The translations under genes and the position numbers were made by a program. A model generated the notes under the pieces. The model saw only the letters and a program-made list of their open reading frames with translations, did not search any database and was not told where the DNA came from. A stretch of DNA of 64,000 nt from Allobosea sp. Root483D1. Its GTDB lineage: Bacteria > Pseudomonadota > Alphaproteobacteria > Rhizobiales > Beijerinckiaceae. The stretch lies in contig NZ_LMJW01000020.1 in the NCBI RefSeq assembly GCF_001429505.1, positions 259,644 to 323,643 of the forward strand, read 5' to 3'. Each line of letters begins with the position of its first letter. The stretch's first letter is position 1. Below are positions 1 through 64,000 of the stretch, one piece after another.

Positions 1-1
1 G

Positions 2-91
2 GTCATGATCACCACCGAAGACCGAACCGCGCTGTCCTATCTTGTCAAACCCGTGATGGACCATGCCCACCGTGTTTTCCGCGAAAGATGA
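2..91 (+). CDS. HlyD-family secretion adaptor, C-terminal fragment
   Basis: Only the last 29 codons are inside the window, ending at TGA 89-91. The readable tail includes ERTALSYLVKP followed by MDHAHRVFRER. That is the usual C-terminus of the HlyD/PrtE periplasmic adaptor of type I secretion systems, where the last beta-barrel strand is followed by a short helix returning to the inner membrane. Such adaptors link an inner-membrane ABC exporter to a TolC-like outer-membrane channel. The rest of the gene and any partner exporter lie upstream of the window, so completeness cannot be judged. The assignment rests on one short motif. Confidence 0.7.
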   Translation, partial: VMITTEDRTALSYLVKPVMDHAHRVFRER

Positions 92-120
92 CGGTGTCTG
101 TAAAGCTTTGCGCGGTGGGC

Positions 121-431
121 TCAACGGATCGCAGCAACACACTCGGCGAAGGTCTCTGCTGGGGTTCGATAGAGCAAGGTTTTTCTTGGCCGTTCGTTGA
201 GCTGTCGGGCGATGGCACTGAGCTGGGCCTGGCTTTTCAGGGACAGGTCGGTCCCGTGAGGCAGGTACTGTCGCAGCAGCCGATTGGTGTTTTCGTTGGA
301 ACCGCGTCGCCAGGCGACCTGGGATCGCAGGAGTAGACCTCGACGTTCGAGGCGAGAGCCAGGCGCTTGCCATCGGCGAGCTGACCTTCAACGACCGCGA
401 CCACTGCAACTTGGGAGTCTGCCACAGGCAC
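121..431 (-). pseudogene. IS30-family transposase remnant (C-terminal, frameshifted)
   Basis: Reading the minus strand, one frame gives VYSCDPRSP. After a frame change near 309-318 the next frame gives [17 protein letters not shown], then GTDLS and [16 protein letters not shown], ending at TGA (121-123). These blocks form the C-terminal catalytic region of IS30-family DDE transposases (normally YFCDPxSPWQRGxNENTNGLLRQY). The N-terminal half is missing and the reading frame is broken, so the copy is dead. No terminal inverted repeats were recognised. It marks the left edge of the accessory region, next to the HlyD fragment. Confidence 0.8.
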
Positions 432-1092
432 CTTTCAGGCCTCCGGGCCAGTTACCGAGATCGGATTCTCACGCAATTTGGTCGGTCCCTTCCGGCGCCT
501 TGAGGGAGCCTCGCGCCGTGAGCGCCATTCCAGAATCTGCCGAAGACCAGACATGCGTGACGGAGGACTTTTTCAGCGTTCTTTGACCGCGTGTGCGTCG
601 GCATTCATGCAGTGGGTCGGTCATGGCAGCTGGATTCGGGCGCTGGCTGGCGGACGGAGCTGGTTCCAACATAAGCAGCTCGCTTGGGCGAAGTTCAGCT
701 GGAGGTGGCGCCAGCTTGAAGTCCTATTCTCTCCAGGGTCGGTGGCGGCGCGTCTGGATCGGCAACGCGAAGGCGAGCGCCGACTAGGCTGGCGGAGGGG
801 ATCCGAGAACAGCTCTCGTGAGCGAGGAGATGAGCGAGCCGGTCATTGGCAGGATTGTGCGAACCGGCCGTAGATCAGATCGATCAGCCTGCCGACGCCA
901 GCCGCGGGGAAACACACGGTCATTGCGAGATGCCGCGTCCTCCCGATGGCGAAAAGCAGACCCTCGGCAATATCTACGACCTTGGCAGTAGACCGGCCTG
1001 TGCTAGCCTAGATTTAGAGCGGAATGAAAATCCGCCATCGGCTCCGCCGTTGAAACCTTCGGCGCGGCCGTCCACGCAGGGAGGTGAATGCA
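432..1092. other. Gene-free stretch upstream of the ABC/hydroxylase operon
   Basis: This 660-base stretch between the IS30 remnant and the operon start has short overlapping open frames on both strands, but none gives a recognisable protein or a convincing ribosome site. Together with the neighbouring transposase debris it looks like decayed mobile-element sequence. The only regulatory candidate I see is the promoter-like pair at 982-1009. Confidence 0.5.
982..1009 (+). promoter_or_regulatory. Possible sigma-70-type promoter of the 1.1-22.7 kb operon
   Basis: TTGGCA (982-987) and TAGCCT (1004-1009) are separated by 16 bases and lie about 85 bases before the first ATG. The fit to -35/-10 consensus is moderate and such matches arise by chance, so this is only a candidate. 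Confidence 0.25.
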
Positions 1093-2343
1093 ATGCGGAA
1101 GGCATTAATGGCCGCCGTCGCGGCGTGCGCTTTGATTGCGGCCGGAGGCACCGGCCAAGCTCAGGAAAAACTCAAGATCGGCGTATTGGCGACGCTCTCG
1201 GGCGCGCTGACCTCGGGTGGTGAGGACGGCGTACGCGGTGCTCAGGTCGCCCTGAAGCAGCGCGGCGGCAAGATCGCCGGCCGCGAGGTCGAGTTCATTA
1301 TCGCAGCGACCGATGCCAGCCCGGACTCGGCGCTGCGGGCCGCGCGCAAGCTGGTCGAGCAGGACAAGGTCCAGCTCATCCTCGGGCCGCTCTCCGGTTC
1401 CGAGGGCATCGCGATGCGCGATTACTCGAAGACCGTGCCCAACGTCACCGTGGTCGATGCATCCTCGGGCGCGCTCGAGACGACCTATGTCAACCCATCG
1501 CCGAATTACTTCCGTTTCAACAGCAACGGCGCGATGTGGATGGCCGGCCTCGGCGAGTATGTCTTCAAGGACAAGGGCTACAAGAAGCTCGCTGTCATCG
1601 GCGAGGACTACTCCTTCCCCTATACGCAGGTCTTCGGCTTCGCGCTCGGCTACTGCAAGGCCGGCGGCCAGATCGTCCAGCGTCAATGGGTGCCGCTCGG
1701 CACCAAGGATTTCGGCTCGGTCATCGCCAATATCCCTGATGACGTCGACGCGGTCTTCCTGGCGCTCGGTGGCGGCGATTCCGTGAACTTCCTCAACCAG
1801 TACGGCCAGACCGGCGGCAAGGCCAAGTTCGTCGGCGGCTCGATCATGGTGGACCAGACCGTGCTGTCGTCGCGCGGCAACGCCAAGCGCCTGCTCGTCG
1901 GCACGCCCTCCTCGGGCGGCGTCGCCGATGCCTGGGACGATCCGAAATGGAAGGCCTGGGTCAAGGCCTATCAGGATGCGTTCCCGGCGGATAAGCGCTT
2001 CGCCAGCCCGTCGCTCTTCGCGACCAATTACCACAACGCTTTCAATGGATTGGCGACAGGTTTGGAAAAGGTCAACGCCGACCTCTCCGACGGCGGCGCC
2101 AAGCTCCGGGCTGAGCTCGCCAAGGTCGAACTCGATGCTCCGAACGGGCCGATCAAGCTCGACGACAACCGGCAGGCGATCGCGACGACCTTCATCACCG
2201 AGGTCGTCGAGGCGCCGAACGGCGACCTCACCAACAAGTTCGTCAAGACGGTGCCGAACGTCTCGCAGACGCTCGGCCTCTCCGCCGAGGCGTTCAAGGC
2301 CGTCGGGCTTCCGTCCCGGACCAATCCGGAATGCAAGCCCTAG
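1093..2343 (+). CDS. Branched-chain amino acid-type ABC transporter, substrate-binding protein
   Basis: This 416-residue periplasmic binding protein is of the Leu/Ile/Val type (Peripla_BP_6 fold). Residues 1-23 form a Sec signal peptide ending in GTGQA, followed by the typical first strand KIGVLATLSGAL. Two Rossmann-like lobes follow, with ILGPLSGSEG in the first. The ATG at 1093 is preferred over GTG 1084 because GGGAGG (1079-1084) is well spaced from it. It is the first gene of a train with two permeases and two ATPases, so it should deliver the ligand to that importer. Members of this family often bind aromatics, amides or other carboxylates rather than amino acids; the downstream catabolic genes favour a non-amino-acid ligand, which is inference. 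Confidence 0.9.
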   Translation: MRKALMAAVAACALIAAGGTGQAQEKLKIGVLATLSGALTSGGEDGVRGAQVALKQRGGKIAGREVEFIIAATDASPDSALRAARKLVEQDKVQLILGPLSGSEGIAMRDYSKTVPNVTVVDASSGALETTYVNPSPNYFRFNSNGAMWMAGLGEYVFKDKGYKKLAVIGEDYSFPYTQVFGFALGYCKAGGQIVQRQWVPLGTKDFGSVIANIPDDVDAVFLALGGGDSVNFLNQYGQTGGKAKFVGGSIMVDQTVLSSRGNAKRLLVGTPSSGGVADAWDDPKWKAWVKAYQDAFPADKRFASPSLFATNYHNAFNGLATGLEKVNADLSDGGAKLRAELAKVELDAPNGPIKLDDNRQAIATTFITEVVEAPNGDLTNKFVKTVPNVSQTLGLSAEAFKAVGLPSRTNPECKP

Positions 2344-2510
2344 TCGCTTCCACCGACTGACTCCCCGGAAAGGCCGCGACCCGATCGCGTCCTTTCCGGC
2401 CTGCCGTCCCGCTCTGGTCAACGACGTCGCGCGATCCATGTGCGCCGTCGGGCGAAGGCTCACCTGATGAGGCAGCCTTGAGCCCACCGGGCATTGCTAC
2501 GCGAGGAGCC

Positions 2511-3365
2511 ATGAGTCGCGCAGTCGCGGTCTGCCACGGTCCATTCGGACGGGTGTCGATCTACGATCTCGACCGCCCACTGGTGGTGCATGCCCACCGG
2601 GAAGCTCATCTGATCTTCTTCCTCGACGGCTCGCGCGGGCTCGTGACCGTCAACGATTGTACCGTTCGGGTCGATCCGTTCATGGGCGTTGCGATCAATC
2701 CCTGGGAACCACATAATTTCCAACCGGAGCAGCCGGGGGCCTTCGGGCTCTTCCTTGTCGTCTATCTCAAGCCGGAATGGCTGGCGGCGCAGGCCATGCC
2801 GTCGGCCGGCTCGCTGGTCTTCCCCTCCTGCGAACTGGTCGTGACCCGCGAACTCGCCGCCTGGCGCGATCAGGCCGTCGAAATGCTGCTGTCGCAGCAT
2901 CGCGAGCTCAACCTTGCCCCGGTGCTGATGGCACTGGCGCAGGCGTCCAGCGAACCGATCGGGCCCGAGCTCGCCTCGTCACTGCTGCATCTTTCCGCTG
3001 AGGGCGCGATCGACCGGCGCGTGCTGCGCGCCTGCCGGCTGCTGGAGCAGCGTCCTTCCTGCGAAGGTGCGCTCGCCCGGGTTGCGCGCGAGGCCGGCCT
3101 GTCGCGCGCCCATTTCTTCAAGCTCTTCCGGGAACAGGTCGGGGTCACGCCGGCTGTCTTCTCCAATACGGTCCGGCTCGACGCGGCGCTTGACCGGATC
3201 GTTCTCTCGAGCGATCCGGTGACCAGCATCAGCCACCGCCTCGGCTTCTCCGGCCAGAGCGTGTTCACGCGCTTCTTTACCGCCCATATGGGCATGGCGC
3301 CCCGCGACTATCGCCGGGTGCTGCGCACCGTCGGCCTGCCGCAATCGCAGGCGAACCATGTCTGA
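2511..3365 (+). CDS. AraC-family transcriptional regulator
   Basis: A cupin-like sensor half carries a metal/ligand-site-like VHAHREAHLIFFLDG, and the C-terminal 100 residues form a double helix-turn-helix of AraC type (LARVAREAGLSRAHFFKLFRE, then SHRLGFSGQSVFTRFF). The product is 284 residues from ATG 2511 with GAGGAG two bases upstream. A TTG at 2478 behind GATGAGG is a possible longer start. It sits between the binding-protein gene and the permeases and overlaps the permease gene by 8 bases, so it probably senses the imported compound or its product and controls this operon. Confidence 0.88.
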   Translation: MSRAVAVCHGPFGRVSIYDLDRPLVVHAHREAHLIFFLDGSRGLVTVNDCTVRVDPFMGVAINPWEPHNFQPEQPGAFGLFLVVYLKPEWLAAQAMPSAGSLVFPSCELVVTRELAAWRDQAVEMLLSQHRELNLAPVLMALAQASSEPIGPELASSLLHLSAEGAIDRRVLRACRLLEQRPSCEGALARVAREAGLSRAHFFKLFREQVGVTPAVFSNTVRLDAALDRIVLSSDPVTSISHRLGFSGQSVFTRFFTAHMGMAPRDYRRVLRTVGLPQSQANHV

Positions 3366-4371
3366 TTTCATCGGTCGCCGCCCGATCTGGTCGCTGGTGA
3401 TCCTGATCGCGGTCGCTCTCCTCGCCTTTCTGATCTTCGCGGTCTGGACGCCGTGGATGGAGCTGACCTTCGGCCGGAAGCGCGTCTTCCTGAGCGCGCT
3501 CTTCAACGGCATCACGCTCGGCGGGCTGTATTTCCTCGTCGCCAGCGGCTTCACCCTGATCTTCGGCCTGATGCGCAACGTCAACCTGGCGCATGGCTCG
3601 CTCTATCTGTTCGGCGGCTATGTCGGCTACAGCATCGGCAACCTGACGGGCTCCTGGTTCGCCGCGCTGATCGGCGCCTTCGTGATCGTCGCCCTGGCCG
3701 GGATGCTGATGCAGGTGCTGCTCTTCCGCTGGATGGAGGGACAGGATCTGCGCCAGACGCTGGTCACGATCGGGCTCTCGATCATCGTCGCCGACCTGCT
3801 GCTCTGGGGTTATGGCGGCGACACCTTCCAGGTGACGACGCCGGACTGGCTGTCCGGGCCGATCCAGCTGCCTTTCGTCGTCGCGCTGCGCAGCAATGGC
3901 GAGGCGGTGATGATGATGTACCCGCTGGTCCGCATCGCCATCCTGGTCGGCGCTATCATCCTCGGCATCGCGATGTGGCTCGTGCTCAACCGCACGCGCA
4001 TCGGCATGCTGGTGCGCGCCGGCGTCGACGACCGCGACATGCTCTCGGCCACCGGCGTGCGCGTGCAGCTCGTCTTCATCATGGTCTTCGCCTTCGGGGC
4101 CGGGCTCGCCGGCCTTGCCGGCGTCGTCGGCGGCACCTTCCAGTCGCTGCAGCCCGGCGAGGACACCAAGATCCTTTTGTCCTCGCTCGTCGTCGTCATC
4201 GTCGGCGGCATGGGCTCGATCCAGGGCGCGGCGATGGGCGCGCTCATCGTCGGCCTCGCCGAGCAGTTCGGCTCGGTCTACATGCCGACCTATGCGGTGA
4301 TGCTGACCTTCGTCATCATGGTCGTGGTGCTGGCGATCCGGCCGCAGGGCCTGGCGGCGGTGAGGCGCTGA
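3358..4371 (+). CDS. Branched-chain-type ABC transporter permease (LivH-like)
   Basis: This 337-residue polytopic inner-membrane protein belongs to the LivH/BPD_transp_2 family. After one N-terminal hydrophobic segment comes the family block NGITLGGLYFLVASGFTLIFG, then NVNLAHGSLYLFGGYVG, and later the cytoplasmic coupling region near residues 215-230 (VRAGVDDRDMLSATGV). It is slightly longer at the N-terminus than the usual 290 residues. It overlaps the AraC gene by 8 bases and lies one base before the second permease gene. It would form the membrane channel with the LivM-like protein. Confidence 0.92.
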   Translation: MSDFIGRRPIWSLVILIAVALLAFLIFAVWTPWMELTFGRKRVFLSALFNGITLGGLYFLVASGFTLIFGLMRNVNLAHGSLYLFGGYVGYSIGNLTGSWFAALIGAFVIVALAGMLMQVLLFRWMEGQDLRQTLVTIGLSIIVADLLLWGYGGDTFQVTTPDWLSGPIQLPFVVALRSNGEAVMMMYPLVRIAILVGAIILGIAMWLVLNRTRIGMLVRAGVDDRDMLSATGVRVQLVFIMVFAFGAGLAGLAGVVGGTFQSLQPGEDTKILLSSLVVVIVGGMGSIQGAAMGALIVGLAEQFGSVYMPTYAVMLTFVIMVVVLAIRPQGLAAVRR

Positions 4372-4372
4372 G

Positions 4373-5461
4373 ATGGCGCTCGCAGAACCCCGCCTCGTCA
4401 GCGCGACGCCGCGCCCGCGCGAGGGGCTCAGTGAGGTGCTGGCGCGCCAGGGCGCCTCGTTCTGGATCGTCTCCGCGCTGCTGCTGGTGATGCCGCTGCT
4501 CGCGAGCCCCTTCTGGCTCGTCCAGATCCTCGCCTACGCGATGATCCTCGGCATGATTGCGCTCAGCCTGATGTTCCTCGCCGGCTATGGCGGCATCGTC
4601 AGCCTGGTGCAGATGACGGTCGCGGCCTTCGCCGCCTATCTCGTCGCCATCTTCGGCGACAGCGCCATCACCCAGATCAGCCTGAAATGGCCGTGGTGGA
4701 CGGCGGTGCCGGTCGCGATCCTGCTGGCTACGCTGTTCGGGACGCTGAGCGGCATGCTTTCGGTCCGGACCGAGGGCATCTACACGATCATGATCACGCT
4801 CGCGATCGGGTCGGCCTTCTATTACCTGACCCTGCAGAACTACACGATCTTCAACGGATTCAGCGGTTTCAACGGAGTTCTTCCGCCGGTCTTCCTCGGG
4901 GTCGACTGGGGCAGCACGGTGCCGTTCTACTATCTCGTGCTCGGCTGCGCCGCCCTGGCCTATGCGGTGGTCGTCTATGTCTCGCGCGCGCCCTTCGGCC
5001 TCGCTTTGCAGGGCACGCGCGACAACCCCAGGCGCATGGCGGCACTCGGCTTCGACGTCGTCGCCCATCGCATCGCCGCCTACGCTTTCGCGGCGGTGAT
5101 CGCCGCCTTCGCCGGGGTGTTGCTGGTCTGGTACCAGCGCCAGGTCTCGCCCGGGACGGGCGGGGTCGGGCCGGTGGTCGACATGCTGATCATCGCCGTG
5201 GTCGGCGGATTGAGCCGCCCGATCGGTCCCTTCATCGGCGCGCTGGTCTATGTGCTGCTGCGGACTTTCGCGCTCGATCTCCTCGACTGGGTCGGGTTCG
5301 AGGGCAAGCGCTATCAACTGCTGATCGGCCTCGGCTTCCTCGTCATCGTGCTGTTCTCGCCGGATGGGCTGGTCGGCATCTGGCAGCGCTTGCGCGACCG
5401 CTATCGTCGCAGCCGCGAGGCGCAGGCGGCGCAGATGCGGGCCGGTGGAGGCACGCCATGA
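4373..5461 (+). CDS. Branched-chain-type ABC transporter permease (LivM-like)
   Basis: A 362-residue membrane protein with the LivM pattern: GMIALSLMFLAGYGGIVSLVQ near residues 60-82, the TEGIYTIMITLA block, the coupling segment GTRDNPRRMAALGFDV, and the C-terminal GGLSRPIGPFIGALVYVLL. It pairs with the upstream LivH-like permease. Its end overlaps the first ATPase gene by 4 bases (ATGA), indicating translational coupling. The substrate cannot be deduced from the permease alone. Confidence 0.92.
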   Translation: MALAEPRLVSATPRPREGLSEVLARQGASFWIVSALLLVMPLLASPFWLVQILAYAMILGMIALSLMFLAGYGGIVSLVQMTVAAFAAYLVAIFGDSAITQISLKWPWWTAVPVAILLATLFGTLSGMLSVRTEGIYTIMITLAIGSAFYYLTLQNYTIFNGFSGFNGVLPPVFLGVDWGSTVPFYYLVLGCAALAYAVVVYVSRAPFGLALQGTRDNPRRMAALGFDVVAHRIAAYAFAAVIAAFAGVLLVWYQRQVSPGTGGVGPVVDMLIIAVVGGLSRPIGPFIGALVYVLLRTFALDLLDWVGFEGKRYQLLIGLGFLVIVLFSPDGLVGIWQRLRDRYRRSREAQAAQMRAGGGTP

Positions 5462-6246
5462 GCGCCGTGCCGAGCCTGGAACGCCTGAGCACCGCCGGTT
5501 CGGCCAATGCGCTGGAGCTGCGCGGCGTCTCGCGCCTGTTTGGGGCACTGGCGGCGCTGTCCGACATCACCCTGTCGGTCCGTCCCGGCGAGCGACGCGC
5601 CGTACTGGGCTCGAACGGAGCGGGCAAGACCACGCTGTTCAACTGCGTCACCGGCGATTTTTCGCCGAGCTCCGGCGTCATCCGCTTCTTCGGCGAGGAT
5701 GTGACGGCCTTCCCGCCGCATGAGCGCATCCGCCGCGGCCTCAGGCGCACCTATCAGATCTCGTCGCTCTTCGCCGGGCTGACGGTGATCGACAATGTCT
5801 ACCTCGCCTGTCGCGGGGTCTCGCGGAACCGCTTCTCGCTGCGCCGGCCGGGCCGCGACGATACGCTGCAGCATGCGGCCGAGAGCCTGGTCGACGCCGT
5901 TCACCTGACGGCCGTCAAGGACAGGCTCGTCGGCGAGCTCGCCTATGGCCAGCAGCGCCAGCTCGAGATCGCGCTCGCCCTCTCGGGCGCACCGCGCTTC
6001 ATCCTGTTCGATGAACCGGCGGCGGGCCTGTCGCCAGCCGAGCGGCAGGACCTCGTCCGGATCCTGACCTCGCTGCCGGCCCATATCGGCTACATCATCA
6101 TCGAGCACGACATGGACGTGGCGCTGCGCGTCGTCGAGAGCGTGACGATGATGCACAACGGCCGCATCTTCAAAGAGGGACGGCCGGACGAGATCGAGTC
6201 CGATCCCGAGGTACAGGAACTCTATCTCGGGGGCGGTCATGGCTGA
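5458..6246 (+). CDS. Branched-chain-type ABC transporter ATP-binding protein (LivG-like)
   Basis: A 262-residue nucleotide-binding subunit. Walker A is GSNGAGKTT at residues 51-59, the signature is the LivG-type variant [10 protein letters not shown] instead of LSGGQ, Walker B is [10 protein letters not shown], and a switch histidine follows in IIEHDMDV. The start overlaps the permease stop (ATGA) and the end overlaps the next ATPase gene by 8 bases. It should form the ATPase dimer with the LivF-like half of the next protein. Confidence 0.93.
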
Positions 6247-8473
6247 GCGCCTGAAAGCCCCGCCTGCCGCCGGCGTTCCGATCCTGCAGATCGCGGGGCT
6301 CAACGTCTTCTATGGCCGCTCGCACGCCGTCCAGGGCGTCGATCTCACGCTGCAGCACGGCGTGCTCTCGGTCATCGGTCGCAACGGCATGGGCAAGACG
6401 ACCATGTGCAAGGCGATCATGGGGCTGGTGCCGATCAGCTCCGGCTCGATCCGCTTCTTCGGCGAGGAGATCGCCGGCCGTTCCCCGGCGGAGGTGGCGC
6501 GGCTCGGCATCGGCTATGTGCCGCAGGGCCGGAGACTCTGGCGCTCGCTGACGGTCGACGAGCATTTGCGGCTGATGCAGCGCGGCAAGCGCGGCGCCTG
6601 GACGCCGGAGCGCATCTACGAAGTCTTTCCGCGCCTGGCCGAGCGCCGCAATAATGGCGGCGGCCAGCTCTCCGGTGGCGAGCAGCAGATGCTGGCGATC
6701 AGCCGGGCGCTGCTGCTCAACCCGCGCCTCCTCATCATGGACGAGCCGACCGAGGGGCTCGCGCCGGTCATCGTCGCTCATGTCGAGGAGATGCTGGTCC
6801 GGCTGGCCGATCAGGGCGACGTCGCGATCCTGGTGATCGAACAGAACATCGGCGTCGCCACCCAGATGTCCGATCCGGTGGCGATCATGGTCAACGGCCG
6901 GATCAACCGCATCATCGCCTCGGCGACGCTGGCTGGCGACCGCGAATTGCAACAGCGCCTGCTCGGCGTCGGCCGCCATGGCCATGACGAGACCGATGCG
7001 GTGCCGGAGGCAGCACGTCCCGGCCCGGCCGGACAGGCCGCCTCCGCCACCTCAAGCGGGCCGATCCGCGTCTATGTCTCGAACCCGGTCATCCCGAACC
7101 GCTGGTCGCAAGCCGTGCCGGCCGCACGGATCGAGGCCCAGGCCCGCACCATTTCGCGCCCGATGCTGGCGACGCGCGATGGCCAGGCGGTCCGGCCGCT
7201 CGCGGCCGCGGCAATCAGCGAGCCTTATGTCGTCGTCGCCGGTACGCTCGACACCAAGGGCGAGGAGCTGCGCTTCATCCGCGACCTGATCCGGGCCGAG
7301 GGCTTGCGTACCCGCCTCGTCGACCTCTCGACCTCAGGCCGCAGCGCCGGCGGCGACGTCACCCCGCAGGAGGTCGCCCTCGCTCACCCGAAAGGTTCGG
7401 CCGGCATCGCCTCGGGCGATCGCGGCACCGCGGTCGCGGCGATGACCGAAGCGTTCAAGGCCTGGCTGCCGCGCCAGCAGGGCCTCCTCGGCATCATCTC
7501 GGCCGGCGGCTCGGGCGCGACCGCGATGGTGACGCCGGCGATGCAGGAACTGCCGGTCGGCCTGCCCAAGCTGATGATCTCGACCATGGCGTCCGGCGAT
7601 GTCCGCGCCTATGTCGGAGCCGCCGACATCACGATGATGCACGCCGTCACCGATGTGCAAGGCGTCAACCGCGTCTCGCGGCTCGTGCTCGGCAATGGCG
7701 CGCATGCCATCGCCGCCATGGCCAAGGCCCGCCTCGCCGAGCTGAAGCCCGAGGCGCCGCGCCGCCGCGAGGCCGAGAAGCCGCTGGTCGGGCTCACCAT
7801 GTTCGGTGTGACCACCCCTTGCGTGCAGCAGGTCTCCAGGCTTCTCGCCGATGAATGGGAGCCGCTGGTCTTCCATGCCACCGGCACCGGCGGGCGTGCC
7901 ATGGAGAAGCTGGTCGATTCCGGCCTCGTCGGCGCGGTAATCGACGTCACGACCACCGAGATCTGCGACCTGCTGATGGGCGGCTTGCTGCCGGCGACGG
8001 AGGACCGTTTCGGCGCGGTCATCCGCACTCGCATTCCCTATGTCGGCTCTGTCGGCGCGCTCGACATGGTCAACTTCTTCGCGCCCGAGACGGTCCCGGA
8101 ACGCTATCGCGGCCGGCTGCTATATCCGCACAACCCGCAGATCACGCTGATGCGGACCACGGCGGAAGATAATGCGCGCATGGGCCGCTGGATCGGCGAG
8201 CGGCTGAACCAGATGGAAGGGCCGGTCCGCTTCCTGCTCCCCGAGCTGGGCGTCTCCGCTTTGGATGCGCCCGGCCAGGCCTTCCACGACCCGGCAGCCG
8301 ATGCGGCGCTGTTCCAGGCGCTGGAGCAGACGGTGCGCACCGGCCCCGGCCGGCAGCTGATCCGCCTGCCGCTCCACATCAACGACCCCGCTTTCGCCGC
8401 CGCTTTGGTGCAGCAGTTCCGCGCGCTGCACGCCGGCAGGCGCCGCGAGCGGGCCGGCGGAGGCAGGACATGA
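6239..8473 (+). CDS. LivF-like ABC ATPase fused to Tm-1-like (UPF0261) domain
   Basis: This 744-residue protein has two parts. Residues 1 to about 245 are a complete LivF-type ATPase: Walker [10 protein letters not shown] (47-55), signature LSGGEQQ (about 143) and Walker [13 protein letters not shown] linker of about 80 residues follows. From about 327 ([20 protein letters not shown]) to about 735 is a Tm-1-like ATP-binding domain (UPF0261), with [11 protein letters not shown] and the block [12 protein letters not shown]. Plant Tm-1, which inhibits tobamovirus replication, carries this domain; bacterial versions have no settled function. The stop overlaps the next gene (ATGA), which encodes the TIM-barrel that in plant Tm-1 is the C-terminal half. 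The open frame continues through both parts, so the fusion appears genuine. Confidence 0.88.
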
Positions 8474-9345
8474 CGAGCTTCGACAAGAAAACCCTGCTGA
8501 AGCGTTTCCGGGCGATGATCGCCAGGGGCGAGCCGATCGTCGGTGGCGGCGCCGGCACGGGCCTGTCGGCCAAATGCGAGGAAGCCGGCGGCATCGACCT
8601 GATCGTGATCTACAACTCCGGCCGCTACCGCATGGCCGGCCGCGGCTCGCTCTCCGGGCTGATGCCCTATGGCGACGCCAACGCCATCGTCATGGAGATG
8701 GCGGCCGAGGTGCTGCCGGTGGTCAGGAACACGCCGGTGATCGCCGGCGTCTGCGGCACCGATCCGTTTCGGCGCATGGACGTCTTCCTCGACGATATCA
8801 GGCGCCTCGGCTTTTCCGGCGTGCAGAACTTCCCGACCGTCGGGCTGATCGACGGCACCTTCCGCGCCAACCTCGAAGAGACCGGCATGGGCTTTGGCCT
8901 CGAGGTCGAGATGATCGCCCTTGCCAACGCCAAGGGTCTGCTGACCACGCCTTACGTCTTCTGCGAGGACGATGCCCGGGCGATGGCCAAGGCCGGGGCC
9001 GACATCATCGTCTGCCATCTCGGCCTCACCACCGGCGGCTCGATCGGCGCCGGGACAGCGCTCAAGCTCAAGGATTGCCCGGCGCTGGTCGAGCGCTGGG
9101 CCAAGGCTGCGCTCGCCGTGAAGAAGGATGCGATCATTCTCGTCCATGGCGGGCCTGTCGCCGAGCCGGCCGACGCCGACTTCATCATGAAGAACACGGT
9201 CAACTGCCACGGCTTCTACGGGGCATCCTCGATGGAGCGCCTGCCGGTCGAGGTTGCGATCCGCGATCAGACCCGCGCCTTCAAGCAGATCGGCCGCGAC
9301 CTCAAAACCAGCAAGCCGGCACGCAAGCCCGGCAAGACGAAATGA
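8470..9345 (+). CDS. Phosphoenolpyruvate hydrolase-family TIM-barrel protein
   Basis: This 291-residue protein has the features of the PEP_hydrolase/TIM-barrel family: [20 protein letters not shown] near the N-terminus, [14 protein letters not shown], then the strand [13 protein letters not shown] and [13 protein letters not shown]. In plants the same barrel is the C-terminal domain of Tm-1. In bacteria it is commonly encoded next to a UPF0261 gene, as here, where the two overlap by 4 bases. The reaction is unproven despite the family name. Its place inside a catabolic operon suggests a lyase or hydrolase acting on a carboxylate, which is inference. Confidence 0.85.
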
Positions 9346-9372
9346 CCCGGACTCGGGCGGGAGGATGATGAC

Positions 9373-12276
9373 ATGACCGGGCAACTGATCGGATCGCTGA
9401 TCCTCTGGCTGATCGTGGCGGTGATCGTCATCGCCATCGTGGTCTATCTGGTGAACTGGCTCTACCGCCGGTCCTCGAAGGAGGTCTCCTTCGTCCGCAC
9501 CGGCCTGTTCGGCGAAAAGGTGGTGATCAATGGCGGCGCCTTCGTGCTGCCGATCATCCACGATGTCACGCCGGTCAACATGAACGTGCTGCAGCTGGCG
9601 GTGACGCGGGCGAGCAACGACGCGCTGATCACCCGCGACCGGATGCGCGTCGACATCGACGCCGAGTTCTATGTCAGGGTGAAGCCGGAGCGGCAGTCGG
9701 TCTCGGTCGCCGCCGCCACGCTCGGCCGGCGCACCCTGCAGCCGGACCAGCTCCATGCCCTCCTGTCGGGCAAGTTCATCTCCGCTCTCAGGACGGTCGC
9801 CTCCGAGATGACCATGGAGGAGATGCACGAGCAGCGCGGTGCCTACGTCCAGCGCGTCAAGGATGCCGCCGCCGAGGCGCTCGACCAGAACGGTCTCGTG
9901 CTGGAATCGGTCGCGCTGACCGACCTCGACCAGACCGACCTGCAATATTTCAACCCGTCGAACCGCTTCGACGCCGCCGGCCTGACGCGGATCATCGAGG
10001 AGATCGAGGACAAGCGGAAGCTGCGCAACGACATCGAGCAGGACTCGATGATTCGGATCCGCACTCGCAATCTGGAAGCCGAGCGCCAGGCGCTCGACAT
10101 CGAGCGCGAGAGCGAGATGGCGCGTCTCGACCAGCAGCGCGAGATCGAGATCAAGCGCGCCATGCAGCGCACCGAGGTCGCCCGCGAGCGCGCCATCCGC
10201 GACACCGAGGCGGAGCAGGCCCAGATCACCTCGCGCGAAGAGATCGAGAAATCACGCATCGCCAATGAGCGCGGGATCAGCGAAGCGCGCATCGCTTCGG
10301 AGCGCGACATCCGCCAGCAGGAGATCGCCCGGACGCAAGCCGTCGAGGAGGCTGAGATCGCTGCGCACGAGCATGTCGAGAAGGCGCGCATTGCCAACGA
10401 GCAGGCGATCAATGTCGCTCGCATCGCCTCCGACCGCGACATCCGCCAGAAGGAGATCGAGCGTACCAAGGTGCTGGAAGCGGCCGAGATCGCCGCACGC
10501 GAGGCGACCGAGAAGGCCCGCATCGTCCAGGAGACGGCGATCAACGCCGAGCGCATCACCCGCGAGCAGGAGGTGCGCAATCGCGAGATCGAGCGCACCC
10601 GCGCGCTCGAGCAGGATGACATCGCCGCGCGTGAATCGGTCGAAACCGCCCGCATCTCCCAGGAGGAGCGCGTCCGCGCGCTCCAGATCGCGCGCAACCG
10701 GGCGCTCGACGAGGCCGAGATCGCCGCGCGCGAGGCGATCGAGAAAGCCCGCATCGCCCAGGAGAACGCGATCGCGGCCGACCGCATCGCGCTCGACCAG
10801 CGCACCCGCCTGCTCGAAATCGGGCGCACCGAAGCGATCGAGGCGGCGGAGATCGCCTCGCGCGAGGCGACCGAGAAGGCTCGCATCACGCAGGAGCAAA
10901 CCATTTCGAGCGCGCGTATCCGCCGCGACGAGGATGTGCGCAGCCTCGAAATCGCCCGCAACCAGGCGATCGACACCGCCGAGATCGCGGCGCGCGAGGC
11001 GACCGAGGCCGCCAGGATCGCGCAGGAGCGGGTTAACGCGGCCGAGCGCATCGCGGCGGAGCTCGCGACGAAGGAGCTGGAGATCAAGCGTGCGGCCGAA
11101 CTCGACGGTGCGGAGCTCAAGCGCCGCGACACGGTCGAGCGGCAGCGCATTACGACCGAGCTGAAACTCGACCAGGAGCGCATCACCTCGACCAGGACAC
11201 GCGAGATCGCGCAGATCGCCCAGAAGGAGGCGATCGAGGTCGCCGAAGAGCAGCGTGCCATCGTGCTCGCTGCCAAGAAGGTCGAGCGGGCCGACGCCGA
11301 CAAGACGTTGCGCCAGGCCGAGATCACCGCGCGCCAGCAGGTCGAGACCGTCGACATCGCCCGCGAGCAGGCGCTGGAAGCGGTGCGGATCGAGCGCCGC
11401 CGCGCGCTGGAGCAACTGGAAATCGCGCGGAATCAGGCGCTGCAGGAGGCGCAGATCGTCTCGAACGAGGAGGTCGAGCGGGCCCGCATCTCGTCCGACC
11501 GCGGCCTCGACGAGGCCCGCATCGGCCGCCAGCGCGAACTGCGCAAGCTTGAGATCGGGCGCGAGCGCGAGGTCGAGGCGGCCGCCATGGACAAGGCGAT
11601 CGCCATCTACGCCAAGTCGCTGGAGGAATCGGCGGCGCAGGTCAGTGCCGAGATCGCCCGCGCCAAGGCGGTCGAGGCCGAGGAGAAGGTCAAGACCGTC
11701 CGCGAGAGCGAGAGCGCACAGAGACGCAAGACCGTCGAGATCCTGCTCGCCGAGAAGGCCGCCGAAGAGTCCCGCATCGCGTCCGAGGCCGAGAAGGTGC
11801 GCCGCGCCGTCGATGCCGAAGCGCAGAAGCTGCTCTACGAGGCCGAGAACGTGCTCAGCGATGGCGCCCGCTACGGGCTGTTCCGCCGCCGCCTGCTCGA
11901 CAAGATCGAGGGCATCGTCCGCGAGAGCGTCAAGCCGATGGAGAAGATCGAGGGCATCCGCATCCTTCATGTCGATGGGCTCGCCGGCGCGGCCAGCGGC
12001 GCCGGCGGCGCGGCACGCTCGCCCACCGACGAGGTCATGGAGTCGGCGCTGCGCTACCGGGTCCAGGCGCCGATGATCGACCAGGTTCTGAAGGAGATCG
12101 GCATCGAGGGCGGCAATCTCGCCAAGATGGGCGGGCTCATGCGCGAGGCCTCGGACATGCAGCGCGTCGCCAAGGAAGCGCAGCCGGCCAAGGAGCCGCA
12201 ACCGGCCAAGCCGAAGGAGGCTGGCGAGCCCGGCCCAGCGGGCGGTGGCCGTTCCGGCCCCCGCAAGAAGTCGTGA
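9373..12276 (+). CDS. Giant flotillin-like SPFH protein with hendecad coiled coil
   Basis: A 967-residue membrane scaffold candidate. Residues about 6-30 are one transmembrane helix, then an SPFH/band-7 domain to about residue 230 (VSFVRTGLFGEKVVINGGAF; ITRDRMRVDIDAEFYV). Residues about 284-737 are an extended rod of 11-residue units starting with [E/R/D]I, for example EIAAREATEKA and RIAQENAIAAD, mostly grouped as 44-residue supra-repeats. A flotillin-like C-terminal segment (YGLFRRRLLDKIEGIV) and a Lys/Pro/Ala-rich tail follow. Ordinary flotillins are about 450-550 residues, so the rod is roughly double size. It lies 27 bases after the TIM-barrel gene and before two SRPBCC genes. Confidence 0.85.
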   Translation: MTGQLIGSLILWLIVAVIVIAIVVYLVNWLYRRSSKEVSFVRTGLFGEKVVINGGAFVLPIIHDVTPVNMNVLQLAVTRASNDALITRDRMRVDIDAEFYVRVKPERQSVSVAAATLGRRTLQPDQLHALLSGKFISALRTVASEMTMEEMHEQRGAYVQRVKDAAAEALDQNGLVLESVALTDLDQTDLQYFNPSNRFDAAGLTRIIEEIEDKRKLRNDIEQDSMIRIRTRNLEAERQALDIERESEMARLDQQREIEIKRAMQRTEVARERAIRDTEAEQAQITSREEIEKSRIANERGISEARIASERDIRQQEIARTQAVEEAEIAAHEHVEKARIANEQAINVARIASDRDIRQKEIERTKVLEAAEIAAREATEKARIVQETAINAERITREQEVRNREIERTRALEQDDIAARESVETARISQEERVRALQIARNRALDEAEIAAREAIEKARIAQENAIAADRIALDQRTRLLEIGRTEAIEAAEIASREATEKARITQEQTISSARIRRDEDVRSLEIARNQAIDTAEIAAREATEAARIAQERVNAAERIAAELATKELEIKRAAELDGAELKRRDTVERQRITTELKLDQERITSTRTREIAQIAQKEAIEVAEEQRAIVLAAKKVERADADKTLRQAEITARQQVETVDIAREQALEAVRIERRRALEQLEIARNQALQEAQIVSNEEVERARISSDRGLDEARIGRQRELRKLEIGREREVEAAAMDKAIAIYAKSLEESAAQVSAEIARAKAVEAEEKVKTVRESESAQRRKTVEILLAEKAAEESRIASEAEKVRRAVDAEAQKLLYEAENVLSDGARYGLFRRRLLDKIEGIVRESVKPMEKIEGIRILHVDGLAGAASGAGGAARSPTDEVMESALRYRVQAPMIDQVLKEIGIEGGNLAKMGGLMREASDMQRVAKEAQPAKEPQPAKPKEAGEPGPAGGGRSGPRKKS
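10222..11583 (+). repeat. In-frame degenerate 33/132-bp repeats encoding hendecads
   Basis: The coding strand repeats in units of 33 bases (11 codons), mostly organised as 132-base blocks, each beginning with a GAGATCGCCGCGCGCGAGGC-like sequence. At least five 44-residue blocks and one 33-residue block are consecutive between about 10350 and 11110, and the 11-residue register continues with more divergence to about 11583. It is protein-coding repetition, not intergenic satellite or CRISPR. Confidence 0.85.
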
Positions 12277-12287
12277 GGCGCTGACCG

Positions 12288-12725
12288 ATGGCCCGCGTCT
12301 ACGTCTCCAGCGTCATCGCCGCTCCGGCCGCCAAGGTCTGGGCCCGGGTGCGCGATTTCAACGGCCTGCCGAACTGGCATCCTCGCATCGCCGAGAGCCG
12401 GATCGAGAATGGCGAGCCCGCCGACAAGGTCGGCTGCATCCGCGCCTTCTCGCTGCGCAGCGGCGACCGGCTGCGCGAGCAACTGCTCGGCCTCTCCGAC
12501 TACGACATGTTCTGCACCTATTCGATCTTGGACTCGCCAATGCCGCTGACGAACTACGTCGCGACGCTCAGGCTTACGCCGATCACCGACCAGGAGCGGA
12601 CCTTCATCGAATGGTCGGCCGATTTCGACTGCGCGCCGGAACGCGAGGCCGAACTCGTCGCCGGCATCGGCACCAATGTCTTCCAGGGCGGCTTCGACGC
12701 CCTCAAGCGCGCCTTCGGGGGATAG
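12288..12725 (+). CDS. SRPBCC-family protein (CoxG/polyketide-cyclase-like), copy 1
   Basis: A 145-residue single-domain START/SRPBCC protein: it begins VYVSSVIAAPAAKVWARVRD, has the NWHPRI segment, VGCIRAF and LREQLLGLSDYDMF, and ends in an amphipathic helix. The fold makes a deep hydrophobic pocket. CO-dehydrogenase-type clusters carry an SRPBCC member, CoxG, that anchors the enzyme to the membrane. This copy lies between the flotillin-like protein and the hydroxylase subunits, so a binding or anchoring role is plausible but inferred. It has a close paralogue directly downstream. Confidence 0.85.
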   Translation: MARVYVSSVIAAPAAKVWARVRDFNGLPNWHPRIAESRIENGEPADKVGCIRAFSLRSGDRLREQLLGLSDYDMFCTYSILDSPMPLTNYVATLRLTPITDQERTFIEWSADFDCAPEREAELVAGIGTNVFQGGFDALKRAFGG

Positions 12726-12727
12726 CG

Positions 12728-13180
12728 ATGCCCCATGTCGTCCGCAGCACGATCATCGATACGCCGGCGGACCGGCTCTGGTCGGTCCTGCGCGACTTCA
12801 ACGGGCACGACAAGTGGCACCCGATCGTGGCGCGGAGCGAGATCGAACGCGCCTACCCGTCCGATCGGGTCGGCTGCATCAGACGCTTTGTCCTGCGCGA
12901 CGGCAGCGAATTGCGCGAGCAGCTGCTGACGCTCTCCGATCTCGAAATGACCTTCAGCTACTGCCTGCTCGATACGCCGATCCCGCTGTTCAACTACGTC
13001 GCCCATGTCCGGCTGCTGCCGGTGACCGACGGCAATCGCAGCTTCTGGCACTGGGAAAGCCGCTTCACCACGCCACCCGGACGGGAGGCGGAACTCGCCA
13101 GGCTCGTCGGCGACGAGGTCTACACCAACGGCATCGAGGCGGTCCGCCGTCTGCCTGTGATCGTCGGCGAGGAGGTCTGA
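12728..13180 (+). CDS. SRPBCC-family protein, copy 2
   Basis: This 150-residue paralogue of the preceding gene starts two bases after its stop. Aligned landmarks are APAAKVWARVRDFNG / TPADRLWSVLRDFNG, WHPRI / WHPIV, VGCIRAFSLR / VGCIRRFVLR and LREQLLGLSD / LREQLLTLSD. Despite shared landmarks the two are clearly diverged, so this is an old tandem duplication rather than a recent one. Two different pockets side by side could handle substrate and product, or form a heterodimer; neither is shown by sequence. Confidence 0.85.
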   Translation: MPHVVRSTIIDTPADRLWSVLRDFNGHDKWHPIVARSEIERAYPSDRVGCIRRFVLRDGSELREQLLTLSDLEMTFSYCLLDTPIPLFNYVAHVRLLPVTDGNRSFWHWESRFTTPPGREAELARLVGDEVYTNGIEAVRRLPVIVGEEV

Positions 13181-13181
13181 C

Positions 13182-14003
13182 ATGCTCGATCTGAGAACCT
13201 GCGTGAGCCTGTCGGAAGCCGCCGGCATCCTCTCCGGCGATCGACAGGCGCTGCTGATCGGCGGCGGCACCTTGGTGATGCGCGAGGTCAATGAGGGCCG
13301 GTTGACCGAGGGCACGCTGGTACGCGTCACCGATCCGGCCCTGCGCCAGATGAGCACGAGCGGCGCTCGCGTCGAGCTCGGCGCCGGCGTGACCATGGCG
13401 ATGGTGCTGGCCAATCGCGACCTCGCTTATCTCCATGCACCGGCGCGCGGCATCGGCGGGCCCGCGGTCCGGACGATGGCGACGATCGGTGGCAATCTTT
13501 TCGCCGCTACGCCCTATGGCGACTTCACCGTCGCGCTGCTCGCCCTCGATGCGCAGGTCGTGCTGCAATCCGGCTATGGCTCGGGCCGGGCGGTGCCGTT
13601 GGAGGATTTCCTGAGCGCGCGCGAGCGCGGCGGCCAGGGGCTTGTCACGGCGGTACAATTCGCCCGGCCGCAGAACCCGGCCGAACTCCATTTCCGCAAG
13701 ATCAGCCGGGTCAAGCCGAAGGGCATCTCGGTGCTCTCGATCGCGGCCCATCTGCCGCTCTCGGGCGGCCGCGTCACGCAGGCGCGGGTGGCCTATGGTG
13801 CAATGGCGCCGACGCCGATCCGCGCCCGCGGCGTCGAGCGGGCGCTCGACGGCAAGCCGCTCGACCAGGCGGCGATCCAGGTGGCGAAGCAGGCAGCGCT
13901 CGAAGGCTGCCGCCCGGCGACCGACGCGATCGCCAGCGAGTGGTACCGGCGCGAGATCCTCCCCGTCCATCTCGGCCGGCTCCTGGCCGGCGAGCCGCGC
14001 TGA
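13182..14003 (+). CDS. Molybdenum hydroxylase, FAD-binding medium subunit (CoxM-like)
   Basis: A 273-residue FAD subunit of the xanthine dehydrogenase family. The FAD-binding signatures are LLIGGGTLVMREVNEG near the N-terminus and GGPAVRTMATIGGN followed by TPYGDF in the middle; a CO_deh_flav_C-type C-terminal domain carries KPKGISVLSIA. It passes electrons from the 2Fe-2S subunit to the acceptor. The gene starts one base after the SRPBCC gene and precedes the iron-sulfur subunit, the standard M-S-L order of such enzymes. Confidence 0.92.
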   Translation: MLDLRTCVSLSEAAGILSGDRQALLIGGGTLVMREVNEGRLTEGTLVRVTDPALRQMSTSGARVELGAGVTMAMVLANRDLAYLHAPARGIGGPAVRTMATIGGNLFAATPYGDFTVALLALDAQVVLQSGYGSGRAVPLEDFLSARERGGQGLVTAVQFARPQNPAELHFRKISRVKPKGISVLSIAAHLPLSGGRVTQARVAYGAMAPTPIRARGVERALDGKPLDQAAIQVAKQAALEGCRPATDAIASEWYRREILPVHLGRLLAGEPR

Positions 14004-14014
14004 GGAGGCGCGCC

Positions 14015-14497
14015 ATGGCCAAGCTCCCGGTCCAGTTCCGCCTCAACGGCAGCGATCGCGCCACCTTCGTCGATCCGGCGAGCAATCTGCTCGATACGCT
14101 TCGGCGCGGGCTCGGCGATTTCGGCCCGAAATATGGCTGCGGCCAAGGCACCTGCGGCGTCTGCACCGTGCTGGTCGACGGCGAACCGCAGCTCGCCTGC
14201 CTGACGCTCGCTGTCTCCTGCGAGGGTCGCCAGATCGAGACCACCTCCGGCATGGCTGATGGGCCTGATCTGCATCCGCTGCAGGCCGCCTTCATGGACC
14301 ATTTCGCCGCGCAGTGCGGCTTCTGCACGCCGGGCATGCTGACCGCCGCGCGGGTGCTGCTGGCGAAGAACCCCCAGCCGAGCCGCGACGAGGTCGTTGA
14401 GGCGATCAGCGGCAACATCTGCCGCTGCACCGGCTACGAACCGATCATCGCCGCCATCCTCGCCGCAGCGGGCGCGCCCGGCGCGCGCCGGGCCTGA
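14015..14497 (+). CDS. Molybdenum hydroxylase, 2Fe-2S small subunit (CoxS-like)
   Basis: A 160-residue iron-sulfur subunit with all eight expected cysteines: the plant-ferredoxin cluster YGCGQGTCGVCTVLVDG plus LAC, and the second cluster CGFCTPGM with NICRCTGYEPII. It carries electrons from the molybdenum site to FAD. The start is set by GAGGAGG at 14002-14008 just after the upstream stop. Its length is normal for the family. It lies between the FAD and molybdopterin subunit genes. Confidence 0.95.
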   Translation: MAKLPVQFRLNGSDRATFVDPASNLLDTLRRGLGDFGPKYGCGQGTCGVCTVLVDGEPQLACLTLAVSCEGRQIETTSGMADGPDLHPLQAAFMDHFAAQCGFCTPGMLTAARVLLAKNPQPSRDEVVEAISGNICRCTGYEPIIAAILAAAGAPGARRA

Positions 14498-14511
14498 AGA
14501 AGGAGCCTGCC

Positions 14512-16272
14512 ATGTTCGAGATGCGCAAGGACCTGTTCGCCGACGAGCGCGACGACAATCTCAACGTCGTCGGCAAGGGCATGCAACGCCAGGACATGCC
14601 GGGCCATGTCACGGCCCGCACTCGCTTCTTCGACGACCACGCCTTCGACGGCATGCTGCATCTCAAGGTGGTGCGCAGCCCGCATCATCATGCCCGCATC
14701 CGCGCGATCGATACCTCGGCCGCCGAGCGCGCGCCCGGCGTCAAGCGCGTGCTGCGCGGCGCCGACGTCCCCGTGAACAAGAACACGCTGCTCAGCCTGA
14801 TCAATTTCGGCAAGGACGACGAGCCGTCTCTCGCGGTGAGCAAGGCCAGCTACAAGGGCGAGCCGGTCGTCGCGATCCTCGCCGACAGCGAGGCGCAGGC
14901 GCAGGCGGCCCTCAAGCTGGTCCGGATCGACTATGATCCCCTGCCGGCGGTGTTCGACGTCGAGGAGACGCTGAAGGCCGGCGCGCCGGTGGTCAACGAG
15001 ACCTATCCCGGCAACTACTTCGAATATCACGAGCGCTTCGACCATCAGAAGCTGCGCTTCGGCGATGTCGAGCGCGGTTTTTCCGGCGCCGACATCGTGA
15101 TGGAGCATCGCTACCAGATGTCGCCGATCGAGCATGCGCCGACCGAGACCAACGGCTCGATCGCTGCGCCCGAGCAGAATGGCCGCTTCGTCGTGCACTC
15201 CTGCGCCCAGGGCCTGTTCTTCGCGCTCGGCACCACCGCCAAGATCGTCAATGTCGAGTCGAACCAGCTGCATTTCATCGGCGGCACGGTCGGCGGCGGT
15301 TTCGGCGGCAAGGTCGACTCGCTGACCGAGCCGCTCGCCGTACTCGGCGCGATGCTGACCGGCAGGCCGGTGCGCTTCGTGCTCGATCGCGAGGAGGAGA
15401 TGCTCTACGGCTCGCCGCGCGGCGCCGAGCGCATCTACATCAAGGACGGGCTGATGCGCGACGGGCGGATCGTCGCCCGCCACATCCGCAGCTATTTCGA
15501 CGCCGGCGCCTATACGCGGCTGTCGAGCTATGCCGCGATCAAGTGCACGGCGCATGTGCCGGGGCCGTACTGGATCCCCAACGTCGCCTCCGACATCTAC
15601 GTCGCCTACACCAATCGCTGCCCGTCCACCGCCATGCGCGGCTTCGGCGTCACCGCGGTCGACTTCGCGCTCGAAGTCCAGATGGACCGCCTCGCCGAAG
15701 CGGCGAACATGGACCCGATGGAGCTGCGTATCCTCAACGCCTATCGCGATGGCGACATGAAACCGCATCGGCGCGCCGCAAAGAACACGGCGCTGGTCGA
15801 ATGCGTGCAGGTCGCAGCCGAGAAGGCGAACTGGCCGCTATCCGAGCAGGCGAAGCGGGCGTCCTCGCTGATCGGCGGCGGCGCCGGCGAGCGCGCGCAG
15901 ATCCCGGCGACCCAGCTCGACGCCCGCGGCCAGATCGGCCGGCCCGATACGCGCAGCGGGCCGGTGACGCAGGTGCTGCCGGCCGGCACGACAAGGATCG
16001 CGCCGAGCAAGCAGCCAGTGATGGAAGGCGCCCGCGACGGGCACGCCGCGCCGACGCAGGTACCACGCTACGAGCCGCCACGGCCCACCGCCCCTCCGGC
16101 TCCACCGCCCTACCAGCCGACCCCTTCCCCTTACCAGCCGGCCGGCTCGCATCCGGCGCCGCCCGCCTACCAGCTACCACCCGCTCCGCCTGCCCCGCCG
16201 CCGGCGGCGCCAGCGCAGACCCAGCACGGCGCGGTGCGGTTCTCGTCGGTTTTCGGCACGAGGAGGCGCTGA
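14512..16272 (+). CDS. Molybdenum hydroxylase large subunit, N-terminal half, with Pro-rich tail
   Basis: Of 586 residues, about 1-445 correspond to the first part of a CoxL/XdhB large subunit: an Ald_Xan_dh_C a/b-hammerhead region (KVVRSPHHHARI), then the first molybdopterin-binding domain with GGTVGGGFGGK and the active-site loop STAMRGFG. Homology stops near residue 450, where a normal large subunit would continue. A tail of about 135 residues follows, rich in Pro, Ala and Tyr (for example PPRPTAPPAPPPYQPTPSPY). The missing second half is encoded by the next gene, one base on. CO dehydrogenases have a Cys loop here; this protein has RGFG, so it is a hydroxylase of other type. Confidence 0.85.
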   Translation: MFEMRKDLFADERDDNLNVVGKGMQRQDMPGHVTARTRFFDDHAFDGMLHLKVVRSPHHHARIRAIDTSAAERAPGVKRVLRGADVPVNKNTLLSLINFGKDDEPSLAVSKASYKGEPVVAILADSEAQAQAALKLVRIDYDPLPAVFDVEETLKAGAPVVNETYPGNYFEYHERFDHQKLRFGDVERGFSGADIVMEHRYQMSPIEHAPTETNGSIAAPEQNGRFVVHSCAQGLFFALGTTAKIVNVESNQLHFIGGTVGGGFGGKVDSLTEPLAVLGAMLTGRPVRFVLDREEEMLYGSPRGAERIYIKDGLMRDGRIVARHIRSYFDAGAYTRLSSYAAIKCTAHVPGPYWIPNVASDIYVAYTNRCPSTAMRGFGVTAVDFALEVQMDRLAEAANMDPMELRILNAYRDGDMKPHRRAAKNTALVECVQVAAEKANWPLSEQAKRASSLIGGGAGERAQIPATQLDARGQIGRPDTRSGPVTQVLPAGTTRIAPSKQPVMEGARDGHAAPTQVPRYEPPRPTAPPAPPPYQPTPSPYQPAGSHPAPPAYQLPPAPPAPPPAAPAQTQHGAVRFSSVFGTRRR

Positions 16273-16273
16273 G

Positions 16274-17317
16274 ATGGCCCGTCACGAAGGCCGCGGCATG
16301 GCCTCGGTCAACTATCCGATCGGCATGAATCTCGGCGGCGATCCAAGCCAGGCGCTGATCCATTCCAACCCCGACGGCAAGTTCACCGTCGCGCTCTCGG
16401 CGATCGATCTCGGCCAGGGCATGAAGCAGGTCTCGCGCCAGATCGCGGCCGAGACGCTCGGCGTGCCTGTCGAGGACGTCTATGTCGACACCGCCGACAG
16501 CGACACCGGCCCGCACGACATGGGCTCCTTCGCCTCGCGCGGCACGCACCGGATGGGCAACGCCATCATCGTCGCCGCCCGCGAGGCCCGCGGCGTCCTG
16601 CTCGAAGCGGCGGCCGAGGAGCTCGAGGTCAACGCCGCCGACCTCGTCACCGATGGGCGCGGCAACATCCATGTCCGCGGCGCACCCTCGCGCAGCATCA
16701 CGGTCAAGGCGACGGCGCAGGCGGCGCAGTTCAAGCAGGGCAAGACCATCGCCGGGCGGGGCATCTTCCTGATCCCGCTCTCGGCTGTCGATGCCGAGAC
16801 CGGCGAGATGAACCCGAACACCGCCTTCGCCCATGCCTGCCTCGTCGCCGATGTCAGCGTCGACGACGAGACTGGCGAGGTCGAGGTGCTCAGGATGACC
16901 AGCGCCTATGAGCTCGGCCGCGTCATCAATCCGCGCATGGTCGAGCAGCAACTCGTCGGCGGCGCCTGGATGGGCATCAGCCACGCGCTCTATGAAACGC
17001 CAGAGCCGTACTACCCCAGCCCCGAGCACGGCCCGCGCGACTTCAACGAATACCTGATGCCGGGACCGGGCGACATCGCGCCCTATCACGTGACGGTGCT
17101 GGAGCGGCCGGCACCGGACGGCCCGTTCGGCGGCAAGGGCCCGGGCGAGATGTGCGCCAACCCGGTGCTGCCGGCGGTCGCCAACGCCGTCTACAACGCC
17201 ATCGGCGTGCGGGTCGACGAATTGCCGATCACGCCGGAGAAGATCCTGCGCGGCATCAAGGCCAATGGCGGCGTCAAACCGGGCCCACGGCGTGGCGGCC
17301 CGGTGAACTGGCGGTGA
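16274..17317 (+). CDS. Molybdenum hydroxylase large subunit, C-terminal half
   Basis: This 347-residue protein corresponds to the second molybdopterin-binding part of the CoxL/XdhB large subunit: GMASVNYPIGMNLGG, the Q-loop IDLGQGMKQVSRQI, VDTADSDTGPHDMGSFASRG, and the catalytic-glutamate motif GGKGPGEMCANP near the C-terminus. It presumably assembles with the preceding N-terminal half to build one active site. The frame differs from the upstream gene, it has its own ATG and one intergenic base, so it is a separate polypeptide and not simple readthrough. Confidence 0.87.
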   Translation: MARHEGRGMASVNYPIGMNLGGDPSQALIHSNPDGKFTVALSAIDLGQGMKQVSRQIAAETLGVPVEDVYVDTADSDTGPHDMGSFASRGTHRMGNAIIVAAREARGVLLEAAAEELEVNAADLVTDGRGNIHVRGAPSRSITVKATAQAAQFKQGKTIAGRGIFLIPLSAVDAETGEMNPNTAFAHACLVADVSVDDETGEVEVLRMTSAYELGRVINPRMVEQQLVGGAWMGISHALYETPEPYYPSPEHGPRDFNEYLMPGPGDIAPYHVTVLERPAPDGPFGGKGPGEMCANPVLPAVANAVYNAIGVRVDELPITPEKILRGIKANGGVKPGPRRGGPVNWR

Positions 17318-17321
17318 CGCG

Positions 17322-18206
17322 ATGGCGCTGAGGACGACCGTCGCCGGCATCTCCAGCCCCGAGGACCTTGCCGAGGCCCTCCAGGCGGCGATGTATCTCG
17401 CCGATGACGGCATCGCGACGGCCGGCTACCTCTCGCTTGCGCTCGGCAAGCCGCTGCTGCTCGAAGGCGCGCCCGGCGTCGGCAAGACCGAGGCCGCCAA
17501 GGCGCTCGCCGGCATTCTCGGGCGCCAGCTCATCCGCCTGCAGTGCTTTGAAGGCATCGACGCGGCGGCCGCACTCTACGAGTGGAACTATCCGCGCCAG
17601 ATGCTCGCCATCCGCCAGGCGAAGGAGGGCGAGCAGCTCGACATCTACCGCGACGACTTCCTGATCGAACGACCGATGCTGACGACGCTGCGGCGGCCGG
17701 AATCGACCGTGCTGCTGATCGACGAAATCGACCGCTCCGACCATGAATTCGAGGCCTTCCTGCTCGAATTCCTCTCGGATTTCTCGATCTCGATCCCCGA
17801 GCGCGGCACGCTGCGCGCGGCCGAGCGGCCGGTCGTGATCCTGACCTCGAACCGCACGCGCGAACTGCATGAGGCGCTGCGCCGCCGCTGCGTCTACCAC
17901 TACATCGCCTATCCCGAGCCCGAGCGCGAGGCGCAGATCATCATGCTGCGCTCCTCGGCCGTTGCCGAGAGCACGGCCCGTGCCGTCGTCCAGGCCGTCG
18001 GGCTGCTGCGGCAGGAGCCGCTGGCCAAGCCGCCGGGCGTCGCCGAGGCGGTCGACTGGGCCGAAGCCGCGACGGCTCTGGCGCAGACCGGCGCGACCTG
18101 GCCGGAAGCCTTCCGCCGCTCGCTCGGCGCCGCGATCAAGGACGAGGAGGACCTCGCGCACTTACGGCCGCGCCTGCCGCTCTTCATTCCGGGGCTGGCG
18201 GCATGA
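17322..18206 (+). CDS. MoxR-type AAA+ ATPase (CoxD-like)
   Basis: A 294-residue AAA+ protein with Walker A EGAPGVGKTEAAKAL, Walker B VLLIDEIDRSD, and the MoxR-type sensor block VILTSNRTRELHEALRRRC. In CO-dehydrogenase clusters CoxD is such an ATPase, and with CoxE it helps mature the active site. Here it lies directly after the hydroxylase large-subunit halves and overlaps the VWA gene by 4 bases, the same arrangement, so a chaperone role in enzyme assembly is the best inference. Confidence 0.9.
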   Translation: MALRTTVAGISSPEDLAEALQAAMYLADDGIATAGYLSLALGKPLLLEGAPGVGKTEAAKALAGILGRQLIRLQCFEGIDAAAALYEWNYPRQMLAIRQAKEGEQLDIYRDDFLIERPMLTTLRRPESTVLLIDEIDRSDHEFEAFLLEFLSDFSISIPERGTLRAAERPVVILTSNRTRELHEALRRRCVYHYIAYPEPEREAQIIMLRSSAVAESTARAVVQAVGLLRQEPLAKPPGVAEAVDWAEAATALAQTGATWPEAFRRSLGAAIKDEEDLAHLRPRLPLFIPGLAA

Positions 18207-19318
18207 TCGCGCCGCTCCCCGCCGCTGTCCGCCTCTTCGTCGCCTTTCCGGCGCTGCTGCGCGAGCACGGCATCGCGGTCGCGCCCGAGCAGACGACCAG
18301 CTTCCTGATGGCGGTCGAATTGCTCGGCCCGCTCAGTATCGAGCATATCCGTAAGGCCGCCGTCGCGACGCTCGCGCCCCATCCCGAGCAGCGCGAGCTT
18401 TTCGATGCGCTGTTCGACATGCATTTCCTCGGCGGCGCCCTCGCTGAGCCCGGCGACGACGATTTCGCGCCTGACGAGGATATCTCGGTCCAGGAGGACA
18501 CCGGCTCGCGCGAGGTGCTGATCGGCGACGAGGCCAACGAAACCGGCCAGGCCGCGACCGGCGCCGAGGCTTTGTCGGTACGCCAGCTCAAGACCCTGGG
18601 CGAGAGCGAGACTCTGCGCCGCTTCGGCCGGGCGCTGCCGGCCGCTTTGCCCCGCCGCCGCGGTTACCGTCACAGGGCGGCGCGGCGCGGCCCGATCGTC
18701 GATCTCGCCCGCAGCCTCAGGGACGCAATCCGCCATGATGGCGAGGTGATGAGCCTGAAGCGGCTCCGCCGCGTGACGCGGCCGCGGCCGATCCTGCTGA
18801 TGATCGACGTCTCCGGCTCGATGAAGCAACGCAGCGACGCCAACCTCGCTTTGGCCCATACGATCGTCCACGCGACCCGGCAGGTCGAGGTCTTCACCTT
18901 CGGCACGAGGCTGACCCGCGTGACGCGGGCGCTCAGGCGCAAGCGGCGCGAGCAGGCGCTGGCGGAGGCCTCCGGCCTCGTCGCCGACTGGGATGGGGGC
19001 ACCCGCATTGGCGACGCGCTGCAGGCCTTCCTCGCCGTGCCCCGCTTCGCGTCCTACGCCCGCGGTGCCATCGTCATCGTGCTCTCGGACGGTCTCGAAC
19101 GCGGCGATCCATCGGCGCTGGTCGGCGCGGTCGCTCGGCTCGCCCAGCGCGCCCATCGCATCGACTGGCTGACACCGCTGGCGGCCGATCCCGGATACCG
19201 GCCCGAAACCGAGGCGCTCAGGCTGATCGCGCCGCGTCTTGCGAGCCTCTCGGACGGCGGCAGCACGGCGCGGATCTGCCGGCACATCCTTTCGCTCGGA
19301 GGCACGCAAGCGGCATGA
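18203..19318 (+). CDS. VWA domain protein (CoxE-like)
   Basis: A 371-residue protein with a C-terminal von Willebrand A domain. The MIDAS motif is present (LLMIDVSGSMKQ, DxSxS) with the later WDGGTRIGDAL threonine and IVIVLSDGLERGD. The N-terminal half carries an acidic stretch and a basic RRRGYRHRAARRG segment, as in CoxE proteins. The gene overlaps both the MoxR gene and the amidohydrolase gene by 4 bases. MoxR-VWA pairs act as chaperones that remodel metal enzymes, here most likely the adjoining molybdenum hydroxylase. Confidence 0.9.
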   Translation: MIAPLPAAVRLFVAFPALLREHGIAVAPEQTTSFLMAVELLGPLSIEHIRKAAVATLAPHPEQRELFDALFDMHFLGGALAEPGDDDFAPDEDISVQEDTGSREVLIGDEANETGQAATGAEALSVRQLKTLGESETLRRFGRALPAALPRRRGYRHRAARRGPIVDLARSLRDAIRHDGEVMSLKRLRRVTRPRPILLMIDVSGSMKQRSDANLALAHTIVHATRQVEVFTFGTRLTRVTRALRRKRREQALAEASGLVADWDGGTRIGDALQAFLAVPRFASYARGAIVIVLSDGLERGDPSALVGAVARLAQRAHRIDWLTPLAADPGYRPETEALRLIAPRLASLSDGGSTARICRHILSLGGTQAA

Positions 19319-20196
19319 CCGGAATCGTCGACGCCCATTTCCACATCTGGCGGCAGGCCGACCTGCCCTGGCTGCTCGGGCCGATGCAGCCGCGCATCTT
19401 CGGGCCCTATGAGCCGATCCGGCGCGACTACCCGGTCACGGAATATCTCGGCGATTGCCAACCGGCGGGCGTGACCGAGGCCGTCTACGTCCAGGCCAAC
19501 TGGGCAACCGACCGCTATCTCGACGAAGTCGCCTACGTCTCGCAGGCATCGGAGGAATCAGGCTTCCCGATCGCCATCGTCGCCTATGCCGACATGCTCG
19601 CCGGGGATGTCCGCCCGCAGCTCGACCAGCTTGCGCGCAATAACCGGGTGCGCGGCGTCCGCATGCAACTGCACTGGCACGAGAACACGCTCTACCGCTT
19701 CGCCAGCGGACCCGACCACGCACGCGATCCGCGATTGGTCACCAATGTCGGGCGGCTCGCCGATTACGGCTTCAGCTTCGACCTCCAGGTCTTCGCCAGC
19801 CAGATGGCAGGCGCCGCCGAGCTCGCCGCCGCCTGCCCGGACGTGACTTTCGTGCTCCAGCACGCCGGCATGCTGGAGGACCTCTCGCCGGAAGGCATCG
19901 CCGCCTGGCGCGAGGGCATGAGGCTGCTGGCAGCCCAGCCCAACATCGCCAGCAAGCTCTCGGGCCTCGGCACTTTCCTGCGCCGCAACGTTCCCGAGAC
20001 CATCGCCTTCATCGCCAGCGAGACGCTTGCCCTGTTCGGTGCCGGGCGCTGCCTGTTCGGCTCCAATTTCCCGATCGAGAAGCTATGGACGACTTACGCC
20101 GAGCTGATCGAGGCGCATCGCGCCGCCGTGCCCGAAGCGGCGCAGGCCGCCGTGTTCAACGAGACTGCAAGGCGGGTCTACCGCCTCAGCCAATAA
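19315..20196 (+). CDS. Amidohydrolase-family (PF04909-type) hydrolase
   Basis: A 293-residue TIM-barrel hydrolase: the HxH metal motif near the N-terminus (IVDAHFHIW), the mid-barrel QLHWHEN and FVLQHAGML histidines, and the C-terminal LFGSNFPIEKLWT. Many relatives (2-pyrone-4,6-dicarboxylate lactonase, decarboxylases, fuconolactonase-like enzymes) have this shape; the late metal Asp is replaced by Asn here, a known variant. The gene overlaps the VWA gene by 4 bases. It probably hydrolyses a ring-opened or lactone intermediate formed by the upstream hydroxylase. The precise substrate is unknown. Confidence 0.85.
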   Translation: MTGIVDAHFHIWRQADLPWLLGPMQPRIFGPYEPIRRDYPVTEYLGDCQPAGVTEAVYVQANWATDRYLDEVAYVSQASEESGFPIAIVAYADMLAGDVRPQLDQLARNNRVRGVRMQLHWHENTLYRFASGPDHARDPRLVTNVGRLADYGFSFDLQVFASQMAGAAELAAACPDVTFVLQHAGMLEDLSPEGIAAWREGMRLLAAQPNIASKLSGLGTFLRRNVPETIAFIASETLALFGAGRCLFGSNFPIEKLWTTYAELIEAHRAAVPEAAQAAVFNETARRVYRLSQ

Positions 20197-20208
20197 GTCA
20201 GGGGAGGC

Positions 20209-21063
20209 ATGTCCATGGCGCTCGAAATCAAGATTCTCGACTATGGCGACATCGAGCTGGAATCGAGCTTCCTCGTGCTCGGCCGCGATTGCGGCCGTAC
20301 AAGGCGCGTGCCGACCTATGGCTTCCTGATCCTCGGCGGTCCCTGGCCGGTCGTTGTCGATACCGGCTACCGCCACAACCAGATCATGGAAAGCCTCGGC
20401 ATGCGCGGCCTCCAGTTCCACGAGAACATGATCGAGAACCAGCTCGCCAAACACGGCGTGCGGATGGGCGACGTGCGCTATGTCATGCACACCCATCTCC
20501 ATATCGACCATGCCGGCAAGGACGAGCTCTTCCCGATGAACACCACGGTGCTCGTCAACCGGCGCGAGCTCGAATACTCCGTCTCCGGGCTGATGCACCC
20601 GCAATATCCGGCGCCCGACATCAAGCACCTGATCGACCGGCTCCATACGCGCGACGCGCTGCGCTTCGAGGATCTCGAACTCTCGGGGATGATCGAGCTC
20701 TTCCCCGGCTGCTATCTCGAAGCCGCTGGCGCCCATACTGAAGGCTCGATGAACGTCCATGTCGACACCAATGAGGGCCGCGCCATCATCTGTGGCGACG
20801 TGATCTACGACTTCAACGACCAGATCGTCACGCCCTTCCACGAGCTCCACGCCAACGAGCCCCGCACCACCGGCAATCACGGCGTCTCCAAGCGCGAGGA
20901 GAAGGCAGCGATCAAGAAGCTGCTCTCAGCCGGGGCGTTCCTGCTGCCGGTGCACGACAAGCCCGCCAAGATCGCCCATGGCCAGGTCGTCGGCCGCATG
21001 GACATGGCGGTGCCCGGCCCGGTGGTGCAGTCGCTGCCGGCCCGCAACTGGTTCGCGGCCTGA
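20209..21063 (+). CDS. Metallo-beta-lactamase-fold lactonase (AHL-lactonase-like)
   Basis: A 284-residue MBL-fold hydrolase with the zinc motif MHTHLHIDHAGKDE (HxHxDH), a later metal His in GAHTEGSMNVHV, an Asp in IICGDVIYD, and a C-terminal LPVHDKPAK histidine. This is the pattern of the N-acyl-homoserine lactonase family. A strong site AGGGGAGG precedes ATG 20209. In this operon a role in opening a lactone formed during substrate breakdown seems more likely than quorum quenching, but sequence cannot separate the two. Confidence 0.85.
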   Translation: MSMALEIKILDYGDIELESSFLVLGRDCGRTRRVPTYGFLILGGPWPVVVDTGYRHNQIMESLGMRGLQFHENMIENQLAKHGVRMGDVRYVMHTHLHIDHAGKDELFPMNTTVLVNRRELEYSVSGLMHPQYPAPDIKHLIDRLHTRDALRFEDLELSGMIELFPGCYLEAAGAHTEGSMNVHVDTNEGRAIICGDVIYDFNDQIVTPFHELHANEPRTTGNHGVSKREEKAAIKKLLSAGAFLLPVHDKPAKIAHGQVVGRMDMAVPGPVVQSLPARNWFAA

Positions 21064-21077
21064 CGGGCGCCGGCATC

Positions 21078-22700
21078 ATGACCACGCATGTCGCCATCCA
21101 GCCCAGCTTCGCCGATCTGATCGACCTCTGGGCGTCGGTGCGCCAGCTCGGCACCGGCTTCGAGTTCTGCGAGGGACCGATCTGGCATCCCGCCGAGCAG
21201 CATCTGCTGTTCTCGGACATGCCGGGCGATGTGCGCCGCCGCTGGGACCGGAACGGCGTTCGCGAGGTCATGCGCCCGGCCAACAAATGCAACGGCATGA
21301 CCTACGATGCCGGGCTCGACCTGATCGTCTGCGAGCACAGCACGTCGAGTCTCGTCCGCGAGCGGCCGGACGGGCAGCATGAGACCATCGCCTCGCATTT
21401 CGAGGGCATGGAGCTCAACAGCCCCAACGACGTGGTCGTGAAGTCTGACGGGGCGATCTACTTCTCCGACCCCTGGTATGGCCGCATGCCGGTCTTCGGC
21501 GTCGAGCGGCCGCGCCAGCTTGGCTTCCAGGGTGTCTACCGCATTCCGCCCGGCGGCGGAGCACCGCAACTCCTGGTCGACCGCTATCTCTTCGACCAGC
21601 CGAACGGACTCTGCTTCTGCCCGAGCGAGGATCGCCTCTTCGTCAACGACACCGTCCAGCACACTATCCGCGTCTTCGACGTCAAGCCGGACGGCCGGCT
21701 CGGCTCCGGCCGGATCTTCGCCTCCGGCATCGTCGGCCCCGAACCCGGCGTACCCGACGGCATGAAATGTGATGCGCAGGGCAATATCTGGGTCACCGGC
21801 CCCGGCGGCGTCTGGGTCTATTCGATCAAGGGCGAATTGATCGGCAAGCTGCGGGTGCCGGAGCTCGTCGGCAATCTCACCTGGGGCGGGCCGGACTGGC
21901 GCACGCTCTTCCTCACCGCGAGCCATTCGCTCTACGCGGTCGAGACCAAGGTCGGGCCGCGCCGCGAGCCCTACATGAAGGCTGCCGCCCAGCAGCCCGG
22001 CCGCAGCGCCGCGGCGGAGCGGCCGCTCGCTGACGCCAGCCCCGCTGCCTCCGTCTCGGCCAACGGCACGAAGAAGGCCGCTTCCGGCTACCGGCTCGAT
22101 CCGTCGCGCTGCGCCCTGATCATCCAGGACATGCAGAACGACGTCGTCATGGAGGGCGGCGCCTTCGCCAGCTCGGGCTCGCCGGAGCATTGCCGGCAGC
22201 AGAACGCGATCGCCAATGGCGCGCGCCTGGCGCAGGCGGCGCGGGCGCGCGGCATCCCGGTGATCCATGTCTGGTTCGTCGTCGAGGCCGGCACGCCCGG
22301 CGTCACCATGAATGCGCCGCTGTTCGAGGGCCTGGCCGACGCCAAGGCGCTGGTGCGCGGCACCTGGGGCGCAGCGCCGGTGCCCGGCCTCGAAGCGCAG
22401 AGCGGCGACCATATCGTCGAGAAGCAGCGCATGAGCGCCTGGGAGGGCACGCGGCTGGAAACCGTGCTCAAGGCGCTCGGGCGCGACATCGTCATCGTCA
22501 CCGGCGCCTGGACCAACATGTCGATCGAGCACACCGCCCGCACCGGCGCCGACAAGGGCTATTTCATGGTGGTGCCGGAAGACGCCTGCTCGACGATGAA
22601 CGCCGAATGGCACACGGCCTCGGTCAACTATGCGCTGCAGAATGTCTGCGTGGTGACAGATGTCGAGGCTGTGATCGCCGCAACGGACAGCCGCGCCTAG
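21078..22700 (+). CDS. SMP-30/gluconolactonase fused to isochorismatase-like domain
   Basis: This 540-residue protein has two enzyme-like parts. Residues about 20-300 form a six-bladed SMP-30/gluconolactonase propeller (FEFCEGPIWHPAEQHLLFSD; NSPNDVVVKSDGAIYFSDP; DGMKCDAQGNIWVTGPGG). After a low-complexity linker (about 305-335), residues 336-535 form an isochorismatase-like cysteine hydrolase with Asp351 (LIIQDMQND) and Lys449 of the usual triad. The nucleophile position in GAWTNMSIEHTA is Ser482 instead of Cys. So the second half may be altered or inactive as an amidase. Last gene of the train, 14 bases after the lactonase. Confidence 0.87.
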   Translation: MTTHVAIQPSFADLIDLWASVRQLGTGFEFCEGPIWHPAEQHLLFSDMPGDVRRRWDRNGVREVMRPANKCNGMTYDAGLDLIVCEHSTSSLVRERPDGQHETIASHFEGMELNSPNDVVVKSDGAIYFSDPWYGRMPVFGVERPRQLGFQGVYRIPPGGGAPQLLVDRYLFDQPNGLCFCPSEDRLFVNDTVQHTIRVFDVKPDGRLGSGRIFASGIVGPEPGVPDGMKCDAQGNIWVTGPGGVWVYSIKGELIGKLRVPELVGNLTWGGPDWRTLFLTASHSLYAVETKVGPRREPYMKAAAQQPGRSAAAERPLADASPAASVSANGTKKAASGYRLDPSRCALIIQDMQNDVVMEGGAFASSGSPEHCRQQNAIANGARLAQAARARGIPVIHVWFVVEAGTPGVTMNAPLFEGLADAKALVRGTWGAAPVPGLEAQSGDHIVEKQRMSAWEGTRLETVLKALGRDIVIVTGAWTNMSIEHTARTGADKGYFMVVPEDACSTMNAEWHTASVNYALQNVCVVTDVEAVIAATDSRA

Positions 22701-22769
22701 CGAGCTGGCCTGCTCCCTGAAAAGTGGCCCTCCCTGAGGTCAGCTTTTGAGCCTTGGAGGATGCCCGTT

Positions 22770-23062
22770 ATGCCGCAGAAGAAGCACAAGCCCGAAGAGA
22801 TCGTCGCGAAGCTGCGGCAGGTCGAGCTGCGGCAGGTCAACGTGCTGTTGTCCCTGGGCGCCCGGTCGCGGAGGCGATCCGGGCCATCAGCGTGACGGCG
22901 TTCCCCTATTACCGCTGGCGCAAGGAGTTTGGCGGGCTGAAATCCGATCAGGTGAAGCGACTGAAGGATCTGGAGAAGGAGAACGAGCGGCTGCGCAAAG
23001 CCATCTCGGATCTGACGGTGGAGAAGCTGATCCTCAAAGAGGCCGCCTCGGGAAACGACTGA
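22770..23062 (+). pseudogene. IS3-family transposase orfA remnant (frameshifted)
   Basis: The N-terminal frame reads KKHKPEEIVAKLRQV, and after a frame change near 22855-22865 it continues AEAIRAISVTAFPYYRWRKE and ends EKLILKEAASGND. This is the helix-turn-helix protein of IS3-family elements. A 15-base near-perfect tandem duplication (22811-22825 and 22826-22840) has also disturbed it. The orfB remnant follows in the -1 frame, the usual IS3 arrangement. Confidence 0.85.
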
Positions 23063-23322
23063 GCCCCGCCCGTCGTCGCCGCTGCATCGACCACGCCATG
23101 ATGACGTTCGGCGTGTCGGAGCGGTTGGCGCGCTGGGTGCTGGGGCGGCATCGATCGACGCAACGCAGGGTTCCGAAGGGCCGCACTGACGATGCGGCGC
23201 TGACCGCCGACATTTTCGAGCTCGCCACCCAGTATGGCCGTTACGGCTACCGCCGGATCGCGGCCATGCTGGAGACAGCCGGTTGGGCAGTGAACGTCAA
23301 ACGTGTCGAGCGGATTTGGCGG
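23056..23322 (+). pseudogene. IS3-family transposase orfB fragment (truncated)
   Basis: The frame -1 to orfA reads MMTFGVSERLARWVLGRHRS, then ATQYGRYGYRRIAAMLETAG and VNVKRVERIWRR, the N-terminal part of the IS3 DDE transposase. It is cut off at about 23318-23322, before the catalytic core, where unrelated recombinase-like sequence begins. The element cannot transpose. Confidence 0.82.
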
Positions 23323-23528
23323 CGATCGAGACGCTCGACCGGACGATCAAGGCCGGTGAACCCTTCGGCGCAGAATCGAAGAGCGCCCTGCGCAATCTGA
23401 TCGCGACGGTTACCGTGCAGCCGGCGCCAGCGGGCGCGAATCCAGAGATATCGATCGAAGGCCAGCTGACGAAGCTGATCGGCGGCGACCACTTTCCGAC
23501 CAAAAAAACTTGGGGGGTAAGATGGTAG
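23314..23528 (+). pseudogene. Recombinase C-terminal remnant running into tRNA-Met
   Basis: An open frame of about 70 codons (LAAIETLDRTIKAG, then SALRNLIATVTVQPAP and ISIEGQLTKLIGGDHFP) resembles the C-terminal end of large serine recombinases. It ends at TAG 23526-23528, inside the complement of the tRNA-Met 3' end. One base out of frame, 23522-23566 reads MVAGEGLEPPTRGL, the well-known translation of a tRNA 3' end that terminates many island recombinases. The frame was probably lost in the nearby runs of A (23502-23508) or G (23512-23517). The family call is tentative; the tRNA read-in is seen directly. Confidence 0.5.
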
Positions 23529-23599
23529 CGGGAGAGGGACTCGAACCCCCGACACGCGGATTATGATTCCGCTGCTCTAACCAGCTGAGCTACCCCGCC
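23523..23599 (-). tRNA. tRNA-Met (anticodon CAU)
   Basis: The minus strand folds into a complete 77-base cloverleaf. The acceptor arm begins GGCGGGG, the D arm is GCTCAGCTGGTTAGAGC, the anticodon stem GCGGA/TCCGC encloses loop ATCATAA with CAT, the T arm is GGGGG-TTCGAGT-CCCTC, and the encoded 3' end is ACCA. It is most likely elongator Met; a CAU tRNA modified to read Ile AUA cannot be fully excluded by eye. It forms the right boundary of the accessory island. Confidence 0.93.
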
Positions 23600-23690
23600 C
23601 CGATGGCGACGCGCCGAAGGACGGCGGTCAATCGCGACGGCGCGGATATAGGGGGCGGCAGGCATCGGCGTCAAGCCTTGATGGCGCCGA

Positions 23691-24320
23691 TCAGCTCAGC
23701 TTCCGCAGCCTGACCACCTTGAAATAGCCCTGGCCGACATGGACGGTCTCGTAGCGGCCGGTGGCGGCGGCCCAGTCGGTCAGGCGCGAGACCTTGAAAT
23801 CGCTGCTCCAGCCGATCGCCCTGGCCAGCGGCGCGACCAGCTTCCAGAGCGGCGCGGCGAAGCCGCCATCGTCGACGAGGCGGCTGGAAATCACGATCTC
23901 GCCGCCCGGCCGCAGCACCCGGTCCATCTCGGCGAGCGCCTGCTCGGGATTGGGCACGAGCGTGATGACGAACTGAGCGGTGACCGCGTCGAAGGAACCA
24001 TCGGCGAAGCCGAGCCTGCAGGCGTCCATCACCATCAGGCCGCGGACATGGGCCAGGCCCTGGCTCAGCACCTTGGCCCGGGCGACGCGCAGCATGTCGA
24101 GCGAGAGGTCGGCGCCGACGACCTGCCGGTCGCGCTCAAAATAGGGCAGGGTCAGGCCGGTGCCGACGCCGATCTCGAGGATGTCGCGGCCGCTGGCGCA
24201 GGCTGCCGCCACCGCCTCGCGCTGGGCGCGGGCGAGCAGGCCCTGATAGATCCGGTCGTAGAATTTCGCCCAGACCGCATAGACGCGCTTCTGCGCGTCG
24301 AGACCGTTCGTCGTCGTCAT
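23691..24320 (-). CDS. Class I SAM-dependent methyltransferase (PmtA-like)
   Basis: A 209-residue Rossmann methyltransferase. Motif I is [15 protein letters not shown] (SAM-binding ExGxGxG), followed by [20 protein letters not shown] and [13 protein letters not shown]. The opening [14 protein letters not shown] and overall length resemble the soluble Rhodobacter/Rhizobium-type phosphatidylethanolamine N-methyltransferase, which makes phosphatidylcholine. Other small-molecule methyltransferases share this outline, so the phospholipid role is a suggestion. Its ATG overlaps the mnmA stop (ATGA), so the two are translated together. Confidence 0.8.
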
Positions 24321-25501
24321 GAAGTCGCCAGGGCAGGCTCGGGCTGCGGCGCCGGGCGCGGAACCCGGTTCGCCATGATGACGCCGCCGCCGAGCACGCG
24401 GGCTCCGCTGTCGGCATGGTCGTAGATCACGCAGGCCTGGCCGGGCGAGACACCCTCCTCGCCCTGCGCCAGCAGGACATGGACGCCCTTGTCGTCGGCG
24501 AGCAGGCGCGCGGGGCGCGGGGCGCGGGTCGAGCGGACGCGGACCGCGACCTCGATGCCCTCGGGTGGCAGCTCGGCGAGTGCGGTGTCGCCGATCCAGT
24601 TGAGGTCGCGCAGGTCGACGCGGCTGACGCTGAGCGCCTCGCGCGGGCCGACGATGACGCGGGCATTCTCGGCATCGAGCGCGACGACATAGAGCGGCTC
24701 GGCGCCGCTGATGCCGAGGCCCTTACGCTGGCCGACGGTGTAGCGCAGCACGCCCTCATGCTCGCCGAGCACGCGGCCATCGAGATGGACGATGGCGCCG
24801 GGGCGGGCGGCGCCGGGCTTCAATCGCTCGATCACCTCGGCATAGCGGCCGTTCGGCACGAAGCAGATGTCCTGGCTGTCGGGCTTGTCGGCGATAGCGA
24901 GCCCGAATTCCGCGGCAAGCGCCCGGGTCTGGGTCTTGTCGAGGCCGCCGAGCGGGAAGCGCAGCAAATCGAGCTGCTCCTGCGTCGTCGCATAGAGGAA
25001 ATAGCTCTGGTCGCGGCTTTCGTCGGCGGCGCGGAACAGGCCGCGATGACCGGTGCCGAGATCTCGGCTGGCGACATAATGGCCGGTGGCGAGCGCGTCC
25101 GCCCCGAGCTCGCGAGCGAGGCCGAGCAGGTCGCGGAATTTCACCGTGCGATTGCACTCGACGCAGGGTATCGGCGTCTCGCCGGCGAGATAGCTCTCGG
25201 CAAAGCGCTCGATCACCGCGTCGCGGAAGCGGCTCTCATAGTCGAGCACGTAATGCGGGATGCCGATCGCCTCGGCGACGCGGCGGGCATCGTGGATGTC
25301 CTGGCCGGCGCAGCAGGCGCCGGCGCGGTGCACGGCCTCGCCATGGTCGTAGAGCTGCAAGGTGACGCCGACGACGTCGTAGCCCTGGCGCTTCAGCAGC
25401 GCCGCCACCACCGAGGAATCGACACCGCCCGACATGGCCGCGACGACGCGCGTCGCCGATGGCGGCTTGGCGATGTCGAGCGAATTGAGGGAAACGGTCA
25501 T
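24317..25501 (-). CDS. mnmA: tRNA-specific 2-thiouridylase MnmA
   Basis: This 394-residue ATP-pyrophosphatase thiolates U34 of tRNA Lys, Glu and Gln. The PP-loop SGGVDSS is at residues 24-30; catalytic cysteines are Cys113 in IPCVECN and Cys213 in [10 protein letters not shown]; the family blocks ATGHY, DQSYFL and [11 protein letters not shown] are intact. ATG 25501 is chosen because homology begins shortly after; an upstream in-frame ATG (25621) would add an unconserved 40 residues. It is divergent from fliK across a 251-base gap. Confidence 0.95.
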
Positions 25502-25688
25502 CAGGGTTCCGGGCGGGTTCGGGCGTGAGGCGTCCGAGGATTTGGGCGCTCTATAGCGGTTTTGACAGGTGCGGGCCAGCATCCGGCCGGCAATTCCTGC
25601 CGGGTCCACCAAGTCGGGCAAGCGATTCCTGCCGGGTCAGACGTGAGCTGGATTTCGCCAGGACGCTGAATCAAAACGGTTTTCTGGT

Positions 25689-25704
25689 TGGCTTGGCTCT
25701 TGCT
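25689..25704 (+). promoter_or_regulatory. Sigma-54 promoter of fliK-flgD
   Basis: TGGCTTGGCTCTTGCT has GG (25690-25691) and GC (25702-25703) with exactly ten bases between, matching TGGCACG-N4-TTGCW except at two positions. The predicted start, about 12 bases further on, lies some 40 bases before the fliK ATG. The sigma-54 activator gene flbD lies in the same cluster, which supports the call. Confidence 0.6.
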
Positions 25705-25752
25705 CGGCGAGCTGCGGCCACATCGTCACGGTTCTGTTCCGGAGAGTATCCC

Positions 25753-27369
25753 ATGTCCGCCGCGCCGGTCTCGCGTTCGTCCGCGCTGCCCGAGATCCCG
25801 CTTCCGAGCCGCCGCAGCCCCGAGCGGAACGAGCCGGAGCAGGTTTTCACTTTGCCGCAGGAGCCGGCGGAGCGGCCACGTCCGCGTCTCGAAGACGATC
25901 GCAGCGCGTCGCGCGAGAGCGCGGAAACCCGCGACGAGCCCAAATCGGATGACGGCGCGCGCCGGACGGCGGCGGCCGACGCCAAGTCTCCCGGCCGCCC
26001 CGATGAGCCTGGCAAGGACCGGCAGGCGGCAGGCGCCAACGAGCCGTCCGACAAGGCGAAGACGGACCCTGCGACCGACGCGGCAGCGACGAAGGACACC
26101 GTGGCTGCCGATGGCAAGACGGCCGAGGCGGCCGCTGGCGGCAAGCCGGCGAAGGGCAAGACGGCGGAGGAGAGCAAGGCTGCACTGGCCGCTGCGCTCG
26201 ACGGAGCACCCGTGATCGCCGAGGCCAAGCCGGAGGCTCAGGCCGTTCCGGTCGCTACGCCACAACCCGTGCCGGTTCCCGGCATCGCGGCCGAGTTCCT
26301 GGCACTGGCGGCGCTGACGGTTCAGGTCAGCGAGCCCGCAAAGCCGGACGGTGCTTCCACGTCAGAGGGCAAGCCTGAAGGCCAGGTGACTGCGGCGAGC
26401 ACTGTCACGAACACTGTCGCGCAGACGGCGGCGAACGGCCTCGCGGTTCCCGCTCCGACGGCGCCGGTCAAGGCCGATGGACAGGCCAGCGCGGCTGGCG
26501 AGGTCGCCGCGGCCGGCATCAAGGCCGGAACGACGCCGCAGCTCGCTGCGGCTCCCGGCAAGGCGAAGGTCGAGGCGACATCCGGCGAAGCCCAGCAGGG
26601 CGAGGCCAAGGCGGCCGATGGCCAGGCGATTTCGAAGGATGCGGGCGAAACCGGCAAGGCGACGCCGGTTGCGACCGGCAGCGAGATCAAGGCGACCGAG
26701 GCGGCAACCGCAGGCCAGCCTGCGCAGGCGGGCGCCGCTGACGACAAGGCTGCGCCCGCCACCGCTGCGCAGCCGACAAGCGCGCCCTCGATCCCGCAAG
26801 CCATTCTCGCAGTTGCCCCCCAGAGCCTGACAACGCCGCAGGCACCCGTAACCGAGCTCGACGCCGCCGCCCAGGCGACGGCCCATGCCCAGGCGGAAGC
26901 CGCGCACAAGATGCTCACGGGCGAGACCGGCCGGGCGACGCCGCTGCATGTCGTGCCGGTCGAGATCGGCGCCAGGGCGCTCGCCGGCAACAAGCGCTTC
27001 GACATCAGGCTGGATCCGGCCGAGCTCGGGCGGATCGACGTCAGCCTGGAGATTTCCGACAAGGGCGAGGTCAGCGCCAAGCTGATCGTCGACCGGGTCG
27101 AGACGCTGCATATGCTGCAGCGCGATGCGCGCACGCTCGAGCGTGCTTTCGAGCAGGCAGGCCTGAAGCCATCGGAAGGTGGAATCGACATGAGCCTGCG
27201 CGATTCCAATGACCAGCAGGCGGGTGCGCGCCAGCAGCGTCAGGACGAAGAGACGCCGCGCGGGCGCCGCGCCTGGGTCCAGGCCTCCGACGACAGCGCG
27301 CTCGTCGCCGAAGCGGCGAGCCTGCCACGCAATGCCAGCCGCCTCGGCGGCGTCGACCTCAGCATCTGA
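25753..27369 (+). CDS. fliK: Flagellar hook-length control protein FliK
   Basis: A 538-residue FliK-type protein. Residues 1 to about 390 are a low-complexity Ala/Lys/Glu/Pro-rich ruler region (KTAEAAAGGKPAKGKTAEE and similar), expected to be unfolded and exported. Residues about 395-500 are the Flg_hook domain with FDIRLDPAELGRIDVSLEIS and VETLHMLQRDARTLERAFEQ, which switches export specificity through FlhB. ATG 25753 has GGAGAG upstream and follows the sigma-54 promoter; the open frame upstream lacks homology. flgD follows 14 bases later. Confidence 0.88.
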   Translation: MSAAPVSRSSALPEIPLPSRRSPERNEPEQVFTLPQEPAERPRPRLEDDRSASRESAETRDEPKSDDGARRTAAADAKSPGRPDEPGKDRQAAGANEPSDKAKTDPATDAAATKDTVAADGKTAEAAAGGKPAKGKTAEESKAALAAALDGAPVIAEAKPEAQAVPVATPQPVPVPGIAAEFLALAALTVQVSEPAKPDGASTSEGKPEGQVTAASTVTNTVAQTAANGLAVPAPTAPVKADGQASAAGEVAAAGIKAGTTPQLAAAPGKAKVEATSGEAQQGEAKAADGQAISKDAGETGKATPVATGSEIKATEAATAGQPAQAGAADDKAAPATAAQPTSAPSIPQAILAVAPQSLTTPQAPVTELDAAAQATAHAQAEAAHKMLTGETGRATPLHVVPVEIGARALAGNKRFDIRLDPAELGRIDVSLEISDKGEVSAKLIVDRVETLHMLQRDARTLERAFEQAGLKPSEGGIDMSLRDSNDQQAGARQQRQDEETPRGRRAWVQASDDSALVAEAASLPRNASRLGGVDLSI

Positions 27370-27383
27370 AGGAGGGACGGACG

Positions 27384-28061
27384 ATGGCCGTTTCCAACAC
27401 CGGCACCTGGAGCCCCCAGCAGATCGCGGCGGCCCAGAACAACACCGCGACCGGCAGCGGCACCTCGATCGCCAATAATTTCGACCAGTTCCTGAGCTTG
27501 CTGACGACGCAGCTCAAGAACCAGAACCCGCTCGACCCGCTCGACACCAACCAGTTCACCCAGCAGCTGGTACAGTTCGCCGGTGTCGAGCAGCAGCTCA
27601 AGCAGAACGAGACGCTGACCGCGCTGCTCGGCCTCAGCAAGGCGACGACGGGCGCGAGCGCGATCGGCTTCGTCGGCCAGACGGTCACGGCGGATGGAGC
27701 GGCGACGCCGCTCAAGGACGGCAAGGCCGAGTGGAAGCTCAACGCCTCCAAGGGCGGCACCGGCACGATCACGATCAAGGATTCGAGCGGCAAGGTCGTC
27801 TACAGCGGCACGAAGACGCTGACGGCCGGCGACCAGACCTATGCCTGGGACGGCAAGACCTCGACTGGCTCCACAGCGCCCGATGGCGAATACGTCATCA
27901 CGGTGGATGGCGCCGACGTCTCCGGCGCGGCGATCACGGTCAAGACCGAGATCACCGGCAAGGTCGATGGCATCGACTTCTCGACCGCGGTGCCGACGCT
28001 GCTGATCGGCGCGATCAAGGTTCCGCTCGACAGGGTCAAATCGGTGAAGGCCACCAGCTGA
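27384..28061 (+). CDS. flgD: Flagellar hook capping protein FlgD
   Basis: A 225-residue hook-cap scaffold. The N-terminal export/capping region has the conserved FDQFLSLLTTQLKNQNPLDP followed by DTNQFTQQLVQFAGVEQQLK. The C-terminal half is the FlgD Ig-like/tudor region with YAWDGKTSTGSTAPDGEY. Length is typical. It follows fliK with GGAGGGACGG upstream, so both are probably read from the sigma-54 promoter as hook genes. Confidence 0.95.
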   Translation: MAVSNTGTWSPQQIAAAQNNTATGSGTSIANNFDQFLSLLTTQLKNQNPLDPLDTNQFTQQLVQFAGVEQQLKQNETLTALLGLSKATTGASAIGFVGQTVTADGAATPLKDGKAEWKLNASKGGTGTITIKDSSGKVVYSGTKTLTAGDQTYAWDGKTSTGSTAPDGEYVITVDGADVSGAAITVKTEITGKVDGIDFSTAVPTLLIGAIKVPLDRVKSVKATS

Positions 28062-28173
28062 AGAATCGGGTCATGCCTCATGCCGAAAGCCTGCGTGGTT
28101 GCTTTAGGCAAAATTTAAGCCCGACGGGGGTAGGCTCTCCGGCAGTAGGTCTGTTGAGTTGTGTGAGAGTACC

Positions 28174-28449
28174 ATGACCGAGCCGCTGCGACCGCGCGTC
28201 AAATATGTCATCGGGCCCGATGGGAGCCCGCTGACCATTGCCGACCTGCCGCCGATGAATACACGTCGCTGGGTGATCCGGCGCAAGGCCGAGGTCGTCG
28301 CCGCCGTGCGCGGCGGTCTGCTCAGCCTGGAGGAGGCCTGCCAGCGTTATACGCTGACGGTCGACGAATTCCTGAGCTGGCAGTCTTCGATCGATCAGCA
28401 CGGCCTCGCCGGCCTGCGCACCACCCGAATCCAGCATTATCGCCAATAA
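28174..28449 (+). CDS. sciP: CtrA inhibitor SciP (DUF1153)
   Basis: This 91-residue helix-turn-helix protein has the SciP core VKYVIGPDGSPLTIADLP, then RRWVIRRKAEVVAAVRGGLL, LTVDEFLSWQ and GLAGLRTTRIQHYR. In Caulobacter SciP binds CtrA and blocks transcription of CtrA-dependent promoters. Its place between flgD and fliF, next to CtrA-type boxes, agrees with control of flagellar genes. ATG 28174 is used; an upstream GTG at 28159 is less likely. A strong terminator follows 30 bases after the stop. Confidence 0.92.
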   Translation: MTEPLRPRVKYVIGPDGSPLTIADLPPMNTRRWVIRRKAEVVAAVRGGLLSLEEACQRYTLTVDEFLSWQSSIDQHGLAGLRTTRIQHYRQ

Positions 28450-28478
28450 GCCATTCTGGGATTTGATAAAATTCATTA

Positions 28479-28504
28479 GGCGCCGGCCGAATGGCCGGCG
28501 CCTT
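28479..28504 (+). terminator. Rho-independent terminator after sciP
   Basis: GGCGCCGGCC (28479-28488), loop GAAT, GGCCGGCGCC (28493-28502), then TT. The ten-base perfect GC stem between sciP and the fliF promoter separates the two transcription units. The T tract is short. Confidence 0.7.
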
Positions 28505-28558
28505 CCGCGTTTGCGCTACGGATTGTCCTCATCGAACTGTGCCGTTTCCTAACCGCCG

Positions 28559-28573
28559 TTAACCGGGCGCTAA
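28559..28573 (+). promoter_or_regulatory. CtrA box upstream of fliF
   Basis: TTAA-CCGGGCG-CTAA: two half sites separated by exactly seven bases, the CtrA consensus spacing (TTAA-N7-TTAA) with one change. The block through 28596 is closely matched at identical spacing before flhA (36363-36400). It lies about 77 bases before the fliF start. Confidence 0.7.
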
Positions 28574-28649
28574 CCATGCACTGGGAAAAACTTGCCTAGT
28601 GGTGTGTCTGCGCGTTGGTCTCGCAGGCACCGGGCGACGGAAAAACGGC

Positions 28650-30332
28650 GTGAACGGGCTACTGGATCAGTTCCGGAGATTCGGCGCGGCGCGGCTGGCG
28701 GCGATGCTGGCCGTGACGCTGGCGCTGATCGGCTTCTTCGCCTTCGTCATGCTGCGCATGTCGCAGCCGGCGATGGGCGTGCTCTTCGCCGACCTGTCGA
28801 GCCAGGACATCAGCGCCATCACCAAGGATCTCGATACGCGCGGCGTGAAATACGAGCTGCGTGGCGACGGGCAGACCATCCTGGCGCCGCGCGCCGACGT
28901 GCCGAAGCTCAGGCTAGAGCTCGCCGGCAAGGGCATCCCGTCCGGCGGCGGCGTCGGCTACGAGATCTTCGACAAGGGCGACGCCTTCTCCTCGACCAGC
29001 TTCGTCCAGAACATCAACCATCTGCGGGCGCTCGAAGGGGAGCTCTCGCGCACCATCCGCTCGATCAGCCGCGTCCAGGCGGCGCGGGTTCATCTTGTCA
29101 TTCCCGAGCGGCGCCTGTTCGAGCGCGATCGCGAGCCGCCGCGCGCCTCGATCGCGCTCAAGCTCGCCGGTGATCTCGACAACGCCCAGGTCAGGGCGAT
29201 CCGCCACCTCGTCTCCTCGGCCGTCGACGGCCTGAAGCCGGACCGGGTCTCGATCGTCGACGAGCGCGGCCGGCTCCTCGCCGATGGCGCCCAGGGCGAG
29301 CAGGGCATGGTCGGCGTGGCGCTGGACGAGCGCCAGGGCGCGATCGAGCGGCGGATCAAGGCGCAGGTCGACGACATCGTCGCCAGCATCGTCGGCCCGG
29401 GCCGCGCCCGCGTGCAGGTTTCGGCCCTGATCGATTCGAACCGGATCGAGAGCCGCTCCGAGACCTTCGATCCCGAGAGCAAGGTGATCCGCTCCAGCCA
29501 GAACCGCACGGAAGCCTCCGCCTCCAACGAGCAGCGCGAGGGCGTCACGGTCGGCAACGAATTGCCGGGCGCGCAGCAGAACCAGGGCCAGCAGCAGGGC
29601 CAGCAGCGCGACACCAACTCGAAGAACGAGGAGGTCGTCAACTACGAAATCTCGCGCACGACCCGTACCGAGGTGCAGGATGGCGGGCGGGTCCGCAAGC
29701 TCTCCGTCGCCGTGCTGGTCGATGGCGTCTACAGCCGGCAGGGCAACGAGACGAATTACCAGCCGCGGTCGCCGGAGGAACTGGAGCGGATCGGCCAGCT
29801 GGTGCGGACTGCGGTCGGCTTCGACCGCCAGCGCGGCGACCAGGTCGAGGTCGTCAACTTGCGCTTCGCCGAGGCGCCTCAGGCGCCGACCGATCTGACC
29901 GAGCAGACGCTGATGCAGCAGCTTACCTCCTTCACCAGGGAGGACGTCGTCCGCTTCGCCGAGATGGCCGTGATCGCGTTGCTCATCCTGATCGTGCTGA
30001 TGGTGGTGGTGCGGCCGCTGCTCAAGCAAGTGCTGGCGCCCGATCGCGAGCTCCGGGCCATCCCGAGCTTCATGCGCAACGGCGTGGTCGTCGTCGACCA
30101 GGGCACGGGCGATCCCTCGACCTTCTCCTCCGCGTCAGGCAGCGCGGGCGCGGGCAGCGAGCCCGGACAGATCGACGTCGATGCGCCGTCGGAGCGCATG
30201 CTCGCGATCGCGCAGGTCAAGGGCCAGCTCAAGGCGCAGTCGGTCGAGAAGATCGGCGCCATGGTCGCGCAGAATCCGGCGGATTCCGTCGCGGTGCTGC
30301 GCGGCTGGATCCACGAGAAAGCACCAGCGTGA
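28650..30332 (+). CDS. fliF: Flagellar MS-ring protein FliF
   Basis: A 560-residue inner-membrane MS-ring protein. A transmembrane helix spans about residues 15-36 and another about 438-458 (VIALLILIVLMVVVRPLLK). Between them are the YscJ/FliF domains (LFADLSSQDISAITKDLDTR; QNINHLRALEGELSRTIRSI) and a disordered Gln-rich segment. The C-terminal MLAIAQVKGQLKAQSVEKIG is the FliG-binding tail. GTG 28650 is preferred over an earlier in-frame GTG (28599) because homology starts there. It begins the CtrA-controlled fliF-fliG-fliH-fliN-flbD run. Confidence 0.94.
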   Translation: MNGLLDQFRRFGAARLAAMLAVTLALIGFFAFVMLRMSQPAMGVLFADLSSQDISAITKDLDTRGVKYELRGDGQTILAPRADVPKLRLELAGKGIPSGGGVGYEIFDKGDAFSSTSFVQNINHLRALEGELSRTIRSISRVQAARVHLVIPERRLFERDREPPRASIALKLAGDLDNAQVRAIRHLVSSAVDGLKPDRVSIVDERGRLLADGAQGEQGMVGVALDERQGAIERRIKAQVDDIVASIVGPGRARVQVSALIDSNRIESRSETFDPESKVIRSSQNRTEASASNEQREGVTVGNELPGAQQNQGQQQGQQRDTNSKNEEVVNYEISRTTRTEVQDGGRVRKLSVAVLVDGVYSRQGNETNYQPRSPEELERIGQLVRTAVGFDRQRGDQVEVVNLRFAEAPQAPTDLTEQTLMQQLTSFTREDVVRFAEMAVIALLILIVLMVVVRPLLKQVLAPDRELRAIPSFMRNGVVVVDQGTGDPSTFSSASGSAGAGSEPGQIDVDAPSERMLAIAQVKGQLKAQSVEKIGAMVAQNPADSVAVLRGWIHEKAPA

Positions 30333-30346
30333 CGGGAGCCTGAACC

Positions 30347-31429
30347 ATGGCCGCGACACGTTCCATCGCAACCCGCAGCGGAAGCGCCAGCTCCGACGAG
30401 TCGTCGAGCTATTCGGACGGCCCGACGACGCTCGAGAGCATGACCGGGCCGCAGCGCGCCGCCGTCATCCTGCTCATCCTCGGCGAAGAGCACGGCCGGG
30501 TGATCTGGCAGGAATTCGACGACGAGGAGATCCGCATCATCACCCGCGCCATGGCGGAGCTCGGCACGGTCGATTCCGACCAGGTCGAGAAGCTGATGCT
30601 CGACTTCGTCGGCCGGCTCTCCAGCGCCGGCGCGATCACCGGCTCGTTCGACCGCACGATCTCGCTGCTGGAAAAGATTCTGCCGGGCGATCAGGTCGCG
30701 CTGATCATGGAGGAGATCCGCGGTCCAGCCGGCCGCAACATGTGGCAGAAGCTCGGCAATATCGACGCGGTCGTGCTCGCCAACTTCCTCAAGAACGAGT
30801 ACCCGCAGACGATCGCCGTCATCCTGTCGCGCATCCGGCCGGATCATTCGGCCAGTGTTCTGCGCAACCTGCCGAACGAGCTTTCGATCGAGGTGGTCGG
30901 CCGGATGCTGCGGATGGAATCGGTGCAGAAGGAAGCGCTCGACCATATCGAGAACACGCTGCGCACCGAGTTCGTCTCGACCCTGACGCAGACGCGCCGG
31001 CGCGATCCGCACGAGATGATGGCCGAGATCTTCAACGGCTTCGACCGCCAGACCGAGATGCGCTTCCTCGCCGCGCTCGACGAGTCCAACCAGGAATCGG
31101 CCGAGCGCATCCGCGCCCTGATGTTCACCTTCGAGGATCTCGGCAAGCTCGATTCCGCCGGGCTGCAGACGATGATGCGCCAGGTCGACAAGGATGTGCT
31201 GGCGCGAGCCCTCAAGGGCGCCAATGAGGAGATGCGTGCCTTCTTCCTCGGGGCGATGTCGCAACGCGCGGCCAAGAACCTGCAGGACGACATGCAGAGC
31301 CTCGGCCCGATGCGGTTGAAGGACGTCGACGAGGCGCAGATGAAGATGGTGACCTTGGTCAAGGACCTCGCCGAGAAGGGCGAGATCGTCATCGCCAAGG
31401 GCAACGCCGAAGACGAGCTGGTGTACTGA
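30347..31429 (+). CDS. fliG: Flagellar motor switch protein FliG
   Basis: A 360-residue rotor protein. The N-terminal domain (GPQRAAVILLILGEEHGRVI) binds FliF, the middle domain carries FLKNEYPQTIAVILSRI (the EHPQT-like FliM/FliN site), and the C-terminal torque domain carries ALMFTFEDLGKLDSAGLQ and VDKDVLARALKGA. All three are complete. A short extra N-terminal extension (about 30 residues, Ser-rich) is alphaproteobacteria-like. It lies 14 bases after fliF and one base before fliH. Confidence 0.96.
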   Translation: MAATRSIATRSGSASSDESSSYSDGPTTLESMTGPQRAAVILLILGEEHGRVIWQEFDDEEIRIITRAMAELGTVDSDQVEKLMLDFVGRLSSAGAITGSFDRTISLLEKILPGDQVALIMEEIRGPAGRNMWQKLGNIDAVVLANFLKNEYPQTIAVILSRIRPDHSASVLRNLPNELSIEVVGRMLRMESVQKEALDHIENTLRTEFVSTLTQTRRRDPHEMMAEIFNGFDRQTEMRFLAALDESNQESAERIRALMFTFEDLGKLDSAGLQTMMRQVDKDVLARALKGANEEMRAFFLGAMSQRAAKNLQDDMQSLGPMRLKDVDEAQMKMVTLVKDLAEKGEIVIAKGNAEDELVY

Positions 31430-31430
31430 G

Positions 31431-32015
31431 ATGGCAGCAGCCAAGAAATTCATGTTCGACACCGACTTCCGCGGCAATGGCAGCAAGGCGGTCGACGAGG
31501 CGGCGCTCGAGGCCGCCAAGGCCGACGCTTTCCACCGCGGCCTCGACCAAGCCAGGCGGGACGGCGACCAGCAATTGGGCGCGCTGCTCTCGCAACTGGT
31601 GCGCCATGGCGAGCGGCTGCTGGCCCAGCAGGACGAGCGGCTGGCGCAGATCGAGGCCCAGGCGGCGCAGCTCGCGGTCGCGACCGCGCGCAGCCTCGCC
31701 GGTGCGGCCCTGGCGGACAAGCCGCTGGCGCAATTGCTCGCCGCGGCGCGCGAGTGCCTGGCCCATGCCCGGCATGCGCCGCATCTGGCGATCCGGGTGC
31801 ATGAGAGTCTGGTCGAGACCGTCGAGGGCAAGCTCTCCGGGCTGGCGCGCGAGACCGGCTTTGCCGGCCGCATCGTCGTGCTCGGCGAACCGGACATCGC
31901 CATCGGCGACGGCCGGTTGGAATGGGCCGATGGCGGCATCGCGATCGAAAGCGCAGCGCTCGACGAGGCGGTCGACAAGGCAGTCAGGGCCGTCTTCGGC
32001 CCGGCAGCGGGGTAA
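31431..32015 (+). CDS. fliH: Flagellar export regulator FliH-like protein
   Basis: A 194-residue protein that opens KKFMFDTDFRG, the short N-terminal signature of alphaproteobacterial FliH/FlbE. It then has a long Ala/Gln-rich helix (about residues 45-90) and a compact C-terminal domain with LGEPDIAIGDGRLEWADGGI, as in FliH and YscL stator proteins. FliH tethers the export ATPase FliI to the C-ring. Sequence conservation in this family is low, so the call leans on position between fliG and fliN. Confidence 0.82.
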   Translation: MAAAKKFMFDTDFRGNGSKAVDEAALEAAKADAFHRGLDQARRDGDQQLGALLSQLVRHGERLLAQQDERLAQIEAQAAQLAVATARSLAGAALADKPLAQLLAAARECLAHARHAPHLAIRVHESLVETVEGKLSGLARETGFAGRIVVLGEPDIAIGDGRLEWADGGIAIESAALDEAVDKAVRAVFGPAAG

Positions 32016-32020
32016 GACAG

Positions 32021-32377
32021 ATGGCAAGCGAAAACGACCTCAACCTGCCGCCGCTCAACCCGGCCGATCTCTCCTTCGACCACAATGCCGGGGGCGACTC
32101 GGTCGCGCGCTCCGGACCGGTTCCGGTCAAGACGGCGGAGGATCTCGAACAGGTCTTCGACGTACCGGTCACGGTGTCCGCGGTGCTCGGCTCGTCGCGG
32201 ATCGCGGTCGGCGATCTCCTGCGCGTCACGCCCGGCACGGTGCTGGAGCTCGACCGGCGCGTCGGCGAGGCGATCGACATCTTCGTCAACGAGCGCCTGG
32301 TGGCGCGCGGCGAGGTCGTGGTGGTCGAGGAACGCCTCGGCGTGACCATGACGGAAATCATCAAGACCGACCGGTGA
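32021..32377 (+). CDS. fliN: Flagellar motor switch protein FliN
   Basis: A 118-residue C-ring protein. The first 45 residues are polar and variable; residues about 45-115 are the SpoA domain (VFDVPVTVSAVLGSSRIAVG, LRVTPGTVLELDRRVGEAID, VVVVEERLGVTMTEI). ATG 32021 is preceded by GGGGTAAGA six bases after fliH. It forms the rotor base and the docking site for FliH-FliI. Confidence 0.95.
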   Translation: MASENDLNLPPLNPADLSFDHNAGGDSVARSGPVPVKTAEDLEQVFDVPVTVSAVLGSSRIAVGDLLRVTPGTVLELDRRVGEAIDIFVNERLVARGEVVVVEERLGVTMTEIIKTDR

Positions 32378-32421
32378 CGAACCGGCCGGAGCGACTGCAT
32401 TTTTCAAGGAAGGCCTAAGCC

Positions 32422-33786
32422 ATGCGCCTCATCATCGTCGGCAGCCTCAAGGGCCAGCTCATCACCGCCGCCAAGATCGCGGTGTCGCAGGGCGCGGCCG
32501 TCACCCATGCCGAGAACGTCGAGCAGGCGCTGGCGGTGCTGCGCGCCAAGGGCGGCGACCTCCTGATGGTCGATGTCGAGCAGCCGATCGCCAGGCTGGT
32601 CGCGGCGCTCGAGGCCGAGCGCATCCGCACCCCGCTGGTCGCCTGCGGCACCTCGACCGATGCCCGCGCCGCCGTCGCGGCGATCCAGGCCGGGGCGCGC
32701 GAATACGTGCCGCTGCCGCCCGATCCCGAGCTGATCGCCGCCGTGCTCGCCGCCGTCGCCGGCGACAAGGCCAGCCTGATCTGGCGCGACCCTGCCATGG
32801 AGCGCGTCGTCCAGCTCGCCAACCAGATCGCGCGCTCGGATGCGCCTGTCCTGGTCACCGGCGAGAGCGGCACCGGCAAGGAGATGATCGCGCAGCATCT
32901 GCACCAGAAGTCGCTGCGCAAGGACAAGCCGTTCGTCGCGGTGAACTGCGCCGCGATCCCCGACAACCTGCTGGAGTCGGAGCTGTTCGGTCATGAGAAG
33001 GGCGCTTTCACCGGCGCGATCGCGCGGCGGATCGGCAAGTTCGAGGAGGCGAATGGCGGCACGCTGCTGCTCGACGAAGTCTCCGAGATGGACGTGCGGC
33101 TGCAGGCCAAGCTGCTACGGGCGCTGCAGGAGCGGACGATCGACCGGGTCGGCGGCGCGCAGCCGGTCAAGGTCGACCTGCGTATCATCGCGACCTCGAA
33201 CCGCAATCTCGGCGATGCGGTGCGCGAGGGCTCCTTCCGCGAGGACCTGTTCTACCGGCTGAACGTCGTGCACCTGCGCCTGCCGGCGCTGCGCGAGCGG
33301 CCGGGCGACATCCTGGCGCTGGCCGACCACTTCGCCAAGAAATATGCCGAGCTGAACGGCATGCCGCTGCGGCCGATCGCTGCCGAGGCGCGCAAGCTCC
33401 TGCTCGGCAACAGCTGGCGCGGCAACGTCCGTGAGCTGGAGAACACCGTGCATCGCGCCGTGCTGCTGGCGCAGGGCGTCGAGATCGGCACCGAGGCGAT
33501 GCTGACGCCGGAAGGAGAGACGCTCGGACCGGCCAGCGGTCGCGACGTGGCTTCGCGGGCGGCGCAGACGGCGGAGGCGGTGACGCGCGGCCTGGTCGGG
33601 CGAACCGTCGCCGATGTCGAGCGCGACCTTATCCTCGACACGCTCGACCATTGCCTCGGCAACCGGACCCATGCCGCCAAGATCCTGGGCATCTCGATCC
33701 GGACCTTGCGCAACAAGCTCAGCGAATATCTCGCCGCCGGCGTCCCGGTGGCGGAGCCGGGACAGGCGCGGACGAACTCGCTCTGA
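32422..33786 (+). CDS. flbD: Sigma-54-dependent flagellar regulator FlbD
   Basis: A 454-residue NtrC-family activator. Residues 1-120 form a receiver-like domain without the full acidic pocket, as in FlbD. The AAA+ core (about 140-370) has Walker A GESGTGKE and the sigma-54 contact loop GAFTGA. The C-terminal Fis-type helix-turn-helix is [18 protein letters not shown]. In Caulobacter FlbD activates late flagellar genes and represses fliF. Its location behind fliN and the sigma-54 promoter before fliK fit that role. A stem-loop at 33816 follows. Confidence 0.93.
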
Positions 33787-33815
33787 CCGTCGGCAGCAAG
33801 CGCCGAAAAAGAAGC

Positions 33816-33839
33816 GGGCCGGAGCGAAAGCTCCGGCCC
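33816..33839 (-). terminator. Bidirectional terminator hairpin between flbD and the YRRP protein gene
   Basis: A perfect ten-base stem GGGCCGGAGC/GCTCCGGCCC has a GAAA loop. On the minus strand it is followed by a T-rich stretch (CTTCTTTTTC), a good terminator for the small gene ending at 33852. It can also stop transcripts coming from flbD. Confidence 0.72.
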
Positions 33840-33851
33840 GTCAGAGGCCGC

Positions 33852-34169
33852 TCAGTAATAGCGACGACGATAATAATAGCGCCGAGGGCGGTAGTAATAA
33901 CGCGGCCTGGCATAATAGCGTGGCCGGGCATAATAACGTGGTCGAGCGTAATAACGCGGTCTACGATAATAGTAATACTGGCTGAATTCTGCGTTTGTCT
34001 CGTCGAGACCGTCCTTGATCTCGGCGGACAGCTCCTCCGGTTTATTGGCCGGATCCGGTGTCGGAACCGGCATGAGCTTGGGTTGCGCTGCCTCTGCAGC
34101 GGCGATGCCGCCGACGCTGGCAGCGGCAAGGCCGCCGAACAGCGCCATCACGAATGAACGTCGATCCAT
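33852..34169 (-). CDS. Small exported Tyr/Arg/Pro-repeat protein
   Basis: A 105-residue protein of unknown function. The leader MDRRSFVMALFGGLAAASVG with a twin-arginine-like start and Ala-rich cleavage region marks it as exported. A middle helix has EELSAEIKDGLDETNAEFSQ, and the last 30 residues are a repeat of RPRYYA units ending in Tyr/Arg-rich sequence. ATG 34169 has GGAGG six bases upstream. It is a paralogue of the gene at 35873-36223, sharing leader and middle helix but with a different repeat tail. Confidence 0.8.
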   Translation of the reverse strand: MDRRSFVMALFGGLAAASVGGIAAAEAAQPKLMPVPTPDPANKPEELSAEIKDGLDETNAEFSQYYYYRRPRYYARPRYYARPRYYARPRYYYRPRRYYYRRRYY

Positions 34170-34356
34170 GTCATGCCTCCAGTTGGTTCGATCCAGGCGC
34201 CGCGTTCCCACGAGGCCATTCTATTCCCCTTTCCGACCGTTCGTCACGCTCGCGACGTGACGATGGTTGACGAAAGGGCCGACGGCGCGGGAGACCGGCC
34301 GTTAGCTTGTTGTGACGGTTTGAGGTGCAATCGCCCAGTCGATGTCCTCCTCATTC

Positions 34357-35787
34357 TCAGACAGCCCCCAGCGGCTTGCTGATGTCCTCGAGCGAGCGGC
34401 GCTCTGCCTTGACCGCAAAGCGCCAGGCGATCAGGCCGGCGGCGATCATCAGCACCGCGCCGAACAGGTAGCCGCCGAACACGCTCATGCGCGAGCCGGT
34501 GTCGATCAGCGCGCCGAACAGCCAGGGACCGGCGATGCCGCCGAGGCCGGTGCCGAGCGAATAGAACACCGCGATCGCCAGCGCCCTGATCTCCAGCGGG
34601 TAGGTCTCGCTCACGGTCAGATACGCTGAACTGGCTGCCGCGGATGCGAAGAAGAAGACGATGCTCCAGCAGATGGTGAGCTGGTTGGCCGAGACCATCT
34701 CGCGCGCGAACAGGAAGCCGGTCCCGGCGAGCAGGACACCGGAGAGGATATAGGTTCCCGCGATCATCGGACGCCGGCCGAGCGTATCGAAGAGCCGGCC
34801 GATCAGGAGCGGTCCGAGGAAGTTGCCGGCAGCGAAGGGCAGGATGAACCAGCCGATCATGCTGGAGGGAACGGCGTAGAAGTCGGTCAGGACCAAGGCG
34901 TAGGTGAAGAAGATCGCGTTGTAGAAGAAGGCCTGCGACGTCATCAGCGCCAGCGCCACCAGCGTGCGCGGCCGGTAGGTGACGAAGAGCGTGTGGGCGA
35001 CCTCGCTCATCGGGGTGCGCGAGCGCGGGCGCAAAGTGAGCGTCGGCAATGTCGCGGCCAGCTGCGGCGGCGAGAAGGATTCGATGTGCGCGACGATCGC
35101 CTGCGCCTCGGCGACCCGGCCATGGCTCATCAGCCAGCGTGGGCTTTCCGGAATCCACCGGCGCAGGATCATGATGATCAGCCCGAGCACGGCGCCGATG
35201 AAGAAGGCAAGGCGCCAGCCCAGATCCTGAGTCACGATGGCCGGATCGAGCAGGACGATGGCGGCGATGCCGCCGATTGCGGCGCCGACCCAGAAGGAGC
35301 CGTTGATGACGAGGTCGGTCCAGCCGCGCACGCGCGCCGGCACCAGTTCCTGGATGGTCGAGTTGATCGCGGTGTATTCGCCGCCGATGCCCATGCCGGT
35401 CAGGAAGCGGAAGAGCAGGAAGCTCCAGAGATTCCAGGAGAAGGCGGTGGCGGCGGTCGCGCTCAGATAGACCAGGACGGTGATGGTGAAGAGCTTCTTG
35501 CGACCGAGCCGGTCGGTGAGCCAGCCGAAGAAGACGGCACCGATGACGGCACCGGCGATATAGGCGGCGCCGGCGAGGCCGATATCGGTGTTGGTGAACC
35601 GTAAGGTCGGGCTTTCCTTGAGGGCCCCGGAAACGGCGCCGGCGAGCGTCACCTCGAGCCCGTCGAGAATCCAGGTCACGCCGAGCGCGACGACGACGAG
35701 TGTATGAAAACGCGACCAGGGCAGGCGATCGAGCCTCGCCGGGATATCGGTGACGATTTCGCCTGAGTTCTGGCGTCCTTCGTTCAC
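34357..35787 (-). CDS. MFS transporter (sugar/acid symporter type)
   Basis: A 476-residue major facilitator with twelve predicted membrane segments. Motif A is GWLTDRLGRKKLFT between helices 2 and 3, with LFRFLTGMGIGGEYTAINST, and the second-half copy GRLFDTLGRRPMIAGTY. This resembles the sugar_tr/metabolite:H+ symporter group (aromatic acid, inositol or citrate carriers). GTG 35787 has AAGGAAAA upstream; the earlier in-frame codons lack homology. It lies between two paralogous small exported proteins inside the flagellar region, so it looks inserted. Confidence 0.85.
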   Translation of the reverse strand: MNEGRQNSGEIVTDIPARLDRLPWSRFHTLVVVALGVTWILDGLEVTLAGAVSGALKESPTLRFTNTDIGLAGAAYIAGAVIGAVFFGWLTDRLGRKKLFTITVLVYLSATAATAFSWNLWSFLLFRFLTGMGIGGEYTAINSTIQELVPARVRGWTDLVINGSFWVGAAIGGIAAIVLLDPAIVTQDLGWRLAFFIGAVLGLIIMILRRWIPESPRWLMSHGRVAEAQAIVAHIESFSPPQLAATLPTLTLRPRSRTPMSEVAHTLFVTYRPRTLVALALMTSQAFFYNAIFFTYALVLTDFYAVPSSMIGWFILPFAAGNFLGPLLIGRLFDTLGRRPMIAGTYILSGVLLAGTGFLFAREMVSANQLTICWSIVFFFASAAASSAYLTVSETYPLEIRALAIAVFYSLGTGLGGIAGPWLFGALIDTGSRMSVFGGYLFGAVLMIAAGLIAWRFAVKAERRSLEDISKPLGAV

Positions 35788-35832
35788 AAGGCATTTTCCT
35801 TCGACAGACGGTCTTGGCGCCGCTTCAAAGGC

Positions 35833-35857
35833 GACGGGCGGCAGAGGGCCGCCCGTC
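35833..35857 (-). terminator. Terminator after the VVRP-repeat protein gene
   Basis: GACGGGCGGC (35833-35842) pairs with GCCGCCCGTC (35848-35857) around a short loop; the minus strand then reads GCCTTTG. The T tract is weak, but the stem lies just past the stop of the small gene at 35873 and before the MFS gene. Confidence 0.5.
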
Positions 35858-35872
35858 GATGGGTTCACGTTC

Positions 35873-36223
35873 TCAGCGGTAGATCACGCGGCGGCGCACC
35901 ACGACCGGGCGGCGGTAAGCCACGGGCCGACGCACGACCGTGGTGCGCCGGACGACGACCGGGCGGCGATAGGCCGGACGGACGACAGTGGTGCGGCGGA
36001 CGACGACGGGCCGGCGGTAGGCCGGCCGGACGACGGTCGTCCGGCGGACTACGGTCTGGCTGAATTCGGCATCGGCCTTGTCGAGGCCAGCCTTCAACTC
36101 CGGAGCGAGCTCGTCCGAGGCCGCGGCGGGAACAGCGGTCGCGGCCTGGGCGATGCCAAGGCCGCCGACGCTGGCGGCGGCAAGGCCTCCGAAAAGACTC
36201 AGCATGAACGAACGTCTATCCAA
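35873..36223 (-). CDS. Small exported Val/Arg-repeat protein, TTG start
   Basis: A 116-residue paralogue of the 33852-34169 product. With a TTG start at 36223, preceded by TGGAGG seven bases upstream, the product begins MDRRSFMLSLFGGLAAASVG, matching its paralogue from residue one. The mature part has ELAPELKAGLDKADAEFSQT followed by two exact 16-residue VVRRTTVVRPAYRRPV units and a longer variant. Highly basic and repetitive, likely periplasmic or surface exposed. Function unknown. The next upstream in-frame ATG is 29 codons further and lies off the homology. Confidence 0.78.
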   Translation of the reverse strand: MDRRSFMLSLFGGLAAASVGGLGIAQAATAVPAAASDELAPELKAGLDKADAEFSQTVVRRTTVVRPAYRRPVVVRRTTVVRPAYRRPVVVRRTTVVRRPVAYRRPVVVRRRVIYR

Positions 36224-36362
36224 GATTTTCCTCCAAAGGCTCCGGTGTCGAAACCGATCTCGTCGACCCCGTGCGAGTTGGCTGGCCGAATGCGGCCACA
36301 ACGCGGCCATTCGATAACAGCCTGTTCAGGGAAAGGTTCCAGGTGGGATTTTTTCAGGCTTC

Positions 36363-36377
36363 TTAACCACTCGTTCA
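36363..36377 (+). promoter_or_regulatory. CtrA box upstream of flhA
   Basis: TTAA-CCACTCG-TTCA, seven-base spacer. The 38 bases 36363-36400 match 28559-28596 (fliF) at 28 positions with no gap, including the block ACCATGC and the terminal TTGCC. It lies about 87 bases before the flhA start. Confidence 0.65.
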
Positions 36378-36449
36378 CCATGCGCTCGGCAAGAATTGCC
36401 GGGTACGGCTCGCGCCCTGTGATGGGCGCCGCGTGGGAGTTTCCGGTCG

Positions 36450-38573
36450 ATGAGCGATGTGACGGCGGGCGGCAGCGGGGGCATGCAAATGCCGACGCGC
36501 GGCCAGATGGGCGCGCTGCTCAACCGGCCGGACCTGTTCCTCGCCATCGGCGTGATGGGCATCCTCGTGGTGCTGATCTTCCCGCTGCCGGCGATGCTGC
36601 TCGACATGCTGCTGGCGCTCTCGATCATCCTGTCGGTGCTCGTCCTGATGACGGCGCTGTTCATCGAGGAGCCGCTCGAATTCTCGGCCTTCCCGACCGT
36701 GCTGCTGATCGTGACGATGCTGCGGCTGGCGCTGAACCTCGCCTCGACACGCCTGATCCTCGCCCATGGCCATGAAGGCACGGCTGCCGCCGGCCACGTC
36801 ATCGAGGCCTTCGGCAATTTCGTGATGAGCGGCAATTTCGTGATCGGGGTGATCGTCTTCACCATCCTGATCATCGTGAACTTCGTCGTCATCACCAAGG
36901 GTTCGGGCCGTATCGCCGAGGTCGCGGCACGCTTTGCCCTCGATGCCTTGCCGGGCAAGCAGATGGCGATCGATGCCGACCTCTCGGCAGGCTTGATCGA
37001 CCAGGACGTCGCCAAGGCCCGCCGCAAGGCGCTGGAGGACGAGGCCAACTTCTTCGGCTCGATGGACGGCGCCTCCAAGTTCGTGCGCGGCGACGCGATC
37101 GCCGGCCTGCTGATCACCTTCATCAATGTCATCGGCGGCATCATCATCGGCGTCGCGCAGCAGGGCATGAGCTTCGGCGCCGCGGCGCACAGCTATACGC
37201 TGCTCACGGTCGGCGACGGCCTCGTCAGCCAGATCCCGGCGCTGATCGTCTCGACCGCGGCGGGCCTGCTCGTCTCGAAATCGGGCGTGCGCGGCGCCGC
37301 CGACAAGGCGCTCGGCAAGCAGCTCTCGGGCTACCCCAAGGCGCTCGGCATGTCGGCAGCGGTGATGCTGCTGATCGCGGTCCTGCCGGGCATCCCGATG
37401 CTGCCCTTCCTCGTTCTCGCCGCCGGCTCGGGCTGGCTGGCGCGGCATTTCGGCAAGCTCGCCAAGGCGCGGGAGTCGGAAGCCGCCGTGCAAGCGCAGG
37501 CGGCCTCGCCGCTGGCGCCCGACGGCACGCCGAAGGAAGAGACGCTCAACGACCTGCTCAAGCTCGACGAGCTCAAGATCGAGATCGGCTATGGCCTCTT
37601 GCCACTGGTGAATGCGCCCGGTGGGGCGGACCGGCTGACCGACCAGGTCAGGGCGCTTCGGCGCCAGCTTGCCGCCGAGCTCGGCTTCGTCATGCCGGCG
37701 GTGCGCATCGTCGACAACGTCCAGCTCGAGGCCAACCACTACTTCATCAAGATCAAGGAGATCGATGCCGGGCACGGCATGGTCTATTCCGGCCAGTACA
37801 TGGCGATGGACCCGATGGGCGGCAGCGTGACGCTGCCCGGCCACAACGTGCTGGAGCCAACCTTCGGCCTGCCCGCGACCTGGATCGATGGGGCGCTGCA
37901 GGACGAGGCGCAACTGCGCGGCTACACCGTCGTCGACGCTGCCACGGTGATCTCGACCCACCTCACCGAGGTGCTGAAGTCGCACATGCCGGAGCTGCTC
38001 TCGCATGGCGAGGTGCAGAAGCTGCTGCGCGAGCTGCCGAAGGACCATGCCGACCTGGTCAAGGAGATCGTGCCGCAGCAGATCTCGACCACCGGCATCC
38101 AGCGCGTGCTGCAATTGCTGCTCTCCGAGCGCATCTCGATCCGCGATCTCGGCACCATCATCGAGGGCATCGCCGAGGTCGCCGGCAGCGTCCGGAACCC
38201 GCGCGACATCGCCGAGCATGTCCGTGTCCGGCTCGCCCGCCAGATCTGCGCGCAGTTCTCCAACCAGCATGGGCAATTGCCGATCATCACCCTGTCGCCT
38301 GCCTGGGAGAGCGTCTTCGCCGAATCGATCGTCGGCCAGGGCGAGGATCGGCATCTCGCCATGCAACCCTCGCGGCTGCAGGACTTCGTCCATCAGGTGC
38401 GCGACAAGTTCGAGGAGGCGGCCCGGCTCGGCGAGATGCCGGCGCTGGTCACCTCCGGCATGGCGCGCCCCTTCGTGCGCCAGATCATCGAGCGCTTCCG
38501 CCGCGAGACGCCGGTGCTCTCGCAGAGCGAGATCCACCCGCGCGCCAAGCTCAGGACGGTGGGAAGCGTCTGA
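36450..38573 (+). CDS. flhA: Flagellar export gate protein FlhA
   Basis: A 707-residue export-gate protein. The N-terminal 330 residues hold about eight membrane helices with the family block VVITKGSGRIAEVAARFALD followed by the FHIPEP-type PGKQMAIDADLSAGLI. The cytoplasmic C-terminal domain (about 370-700) has VDAATVISTHLTEVLKSHMP and the ring-forming end. FlhA forms the nonameric export channel and binds chaperone-substrate complexes. It has its own CtrA-type promoter and is the last flagellar gene here; flhB and others are elsewhere. Confidence 0.95.
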   Translation: MSDVTAGGSGGMQMPTRGQMGALLNRPDLFLAIGVMGILVVLIFPLPAMLLDMLLALSIILSVLVLMTALFIEEPLEFSAFPTVLLIVTMLRLALNLASTRLILAHGHEGTAAAGHVIEAFGNFVMSGNFVIGVIVFTILIIVNFVVITKGSGRIAEVAARFALDALPGKQMAIDADLSAGLIDQDVAKARRKALEDEANFFGSMDGASKFVRGDAIAGLLITFINVIGGIIIGVAQQGMSFGAAAHSYTLLTVGDGLVSQIPALIVSTAAGLLVSKSGVRGAADKALGKQLSGYPKALGMSAAVMLLIAVLPGIPMLPFLVLAAGSGWLARHFGKLAKARESEAAVQAQAASPLAPDGTPKEETLNDLLKLDELKIEIGYGLLPLVNAPGGADRLTDQVRALRRQLAAELGFVMPAVRIVDNVQLEANHYFIKIKEIDAGHGMVYSGQYMAMDPMGGSVTLPGHNVLEPTFGLPATWIDGALQDEAQLRGYTVVDAATVISTHLTEVLKSHMPELLSHGEVQKLLRELPKDHADLVKEIVPQQISTTGIQRVLQLLLSERISIRDLGTIIEGIAEVAGSVRNPRDIAEHVRVRLARQICAQFSNQHGQLPIITLSPAWESVFAESIVGQGEDRHLAMQPSRLQDFVHQVRDKFEEAARLGEMPALVTSGMARPFVRQIIERFRRETPVLSQSEIHPRAKLRTVGSV

Positions 38574-38579
38574 CGAGCG

Positions 38580-39134
38580 TCAGCGCCTGCTCACCACCAC
38601 CAGGTAGCGCGCCGGCTCGGGGCCGGGATTGCTGAAGCGGCAATCGCTGGGTGGGCCGAGCTCCATGCAGTCGCCGACCTCAAGCCGCGTGACGATGCCG
38701 CCCTCGTCGAAGTCGAGAACGCCCGACTGCATCCAGATTTGCTGGCGGATGAAGGCGTAGGAGCTCGCGGGATAGGCGATCGCCGCGCCGGGCGGCAATT
38801 CGCCGGCGACGAGTTCGAGATCGCCATTGCCGGCCGGTGAGATGGCGCGGCGGACGAAGCCGGTGTCGGGGTCGCGCCAGAGCGGTTGATCCGTGGCGCG
38901 GCGGACGCGTTCGCCGGCATTCTCGATGCGCGCCAGCAGGTTCGACAGGGTCAGGCCGAAAGCACCCGAGAGCCGGCCGAGCAGCACGGCCGTCGGGCTC
39001 GCCTCGCCGCGCTCGATCCGGCTGATCATGGCGCGCGAGACGCCGGAGCGCTCGGCGAGGTCGTTCAGGCTCCAGCCGCGCATTTCGCGCTCGCTGCGCA
39101 GGCGTTCCGCCAATCTTGACGCGAGATCGTCCAT
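38580..39134 (-). CDS. XRE-family regulator with C-terminal cupin
   Basis: A 184-residue regulator. The N-terminal helix-turn-helix reads GWSLNDLAERSGVSRAMISRIERGEASPTA; the C-terminal half is a small beta-barrel (cupin_2) ending DCRFSNPGPEPARYLVVVSR. Three ATG codons stand in a row; the last (39134) is best spaced from AAGGG. It is divergent from the EamA exporter at 39276, so it probably controls that gene. Confidence 0.85.
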   Translation of the reverse strand: MDDLASRLAERLRSEREMRGWSLNDLAERSGVSRAMISRIERGEASPTAVLLGRLSGAFGLTLSNLLARIENAGERVRRATDQPLWRDPDTGFVRRAISPAGNGDLELVAGELPPGAAIAYPASSYAFIRQQIWMQSGVLDFDEGGIVTRLEVGDCMELGPPSDCRFSNPGPEPARYLVVVSRR

Positions 39135-39275
39135 CATCATACCCTTGATTCTCTTATAATAGAGCGCGGCAAGGACGTTGGCCAGATAGGCGGGGCAGGC
39201 GCCCTCACATCGACGCCATGGCGGCATGCCGGGTCGGCATTGGTCCTTTCTTCGCAGCATCGCTAAGCGCAGCCC

Positions 39276-40163
39276 ATGTCCCGCAATGCCGCCCTCTTCG
39301 CGCTGATGTGCCTCGTCTGGGGCCTGACCTGGCTGCCGATCAAGGTCGGCTCGCAGCATGTGCCACCGGTCTTCCTCGCGGCGTCGCGCTTCGTCATCGC
39401 CGGGGCGCTGATGCTGGCCTGGGCCGGCAAGGATGGCTTGCGGGTGCCGGCTGAGGCCTGGCCGCGCGTGATCATGACCGCGCTCCTGCTGAATACGGGC
39501 AATTACACCCTGCTGTTCTGGGGTACGGCCCAGGCGCCGACCGGCCTCGCAGCGATCGTCAACTTCGCGACCATCCCGATCTTCACCATCATCGCCAGCC
39601 GCCTGATCGAAGGGCACGCGATCGGCGGGCGCAAGCTTGCGGCGATCGGCCTCGGGGCGGTCGGCCTCGGCTTCCTGTTCTCGACGCGGGCGCTGGGCGG
39701 GCTCGCCGCGGCCAAGGGCGGGCCGCTCGAGCTCTGGGGGCTGTCGGCGGTCGCCACCGGCACGCTGCTCTATTGCTTCGGCGCAGTCTGGTCGCGCCCG
39801 GTGATGGGCCGCATCCCGACATTGACGCTGGCGGGCTGGCAGACGCTGATCGGCGGCTTCGGGCTCTGCCTGATGTCGGCGCTGCTGGAGACCATCACCC
39901 CGGCCCATTTTGGCGCATTGGTGTCGTGGCCGGTCCTGCCGGCCCTGGCCGTGCTGGTCATCGGCGGCTCGCTGATCGGTTTCACCATCTATCTCAGGCT
40001 GGTCCGCGACTGGGGCGCCTTCCGGGCCGGGCTCTACGCCTTCATCAGTCCGGCGGTCGCGGTCGGGGCCGGCGTCTTCGCGCTGGGCGAGCCGTTCGGC
40101 CCGGCCGAGGCGATCGGCAGCCTGCTGATGTTCGGGGCGGCGGCGATTGCGCTGAAGCGCTAG
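39276..40163 (+). CDS. EamA/DMT-family transporter
   Basis: A 295-residue membrane protein of the drug/metabolite transporter superfamily with ten predicted helices in two EamA repeats; the first opens LFALMCLVWGLTWLPIKVGS and the second ends FISPAVAVGAGVFALGEPFG. These are typically exporters of amino acids or metabolites. The divergent XRE-cupin regulator suggests inducible export. Substrate unknown. Confidence 0.88.
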   Translation: MSRNAALFALMCLVWGLTWLPIKVGSQHVPPVFLAASRFVIAGALMLAWAGKDGLRVPAEAWPRVIMTALLLNTGNYTLLFWGTAQAPTGLAAIVNFATIPIFTIIASRLIEGHAIGGRKLAAIGLGAVGLGFLFSTRALGGLAAAKGGPLELWGLSAVATGTLLYCFGAVWSRPVMGRIPTLTLAGWQTLIGGFGLCLMSALLETITPAHFGALVSWPVLPALAVLVIGGSLIGFTIYLRLVRDWGAFRAGLYAFISPAVAVGAGVFALGEPFGPAEAIGSLLMFGAAAIALKR

Positions 40164-40169
40164 AGCCCG

Positions 40170-41264
40170 CTACTCCGGCTGGTCGATGTGCAGGGCCGCG
40201 GCCTTGGCGGCCGCCTGCTCCTGCGCCTTAACCTGCGTCTCATGCGCCAAGGCCTTGCGCAGTTGCGCGCGCTCGAAGGCGAGCACGATCGGCAGCGACA
40301 CGACGAGCGGAATGATCAGGTAGAACATCCGCCAGACCAGCAATGCTGCAAAGACGGCCGGGGCCGGCACGCCGGGCATCACCGCCAGGAACACCGCCTC
40401 CATCACCCCGACACCGCCCGGCACCTGGCTGAGCAAACCGGCTGAGAAGGAGATCAGGAAGGCCCCGAGCACGATGAAGAAGCCGGGATTGCCCTGGTCC
40501 GGCAGTGCAAAATAGATGATGCCGGCAGCGCCCATCAGCTCCAGCGGGGCGGCGAGATATTGCCGGGCGACGATCGGCAGGCGCGGATAGACCAGCTCGA
40601 ACGAGCCGATCTTGAGCGGCTTGAAGCGCAGCCAGGAGCCGATCGTGTAGAGCAGGCAGAAGGCGAGCAGACCGAAGCCGATCAGGCGCGCCTGCTTGTC
40701 GCCGATGCCGAACCAGTCGGAAAGCCGGTGCAGCGGCCGCAGGATCTGCGGCTCGCCGACGAGCACAAGCCCCATCAGCAGGAGGGTGCCGAAGGCGAAG
40801 GTGAAGGAACAGAGCGCGACCAGCACGGCGATCTCGGCCGCGCTCAGGCCCTTCGCGTGATAGGCGCGGTAGCGTACCATGCCGCCGGAGAAGACCGAGG
40901 CGCCGATATTATGCGAGAGGGCGTAGGTGACGAAGGAGCAGAGCGAGATATAGGCCCAGGAAATGCCTTTCTCGCGGTGCAGGTGCAACAGCGCGATCCG
41001 GTCGTACCAGGCGAGGGCGGCATAGGCGACGAGCGTCGCGAGCCCGGCATGGAAGAAGGCGGCGGGCGGAATGACCGCGATCTTCTGGCCGATGCCGGTG
41101 GCGACGATCCTGACCGAATCCCAGAGGCCGGCCTGTTCAAGCTGGGCCGCGATGGCCTCATTGGTCAGGGCCTCGGTCTTGAGCTTGTCCCAGAGCAGGT
41201 CGACCGACCAGACGACGGCGACGAGGCCGATCAACGGCCAGAGATAGTCGAGGTACTTTTTCAT
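40170..41264 (-). CDS. UPF0104/LPG-synthase-TM family membrane protein
   Basis: A 364-residue polytopic protein related to the flippase half of MprF (lysylphosphatidylglycerol synthase TM region). Landmarks are SHNIGASVFSGGMVRYRAYH and SAGLLSQVPGGVGVMEAVFL. The cytosolic aminoacyl-transferase domain of full MprF is absent, so it is not a complete resistance enzyme; a lipid-related transport function is possible. It is convergent with the EamA gene, six bases apart. Confidence 0.85.
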   Translation of the reverse strand: MKKYLDYLWPLIGLVAVVWSVDLLWDKLKTEALTNEAIAAQLEQAGLWDSVRIVATGIGQKIAVIPPAAFFHAGLATLVAYAALAWYDRIALLHLHREKGISWAYISLCSFVTYALSHNIGASVFSGGMVRYRAYHAKGLSAAEIAVLVALCSFTFAFGTLLLMGLVLVGEPQILRPLHRLSDWFGIGDKQARLIGFGLLAFCLLYTIGSWLRFKPLKIGSFELVYPRLPIVARQYLAAPLELMGAAGIIYFALPDQGNPGFFIVLGAFLISFSAGLLSQVPGGVGVMEAVFLAVMPGVPAPAVFAALLVWRMFYLIIPLVVSLPIVLAFERAQLRKALAHETQVKAQEQAAAKAAALHIDQPE

Positions 41265-41442
41265 CGAACCCGCGAGCAGCCGGAGGCGAGATCAGAGCCC
41301 ATCTATGATCCACGGCTTGTGCATGCAGGGTGTGCTTGGACGCAAGTCGTGCCGTCTCTCTGCCAAAGCCGGCCCTGCAGGGCAAGCGGCAGGCGCGAAG
41401 CCCGCCCCGGATCGCGACGAATCCGGAGCGGTGTGGCCAAGA

Positions 41443-41823
41443 TTACTTGCCTTGCTTCTTCAGCCAGTCGCGCAGGAAGGCGATCTCCTTCTCCTGCTCG
41501 GTGATCACGCCCTCGGCGAGCTTGCGCAGCTCGGGATCCTTGCCATGGGCGAGCACGACCTTGGCCATGTCGACCGCGCCCTGATGATGCGGGATCATGC
41601 CGCGGGCGAAATCGACATCGGCGTCGCCGCTGAAGGCGATGCCCATCTCCTTGTGCATCTTGTCGTTGGCGGCCTTGTAGGCCTGCGTTGCGGCCGTATC
41701 GGAGGCGGCAGGGGCCGCGCCGTGGCTGCCATGGCCCTGATGGCCCTGCGCCAGGGCAAAGCCCGCGAGGCCGAGCGTGGCGAGCAGGGCGGCGCCCGCG
41801 AACAGGCTGCGGGTGGTCGTCAT
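41443..41823 (-). CDS. DUF305 exported protein (CopM-like)
   Basis: A 126-residue exported protein. A signal peptide (residues 1-25, LFAGAALLATLGLAGFALAQ) is followed by a His-rich GHQGHGSHG stretch and the DUF305 helical domain with MIPHHQGAVDMAKVVLAHG and EKEIAFLRDWL. DUF305 proteins bind metal, often copper, in the periplasm. ATG 41823 is supported by GAAAGGA; an upstream ATG would interrupt the signal peptide. Confidence 0.87.
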   Translation of the reverse strand: MTTTRSLFAGAALLATLGLAGFALAQGHQGHGSHGAAPAASDTAATQAYKAANDKMHKEMGIAFSGDADVDFARGMIPHHQGAVDMAKVVLAHGKDPELRKLAEGVITEQEKEIAFLRDWLKKQGK

Positions 41824-41905
41824 TCTGAAGTCCTTTCGGGAAGCCGGTTGCGGCGTGCCCGAAGCCTCCGCGCCGATCATGTCATCAGCGCGGCGAAGCC
41901 ATGTC

Positions 41906-43696
41906 TCAGGCGGCTCCCGCCTGCGCCGAGCGCGCCCGGGCGAGCGTCTCCAGCTCGGTGACCAGGCCTTCCGGCGTCGGGCAGGGGATCACTCCGAGCT
42001 TGGCCAGATCGTCGGTGACGTCGACCGGGAGGCCGGAATTCGAATCCTCGGGGATCTGGTTGAGACGACCGCCGATGCAGACCGGCAGGCTGGCGCCGGC
42101 GCGTTCGAGCGCGGCCAGCACCTCGGTCGCGAAGCGCAGGGCGATGCCGTTATAGGTGCTGATCGCGATCACATCGCAGCCATTCGCCAGGGCGATGGCG
42201 ACGAGGTCGTCCGGATCGGCCGAGGTGCCGCCGTCGACCGCCTCGGCGTCGAGTCGGGTCAGCAGATGCTCGATCAGGCTCTTGCCGTGCTCGTGCACGT
42301 CGCTGCTGGCGACGCAAACCTTCAGGCGAGCCTGGCCGATGCCGGCGCGGACCGGCGCTGCGACCTTGTCGAGCCAGGCCTCGGTCTCGTGCCGGAGCTC
42401 CTCGACCCATTCGGCCTCGACCAGCGCGCGGCGACCCCCCCAGGCGGTACGATCGGGCACGCCGGAGCCATAGAGCGCTTCGAGCCGCCGCGGGCCGATG
42501 CGGCGCAGCGCCAGCATGATCGCCGCGGCGTCGGCGATGTCGACGCCGAGATCGGCGAGGCCGGCGAGAACCCTGCAGCGGAATCGGTGTGCGCCCGAGA
42601 CCAGAGCCTCCGCCATCGCATCGACGGGGCCGAGGTCGATCAGGCCGAGGCTGCCGGAGGCGTGCTCGACCAGCTTTCCGGCGAAGGTCTGCGCGTCGAT
42701 GATCTCGTCGGTGTCGGGAATGCGCTCGTTCTCGGTGACCGGCACCGGGTTGATCGCGTGGCCGCTATGGCGCCGGCGCAGCGACCAGATGTCGGCCTGC
42801 AGATAGCTGGCGAGGCTGGCGAAATTGCCGGCCGGGGTCGATTTGTAGCTGACGGTATTGCCGAAGATCATGCTGCCGGGTGTATCGGTCACCTGCATCA
42901 GCGCATGATGGAAGGCGAGCCGCACCAGCGGGGCGGTGAAATGGTGCCCGTAGCAATGCGAGGCGCGGGCGCCGATCAGTTCCTCGACGATGTATTTCTC
43001 GATCAGCACCATGCCGAGTGCCGAGCTCATGTCGGAGAACAGGCCAGCGAAGCCGTCGTCGAGATTGGAATGGACGAGCACCTCGACCGGCTGGGCCGCG
43101 ATCAGCCCGAGCGCCGTCACCGTCGCCTGCGTGGTGGCGACGTCGTCGTCCCAGTCGGGCAGGCGGAAGGTGAAGTACTGGCCGAGATTGCCGACGGTGG
43201 TGACACCCGCTGCCAGCGCCGCACGGGTGTTCTCGACCGCGCCGGGCAGGCCTAGCATGAAGTCGCCGAAATGTGCCGCGGCCGGGACGACGCCTGTGAT
43301 GCGGGCGAAGTCCTCCGGCCCCGAGAGCACGATGCCGGTGCCGCGCGGGCGCTTGTCGCGCTCAGCCAGCGGATAACCCATCGACCAGTCGAGCGTGATG
43401 CCGAAACGGTCGACGCTGACGCCGAGCCTGGCGCAACTCTCATGCACGGTCCGGATTGCCTCCAGCGTGCGCTCGACGCTGCGGAAGCCGATATGGGCGT
43501 GCTGCATGATGCGCCCTTCGCCCGCCATGCGCCGCTTGTAATCGGCTTCGCAGGCGACTCCCGCCGTATCGAGGAAGAGGTTGCGGCCGACCTGCCAGTC
43601 GCGGGCCATGGCGGCGCCATCGGCGAGCAGTTCGGCGCCCGGCCGCAGGGTCGGCGGGACGAGGTCGGCGAGCTTGGGCAGCACAAGCGCGGTCAT
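41906..43696 (-). CDS. Cobalamin-dependent mutase-like protein (glutamate mutase E + B12 domain)
   Basis: This 596-residue protein fuses two parts that are separate in classical glutamate mutase. Residues 1 to about 450 resemble the catalytic TIM-barrel subunit (MutE/GlmE): LDTAGVACEADYKRRM, QHAHIGFRSVERTLEAI, NLGQYFTFRLPDWDDDVATT and ASHCYGHHFTAPL. Residues about 455-596 are a B12-binding Rossmann domain with the base-off motif DVHEHG (Asp466, His468, Gly471), then ISTYNGIALRFA and CIGGRLNQ. The substrate is unknown. The next gene of the run is an aspartate dehydrogenase-like protein, so an amino-acid skeleton rearrangement is plausible. Confidence 0.82.
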   Translation of the reverse strand: MTALVLPKLADLVPPTLRPGAELLADGAAMARDWQVGRNLFLDTAGVACEADYKRRMAGEGRIMQHAHIGFRSVERTLEAIRTVHESCARLGVSVDRFGITLDWSMGYPLAERDKRPRGTGIVLSGPEDFARITGVVPAAAHFGDFMLGLPGAVENTRAALAAGVTTVGNLGQYFTFRLPDWDDDVATTQATVTALGLIAAQPVEVLVHSNLDDGFAGLFSDMSSALGMVLIEKYIVEELIGARASHCYGHHFTAPLVRLAFHHALMQVTDTPGSMIFGNTVSYKSTPAGNFASLASYLQADIWSLRRRHSGHAINPVPVTENERIPDTDEIIDAQTFAGKLVEHASGSLGLIDLGPVDAMAEALVSGAHRFRCRVLAGLADLGVDIADAAAIMLALRRIGPRRLEALYGSGVPDRTAWGGRRALVEAEWVEELRHETEAWLDKVAAPVRAGIGQARLKVCVASSDVHEHGKSLIEHLLTRLDAEAVDGGTSADPDDLVAIALANGCDVIAISTYNGIALRFATEVLAALERAGASLPVCIGGRLNQIPEDSNSGLPVDVTDDLAKLGVIPCPTPEGLVTELETLARARSAQAGAA

Positions 43697-43708
43697 CGGC
43701 GTCCCCTC

Positions 43709-44515
43709 CTAGACCGCGATGCGATCGAATTGCCGGCGGATCGTGGCCGTGAGGCTCGCCGCCGTCAGGGCCGAAGTCTTCGGGTTGGCCGGCGAGGGCA
43801 GGTTGACGAAGCTCAGTCGTGCCGTGCCGAGCGCGCTCATCGCCTCGATCTCGTGCTTGTTTCCGGCGGCTTCCGGATCGGAGACGATGCGGACCGAGAG
43901 ACGATCATGCCCCACCGCCAGCGCGATGGTCAGCCCGACATTGAGGTTCTTCGGGTAGAGCTGCGCCGCCTCGCGCGCCGTGCCCTCATAGAGCAGGATC
44001 TCGGCCTGCGCGGCCTTCTCGGTCAGGCCAGCGGCTGCGAGCTCGGGGCCCCAGGCCGCCGGCGGCTTGCGCGAGGTGTAGCGGATGCTGGCATCCGCCG
44101 TTTCGCGCAGCGCGGCGAGATAGTCGAGGCCGCCGACTGCGCCGGAGGGCACGATCAGCCGCGTTCGACCCTGCTCGGCGGCTTCGGTGAGGCGGGAGAG
44201 GAGATCATCGTCGGCGAGCGCGCCGGTCGAGGCCGGCAGAGCCGGGATGCCGGCGGCGAGGATCGCGGGCAGGAGCTGCAACACCGCTGCATGCCCAGCC
44301 GCCTCGACGACGAGGGCAGGGCGCCAGGCCAGGAGTTCGTCGACGGAGGCGAGCAGCGTGACGCCATCGGGCATGCCGGCGCGGCTCGGCGAGTCCGGCC
44401 GCAGCAGACAGGCGAAGGCAAAGCCGTCGTCGCCGAGCCGGGCCTGGATGTCCCGGGCGATCGTGCCGAAGCCGATCAGGCCGATGCGCCGCTCGCTCGC
44501 CATCGCCGGCTCCAT
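43709..44515 (-). CDS. Aspartate dehydrogenase-like NAD(P) enzyme
   Basis: A 268-residue Rossmann oxidoreductase. The nucleotide site is RIGLIGFGTIARDIQARL; the middle has VVEAAGHAAVLQLLPAIL and the C-terminal half has the family blocks LYEGTAREAAQLYPKNLNVG and PSPANPKTSALTAASL. This is the pattern of NadX-type L-aspartate dehydrogenase (DUF108). The start ATG overlaps the cupin stop (ATGA). With the B12 protein it suggests an unusual amino-acid route; whether aspartate itself is the substrate is not known. Confidence 0.85.
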   Translation of the reverse strand: MEPAMASERRIGLIGFGTIARDIQARLGDDGFAFACLLRPDSPSRAGMPDGVTLLASVDELLAWRPALVVEAAGHAAVLQLLPAILAAGIPALPASTGALADDDLLSRLTEAAEQGRTRLIVPSGAVGGLDYLAALRETADASIRYTSRKPPAAWGPELAAAGLTEKAAQAEILLYEGTAREAAQLYPKNLNVGLTIALAVGHDRLSVRIVSDPEAAGNKHEIEAMSALGTARLSFVNLPSPANPKTSALTAASLTATIRRQFDRIAV

Positions 44516-45027
44516 CAGGGTTGCCGCTGGTCTTTGGGCTGGCTCGCGAAGACGGTCTGGCGCTCGATCTCGAGCACGTTCTCGGGTCGCGGGAAGTTCT
44601 CGGGCGCCGGCTCGCCGGCGCTGCGCGGGCGGCCGATCAGGCGGAAGAAGTCCTCAAGCCCGTTCGGCACGATCAGCCAGACCCAGTGCAGGTCCTCGGT
44701 GCCGTCATTGATGAACATGTGGCGGCGGCTCTTGCCGATGAAGATCGCGGTGCCGGGCACGGCCGGGACGTCCTTGCCGTCGAGCACCGCGCGACCCTTG
44801 CCGCTGAGGAAGTAGATCACTTCCTCATGGCGGTCATGGCTGTGCTCGCGGACATGGCCGCCGGGCGGCACGGTCTGGGTGCCGAAGGCGAGCGGATTGT
44901 CCATCTTCACCTTGGACGGGTCGAGCGCGACCTCGATATGGCCGTTGGCCGGCACGGGCTGCCAGAAGCTCGTCGCGGCGCCGGGCTGGACGACGAAGGT
45001 CTCGCCGGGCTCGTGGATGTCGCTCAT
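44515..45027 (-). CDS. Cupin-domain protein
   Basis: A 170-residue single-cupin protein. The metal motif 1 is EHSHDRHEEVIYFLSGKG (two His and Glu) and motif 2 is near GKSRRHMFIND. It could be a dioxygenase, an isomerase or a small-molecule sensor; no catalytic identity is seen. It is bracketed by ABC ATPase and aspartate dehydrogenase-like genes, with ATGA overlap with the latter. Confidence 0.82.
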   Translation of the reverse strand: MSDIHEPGETFVVQPGAATSFWQPVPANGHIEVALDPSKVKMDNPLAFGTQTVPPGGHVREHSHDRHEEVIYFLSGKGRAVLDGKDVPAVPGTAIFIGKSRRHMFINDGTEDLHWVWLIVPNGLEDFFRLIGRPRSAGEPAPENFPRPENVLEIERQTVFASQPKDQRQP

Positions 45028-45041
45028 CGGGTGAGGCTCCG

Positions 45042-46655
45042 TCAGTTCGCCCTTCCCGGCACGGCGGAAAGCAGCTTCTGGGTGTAGGGATGCTGGGGCG
45101 CGGCGAAGATGTCTGCGGTCACGCCATGCTCGACGACCTCGCCGCGCTGCATGATCGCGATCCGGTCGCAGATCTGCGCGGCGACGCGCAGGTCATGGGT
45201 GATGAAGATCATCGAGAGCGAGAGCTTGTCGCGCAGTTCGACCAGGAGCTTGAGCACCTGCGCCTGGACGGAGACGTCGAGTGCCGAGACGGCCTCGTCC
45301 GCGACCAGCACCTTGGGTTCGAGCGCGAGCGCCCGGGCAAGGCCGATGCGCTGGCGCTGGCCGCCGGAGAATTCATGCGGCAGGCGATCGGTGGCGGCGG
45401 GGTCGAGCCCGACCAGGGCGAAAAGCTCCTTGGCGCGGGCCATCGCGTCGGCGCGCCTGGTGCCGCGCGCGATCAGCCCTTGCGTGACGAGATCGCCGAC
45501 GCTGCGTCGCGGGTTGAGCGAGGCGTACGGGTCCTGGAACACCATCTGGACGAGATGGCGCTGGCGCCGCAGCGTCTCGCCGGCGAGCTTGCCAAAATCG
45601 ACACCGCCAAGCTCGATCGCGCCGCTGTCGGGATCGAGCAGGCGCACGATGCAGCGCGCCAGGGTCGATTTGCCCGAGCCGCTCTCGCCGACGATGCCGA
45701 GCGTCGCCTGGCTCGGCAGGGAGATGCTCGCCGACTTCACCGCATAGGTGACACGCTGCTTGCGGCCGAACCAGCCGCCGCCTGTGCGATAGGTCTTCGA
45801 GAGGTCGCGCACCGTCGCGATGGTGTGGTCGGGCAATGTGCGCGGCGGCGGCGGGGTCAGGCTCGGCACCGCCGCGATCAGCGCCTTGGTGTAGGGGTGC
45901 TGCGGGTTCTGCAGCACGGCTTCGGCACTGCCGGCCTCCACGACCTTGCCGTGCTGCATCACCATGACCCGGTCGGCGATCTCGGCGACGACGCCGAAAT
46001 CATGGGTGATGAACAGCACCGCCATGCCGGTGCGGCGCTGGATGTCGCGGATCAGCTCGAGGATCTGCGCCTGGATGGTGACGTCGAGCGCGGTGGTCGG
46101 CTCGTCGGCGATCAGGATCTTCGGCTCGAGCGCAAGCGCCATCGCGATCATCACGCGCTGGCGCTGGCCGCCGGAAAGTTCGTGTGGATAGGCGCGATAG
46201 GCGGAGGCCGGCTCGGGGATGCCGACCTCGTCAAGCAATTTCAGCGCCCGCGCCTCGATCTCCTTCCTGGGCAGGTCGGTATGGGCGCGGAACATCTCGG
46301 CGATCTGGTCGCCGGCGGTGCGCAGCGGGTTCAGCGCGGTCATCGGCTCCTGGAAGATCATGCCGATCTCGGGACCGCGGATCGCACGCAACTCGTCCTC
46401 GGAGAGGCGGACGATGTCGCGCTCGCCGAGCATGATCCTGCCGCTGCGGATCGGCAGCGAGGGCGGCAGCAGCCCCATCAGCGCCGAGGCGGTCATCGAC
46501 TTGCCGGAGCCGCTCTCGCCGACGACGCAGACGATCTCGCCGGCGTTCAGCGTCAGCGACAGGTTCTCGACGGCGAAGGGCCGGTCGGCGCCCTTGGGCA
46601 GGGCGACCGAGAGGTCCTCGATGCGGACGAGCGGGGTCATCGTGGGAGCGCTCAT
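45042..46655 (-). CDS. Oligopeptide-type ABC transporter, double ATP-binding protein
   Basis: A 537-residue protein with two complete ABC domains of the DppD/DppF type in one chain: Walker A GESGSGKS occurs in both, signatures [15 protein letters not shown] and [15 protein letters not shown], and Walker [12 protein letters not shown] and [11 protein letters not shown]. The start ATG overlaps the permease stop (ATGA). It powers the adjacent Dpp/Opp-like permeases. Such fused ATPases are common in GsiA/YejF-type systems. Confidence 0.93.
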
Positions 46656-47482
46656 CGGTTGCGCAGCCTTGGATTGAGCGCGTCGTTCAGCCCCTGGCCG
46701 ACCAGCGAGACCGAGAGGATGGTCAGGAGGATGGCGACGCCGGGGATGGCCGAGACATACCATTCGCTGCGCAGCACCTTGCGGCCCTGGCCGATCAGGT
46801 TGCCCCAGGACGCGATGTTCGGATCGGAGAGATCGAGGAAGGCGAGCGCGCTTTCCAGAAGGATCGCGGTCGCCATCACGACGCTGCCATAGACGATGAT
46901 CGGGGCGAGCGCGTTGGGCAGGACCTCGCGGAAGATGATCCAGCGATTGGTCAGGCCGAGGGTGCGGCAGGCCTGGACGAATTCGCGGTTGCGCAGGGTC
47001 AGGAACTCGGCGCGCGTCAACCTTGCCACCGCCGGCCAGGAGACGACGCCGATCGCGATCGTCACCGCCGTCATGTTCGAGCCGACGACGACGACCAGCA
47101 CCAGCAGCAGGATGAAGTTCGGCAGGGTCTGGAAGGCCTCGGTGAGGCGCATCAGCACATCGTCGGTCAGCCCGCCATAGAAGCCTGCGACCGCGCCGAT
47201 GACGATGCCGATCGCGATTGCGATCAGGGTCGAGACGATGCCCATCAGGAGCGTGGTGCGGGCGCCATGGGCGATCTGGGCGGCGATGTCGCGCCCCGAT
47301 GCGTCGGTGCCGAGCAGGAAGCGGCCGCCGGGATTGGGCCATTGCAGCGGCCGGCCGGCGAGGCCGAGCGGATCGCGCGGGTAGAGCAGGTCGGCGAAGA
47401 CGGCGAGGCCGACGATGACGACGAGCAGGACGAGGCCGAGCACGGCGGCGGGGCTGGTCAGGAAATGCTTGAGCGCCTTCAT
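46652..47482 (-). CDS. Oligopeptide-type ABC transporter permease (DppC-like)
   Basis: A 276-residue inner-membrane permease. The N-terminal loop has the family block RFLLGTDASGRDIAAQIAHG and the cytoplasmic EAA loop EFVQACRTLGLTNRWIIFRE, with several hydrophobic segments. It ends in NPRLRNR. It pairs with the DppB-like permease that starts just upstream of it on this strand. Confidence 0.93.
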   Translation of the reverse strand: MKALKHFLTSPAAVLGLVLLVVIVGLAVFADLLYPRDPLGLAGRPLQWPNPGGRFLLGTDASGRDIAAQIAHGARTTLLMGIVSTLIAIAIGIVIGAVAGFYGGLTDDVLMRLTEAFQTLPNFILLLVLVVVVGSNMTAVTIAIGVVSWPAVARLTRAEFLTLRNREFVQACRTLGLTNRWIIFREVLPNALAPIIVYGSVVMATAILLESALAFLDLSDPNIASWGNLIGQGRKVLRSEWYVSAIPGVAILLTILSVSLVGQGLNDALNPRLRNR

Positions 47483-47484
47483 GC

Positions 47485-48462
47485 TCAGGCTCCCGCGCTG
47501 ATGCGGGGGTCGAGCCGGGCATAGATCAGGTCGACGATGAAGTTCACGCAGATGACCATGATGGCGGAGACGAAGACGATGCCGAGCAGGGTGTTGAGGT
47601 CGCGCTGGATCACGGATTCGTAGGCGAGGCGGCCGATGCCGGGCAGCGAGAACACGCTCTCGATCACCACCGAGCCGCCGAGCATGGTGCCGGCCTGCAG
47701 GCCGATCAGCGTCACCATCGGCAGCAGCGCGTTGCGCAGCACGTGCTTGCGGACGATCTCGCCGCGGGTCAGCCCCTTGGCGCGGGCGGTGCGGACGAAG
47801 TCGAGCGTCGAGACCTCCAGCATCGAGGCGCGCATGATGCGCAGGTAGATGGCGAGGAAGATCAGCGAGAGCGTGATCGTCGGCTGGATCAGGTGGCGGG
47901 CGATATCGAGCACCAGCCAGATCCCGGTCGCGCCCGAGCCGATCTCGTAAAGACCGCCCGGCGGCAGCCAGGCCAGCCAGATCGAAAAGACGACGATGCT
48001 CATCAGGCCGAGCCAGAAGGACGGCGTCGCGTAGAAGATGAGGCCAAGCAGTGAGATCAGCGTGTCGGACCAGCCGTTGACCCGCTGCGCCGAGACGATG
48101 CCGAGCAGCATGCCGGCGAAAAAGGCGAAGCTCAGCGCCGAGAGCATCAGCATCAGCGTCGCCGGAAGCCGCTCGAGGATCACGGTCGCGACCGGCTTGT
48201 TGTAGATGGCGGAGAAGCCGAGATCGAGCCGGACCAGCCGCCAGAGATAGTCGAGCAGGCGCACGGCCGCGCTGCCTTCGAGCCCGTAGAAGCGCCGCAG
48301 TTCCGCCGCCTGCGCCGGGTCGCCGCCGCCCATCTGCGCCATCAGCGCATCGACGGTGTCGCCGGGGGCGAACTGCAGGAGGACGAACAATCCGGCGAGC
48401 AAGATGAGCAGCGTCGGGATGCTGCTCAGCAGGCGTCGTCCGGCCAGTTTCAGAATGTGCAT
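47485..48462 (-). CDS. Oligopeptide-type ABC transporter permease (DppB-like)
   Basis: A 325-residue inner-membrane permease. The start ILKLAGRRLLSSIPTLLILL, the FGLEG-type periplasmic loop RRFYGLEGSAAVR and the EAA loop FVRTARAKGLTRGEIVRKHV identify the DppB/OppB family, with about six helices. Its stop is 2 bases before the DppC-like start. Confidence 0.94.
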   Translation of the reverse strand: MHILKLAGRRLLSSIPTLLILLAGLFVLLQFAPGDTVDALMAQMGGGDPAQAAELRRFYGLEGSAAVRLLDYLWRLVRLDLGFSAIYNKPVATVILERLPATLMLMLSALSFAFFAGMLLGIVSAQRVNGWSDTLISLLGLIFYATPSFWLGLMSIVVFSIWLAWLPPGGLYEIGSGATGIWLVLDIARHLIQPTITLSLIFLAIYLRIMRASMLEVSTLDFVRTARAKGLTRGEIVRKHVLRNALLPMVTLIGLQAGTMLGGSVVIESVFSLPGIGRLAYESVIQRDLNTLLGIVFVSAIMVICVNFIVDLIYARLDPRISAGA

Positions 48463-48550
48463 GAGCCGTGGTCTTCAAGCGCCGGGCGCGCGGATGGCGG
48501 GCATCCGAGAGCGTCGAGCGGTCCTTGTCAAAGGCGGTGGTCAGCCGGGA

Positions 48551-48578
48551 AGCGGCCGCCCGTCGAGGGGCGGCCGCT
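48551..48578 (-). terminator. Hairpin between binding-protein gene and permease genes
   Basis: AGCGGCCGCCC (48551-48561) pairs with GGGCGGCCGCT (48568-48578) around six bases. On the minus strand it follows the binding-protein stop by about 15 bases. There is no long T tract, so it may be a partial terminator or RNA-stabilising stem that keeps binding-protein mRNA more abundant than permease mRNA. Confidence 0.5.
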
Positions 48579-48592
48579 CCGGCTCGGCCGGA

Positions 48593-50197
48593 TCAGGGCT
48601 CGAACCACAGATCCGCCCAGTGGCTCGACGGCCAGCGCGGATTATTGTGGTGGTTCTTCAGCTTCTTGCTGGTGACCGAGATGAATTGGCGCTCCGTCGC
48701 CATCCACAGCGGCACCTCGGTGTTGAGCAGGTTGACGAGCTCCGGATAGGCGGCCTTGCGCTTGGCCGGATCGATCTCGAAGGCGGCGTCGTCCATCATC
48801 TTGTCGGCCTTGGGGTCGACCCAGCCCCACTGGTTGGTGAAGGCCGTGCCCTTCGGGCTGCCCGAGCGGTACCAGACCATGGTGCTGATCGCCGGGTCGG
48901 CGCGGTAGATGTGCCAGCCGGTCGAGAGGTCGTAGTCCCAGTCGCGATAGACCGCGGTCAGATAGGTCGCGGCGTCAGGACGCTGGAGCTCGACCTTGAT
49001 GCCGACCTGCTGCAGCGACTGCTGGATGAAGGTCGACCAGAGCGGGATGTCCTCGCCGAAGGGCGGGCTCAGCATCTTCACCGAGAAGCGCACGCCCCCG
49101 GCGCCGCGCTTGAAGCCGGCCTCGTCGAGCAGCGCATTCGCCTTCTTGACGTCGAAGGCATAGTCCGGCGCGCCGGCCTTGTAGAAGTTGGTCGAGACCG
49201 ACGGGATCGGCCCATGGGCGCGCTTACCGTTGCCGTACAGGAAGTTCTCGATGAAGAAGTCGGTGTCGACCGCGTGGATGATGGCGCGGCGCACGCGCAC
49301 ATCCGAGAGCTCCTTGCGGCGCAGGTTGAACTCGATGGTGTTCTGGAAGGGCTGGCGCTCATTGCCGCGCGAGGAGACCTCGAAGCGGGCATCCTTGCCG
49401 AGCCGGTCGATGTCGGCCAGCGGCAGCGAGGAATAGTTGCTCATATGGACCTGGCCGGCCTCGATCGCCGCGGTCGCGGCGGCCTTGTCGGTGATGAAGC
49501 GCCAGACGATTTTGTCGAGATAGGGGAAGCCCTTGCGCCAGTAGTCCGGGTTGCGCTCGGCGATGACGTACTGCCCGCGCTCATACTGGGCGAACTTGAA
49601 CGGGCCGGTGCCGATCGGGGCGACGTTGGCCGGGTTGTCGAGGATGTTGGTGCCCTCGTAGACGTGCTTGGGCGCGATGTAGCCGAGGTCCGGCGCCGCG
49701 CCCATGAACAGGTCCATCGGCATCGGGCGGCCGTAGCGGAAGATCGCGGTGTGGGCGTCGGGCGTATCGACCGCCTCCAGCGCCGAATGCAGCGCGGTGC
49801 CGTAGTTCAGGTGCTTCTTCCACAGCTCCATCGCCGTGTACTGGACGTCGGCCGAGGTGAAGGGCTTGCCGTCATGCCACTTCACGCCCTCGCGCAGCTT
49901 GATGGTGATGGTCTTGCCGTCGGCCGAGCCTTCCCAGCTCGTCGCCAGCATCGGCTCGAGCTCGCCCTTCTCGTTGAGGTCGACCAGGGGCTCCATGATC
50001 TTGGAGGCGATGACGTAGACGCCGGTCGAGGCCCGCAGGGCCGGGTTCAGGATGCGCTGCTCCTGCGGCATATGCACGGTGATGGTGCCGCCGCGACGCG
50101 GCTCCTGGGCGAAGGTCGTGGCCGGCAGTGCGGCGGCCAGCGCGAGCGCGCCGGCGCTGGTGAGCAGGCGGCGCCGTGTCGGATGTGCTGTGGTCAT
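48593..50197 (-). CDS. Oligopeptide-type ABC transporter, substrate-binding protein (SBP_bac_5)
   Basis: A 534-residue periplasmic binding protein. The twin-arginine-like leader is TRRRLLTSAGALALAAALPA, cleaved near TFAQ. Family blocks are LEPMLATSWEGSADGKTITI, LREGVKWHDGKPFTSADVQY, IGTGPFKFAQYERGQYVI and WYRSGSPKGTAFTN. ATG 50197 follows GGAGGGGACC. It is first in the minus-strand uptake run and is followed by a hairpin before the permeases. Ligands of this family include peptides, opines and glutathione-like compounds. Confidence 0.93.
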   Translation of the reverse strand: MTTAHPTRRRLLTSAGALALAAALPATTFAQEPRRGGTITVHMPQEQRILNPALRASTGVYVIASKIMEPLVDLNEKGELEPMLATSWEGSADGKTITIKLREGVKWHDGKPFTSADVQYTAMELWKKHLNYGTALHSALEAVDTPDAHTAIFRYGRPMPMDLFMGAAPDLGYIAPKHVYEGTNILDNPANVAPIGTGPFKFAQYERGQYVIAERNPDYWRKGFPYLDKIVWRFITDKAAATAAIEAGQVHMSNYSSLPLADIDRLGKDARFEVSSRGNERQPFQNTIEFNLRRKELSDVRVRRAIIHAVDTDFFIENFLYGNGKRAHGPIPSVSTNFYKAGAPDYAFDVKKANALLDEAGFKRGAGGVRFSVKMLSPPFGEDIPLWSTFIQQSLQQVGIKVELQRPDAATYLTAVYRDWDYDLSTGWHIYRADPAISTMVWYRSGSPKGTAFTNQWGWVDPKADKMMDDAAFEIDPAKRKAAYPELVNLLNTEVPLWMATERQFISVTSKKLKNHHNNPRWPSSHWADLWFEP

Positions 50198-50244
50198 GGT
50201 CCCCTCCATTGTCATGATTGCTTGTGAATTTCGGTGGCGAGCGG

Positions 50245-51084
50245 TCATTCCCGCTTGGCGGACGCCTCCCAGCCGATCAGCGCGCCATCGACGCCTGCGC
50301 AGAGCAGGGCGTTCGGGCCGGTCCATTCGGCAAAGGGCGCGGCCGCCTTGATGTCCGCGATCGACAGGACGATGCCGCAGCGTGGCAGCTCATCGTCGGC
50401 GTGGCGCCCCCAGCGGGCTGCGAAGCTCGTCTTGTCGACGAAGACCAGATCGGCGCCGCGCGGGCGCATGCCGACGATATGGGCGCCGGCATTCGTGCCG
50501 ACCGGCAGGTCGAGCAGCTTGCCACAGAGCTCGGCCTCGGCGCGCGGGTCGGCGGCGACGATCTCGATCCGCTTCAACGCCCGGGCGTCGTTGCGATGCG
50601 CGGTCAGGCTCGGCAGCCAGACGGTGTCGCGGGTGAGATGCTGACAGGCGAACAGGCGTACATCCGCCGGCGCCGGCTCCAGCGGCCATTGGAAGATGCG
50701 AAAGCCCGCTTCGCCCATGCGCCCGCCATCCAGCTCGACGGGGCGGCGGAATTCGAACGGGCCGGTGCTGCCGGAAAAGCCGTCGCGCTTCAGCGCGGCA
50801 AGGCCGGCAGCGGCGTCGTCGGTGCGCATGGCCAGGCGTTCGAGCCCGGCGCCATCAGCGAGGAAGCTGCGCGTCGGCGCGTTGAACTCGGTGGCGGTGA
50901 GCACGCCGAGGAGTTCGACATAGTCGTCCTCCAACATGATCGTGTGGTTGCCGGTGCCGAGATAATCGCTGTGCAGGCCGCGCGGCGAGACCGCGAAGCC
51001 GAGGGCCCGCCAGCGCTCGGCCGATGCCGAAAGCTCGCTCACGGCGATGACGATGTGGTCGAGCCCAAGGACGTGGTCGCGCAT
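50245..51084 (-). CDS. VOC-family protein (glyoxalase-like domain)
   Basis: A 279-residue protein with a glyoxalase/VOC start HVLGLDHIVIAVSELSASAE, a first module with GNHTIMLEDDYVELLGV, and a second module ending LCAGVDGALIGWEASAK. The shape is that of the Glyoxalase_3-like (PF13468) group. A metal-dependent isomerase or hydrolase role is possible. It lies upstream of the binding protein on the same strand and just below a candidate operator at 51139-51164. Confidence 0.8.
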   Translation of the reverse strand: MRDHVLGLDHIVIAVSELSASAERWRALGFAVSPRGLHSDYLGTGNHTIMLEDDYVELLGVLTATEFNAPTRSFLADGAGLERLAMRTDDAAAGLAALKRDGFSGSTGPFEFRRPVELDGGRMGEAGFRIFQWPLEPAPADVRLFACQHLTRDTVWLPSLTAHRNDARALKRIEIVAADPRAEAELCGKLLDLPVGTNAGAHIVGMRPRGADLVFVDKTSFAARWGRHADDELPRCGIVLSIADIKAAAPFAEWTGPNALLCAGVDGALIGWEASAKRE

Positions 51085-51388
51085 CCGTCAGAGGTTCCAT
51101 GCACAGCGGGATTTCCCCGATGGAGCGAACCGTGTCATAAGTGCATGCAGTTGTACAGGCACTTTTGGACATCATGTGCGCAGCCCCTGCCCAAATCGCA
51201 GATTCTTGCTGATGAAAGCGCCTGTCGTGGCACGCGACTCGGCGGTCCGGGAGGGGGGCGTGCAGAGGAAAAACGTTTCGAATTCAAGGCTCAAGCGGGG
51301 TCATATGACCCCGACAGCGATGATCGAGCCGGCAAGCGCGGGTTCGACGCGTGACAGCCGGCTCTGCGGTGCGGAAGCGGGCTTCCTG
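51085..51388. other. Intergenic region between VOC and GntR genes
   Basis: About 300 bases without a coding frame I can support. It holds the inverted repeat at 51139-51164 near the VOC start. Otherwise I see nothing distinctive. Confidence 0.5.
51139..51164. promoter_or_regulatory. Candidate GntR-type operator
   Basis: Six-base arms AAGTGC (51139-51144) and GCACTT (51159-51164) enclose a TGTACA palindrome (51152-51157). The right part TTGTACAGGCACTT recurs as TTGTGTAGACACTT at 57011-57024 before the dehydrogenase operon. A FadR-type GntR gene lies next to it, so an autoregulated shared operator is a reasonable guess, not shown. Confidence 0.45.
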
Positions 51389-52165
51389 CTATTTCCGCGT
51401 GGCTCGCGACCGGCGGCGCGGCGGCGCGGCCTCGTCCGGCAGATAGCTCTTGAGGAGCGCTTCCTTGAGGGCGGCGCGGGCTTCGGCGAAGGTCAGCGAG
51501 ATATGGCGGCGCAGGATGTCGACGCCGCGCTCCCGGTCGCGCTCGACCAGGGCCTCGAGGATGCGCGCATGGTCGTCGACCAGGCTCCAGTGTTGCGGCG
51601 CGTTCTCGATCTGGGCGCGGCGCACGAAGCGGATGCGCGCGTTCATGCCTGTCAGCTGGTGCACGATCTCGGGGTTGTTGGCGAGCTCGGCGAGGTGGAC
51701 GTGGAAGGCCTCGTCCAGTTCGAGAATCTCGTCCGGATCACGCTTCTCATAGCGCGGATGCGCCTCCGCCCAGAAGGCCTGGAGCCGGGCGATGCCGGCC
51801 TGGTCGGCGCGCTCGCAGGCCAGCGCGAAGGCGCCGGTCTCGATGATCGAGCGCATTTCGAACAGGTCGAGCAGGTCGTCGATGTCGAGTCCGCGGAAGC
51901 AGAAGCCGCGATTGGGCGTGAATACCAGGAAGCCTTCGGAGGCGAGCCGGTTCAGCGCCTCGCGCACCGGGGTGCGCGAGAGGTCGAGCATCTGGGCGAG
52001 ATGGACCTCGTTGATTCGCTCGGCCGGGCGCATCTTGAACTCGACGAGCTGCTGCCGAATGGCCTTGTAGGCGCGCTCGGCGCTGTCGGCGGCGCGGCGC
52101 GGCGCGGTCCTGTCGGCGTTCCCGACGGCTTTTTCTGCAGTCGTGGCCTTGGCGGTCTTCGGCAT
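51389..52165 (-). CDS. GntR-family (FadR/FCD) transcriptional regulator
   Basis: A 258-residue regulator. An N-terminal Lys/Ala-rich leader is followed by a winged helix RINEVHLAQMLDLSRTPVRE and RLASEGFLVF. The C-terminal all-helical FCD ligand domain has FEMRSIIETGAFALACE and a metal-type EAFHVHLAELANNPEIVHQL. It probably responds to a carboxylate from the surrounding catabolic genes. It is divergent from the ProC-like gene at 52298. Confidence 0.9.
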   Translation of the reverse strand: MPKTAKATTAEKAVGNADRTAPRRAADSAERAYKAIRQQLVEFKMRPAERINEVHLAQMLDLSRTPVREALNRLASEGFLVFTPNRGFCFRGLDIDDLLDLFEMRSIIETGAFALACERADQAGIARLQAFWAEAHPRYEKRDPDEILELDEAFHVHLAELANNPEIVHQLTGMNARIRFVRRAQIENAPQHWSLVDDHARILEALVERDRERGVDILRRHISLTFAEARAALKEALLKSYLPDEAAPPRRRSRATRK

Positions 52166-52297
52166 TCAGCCTCACTGTCCGGCCGGTCTGCGGTCGCGTC
52201 CGGCCTCTCGACGCTTCATGCTTGAAATCGCCTCGCACGCAAAAATCAACCACCGATCGCCATTGCTGCAAGCAGTGTGCGCACTCATGGATGCATC

Positions 52298-53077
52298 ATG
52301 ACACGAATCGGCTTCCTCGGCGTCGGCCATCTCGCGGAAGAGATGATCACCGGGCTCCTGCGCAGCGGGCTGCCGGCCGGCGAGATGATCCTGTCGCGAC
52401 GCGGGCATGGCCCGGAGCTGGCTGAGCGCCACGGCATCGCGCTCGCCACCGACAATGGCGCACTCGTCGCGGCGGCAGAGATCGTGCTGCTGGCGACGCG
52501 GCCGGCGGACGCTGTTGCCGCGGTGACAGGACTGGGCTGGCGAACGGGCCAGATCCTGGTCTCGGCCTGTGCCGGCGTGTCTCTGACGGAACTGCGCGCG
52601 GCAGTCAGGCCGGCGGGGGTAGCGCGGATCATGCCGCTGACCGCGGCCTCGATCGGCGCGAGCCCGACGACGGTCTATCCCGACCTGCCAGCCTTGCGGC
52701 CGTTGCTGGCGCGGCTCGGTGCGGTCATCCCGCTTGCCGACGAAACCGGGTTCGAGACCGCGACGGTCAGCGCCGCGATCTATGGCTGGGCCCAGGTGCT
52801 GATCGGGCTCGGCCGCGACTGGTCGCTCGCCCATGGCCTGGCGCCTGAGACGGCGCGGCAATTGGCGGCCGAGACCTTCGTCGCCGCCGGCCGGATGATC
52901 GCCGAGCGGCCGGAGCCGGTCGAGACGTTGCTTCAGAGCCTGGCGACGCCGGGTGGCATCACCGAATGCGGCCTGCAAGTGCTCGAAGCCCGCAATGTCG
53001 AGGCGAGCTGGACCGCCGCCTGCGAGGCGGTGCTGGAGAAGCTGACGGGCGCTGCGCCAGCCGCCCGCAGCGCCTGA
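52298..53077 (+). CDS. Pyrroline-5-carboxylate reductase-like oxidoreductase
   Basis: A 259-residue protein with a ProC-type N-terminal Rossmann fold (RIGFLGVGHLAEEMITGLL), the middle VARIMPLTAASIGASPTTVY, and a C-terminal dimerisation domain with the ProC block TPGGITECGLQVLE. ProC makes proline from pyrroline-5-carboxylate; here it sits next to a GntR regulator and unrelated catabolic genes, so it may reduce a different cyclic imine. ATG 52298 is chosen because the fold starts there. Confidence 0.78.
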   Translation: MTRIGFLGVGHLAEEMITGLLRSGLPAGEMILSRRGHGPELAERHGIALATDNGALVAAAEIVLLATRPADAVAAVTGLGWRTGQILVSACAGVSLTELRAAVRPAGVARIMPLTAASIGASPTTVYPDLPALRPLLARLGAVIPLADETGFETATVSAAIYGWAQVLIGLGRDWSLAHGLAPETARQLAAETFVAAGRMIAERPEPVETLLQSLATPGGITECGLQVLEARNVEASWTAACEAVLEKLTGAAPAARSA

Positions 53078-53090
53078 GCCGCGACCGGCT

Positions 53091-53843
53091 TCAGCCCTCC
53101 ACCGATTTGAAGACGTGGCCGCCGACTGCCTGGTCGGTCGGCGATATCTCGATCTCGGTGACGTCGACATGCTGCGGCAGAGAGAGCACCGCGGCGATGG
53201 TCGCGGCGATGTCCTGCGGCTGCAAAGCGCGGACATGGCCGTACATGGTCTCGTTGAGGCGCTCGCGATCGCCGCCGAAGGCGCGCAGGTAGATCTCGGT
53301 CTCGACGCGGCCCGGCGCCAGATCGGTGACGCGGACATTGCTGCCGGCGAGATCGTAGCGCAGCGAGCGGCAGGCATGCGCCAAGCCGGCCTTGGCGCCG
53401 CCATAGGCCGAGGTCCCGGCGAGCACGCCGCGCGCCGCCGTCGTGGTGATGTTGACGACATGGCCGCGCCGGCGCGCGACCATGCCTGATAGCAGCGCCC
53501 GCATCAGCAGCATCGGCGCGGTCAGATTGACCGCAATCGTCTCGGCGATCTCCTGCGCGCTCTGCTCGTAAAGCGGCTTCACCGTCGCGACCATGCCGGC
53601 ATTGTTGATGAGCACGTCGATCTCGGCCTCGGCGAGCCCGGCCAGGATGGCATCGGTATCGCGGACATCGGCGACGACAGGCACGACACCGAACTCGTCG
53701 ACGACATCGGCGAGCGCCTCGCGGCTGCGGGCGACGCCGTAGACGGTGAGGCCCATCCCGGTCAGGCGGCTGCAGATCGCAGCGCCGATGCCGCGCGAGG
53801 CGCCAGTGACGAGGGCGGTGCGGTAGGGGAAAGCCATGGCCAT
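53091..53843 (-). CDS. Short-chain dehydrogenase/reductase
   Basis: A 250-residue classical SDR. The NAD(P) motif is TALVTGASRGIG, with the NNAG block (INNAGMVATVKPLY), catalytic Tyr-Lys in TSAYGGAKAGLAHA, and LAPGRVETEIYLRAFG. A strand order typical of serine 3-dehydrogenase-like enzymes (YdfG type) is suggested by length. It is downstream of the hydroxyacyl-CoA dehydrogenase gene on the minus strand with a 21-base gap. Confidence 0.88.
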   Translation of the reverse strand: MAMAFPYRTALVTGASRGIGAAICSRLTGMGLTVYGVARSREALADVVDEFGVVPVVADVRDTDAILAGLAEAEIDVLINNAGMVATVKPLYEQSAQEIAETIAVNLTAPMLLMRALLSGMVARRRGHVVNITTTAARGVLAGTSAYGGAKAGLAHACRSLRYDLAGSNVRVTDLAPGRVETEIYLRAFGGDRERLNETMYGHVRALQPQDIAATIAAVLSLPQHVDVTEIEISPTDQAVGGHVFKSVEG

Positions 53844-53864
53844 GGAAAGCTCCCGTTTCGATCG

Positions 53865-54806
53865 TCAGAGGGCGGCGCGCTGCGTCATCACGCGCAGCAG
53901 ATCGACCAGACCGGCATCGCGCTGGTCGCGCAATTCGCTGTCGCTGCGATCGCCGATGGCTTCGCGAACCTCTTTGGAGACGCGCGCGATCGTCGGCTGG
54001 TCGAGCCGGGCGTCGCCGAGGTCGTCCCAGATGTCCTGATAGGTCTTGCCGTATTTGGTCAGGAAGGACTCGATGCCCTCGGCATTGAGATGGTTCGAGA
54101 TGAACGAGCCCTGCAGCGTCCATTTCGGACCGGGGCCGTAGCAGAAGGCGCGGTCGACGTCCTCGGCGCTGGCGACGCCGCTCTCGACCAGCGCGATCGC
54201 CTCGCGCCACATCGCGCCCATCAGCCGGAGCGCCAGGTGCCCGGTGACCTCCTTGCGCAGCACGGCCGGCTTCTTGCCGAGCGCCTCGTAGAAGGCGCGG
54301 GTCTGCTCGACCACCTCGGGGGACGTGTCGCGGCCGCCGACGATCTCGACCAGCGGCATCAGGTGGACCGGGTTGAAGGGATGGGCGAGCACGATGCGCT
54401 GTGGTCGGGCGCAGTTCGCCTGCATCTCCGAGACTAACAACGCCGAAGAGGAGGAGGCGATCACCACCTCGTCGCCGACGTGCCGCTCGATTGCCGCGAG
54501 CAGCTCCTGCTTGAGATCGAGGCGCTCGGGCCCCGATTCCTGGACGAAGGCGACGCCGGCGAGCGCCTTGCCGAGATCGGCCGAAAAGCGGACGGGGCCG
54601 CGCGCCGTGCGGGCCGGCGCCAGCCGTTCGAGATCGTTGATCAGTGCCGGATGAAGCGCCTGGAAGGCCTGCCAGCGCGCCGGATCGGGATCGTAGCAGG
54701 AAACCTCGTAGCCATGATGGGCAAAGGTCGCCGCCCAGCGCTGGCCGATCGTGCCGAGACCGACCACGCCGATCGGCCCGCGCATCGCGTTCACTTCCAT
54801 GGTCAT
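53865..54806 (-). CDS. 3-hydroxyacyl-CoA dehydrogenase-family oxidoreductase
   Basis: A 313-residue NAD enzyme. The Rossmann motif is IGVVGLGTIGQRWAATFA, with SSSSALLVSEM and the catalytic His region LAHPFNPVHLMPLVEIVGG, and a helical C-terminal domain carrying GHLALRLMGAMWREAIALVE. Single-domain relatives include L-carnitine dehydrogenase and L-gulonate 3-dehydrogenase. The start overlaps the hydrolase stop (ATGA). It may oxidise a hydroxy acid or hydroxy amine. Confidence 0.88.
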   Translation of the reverse strand: MTMEVNAMRGPIGVVGLGTIGQRWAATFAHHGYEVSCYDPDPARWQAFQALHPALINDLERLAPARTARGPVRFSADLGKALAGVAFVQESGPERLDLKQELLAAIERHVGDEVVIASSSSALLVSEMQANCARPQRIVLAHPFNPVHLMPLVEIVGGRDTSPEVVEQTRAFYEALGKKPAVLRKEVTGHLALRLMGAMWREAIALVESGVASAEDVDRAFCYGPGPKWTLQGSFISNHLNAEGIESFLTKYGKTYQDIWDDLGDARLDQPTIARVSKEVREAIGDRSDSELRDQRDAGLVDLLRVMTQRAAL

Positions 54807-55645
54807 GTCCTCGTCTCGGCAGCGGAAGACCCGCCGCGCAGAAAATCCAGCACCGCGTCGCGATAGAGGTCGGACTCGGCCCGCATGGCGTAGTGGCCGC
54901 CGCGCGGCAGCACCTTGAGCTCCGCCTGCGGGATCGCATCAGTGAGGCGCTGCGACAGATAGGCGGGGGTGACGATGTCGTCGGCCGCGACCACGACCCG
55001 GACCGGGCAGGAGATCTGGGCCAACTCGCCTTCGGCATCATGGCCGAGCACGGCGAGCATGCGCTCGCGCACCACCGCCGCGTCCGCCGGCTTCGAGCGG
55101 GTCGCTGCCGCCTCAAGCTCCGCCTCAAGCTCCGCCTCGACGACGGCATCGTTGGCGGCGAGCCAGTAGGGCGCGTTGAGGAGCGTCACCGCGTGGCGGC
55201 GATAGGCGTCGATCCCGAGCCGGTCGAGCAAGTCGATCCGCCCGGCGAAGAGCCGGCGCATATAGCCGCAGGGGCGAGCGAAGGTCGCCGACAGCACCAG
55301 CCGCGAGACGCGTTCCGGCTGGGCGAGCGCCAGGTTCTGCGCGATGGCCCCGCCGGTGGAATGGCCGAGGACGGCGGCGCTGGCGATGCCGAGGTGGTCG
55401 AGCAGGCCGGTGAGATCCTGGCGCATCGCGGCGATGCTGGTCGGCCCGTCCAGCGCCGAGGAGCCGCCGACGCCGCGATGGTCGTAGGTGACGACCTGGA
55501 AATGCGACGCGCAGACCTCGGCGAAGGCGTTCCAGAACGAAGCGAGGCCGCCGAGGCCGGAGATCAGCACGAGCGGCGGCCCTTCGCCGCGGATCGTGTA
55601 GGCGAGGGTTCCGCCGTCTGCGAGGGGAGCAAGCTCGGTCTTCAT
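54803..55645 (-). CDS. Alpha/beta hydrolase
   Basis: A 280-residue alpha/beta hydrolase. The oxyanion region is LISGLGGLASFWNAF, followed by VVTYDHRGVGGSSA, nucleophile Ser in LGHSTGGAIAQNL, acid in VVVAADDIVTPAYL and the final His in LPRGGHYAMRAES. It resembles enol-lactonases (PcaD/RutD-like). ATG 55645 overlaps the DUF3830-like gene stop (ATGA) and is where homology begins. Confidence 0.88.
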   Translation of the reverse strand: MKTELAPLADGGTLAYTIRGEGPPLVLISGLGGLASFWNAFAEVCASHFQVVTYDHRGVGGSSALDGPTSIAAMRQDLTGLLDHLGIASAAVLGHSTGGAIAQNLALAQPERVSRLVLSATFARPCGYMRRLFAGRIDLLDRLGIDAYRRHAVTLLNAPYWLAANDAVVEAELEAELEAAATRSKPADAAVVRERMLAVLGHDAEGELAQISCPVRVVVAADDIVTPAYLSQRLTDAIPQAELKVLPRGGHYAMRAESDLYRDAVLDFLRGGSSAAETRT

Positions 55646-56523
55646 GCGCTCGCCCCGGCGGCTTCGTCGATCGCGGAGCGGGCGGCCGCGTTGACCGCCG
55701 ACCACGGGATGCGCAGGTCGAGCCAGGCCGCCAGTCGGCCGGCGCAGAGGATGGCTTCGTCGACCAAAGCGGCGAGCGGGATGTCGTCACGGCCGAAGGC
55801 GGTTTCCAGCGCGAAGATCCCTGCCGCGCTTTCGCCAAGATGGCAGAAATCGCGCAGCCGGGTCGCGGCCTTGTTGCAGGCGACAGCCGCGATGCGGCGG
55901 GAGATGCGGGCCTCTTCCGTCGCAAGGCCGCCGCGCACCCACCAGAGCAGCTCATGCAGGATGCGCGCCTCCGATTCCGCCAGGAAGAGCGGCCCGATCG
56001 GGTGCATGGTCGCACGCGAGGCCAGCAGGGCCTCGATATCGGCAGGCGAGGCGTTCCAGAGCCTTTGCCTGATAGCGGCGAGTTCGGCCGGGACCTGCGA
56101 TGGCGCCGGCTCCGGTGCCTGCACGCCTTCGACCGGCAGCAAATTGCCGGCGAAGAGCCTGCGCCCGTGCTGCTCGCGCAGGTGGGCACCCAGCGCCTGG
56201 AGTTCCGGTAGCCCGCCCTCGATATGGCCGAGCAGCGTGACCTCGGCCGTTTCGGCCTGGAGCGGCGCGAAGATCAGCTCGAGGAATTGCCGCGCCGGCC
56301 AGTACAGGAACGCGCCGGGGCGCGCCTCCATGACGTCGACGCCGCCCTCCGCATCCTCGACGAAGGGCGCATGCCAATAGATGTGCTGGCCGGCGATCTT
56401 CGGGGTGTGGAGCTGGAGTGCGGCGGGCAGCGTCGCGGCGAGCGTGGCAAGCGTGCGGGGCGCCCGCGTCGTGTCGCAGGCGATCCGCCATCTGTCACTG
56501 CCGACGATCAGGTCGAGTTTCAT
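55642..56523 (-). CDS. DUF3830-like protein with extra C-terminal domain
   Basis: A 293-residue protein. Residues 1 to about 135 resemble the cyclophilin-like DUF3830 fold (APRTLATLAATLPAALQLHT; AGQHIYWHAPF; GAFLYWPARQFLELIF; LLGHIEGGLPELQALG). The remaining about 155 residues are mostly helical, with HELLWWVRGGLATEEARISR. DUF3830 genes often lie beside amidase or hydantoin-type catabolic genes and have no proven reaction. It overlaps the hydrolase gene by 4 bases. Confidence 0.7.
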   Translation of the reverse strand: MKLDLIVGSDRWRIACDTTRAPRTLATLAATLPAALQLHTPKIAGQHIYWHAPFVEDAEGGVDVMEARPGAFLYWPARQFLELIFAPLQAETAEVTLLGHIEGGLPELQALGAHLREQHGRRLFAGNLLPVEGVQAPEPAPSQVPAELAAIRQRLWNASPADIEALLASRATMHPIGPLFLAESEARILHELLWWVRGGLATEEARISRRIAAVACNKAATRLRDFCHLGESAAGIFALETAFGRDDIPLAALVDEAILCAGRLAAWLDLRIPWSAVNAAARSAIDEAAGASA

Positions 56524-56555
56524 GGGCTGGGTGTCCGGCGCGGTGCTTATCCGTC

Positions 56556-56879
56556 TCAGGCTTTGGGCTTGAAGAAGGAAACGGGCTTGAGGATCTGGTT
56601 GCGCATGTCGAGCAGCGGGTCGGCTTCGACGACCTGCCGGCGATAGCCCTGCCAGGCCGGATCGGCCTCCATCGCGTCGCGGCGTTCCTCGCGGTCGGCG
56701 AGGCTGTCATACTGCCAGAGATGCACGACGCGGCTGAGCTCGCCGATATGGGTCTGGAAGAAGCCGAAGGGCTCGCCGAGATACTGCCGCTGCATCGGCA
56801 AACCGACATCCTCGTACAACTTCAGGAAGTCGTTCAGGCGGTTCGGCCGGGCCGTGTAGACGCGGTGGTCGAAGATCAT
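56556..56879 (-). CDS. NIPSNAP-family protein
   Basis: A 107-residue ferredoxin-like protein of the NIPSNAP group, opening MIFDHRVYTARPNRLNDFLK, then FGFFQTHIGELSRVVHLWQY and DPAWQGYRRQVVEADPLL. ATG 56879 follows GGAGAAGCACG. NIPSNAP proteins form dimers with an open cleft and often accompany ring-opening or amine catabolism. It heads the minus-strand run that includes the DUF3830, hydrolase and dehydrogenase genes. Confidence 0.86.
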   Translation of the reverse strand: MIFDHRVYTARPNRLNDFLKLYEDVGLPMQRQYLGEPFGFFQTHIGELSRVVHLWQYDSLADREERRDAMEADPAWQGYRRQVVEADPLLDMRNQILKPVSFFKPKA

Positions 56880-57010
56880 CGTGCTTCTCCTCTGGTTCCG
56901 GCGCAATGCCGTCCGTCCCTCCGGTGACACCTTCGATCGCGGTCGTGCTTCGAGGGTGCGTTCGCCGTCGTGCGGCCGGTCCTGTCGCTTCACTGCAAGA
57001 CTGCATTATC

Positions 57011-57024
57011 TTGTGTAGACACTT
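57011..57024. promoter_or_regulatory. Candidate operator shared with the GntR-side region
   Basis: TTGTGTAGACACTT contains a GTGT-AG-ACAC palindrome and matches the TTGTACAGGCACTT part of 51151-51164 at 11 of 14 positions. It lies in the divergent region between the NIPSNAP gene and the dehydrogenase operon, so it could act on both. Confidence 0.4.
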
Positions 57025-57141
57025 ATAGCGCCACGTCGCGGACTGCGCTAGGGTCGATCGCAGCGAAAGGCGCTGATGTCTCGATCCCTTGTTCAAAACC
57101 AGGGAATCCGAGGCGCCCAGCGCAGGGAGAAAGCGGCGGCG

Positions 57142-58128
57142 ATGAGGAATTCACCGACGGTGGACGAGCAGCTCGGCATGCTCGGGCGGATGGTGGCGGT
57201 GCGCCATCTCGAGGAGCGGCTCGGCGAACTGCACAAGGCTGGCAAGACGCGCGGGCCGATCCATCGCTGCGACGGCCAGGAAGCGATCGGCATCGGCGCG
57301 ACCGCGATGCTGGATGACGAGGATCTGCTGACCAGCACCCATCGCGGCCATGCGCACTATGTCGGCAAGGGCGTGGCCTTGCACCCGATCGTCGCCGAGA
57401 TCCTCGGCCGCGCCACCGGCGCCTGCGGCGGGCGGGCCGGGCACATGCTGATCGCCGATGTGAAGAAGGGCTTGCTTGGCGGCAACGCCATCGTCGGCGG
57501 CGGCATTCCGGCGGCGACGGGATTCGCGGTTTCGCTGCAGATGAAGAACCGCGCCGATGGCGGCCAGCGCGTCGCCATGTGCATCTTCGGCGACGGCGCG
57601 GCGCAGACCGGCATCTGCCACGAATCGATGAACATCGCGGCGCTGTGGACGCTGCCCGTCGTCTTCGTGCTCGAGCACAACCAGTATGGGCTGACCGCGC
57701 ATCATTCGACGCAGTCCTCGGTGCCGGACCTGTCGGTCCGGGCCGCGGGCTACGGCATGCCGAGCGAGATCGTCGACGGCAACGACATCATCGCCGTCCA
57801 CCGCGCCGTCGGCGCCGCGGTCGAGCGGGCTCGGCGCGGCGAGGGCCCGTCCCTGGTCGAGGCCAAGACCTATCGCATGGTCGGCTTCTCGACGAGCGAT
57901 GTCGGCGGCTACCAGAAGGACGAGGACCTCGCCCTCTGGCGCGAGCGCGACCCGATCGTGCTCGCCCGCGCCCTGCTGGCCGACAGCGTCTCCGCCGAGC
58001 GGCTCGACGCCGTCATGGCAGCGGCGCGTGCCGAGGTCGACGCGGCCGTCGAGCAGGCGCTCAGCGATCCGCTGCCGAGCTTCGCCGACCATGCGCCGAG
58101 CGCGCCCTATACCGTTGCGGGAGCCTGA
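57142..58128 (+). CDS. 2-oxo-acid dehydrogenase E1 alpha subunit (AcoA/PdhA-like)
   Basis: A 328-residue thiamine-diphosphate enzyme subunit. The GDG...N cofactor motif is FGDGAAQTGICHESMNIAAL, with THRGHAHYVGKGV, GACGGRAGHM, and EHNQYGLTAHHST. It resembles the acetoin dehydrogenase alpha subunit. ATG 57142 is used; ATG 57076 with AAAGG upstream would add 22 residues. It pairs with the beta subunit starting 2 bases after its stop. Confidence 0.92.
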   Translation: MRNSPTVDEQLGMLGRMVAVRHLEERLGELHKAGKTRGPIHRCDGQEAIGIGATAMLDDEDLLTSTHRGHAHYVGKGVALHPIVAEILGRATGACGGRAGHMLIADVKKGLLGGNAIVGGGIPAATGFAVSLQMKNRADGGQRVAMCIFGDGAAQTGICHESMNIAALWTLPVVFVLEHNQYGLTAHHSTQSSVPDLSVRAAGYGMPSEIVDGNDIIAVHRAVGAAVERARRGEGPSLVEAKTYRMVGFSTSDVGGYQKDEDLALWRERDPIVLARALLADSVSAERLDAVMAAARAEVDAAVEQALSDPLPSFADHAPSAPYTVAGA

Positions 58129-58130
58129 CC

Positions 58131-59105
58131 ATGGCGATGATGCGTTATGCCGAGGCGCTGCGGTCAGCGCTGCGCGAGGAGATGCAGCGCGACCCATCGG
58201 TCTGGCTGATGGGCGAGGACATCGCCGTCTATGGCGGCGTGTTCAAGGTTTCCAAGGACCTGATGGCGGAGTTCGGACCGGAGCGGGTGCGCGATACGCC
58301 GATCTCGGAGCAGACCCTGACCGCGATGGCGGTGACCGCGGCGATGGCCGGCACCCGTCCGGTGCTCGAGATCATGTATGCCGACTTCCTGCCGCTCAGC
58401 GTCGATGCGCTGATGAACCAGGCCTCGATCTACAACTATATCTGGAACGGGCAGGTCTCGATGCCGTTCGTGCTGCGCACGCAAGGTGGTGGCGGGGCGG
58501 GCGCCGGCGCGCAGCATTCCAAGAGCCTCGATGCCCTCGTCGCCCATATCCCCGGCCTCAAGGTGGTCGCTCCGGCGACGGCGGCGGACGCCAAGGGCCT
58601 GCTCAAGGCGGCGATCCGCGACGACCATCCGGTGATCTTCCTGGAGCACAAGCTGCTCTACAACACGCGCGACGAGGTCCCGGACGGCGATCATCTCGTC
58701 GAGATCGGCAAGGCGCGCATCGCGCGTGAGGGACGCGACATCTCGATCATCGCTTCCTCGAAGATGGTGGTCGATGCGCTGAAGGCGGCCGACGAGCTGG
58801 CCAAGGAAGGCATCTCGGCGGAGGTCGTCGACCTGCGCACGCTGCGCCCGCTCGACCGCGAGACGATCCGGGCCTCGATCGCCCGAACGCACCACGCCGT
58901 GGTGGTCAACGAGGGCTGGCGCTTCTGCGGGTATGCGGCCGAACTCAGCGCGACGATCATGGAGACCTGTTTCGACGAGCTCGACGCGCCGGTCGAGCGC
59001 GTCGCGACCCACGACATCCCGATCCCCTACAGCGAGCCGCTGGAAAGCACCGTCCTGCCCGACGCCGCCAAGATCGCGGCGGCGGCGCGCCGGGCCCTGG
59101 CCTGA
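58131..59105 (+). CDS. 2-oxo-acid dehydrogenase E1 beta subunit (AcoB/PdhB-like)
   Basis: A 324-residue transketolase-like subunit. The start RYAEALRSALREEMQRDPSV and GEDIAVYGGVF are followed by ISEQTLTAMAVTAAMAGTRP, LRTQGGGGAGAGAQHS, FLEHKLLYNTRDEVP and the C-terminal EVVDLRTLRPLDRETI. It completes E1 with the alpha subunit. Third gene of the complex follows 12 bases later. Confidence 0.94.
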   Translation: MAMMRYAEALRSALREEMQRDPSVWLMGEDIAVYGGVFKVSKDLMAEFGPERVRDTPISEQTLTAMAVTAAMAGTRPVLEIMYADFLPLSVDALMNQASIYNYIWNGQVSMPFVLRTQGGGGAGAGAQHSKSLDALVAHIPGLKVVAPATAADAKGLLKAAIRDDHPVIFLEHKLLYNTRDEVPDGDHLVEIGKARIAREGRDISIIASSKMVVDALKAADELAKEGISAEVVDLRTLRPLDRETIRASIARTHHAVVVNEGWRFCGYAAELSATIMETCFDELDAPVERVATHDIPIPYSEPLESTVLPDAAKIAAAARRALA

Positions 59106-59117
59106 AGGGAGCGCGGC

Positions 59118-60386
59118 ATGAGCTATGAAATCACGCTCGCCGGCGGCGCCGGCGAATACATGGAGAGCGCGACCGTCGTCTCCTGGTCGGCCAAGGTCGG
59201 CGACCGGGTCAAGGCTGATGATGTCGTCGTCGTGGTCGAGACCGCCAAGGCCGCGACCGAAATCGAGGCCGGACGCGACGGCGTCCTCGCCGCGATCCTC
59301 GCGCCTGAGGGTGCGGAGGTCGGCATCGGCGCCGTGCTCGGGCGCATCGCCGATAGCCTTGCCGCGGAAGAGCCAGCTGTTGCCGCAGCGGAGCCGGCTG
59401 TAGCGGCGCTGGAGATCGCAGCTCCGAAAGCAGCGATGCAAGTAATCGACGCCAGCTGCCGCATCAGCATCTCGCCCCTGGCGAGGCGGTTGGCGCGTCA
59501 GGCCGGTCTGGATCCCTCCGGCATCGCCGGCACAGGTCCGGGCGGGCGGATCAAGAGCCGCGATATCGAGCGAGCCTTGCGGGAGCGGACCGACGCCGTA
59601 CTGCCGGCGGCTCCGGCTGCGGCGATGCCATCGCCTGCCGTGGCGAGAACCGGTTCAGCCGTTCCATTGGTGCTGCTCCACGGCTTTGGCGCCAATGCCG
59701 CCGCCTGGAACATGGTGCGGCCGCATCTCGACGGACGCCCGGTGCTGGCGCCGGAGCTGCCGGGCCATGGCCGGGAAGCTGCGTTGGATATGCCCTCGCT
59801 GGAAGCGCTCGCCGAAGCCGTGCTCGGGCAGATCGAGGCGAGCGGCTCCAGCGACTGCGATCTCGTCGGGCATTCGCTCGGCGGGGCCGTCGCGGCGGTG
59901 CTGACGGCGAACCAGTCGGTGCGGGTGCGCTCGCTGACGCTGATCGCGCCGGCAGGCCTGGGGCCGGAGATCGACGGTGCCTTCCTCAGCGGCTTCCTCT
60001 CGGCGCGGACGGCGGAGAGTCTGACGCCATGGCTGGAGCGGCTCGCTGCCGCTCCTAGCCGGTTGCCACGCGGCTATGCGCAGGCGGTGCTGCGCGAGCG
60101 TGAGCGTTTCGGCGTCGGTGCGGCGCAGGCCGCGATCGCGCAAAGGCTCTTTCCGGACGGGACGCAGGCGATCGGGATCGCCGCGGACCTCGAACGCTTC
60201 GCGGGCCCGCTAAAGGTGATCTGGGGCAGGGGCGATCGTATCATCCCGCCATCGCATCAAGGCGAGCTGCCCGGCCATGTCGCTTGCCACCGGCTCGGCG
60301 GCACCGGGCACATGCCCCATATCGAAGCTCCGGCCCTCGTGGCGCAACTGATCTTGCAGAACGTGCGAAGCGCCGAGGCGAGCTGA
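59118..60386 (+). CDS. AcoC-like E2: lipoyl + E3-binding + alpha/beta hydrolase domains
   Basis: A 422-residue protein. Residues 1-80 are a lipoyl domain with the modified Lys in VVVETAKAATEIEAG. Residues about 113-155 are a peripheral-subunit (E3) binding domain, ISPLARRLARQAGLDPSGIA and GRIKSRDIERAL. Residues about 180-420 are an alpha/beta hydrolase with VLLHGFGANAAAWN and nucleophile LVGHSLGGAVAAV. The usual E2 acyltransferase core is absent, as in acetoin dehydrogenase AcoC. Acetoin-type cleavage is therefore favoured over ordinary pyruvate dehydrogenation. No E3 gene follows in the window. Confidence 0.88.
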   Translation: MSYEITLAGGAGEYMESATVVSWSAKVGDRVKADDVVVVVETAKAATEIEAGRDGVLAAILAPEGAEVGIGAVLGRIADSLAAEEPAVAAAEPAVAALEIAAPKAAMQVIDASCRISISPLARRLARQAGLDPSGIAGTGPGGRIKSRDIERALRERTDAVLPAAPAAAMPSPAVARTGSAVPLVLLHGFGANAAAWNMVRPHLDGRPVLAPELPGHGREAALDMPSLEALAEAVLGQIEASGSSDCDLVGHSLGGAVAAVLTANQSVRVRSLTLIAPAGLGPEIDGAFLSGFLSARTAESLTPWLERLAAAPSRLPRGYAQAVLRERERFGVGAAQAAIAQRLFPDGTQAIGIAADLERFAGPLKVIWGRGDRIIPPSHQGELPGHVACHRLGGTGHMPHIEAPALVAQLILQNVRSAEAS

Positions 60387-60396
60387 TGCGCGAAGC

Positions 60397-61002
60397 TCAG
60401 TTGCCGTAGCGCGCGACGAGGCAAGCGAACTCGCTCTGCCGGTGCGTATCGGTCTTGGCGAGGATGCGCTGCAGATGCGTGCGCACCGTCGTCGGCGCGA
60501 CCCCGAGCTTGTGCGCCGCCTGGATCGTGTTCTCTCCCAGGAGAAGGCGCTCGGCCACGCGCGTTTCGGCGGTGGTCAGGCCGTGGTCGCGGGCGACATG
60601 GGCGAGCTTGCGGTCGATCGCGCCGGCCTGCTCCTGCATCACGACGACGAAGCGGGCGGGTTCGGCCGCATCGTTGCAATCCTCCGCCAGCGAGATGGCG
60701 AGCGTGAAGCTGCTGCCGGCGTCGCGATAGGACAGGCGCAACTCGGCCTCCGGCGTCGCGAGCCGGGCCCAGCGCTGCAGGCGGCCGTTCAGCTCGCGGT
60801 CACGGGTCGCAAAGCGCAGCGCTGAGATCACGCCGGCCCGGGTCAGGGCCAGCGCCGCCGCGTTCATCCGCTCGACGCGCAGTTCGGCATCGAGCGTGAA
60901 GACGCAGATCGCATCGGCAGCCGGTGCGGCCCGCTCCTGCCTCTGCGGCATCCGGTAGGCGGGGTGGGGCGTGCTGCTGCTGCAAGTCTCGGCGATCGAC
61001 AT
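60397..61002 (-). CDS. LuxR-family regulator with PAS-like sensor
   Basis: A 201-residue regulator. The N-terminal part is PAS-like (ICVFTLDAELRVERMNAAAL), and the C-terminal helix-turn-helix is of LuxR/GerE type: LTTAETRVAERLLLGENTIQ and LGVAPTTVRTHLQRILAKTD. ATG 61002 has GGAG nine bases upstream. It is convergent with the AcoABC-like operon, so it is not clearly its regulator. Confidence 0.85.
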   Translation of the reverse strand: MSIAETCSSSTPHPAYRMPQRQERAAPAADAICVFTLDAELRVERMNAAALALTRAGVISALRFATRDRELNGRLQRWARLATPEAELRLSYRDAGSSFTLAISLAEDCNDAAEPARFVVVMQEQAGAIDRKLAHVARDHGLTTAETRVAERLLLGENTIQAAHKLGVAPTTVRTHLQRILAKTDTHRQSEFACLVARYGN

Positions 61003-61465
61003 GGAAATCTGCTCCGGCGCTGATGGTCTCAGCGACGGAGACGGAAGCGCGCGGCGAAACCGGACATGCGGCGCCGCGATATTTTTCGCGCTCCCACGCG
61101 GGCTCCTCGATTTGAAGGACGCGGCGGCCTTCTCGCCCCGGTAATCAATGGGGCGAGGCCGAATCCCGGTCCCTCCAGGCGCGCGCGCCGTTAACGCCGC
61201 CAGCCGGCGACACGCGCCGGGCATCCGGCCTCCTTCATACGAAGGACGCCGGATGCCTGCGGGCGGTTTTTCCTGGGCGATGGAACGGATTTCGCCGTGG
61301 TGAGAGGCGACGGAGCGAGTTTCCGGCGGTTGACGCTACAGGGCCGAACGGGACCTTGCCGATTGAGGGAGCTGACGACCATGCCTGGCATGCCCGCCGC
61401 GATCCATCCGCCTGTCCGCGGCGGCCCGGCTTTGCCGGCGCGCGGTGAACTCGGTTGAGCCCGCC
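61003..61465. other. Intergenic region with a long inverted repeat
   Basis: About 460 bases with no supported gene. It holds a long hairpin at 61220-61257, described separately, and otherwise short frames of no recognisable content. Confidence 0.5.
61220..61257. repeat. Long inverted repeat (hairpin)
   Basis: GGCATCCGGC (61220-61229) and GCCGGATGCC (61248-61257) are perfect ten-base arms, and the inner TCCTT/AAGGA (61231-61235, 61242-61246) extends the stem. On the plus strand a TTTTT run (61267-61271) follows nine bases after. It could be a terminator for plus-strand readthrough, or the folded 5' leader of the next transcript. Confidence 0.6.
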
Positions 61466-62782
61466 ATGAGTGACCCCGCCTCAGCGACCAAGCAGAAGGC
61501 CGAGCCGCGGCGCTATACGGCCGTCGAAATGCGGCAGGCGCAGCGAAAGGTCGGTCGCTATGGCGGCTGCCTGATGATGGCGCTGTTCGGCATTCCGCTC
61601 ATGGTCGTCGCGATCGTGGTGTTGTCGGCTTTCCTCGGCCCGGTCGCGGCGGCGCTGCTGTTCATGGTCGCCGTGGTTTTCGGCTTCCTCTACAACCTGC
61701 TCCAGGGCGCGCTGGTGCTGCTGATCCCGAGCGCCATCCTCGCCGCGCTGACCTACGCCATCTACCGGCATTATCATCTGCCGGTGATCACGGCATCGCC
61801 CGGCGCCGGCGCGCGCTTCGCCACCGAGATCGCGCGGCTGAACGCGCTGCGGCTGGATGCCGCCAGGGATACCCGCCGCAGGGTGATGCTCTATGTGCCG
61901 ATGGGCCTTGCGCTGGCCATCAGCGTCCTGGTCATGCCCGGCCGGGGCAGCGGCAAGTCCGGCATGCTCGCGCAATGGCTGTTCGCCCCGTTCCTGCTCG
62001 GCTTCGCCGCCGCCGTGCCCTGGCTGATCGCGCTCAGCATTCCCGCGGGCCGCTATGCGAAGACGTTCAAGCGCGAACTGATGCCGTTGCTGCTCAGGCG
62101 CCATGGCGAGCTGCGCTATGTCGAGGGTGCTGCCCCGGCGGTCGGCGATCTCGCCGCCAAGGGCCTGCTGCCGCGGCACGACCAGGCGGCGATCGACGAC
62201 GCCATCGTCGGCCGCTATGCCGGCTATGAACTGCGCCTCAGCGAGATCGAGCTCGAGCGCAAGGCCGGGAAGAACAACAGCACGGTGTTCAACGGCCTCC
62301 TGCTCGTGCTCGCGGTCGACACGCCCTTCCTCGGCACGACCATGGTGCTCGACCAGAGCCGCCCGGCCCCTTCTGGGCTGATGCCGGTCAGGCTGGAAGA
62401 CCCGCGCTTCGCCTCGATCTACGACGTCTACGGTAATGACCAGGTCGAGGCACGCGCCGTGCTGACGCCGGCGGTGATGGAGCGGCTGCTGTCGATGGCC
62501 GATGGCGGCGACTTCTTCCCGCCCTCCTGCCTGGTCGAGCACGACAGCATCACCTTCGCCGTCGCCCAGACCGGCACGCGCCAGCTCTTCGAACCGCCGA
62601 GCCTGCAGGCACATGACGCGGCTGCGCAATTGCAGCATCTCGAAGACGAGCTCGCCCTCGTGTTCCGACTGGTCGACGCGATGATCGCCATGCATGTCGC
62701 GGTCAAGCCGGGCGGCGTCATGCCTCCCGGCACATCCTTCTCCGAGCGGCCGGCTGTGCCGCCGGAGGATGCCTCGCACTGA
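61466..62782 (+). CDS. DUF3137-domain membrane protein
   Basis: A 438-residue protein with four hydrophobic segments in the first 200 residues (LMMALFGIPLMVVAIVVLSA; ALVLLIPSAILAALTYAIYR; and two near 145-200), then a soluble domain with FNGLLLVLAVDTPFLGTTMV and VRLEDPRFASIYDVYGNDQV, the DUF3137 block. DUF3137 genes usually neighbour LemA genes, as here. Function unproven. ATG 61466 is chosen; a GTG seven codons upstream is possible. Confidence 0.82.
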   Translation: MSDPASATKQKAEPRRYTAVEMRQAQRKVGRYGGCLMMALFGIPLMVVAIVVLSAFLGPVAAALLFMVAVVFGFLYNLLQGALVLLIPSAILAALTYAIYRHYHLPVITASPGAGARFATEIARLNALRLDAARDTRRRVMLYVPMGLALAISVLVMPGRGSGKSGMLAQWLFAPFLLGFAAAVPWLIALSIPAGRYAKTFKRELMPLLLRRHGELRYVEGAAPAVGDLAAKGLLPRHDQAAIDDAIVGRYAGYELRLSEIELERKAGKNNSTVFNGLLLVLAVDTPFLGTTMVLDQSRPAPSGLMPVRLEDPRFASIYDVYGNDQVEARAVLTPAVMERLLSMADGGDFFPPSCLVEHDSITFAVAQTGTRQLFEPPSLQAHDAAAQLQHLEDELALVFRLVDAMIAMHVAVKPGGVMPPGTSFSERPAVPPEDASH

Positions 62783-62796
62783 AAGGGCCCGAAGCA

Positions 62797-63366
62797 GTGA
62801 CCGCTTTCCTGATCCTCCTGCTCGGCCTCGGCGCCGTGCTGTACTTTTGGTACGCGGCGATCGTGAGACGCCGGAACGCGGTGGGCGAGGCGCTCGGCTC
62901 GATCGACGCACAGCTCCAGCAGCGCCACGACCTGATCCCCAACGTGCTCGCGATCGCCCGCCGCTTCCTGGAGCATGAGCGCGGCCTGCTCGACGAGATC
63001 ACGCAATTGCGCAGCCGCGCCATGCCGCAGCTCGGCGCCCGCGACGTCTCCGGCGTCGCCGAGAAGTTCCGGACGGAAGAGGCGATCTCCGCCGACATGA
63101 CGCGGCTTTTTGCCGTCGCGGAGAATTATCCGGAGCTGACCTCCTCGGCGCCGATGATCGAAGCCCAGCGCAGCTATGACGAGGTCGAGGCCAACATCGC
63201 GGCCGCCCGCCGCTTCTACAACAGCGCCGTCGGCGATCTGCGCAATGCGGTGCAGGTCTTTCCCGGCTCGCTGGTCGCGGGACTTGCCGGCGTGCGCGAT
63301 TTGCCGCCTTTCTTCGAAACGACCGAGGCCGCGCGCCAGCCGGTCAAGGCGAGCGATCATCTCTAG
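62797..63366 (+). CDS. LemA-family protein
   Basis: A 189-residue protein with one N-terminal transmembrane helix (FLILLLGLGAVLYFWYAAIV), then the LemA core IDAQLQQRHDLIPNVLAIAR, NYPELTSSAPMIE and NIAAARRFYNSAVGDLRN. LemA proteins are helical, membrane-anchored and functionally undefined, though linked to envelope homeostasis. It starts with GTG 14 bases after the DUF3137 gene. Confidence 0.9.
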   Translation: MTAFLILLLGLGAVLYFWYAAIVRRRNAVGEALGSIDAQLQQRHDLIPNVLAIARRFLEHERGLLDEITQLRSRAMPQLGARDVSGVAEKFRTEEAISADMTRLFAVAENYPELTSSAPMIEAQRSYDEVEANIAAARRFYNSAVGDLRNAVQVFPGSLVAGLAGVRDLPPFFETTEAARQPVKASDHL

Positions 63367-63375
63367 GGGGATGCC

Positions 63376-63717
63376 ATGCCGATATCCGGGATCATCGCCG
63401 CGGTCCTCGTCGCCGCCCTGTCGGCTGCGAGCGCCGCCGGGGCGGTCGAAGCGCTGCCGAAGCTCGCCGGCCAGGATTACGGCAAGGCGCGCGCGGCCTT
63501 GCTGCGGCAGGATTGGCCGCCGGTCGCGCTGCCCGATGCCGACAGCTGCATGGCTGGCGACAAGCGCTGTGCCGGGCGGCCGGAAATGTATGTCTGCGCC
63601 GGCACGGGCCTCGGCCAATGCGTCTTCGTCTGGCGCCGCAAGGCGACGGTGATCGACGTGATGACCGAGGGCGAAGAGCGCCCGGTCGTGCGCTTCATCC
63701 GCCTGCGGAAGGATTGA
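63376..63717 (+). CDS. Small secreted protein with four cysteines
   Basis: A 113-residue protein with a signal peptide (residues 1-23, IIAAVLVAALSAASAAGA) and a small mature domain beginning LPKLAGQDYGKARAALLRQD, with four Cys (SCMAGDKRC, VCAGTGLGQC) likely forming disulfides. A PASTA-like opening is possible but I do not recognise the family. It lies between LemA and a kinase-like gene, 9 bases after the former. Confidence 0.75.
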   Translation: MPISGIIAAVLVAALSAASAAGAVEALPKLAGQDYGKARAALLRQDWPPVALPDADSCMAGDKRCAGRPEMYVCAGTGLGQCVFVWRRKATVIDVMTEGEERPVVRFIRLRKD

Positions 63718-63729
63718 ACGGACGGTCCC

Positions 63730-64000
63730 GTGAACCAGCGTGTCGATCTCGACCGGGAGCAATGGGCCGCGATCCGCGGCCTGTTCGATGCGCTCGCCGA
63801 GGCCTCGCCGGCCGAGCGCGAGCGCATCCTGGCGCAGAGCCGGCAGCCGGCCTCCGTGATCGCCGAAGCGAAAGCCCTGCTCGCGGCCGCCGACGGGGCC
63901 GGCGCGTTCATGGAGATCGATGCGGGCCGGCTCGCGGGCGCGCCGGATGCGGAGGTATCATATCAGTCGCTGGCGACGGGGACGCGGATCGGCGTCTTCT
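63730..64000 (+). CDS. Ser/Thr protein kinase-like protein, N-terminal fragment
   Basis: GTG 63730 opens an unbroken frame to the window edge (about 90 codons). It reads REQWAAIRGLFDALAEASPA, then RILAQS, EAKALLAAADGAGAFME and SLATGTRIGVF. This N-terminal extension (xxLFDxAlexxPxxR...LLAAdxxxgxF, then a GxxIGxY/F lead into the kinase) is typical of bacterial PknB-type Ser/Thr kinases. The catalytic domain is outside the window, so the call rests on the leader only. Confidence 0.6.
   Translation, partial: MNQRVDLDREQWAAIRGLFDALAEASPAERERILAQSRQPASVIAEAKALLAAADGAGAFMEIDAGRLAGAPDAEVSYQSLATGTRIGVF

Follow-up and report, generated by a model that had tools for sequence, protein, structure and literature searches.

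What might a cell gain from a single run of genes that joins an ABC importer to a giant flotillin and a molybdenum hydroxylase? The window, a 64,000-nucleotide stretch of DNA from Allobosea sp. Root483D1, carries such a run. The gene table and Pfam assignments delimited an operon of 19 co-directional genes on the plus strand (1093-22700), one more than the 18 counted in an earlier, sequence-only reading, whose description of a train in one direction with gaps of 27 bases or less after the second gene otherwise held. Downstream of the AraC-type regulator (2478-3365), intergenic distances range from -8 to +27 bases and, as that reading had also noted, neighbouring genes overlap briefly, by 4 or 8 bases at 6 of the 18 junctions. 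Between positions 900 and 20800 we found two promoter-like sites (chance mean 2.1, sd 1.7; sigma-70 consensus only) and nine terminator-like sites (chance mean 6.6, sd 2.5). Neither number is above chance, which is consistent with the one transcription-unit-like block proposed earlier.

Conservation of the gene order in other genomes, the check that had been suggested for this block, was examined in 55 order-level loci centred on the operon's most unusual gene, a fusion of a LivF-type ABC ATPase to a UPF0261 protein. Of the order's 397 genomes, 57 have the fusion by manual count from the listing, the window's genome among them. In 38 of the 55 loci (type A, across 13 families) a block of importer, UPF0261, flotillin and SRPBCC genes is followed by the Cox-like genes of the hydroxylase, a degree of conservation that rules out a chance or local pile-up of genes. 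Another 11 loci (type B) have no Mo-hydroxylase, and their second SRPBCC protein is fused to a zinc-type dehydrogenase/quinone-reductase-like domain. The periplasmic substrate-binding protein (SBP, Peripla_BP_6; 1093-2343 in the window) adjoins the cluster in all 17 type A genomes with fetched flanks, in one of them downstream. Pairwise-identity matrices of 10 proteins from 34 loci and the window correlate at r 0.59-0.93, as would be expected of proteins that are inherited together; vertical descent would also produce such values. We found no description of this gene combination in openly licensed PubMed Central papers.

The explanation that we favour, at about even confidence, is that one conserved operon provides for import, phosphorylation, oxidation and ring opening of a compound, with the Mo enzyme held at a flotillin scaffold. 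The sequence-only reading had missed that the fusion is probably a kinase, that the Mo subunit is split and carries a conserved C-terminal peptide, that flotillin length changes by 11 residues at a time, and that a second type of cluster exists. The substrate is most likely a hydroxylated aromatic or heteroaromatic. Several observations count against the proposal: two of the 55 loci (L058 and L064) have the importer, the fusion and the PF09370 gene without flotillin or Cox genes; PF09370 is absent from 3 of the 38 type A loci; and one of the 17 type A genomes with flanks (G277) lacks the metallo-beta-lactamase-fold (MBL) hydrolase.

Entry of a small polar compound would depend on a branched-chain/urea-type ABC importer comprising the SBP, the LivH-type (3358-4371) and LivM-type (4373-5461) permeases and the LivG-type ATPase (5458-6246). 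The second ATPase and UPF0261, previously taken for separate genes, are both present as domains of a single protein (6239-8473), with the LivF-type part at ~6239-6967 and the UPF0261/Tm-1-like part at ~7214-8470. A contig search with two ABC-ATPase peptides returned mostly ordinary LivF proteins among the matches listed. The UPF0261 part scores well over the Pfam cut-offs (PF06792, 200 bits; PF23189, 298 bits; cut-off 27 each) and its fold aligns by Foldseek with 3wrw (TMq 0.86) and 9mpy (TMq 0.58). The latter is the UPF0261 protein Saro_1862 of Novosphingobium aromaticivorans with acetovanillone bound, and it has the motifs DTK, GGS-G, H--G-GG and HNPQ in common with the window's protein. According to PMC13101465, acetovanillone catabolism in N. 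aromaticivorans begins with a single-component kinase, MarK; Saro_1862 is probably this aromatic kinase. The likeness in fold and motifs suggests that the UPF0261 domain here is also a kinase, C-terminal on LivF, that could phosphorylate the compound as it enters and so trap it, coupling phosphorylation to import through the fusion. A closer solved relative than 9mpy is, however, plant Tm-1, a virus-resistance protein, which counts against the kinase model. Unlike Saro_1862, the window's domain is joined to an importer ATPase and partnered with PF09370, and the Hpe/Acv acetovanillone pathways are described as including biotin carboxylase genes, none of which was seen among the 19 genes.

The partner, a TIM-barrel protein (PEP_hydrolase-like PF09370, 8470-9345; PDB match 2p10), belongs to a known association, as UPF0261 and PF09370 are described as co-evolving in PMC5028733. 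The same paper reports that plant Tm-1-like proteins pair UPF0261 with PF09370-type (TBST) domains and fuse them, whereas here UPF0261 is fused to the ABC ATPase and PF09370 is a separate gene. Together with two SRPBCC proteins (12288-12725 and 12728-13180), the PF09370 protein may process a phosphorylated or released intermediate.

The flotillin (9373-12276; 967 residues) carries SPFH and Flot domains over the Pfam cut-offs (Band_7, 66.1 bits against 23.6; Flot, 113.6 against 27), as in FloT and other flotillins of the SPFH family. It differs from FloT (equivalog score 37.6 of the required 700 bits) in its size and in a very long coiled coil (~9967-11904) with a 44-residue (4 x 11) periodicity. 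Across 53 flotillins the coiled coil changes length by steps of 11 residues and falls into two phase classes; steps of 44, considered for a subset, were unsupported, as all 53 show 11. Flotillins from every Mo-hydroxylase cluster are longer than those from clusters without the enzyme, their coiled coils spanning 568-854 residues (41 type A proteins) versus 257-425 (12 type B proteins). The inclusion of the flotillin in the train by the sequence-only reading was borne out, as it is a constant partner: each of the 38 type A loci analysed has one, as do the 11 of type B. The long flotillin and a short tag on the Mo enzyme hint at a membrane 'assembly line', in which the flotillin would scaffold the enzymes. 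Alternatively, an ordinary catabolic operon could carry the flotillin as a passenger that shields the membrane from a hydrophobic substrate, the tail of the Mo subunit serving as a non-specific basic membrane anchor that places the enzyme near the quinone pool. The basic and aromatic peptide at the end of that tail (RFSSVFGTRRR) does resemble a possible lipid-binding tail, its docking partner is only putative, and flotillin and linker lengths are uncorrelated. Nevertheless, a mere passenger would hardly be expected in every type A and type B locus, with a coiled coil altered only by 11-residue steps and longer in clusters that have the Mo enzyme, and we lean against this alternative while granting it some likelihood.

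The oxidative step of the favoured pathway, hydroxylation of the ring, would fall to a four-gene molybdenum hydroxylase: a CoxM-like FAD subunit (13182-14003), a CoxS-like 2x[2Fe-2S] subunit (14015-14497) and a large subunit divided between an N-terminal half (Ald_Xan_dh_C and MoCoBD_1, with a C-terminal extension; 14512-16272) and a C-terminal half (MoCoBD_2; 16274-17317). The hydroxylase had been recognized earlier with a single large subunit, where there are two genes. The halves are separate ORFs in all 38 type A loci analysed, which rules out a frameshift or assembly error; an ORF in L199 that contains both is a paralogue. The motifs GGGFGG, AMRGFG and GPGEM are invariant in the alignment. 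A CoxD-like AAA+ ATPase (17322-18206; NCBIfam MadB_ATPase below cut-off) and a CoxE-like VWA protein (18203-19318), with invariant Walker motifs and MIDAS-like residues, are the candidate maturases. The gene types and their order, M-S-L-D-E, are those of the aerobic CO dehydrogenase cluster (coxMSL, coxD, coxE), but the label 'CoxMSL-like' is loose. Here L is split, the active-site motif is AMRGFG, and the CoxL family TIGR02416 (cut-off 991.15 bits) gives 151 bits for the N-terminal and 113.4 for the C-terminal half, a score and motif that rule out a CO dehydrogenase. The best solved relatives instead come from nicotinate dehydrogenase, whose Mo subunits 3hrd_A and 3hrd_B match the N- and C-terminal halves, respectively; this enzyme splits its large subunit at the same domain boundary and likewise has separate FAD and FeS subunits. 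Differences from nicotinate dehydrogenase are the maturase genes that come after the Mo genes and a Pro-rich tail of 80-190 residues on the first Mo subunit.

This kinship raises an alternative: the operon could encode a pathway of the nicotinate- or xanthine-dehydrogenase type that acts on an N-heterocycle, with UPF0261 and PF09370 in a regulatory role and not as a kinase. Besides the split Mo subunits, this alternative draws on the resemblance of the ABC ATPase (NBD) and the SBP to the urea-transporter families UrtE and UrtA, both below the NCBIfam cut-off. We consider it unlikely, given that the xanthine dehydrogenase equivalog cut-offs are far from reached (pucD, 264.8 of 783.65 bits), that the 9mpy ligand is an aromatic ketone, and that the last gene of the operon, a fusion of an SMP-30/gluconolactonase-like domain to an isochorismatase-fold domain (21078-22700; isochorismatase fold at 22065-22697), lacks the nucleophile used by amide-opening relatives. 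Alignment to RutB and 3kl2 located the column of the catalytic Cys, where the window's protein and all 18 full-length homologues have a Ser. The loss of the Cys in 19 of 19 proteins disfavours lactam opening and weakens the earlier guess of a cyclic lactam as substrate. Ring opening in the pathway that we favour would be the task of lactonase-like hydrolases: the SMP-30 domain, an Amidohydro_2 protein (19315-20196; NCBIfam L-fuconolactonase, 91 bits against a cut-off of 400) and the MBL hydrolase (20209-21063), which is weakly related to 4-pyridoxolactonase and AHL lactonases and has a metal motif, HTHLHIDH, that is invariant in 24 aligned sequences. The relationship of all three hydrolases to known lactonases is weak and under the NCBIfam cut-offs, which also counts against our explanation.

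The tail of the first Mo subunit consists of a Pro/Ala-rich linker of variable length, probably disordered (15844-16236), and the conserved terminal peptide (16237-16269), found as RF-x(n)-RRR in 39 of 39 proteins. It is very improbable that the RRR end is merely the translated Shine-Dalgarno sequence (AGGAGG) of CoxL-C and the peptide functionless: AGG AGG is indeed its commonest codon pair and CoxL-C starts 1 base past the CoxL-N stop in the window, but RRR is kept in five loci (L052, L061, L063, L072 and L073) where the halves lie 582-1147 bases apart, four of them with codons other than AGG-AGG-CGN, and no such site would cover the RF-S part upstream, whose codons vary synonymously, so that a ribosome site alone is largely ruled out. 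Returning to the scaffold proposal, we infer that the Mo subunit docks to the flotillin through this peptide, the long flexible linker acting as a tether. Encapsulin-type cargo is marked by a C-terminal peptide at the end of a flexible linker and by an accompanying shell gene; here the peptide and linker are present, and Pfam scans of the 19 genes revealed no shell family. Flotillin length does not correlate with linker length (Spearman 0.04, p 0.79), leaving a matched-ruler form of docking unsupported. A bolder and doubtful version is a flotillin-built membrane station, akin to group translocation, in which the importer-kinase would pass phosphorylated cargo to a Mo-hydroxylase tethered by a dedicated docking peptide to a wall formed by the very long hendecad flotillin. 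Its redox module would be exchangeable, the Mo-hydroxylase in type A being replaced by the SRPBCC-fused zinc-type dehydrogenase in type B. If these proposals are correct, the importer would couple import to phosphorylation by direct fusion, the flotillin would be among the few in bacteria with a definite enzymatic client and a recognizable docking tag, and a catabolic pathway is predicted in many soil Alphaproteobacteria. The cluster also offers a genetic handle on the roles of UPF0261, PF09370 and bacterial flotillins, all poorly understood.

The surroundings of the operon support the mobile context proposed earlier. Upstream, a minus-strand fragment (124-387) has no Pfam match; by its motif it is tentatively IS30-like. 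Of the bracket of insertion elements described before, the Pfam evidence extends to the downstream member, a broken IS3-type transposase remnant on the plus strand (22754-23400; HTH_21 and HTH_Tnp_1). The tRNA gene was confirmed as tRNA-Met (23523-23599, minus strand). We found no convincing match to 23440-23620 on the far side that would represent a direct repeat of the tRNA end, no integrase among seven neighbouring ORFs scanned and no foreign composition, the G+C of the cluster resembling the rest. However, a congener (G366) has ~1.1 kb beside tRNA-Met where the window's genome has ~38 kb (between -14794 and 23469), with the cluster inside this extra DNA on the 3' side of the tRNA gene. Horizontal transfer of the cluster is likely. 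A Shinella plasmid and a Yoonia plasmid carry the version with the Mo-hydroxylase, and Variovorax carries the version without it.

We found 19 genes on the plus strand of the window between positions 1093 and 22700 (window gene calls and Pfam), spaced by -8 to +27 bases downstream of the AraC gene and overlapping at six of the 18 junctions. Promoter- and terminator-like sites occurred in the cluster at the frequency expected by chance. On these grounds the sequence-only reading, one co-directional and tightly spaced gene train with an importer, Tm-1-like proteins, a flotillin and a Mo-hydroxylase, stands with two corrections: the LivF-type ABC ATPase and the UPF0261/Tm-1-like domain are a single protein of 744 residues (6239-8473; hereafter, the fusion), and the Mo large subunit is split over two genes. 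The cluster is a conserved, catabolic operon of new architecture. Its import-coupled kinase and flotillin-docked hydroxylase are the bold, testable parts of this reading, and both are proposals.

The gene order of the train was also found in other genomes. All 397 genomes of the order searched with the fusion protein gave matches, owing to the common ABC ATPase part, and both parts were matched in one stretch in 57 of them (own genome included; count from the match listing). We fetched 55 of the 56 other fusion loci (genome G183 was left out) and mapped the window proteins on them. Mo-hydroxylase genes followed the same block in 38 loci (type A), two of which were cut by contig ends, and 11 carried the importer, fusion, flotillin and SRPBCC genes without Mo genes (type B). 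Two loci (L058 and L064) had neither flotillin nor Mo genes though the sequence runs on, and a contig end terminated four. Type A spans 13 family labels and resides also on plasmid p1_Teo12 of Shinella zoogloeoides (locus L172) and a plasmid of Yoonia sp. SS1-5 (L174); type B-like clusters were present in Variovorax paradoxus, Variovorax sp. J22R187, Reyranella soli and a Rhizobacter MAG. Distribution in the window's own family is patchy, with the fusion in 2 of 20 sampled genomes. In the 17 type A genomes compared over wider flanks, the cluster always adjoined genes for a periplasmic substrate-binding protein (downstream in one) and an SMP-30::isochorismatase protein, and in 16 a metallo-beta-lactamase-fold hydrolase (MBL).

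In type B, the second SRPBCC protein carries a fused zinc-type dehydrogenase/quinone-reductase-like domain (Pfam result for L173; sequences of L074 and L078-L080), at the place where type A has the Mo-hydroxylase. The shared core thus consists of the importer, UPF0261, PF09370 (present in 35 of the 38 type A loci analysed, of which 36 are from the order and two are L172 and L174), flotillin and SRPBCC, and the redox and hydrolase genes attached to it differ. The UPF0261/PF09370/SRPBCC trio, with one SRPBCC gene, occurs in a third context on a conjugative plasmid of Bosea vestrisii (L175:11256-14515), where it follows an ABC importer of the sugar type and a gene with a ThuA domain. Between fusion and flotillin, three loci hold a TrpF-like (PRAI) TIM-barrel gene (L063:7218-7895, L072:7572-8288 and L073:8019-8681; orientation used for locus comparison; Pfam on L063 only), and L063 lacks PF09370. 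Four type A genomes (L188, L180, L185, L182) share an ORF upstream of AraC, by eye an iron-containing alcohol dehydrogenase; the annotation of the Yoonia locus places an iron-containing alcohol dehydrogenase together with an aldehyde dehydrogenase at the corresponding position (L174:8218-10749).

The solved relatives of the UPF0261 domain are tomato Tm-1 and 9mpy, titled as Saro_1862, a UPF0261 protein of Novosphingobium aromaticivorans, with acetovanillone bound. Acetovanillone catabolism in that N. aromaticivorans strain begins with the single-component kinase MarK, according to passages in PMC13101465, and we infer that Saro_1862 is MarK. The DTK, GGS-G, H--G-GG and HNPQ motifs of 9mpy recur in the window domain. 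Fusion of this domain to an importer ATPase is an arrangement in which the substrate would be phosphorylated on entry. The Walker and signature motifs of the ATPase are invariant in the 15 fusion sequences aligned. The linker between the ABC and UPF0261 domains (7064-7150) also has a conserved stretch, with Y279, N282, P283, R288 and W289 invariant in 15 sequences. The PF09370 protein was modeled as a TIM barrel (mean pLDDT 75.9) that best matched 2p10, followed weakly (TM about 0.53) by the PEP mutase/isocitrate lyase superfamily and many other barrels.

The flotillin has a coiled coil of period 44 residues (4 x 11) between its SPFH and Flot domains. Measured between two fixed landmarks in 53 proteins, its length was 568-854 residues in type A (n=41) and 257-425 in type B (n=12). 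Lengths modulo 11 were 7 in 45 proteins and 4 in eight, with no other classes. Many proteins are alike in length by descent, yet there are 19 distinct lengths. Changes in length thus preserve the register of the hendecads, which is what one would expect if parallel helices were packed into a wall.

Both halves of the Mo large subunit, separate ORFs in all 38 analysed loci, find their best solved relatives in subunits of nicotinate dehydrogenase (195.7 and 166.5 bits), an enzyme split at the same boundary. The N-terminal half (CoxL-N) carries an extra Pro- and Ala-rich tail of about 80-190 residues, the length of which does not follow that of the flotillin. The tail terminates in a conserved peptide, RF followed by a few residues, RRR and the stop. 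All 39 type A proteins examined have it (from the window, 36 loci of the order, L172 and L174), and it occurs in no other ORF among 13,173 scanned in fetched loci. One could take the AGG-AGG of the RRR codons for the ribosome site of the gene that follows. However, RRR is retained, mostly in other codons, in five loci where the Mo halves lie 582-1147 bases apart, and the RF-S codons vary synonymously, indicating that selection acts on the peptide as protein. Docking tags typically sit at the end of a flexible linker in this way, which makes the peptide a candidate tag. In one family of genomes (f18), a gene for a GFA-domain protein or an EamA transporter separates the halves (L052:15330-15692, L063:16752-17741).

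Among the hydrolases, the MBL metal motifs are invariant. The isochorismatase-fold domain retains the first Asp motif, and the Lys motif pattern was matched in 12 of 18 full-length homologues. A classical amidase role seems unlikely because Ser replaces the catalytic Cys in the window and all 18.

The operon is probably mobile. Its closest copy, in genome G366 of the same genus, aligned with window 949-22688 at 91%, with no more matches beyond in a 47-kb stretch. The right flank (24416-33786) is syntenic elsewhere in G366 (88%) and in genome G301 (87%). At that site, G366 has only about 1.1 kb between tRNA-Met and DNA located at -14794 in the own genome, where the interval, cluster included, measures about 38 kb. 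We looked for a flanking repeat of the tRNA end and found none, and the base composition of the cluster is not foreign. The same extra DNA beside tRNA-Met contains, about 2-12 kb upstream of the window (L213:6724-17330), a type I secretion block with a 2284-aa RTX-repeat protein carrying an animal-haem-peroxidase domain, an ABC exporter and a second RTX/cadherin-like protein.
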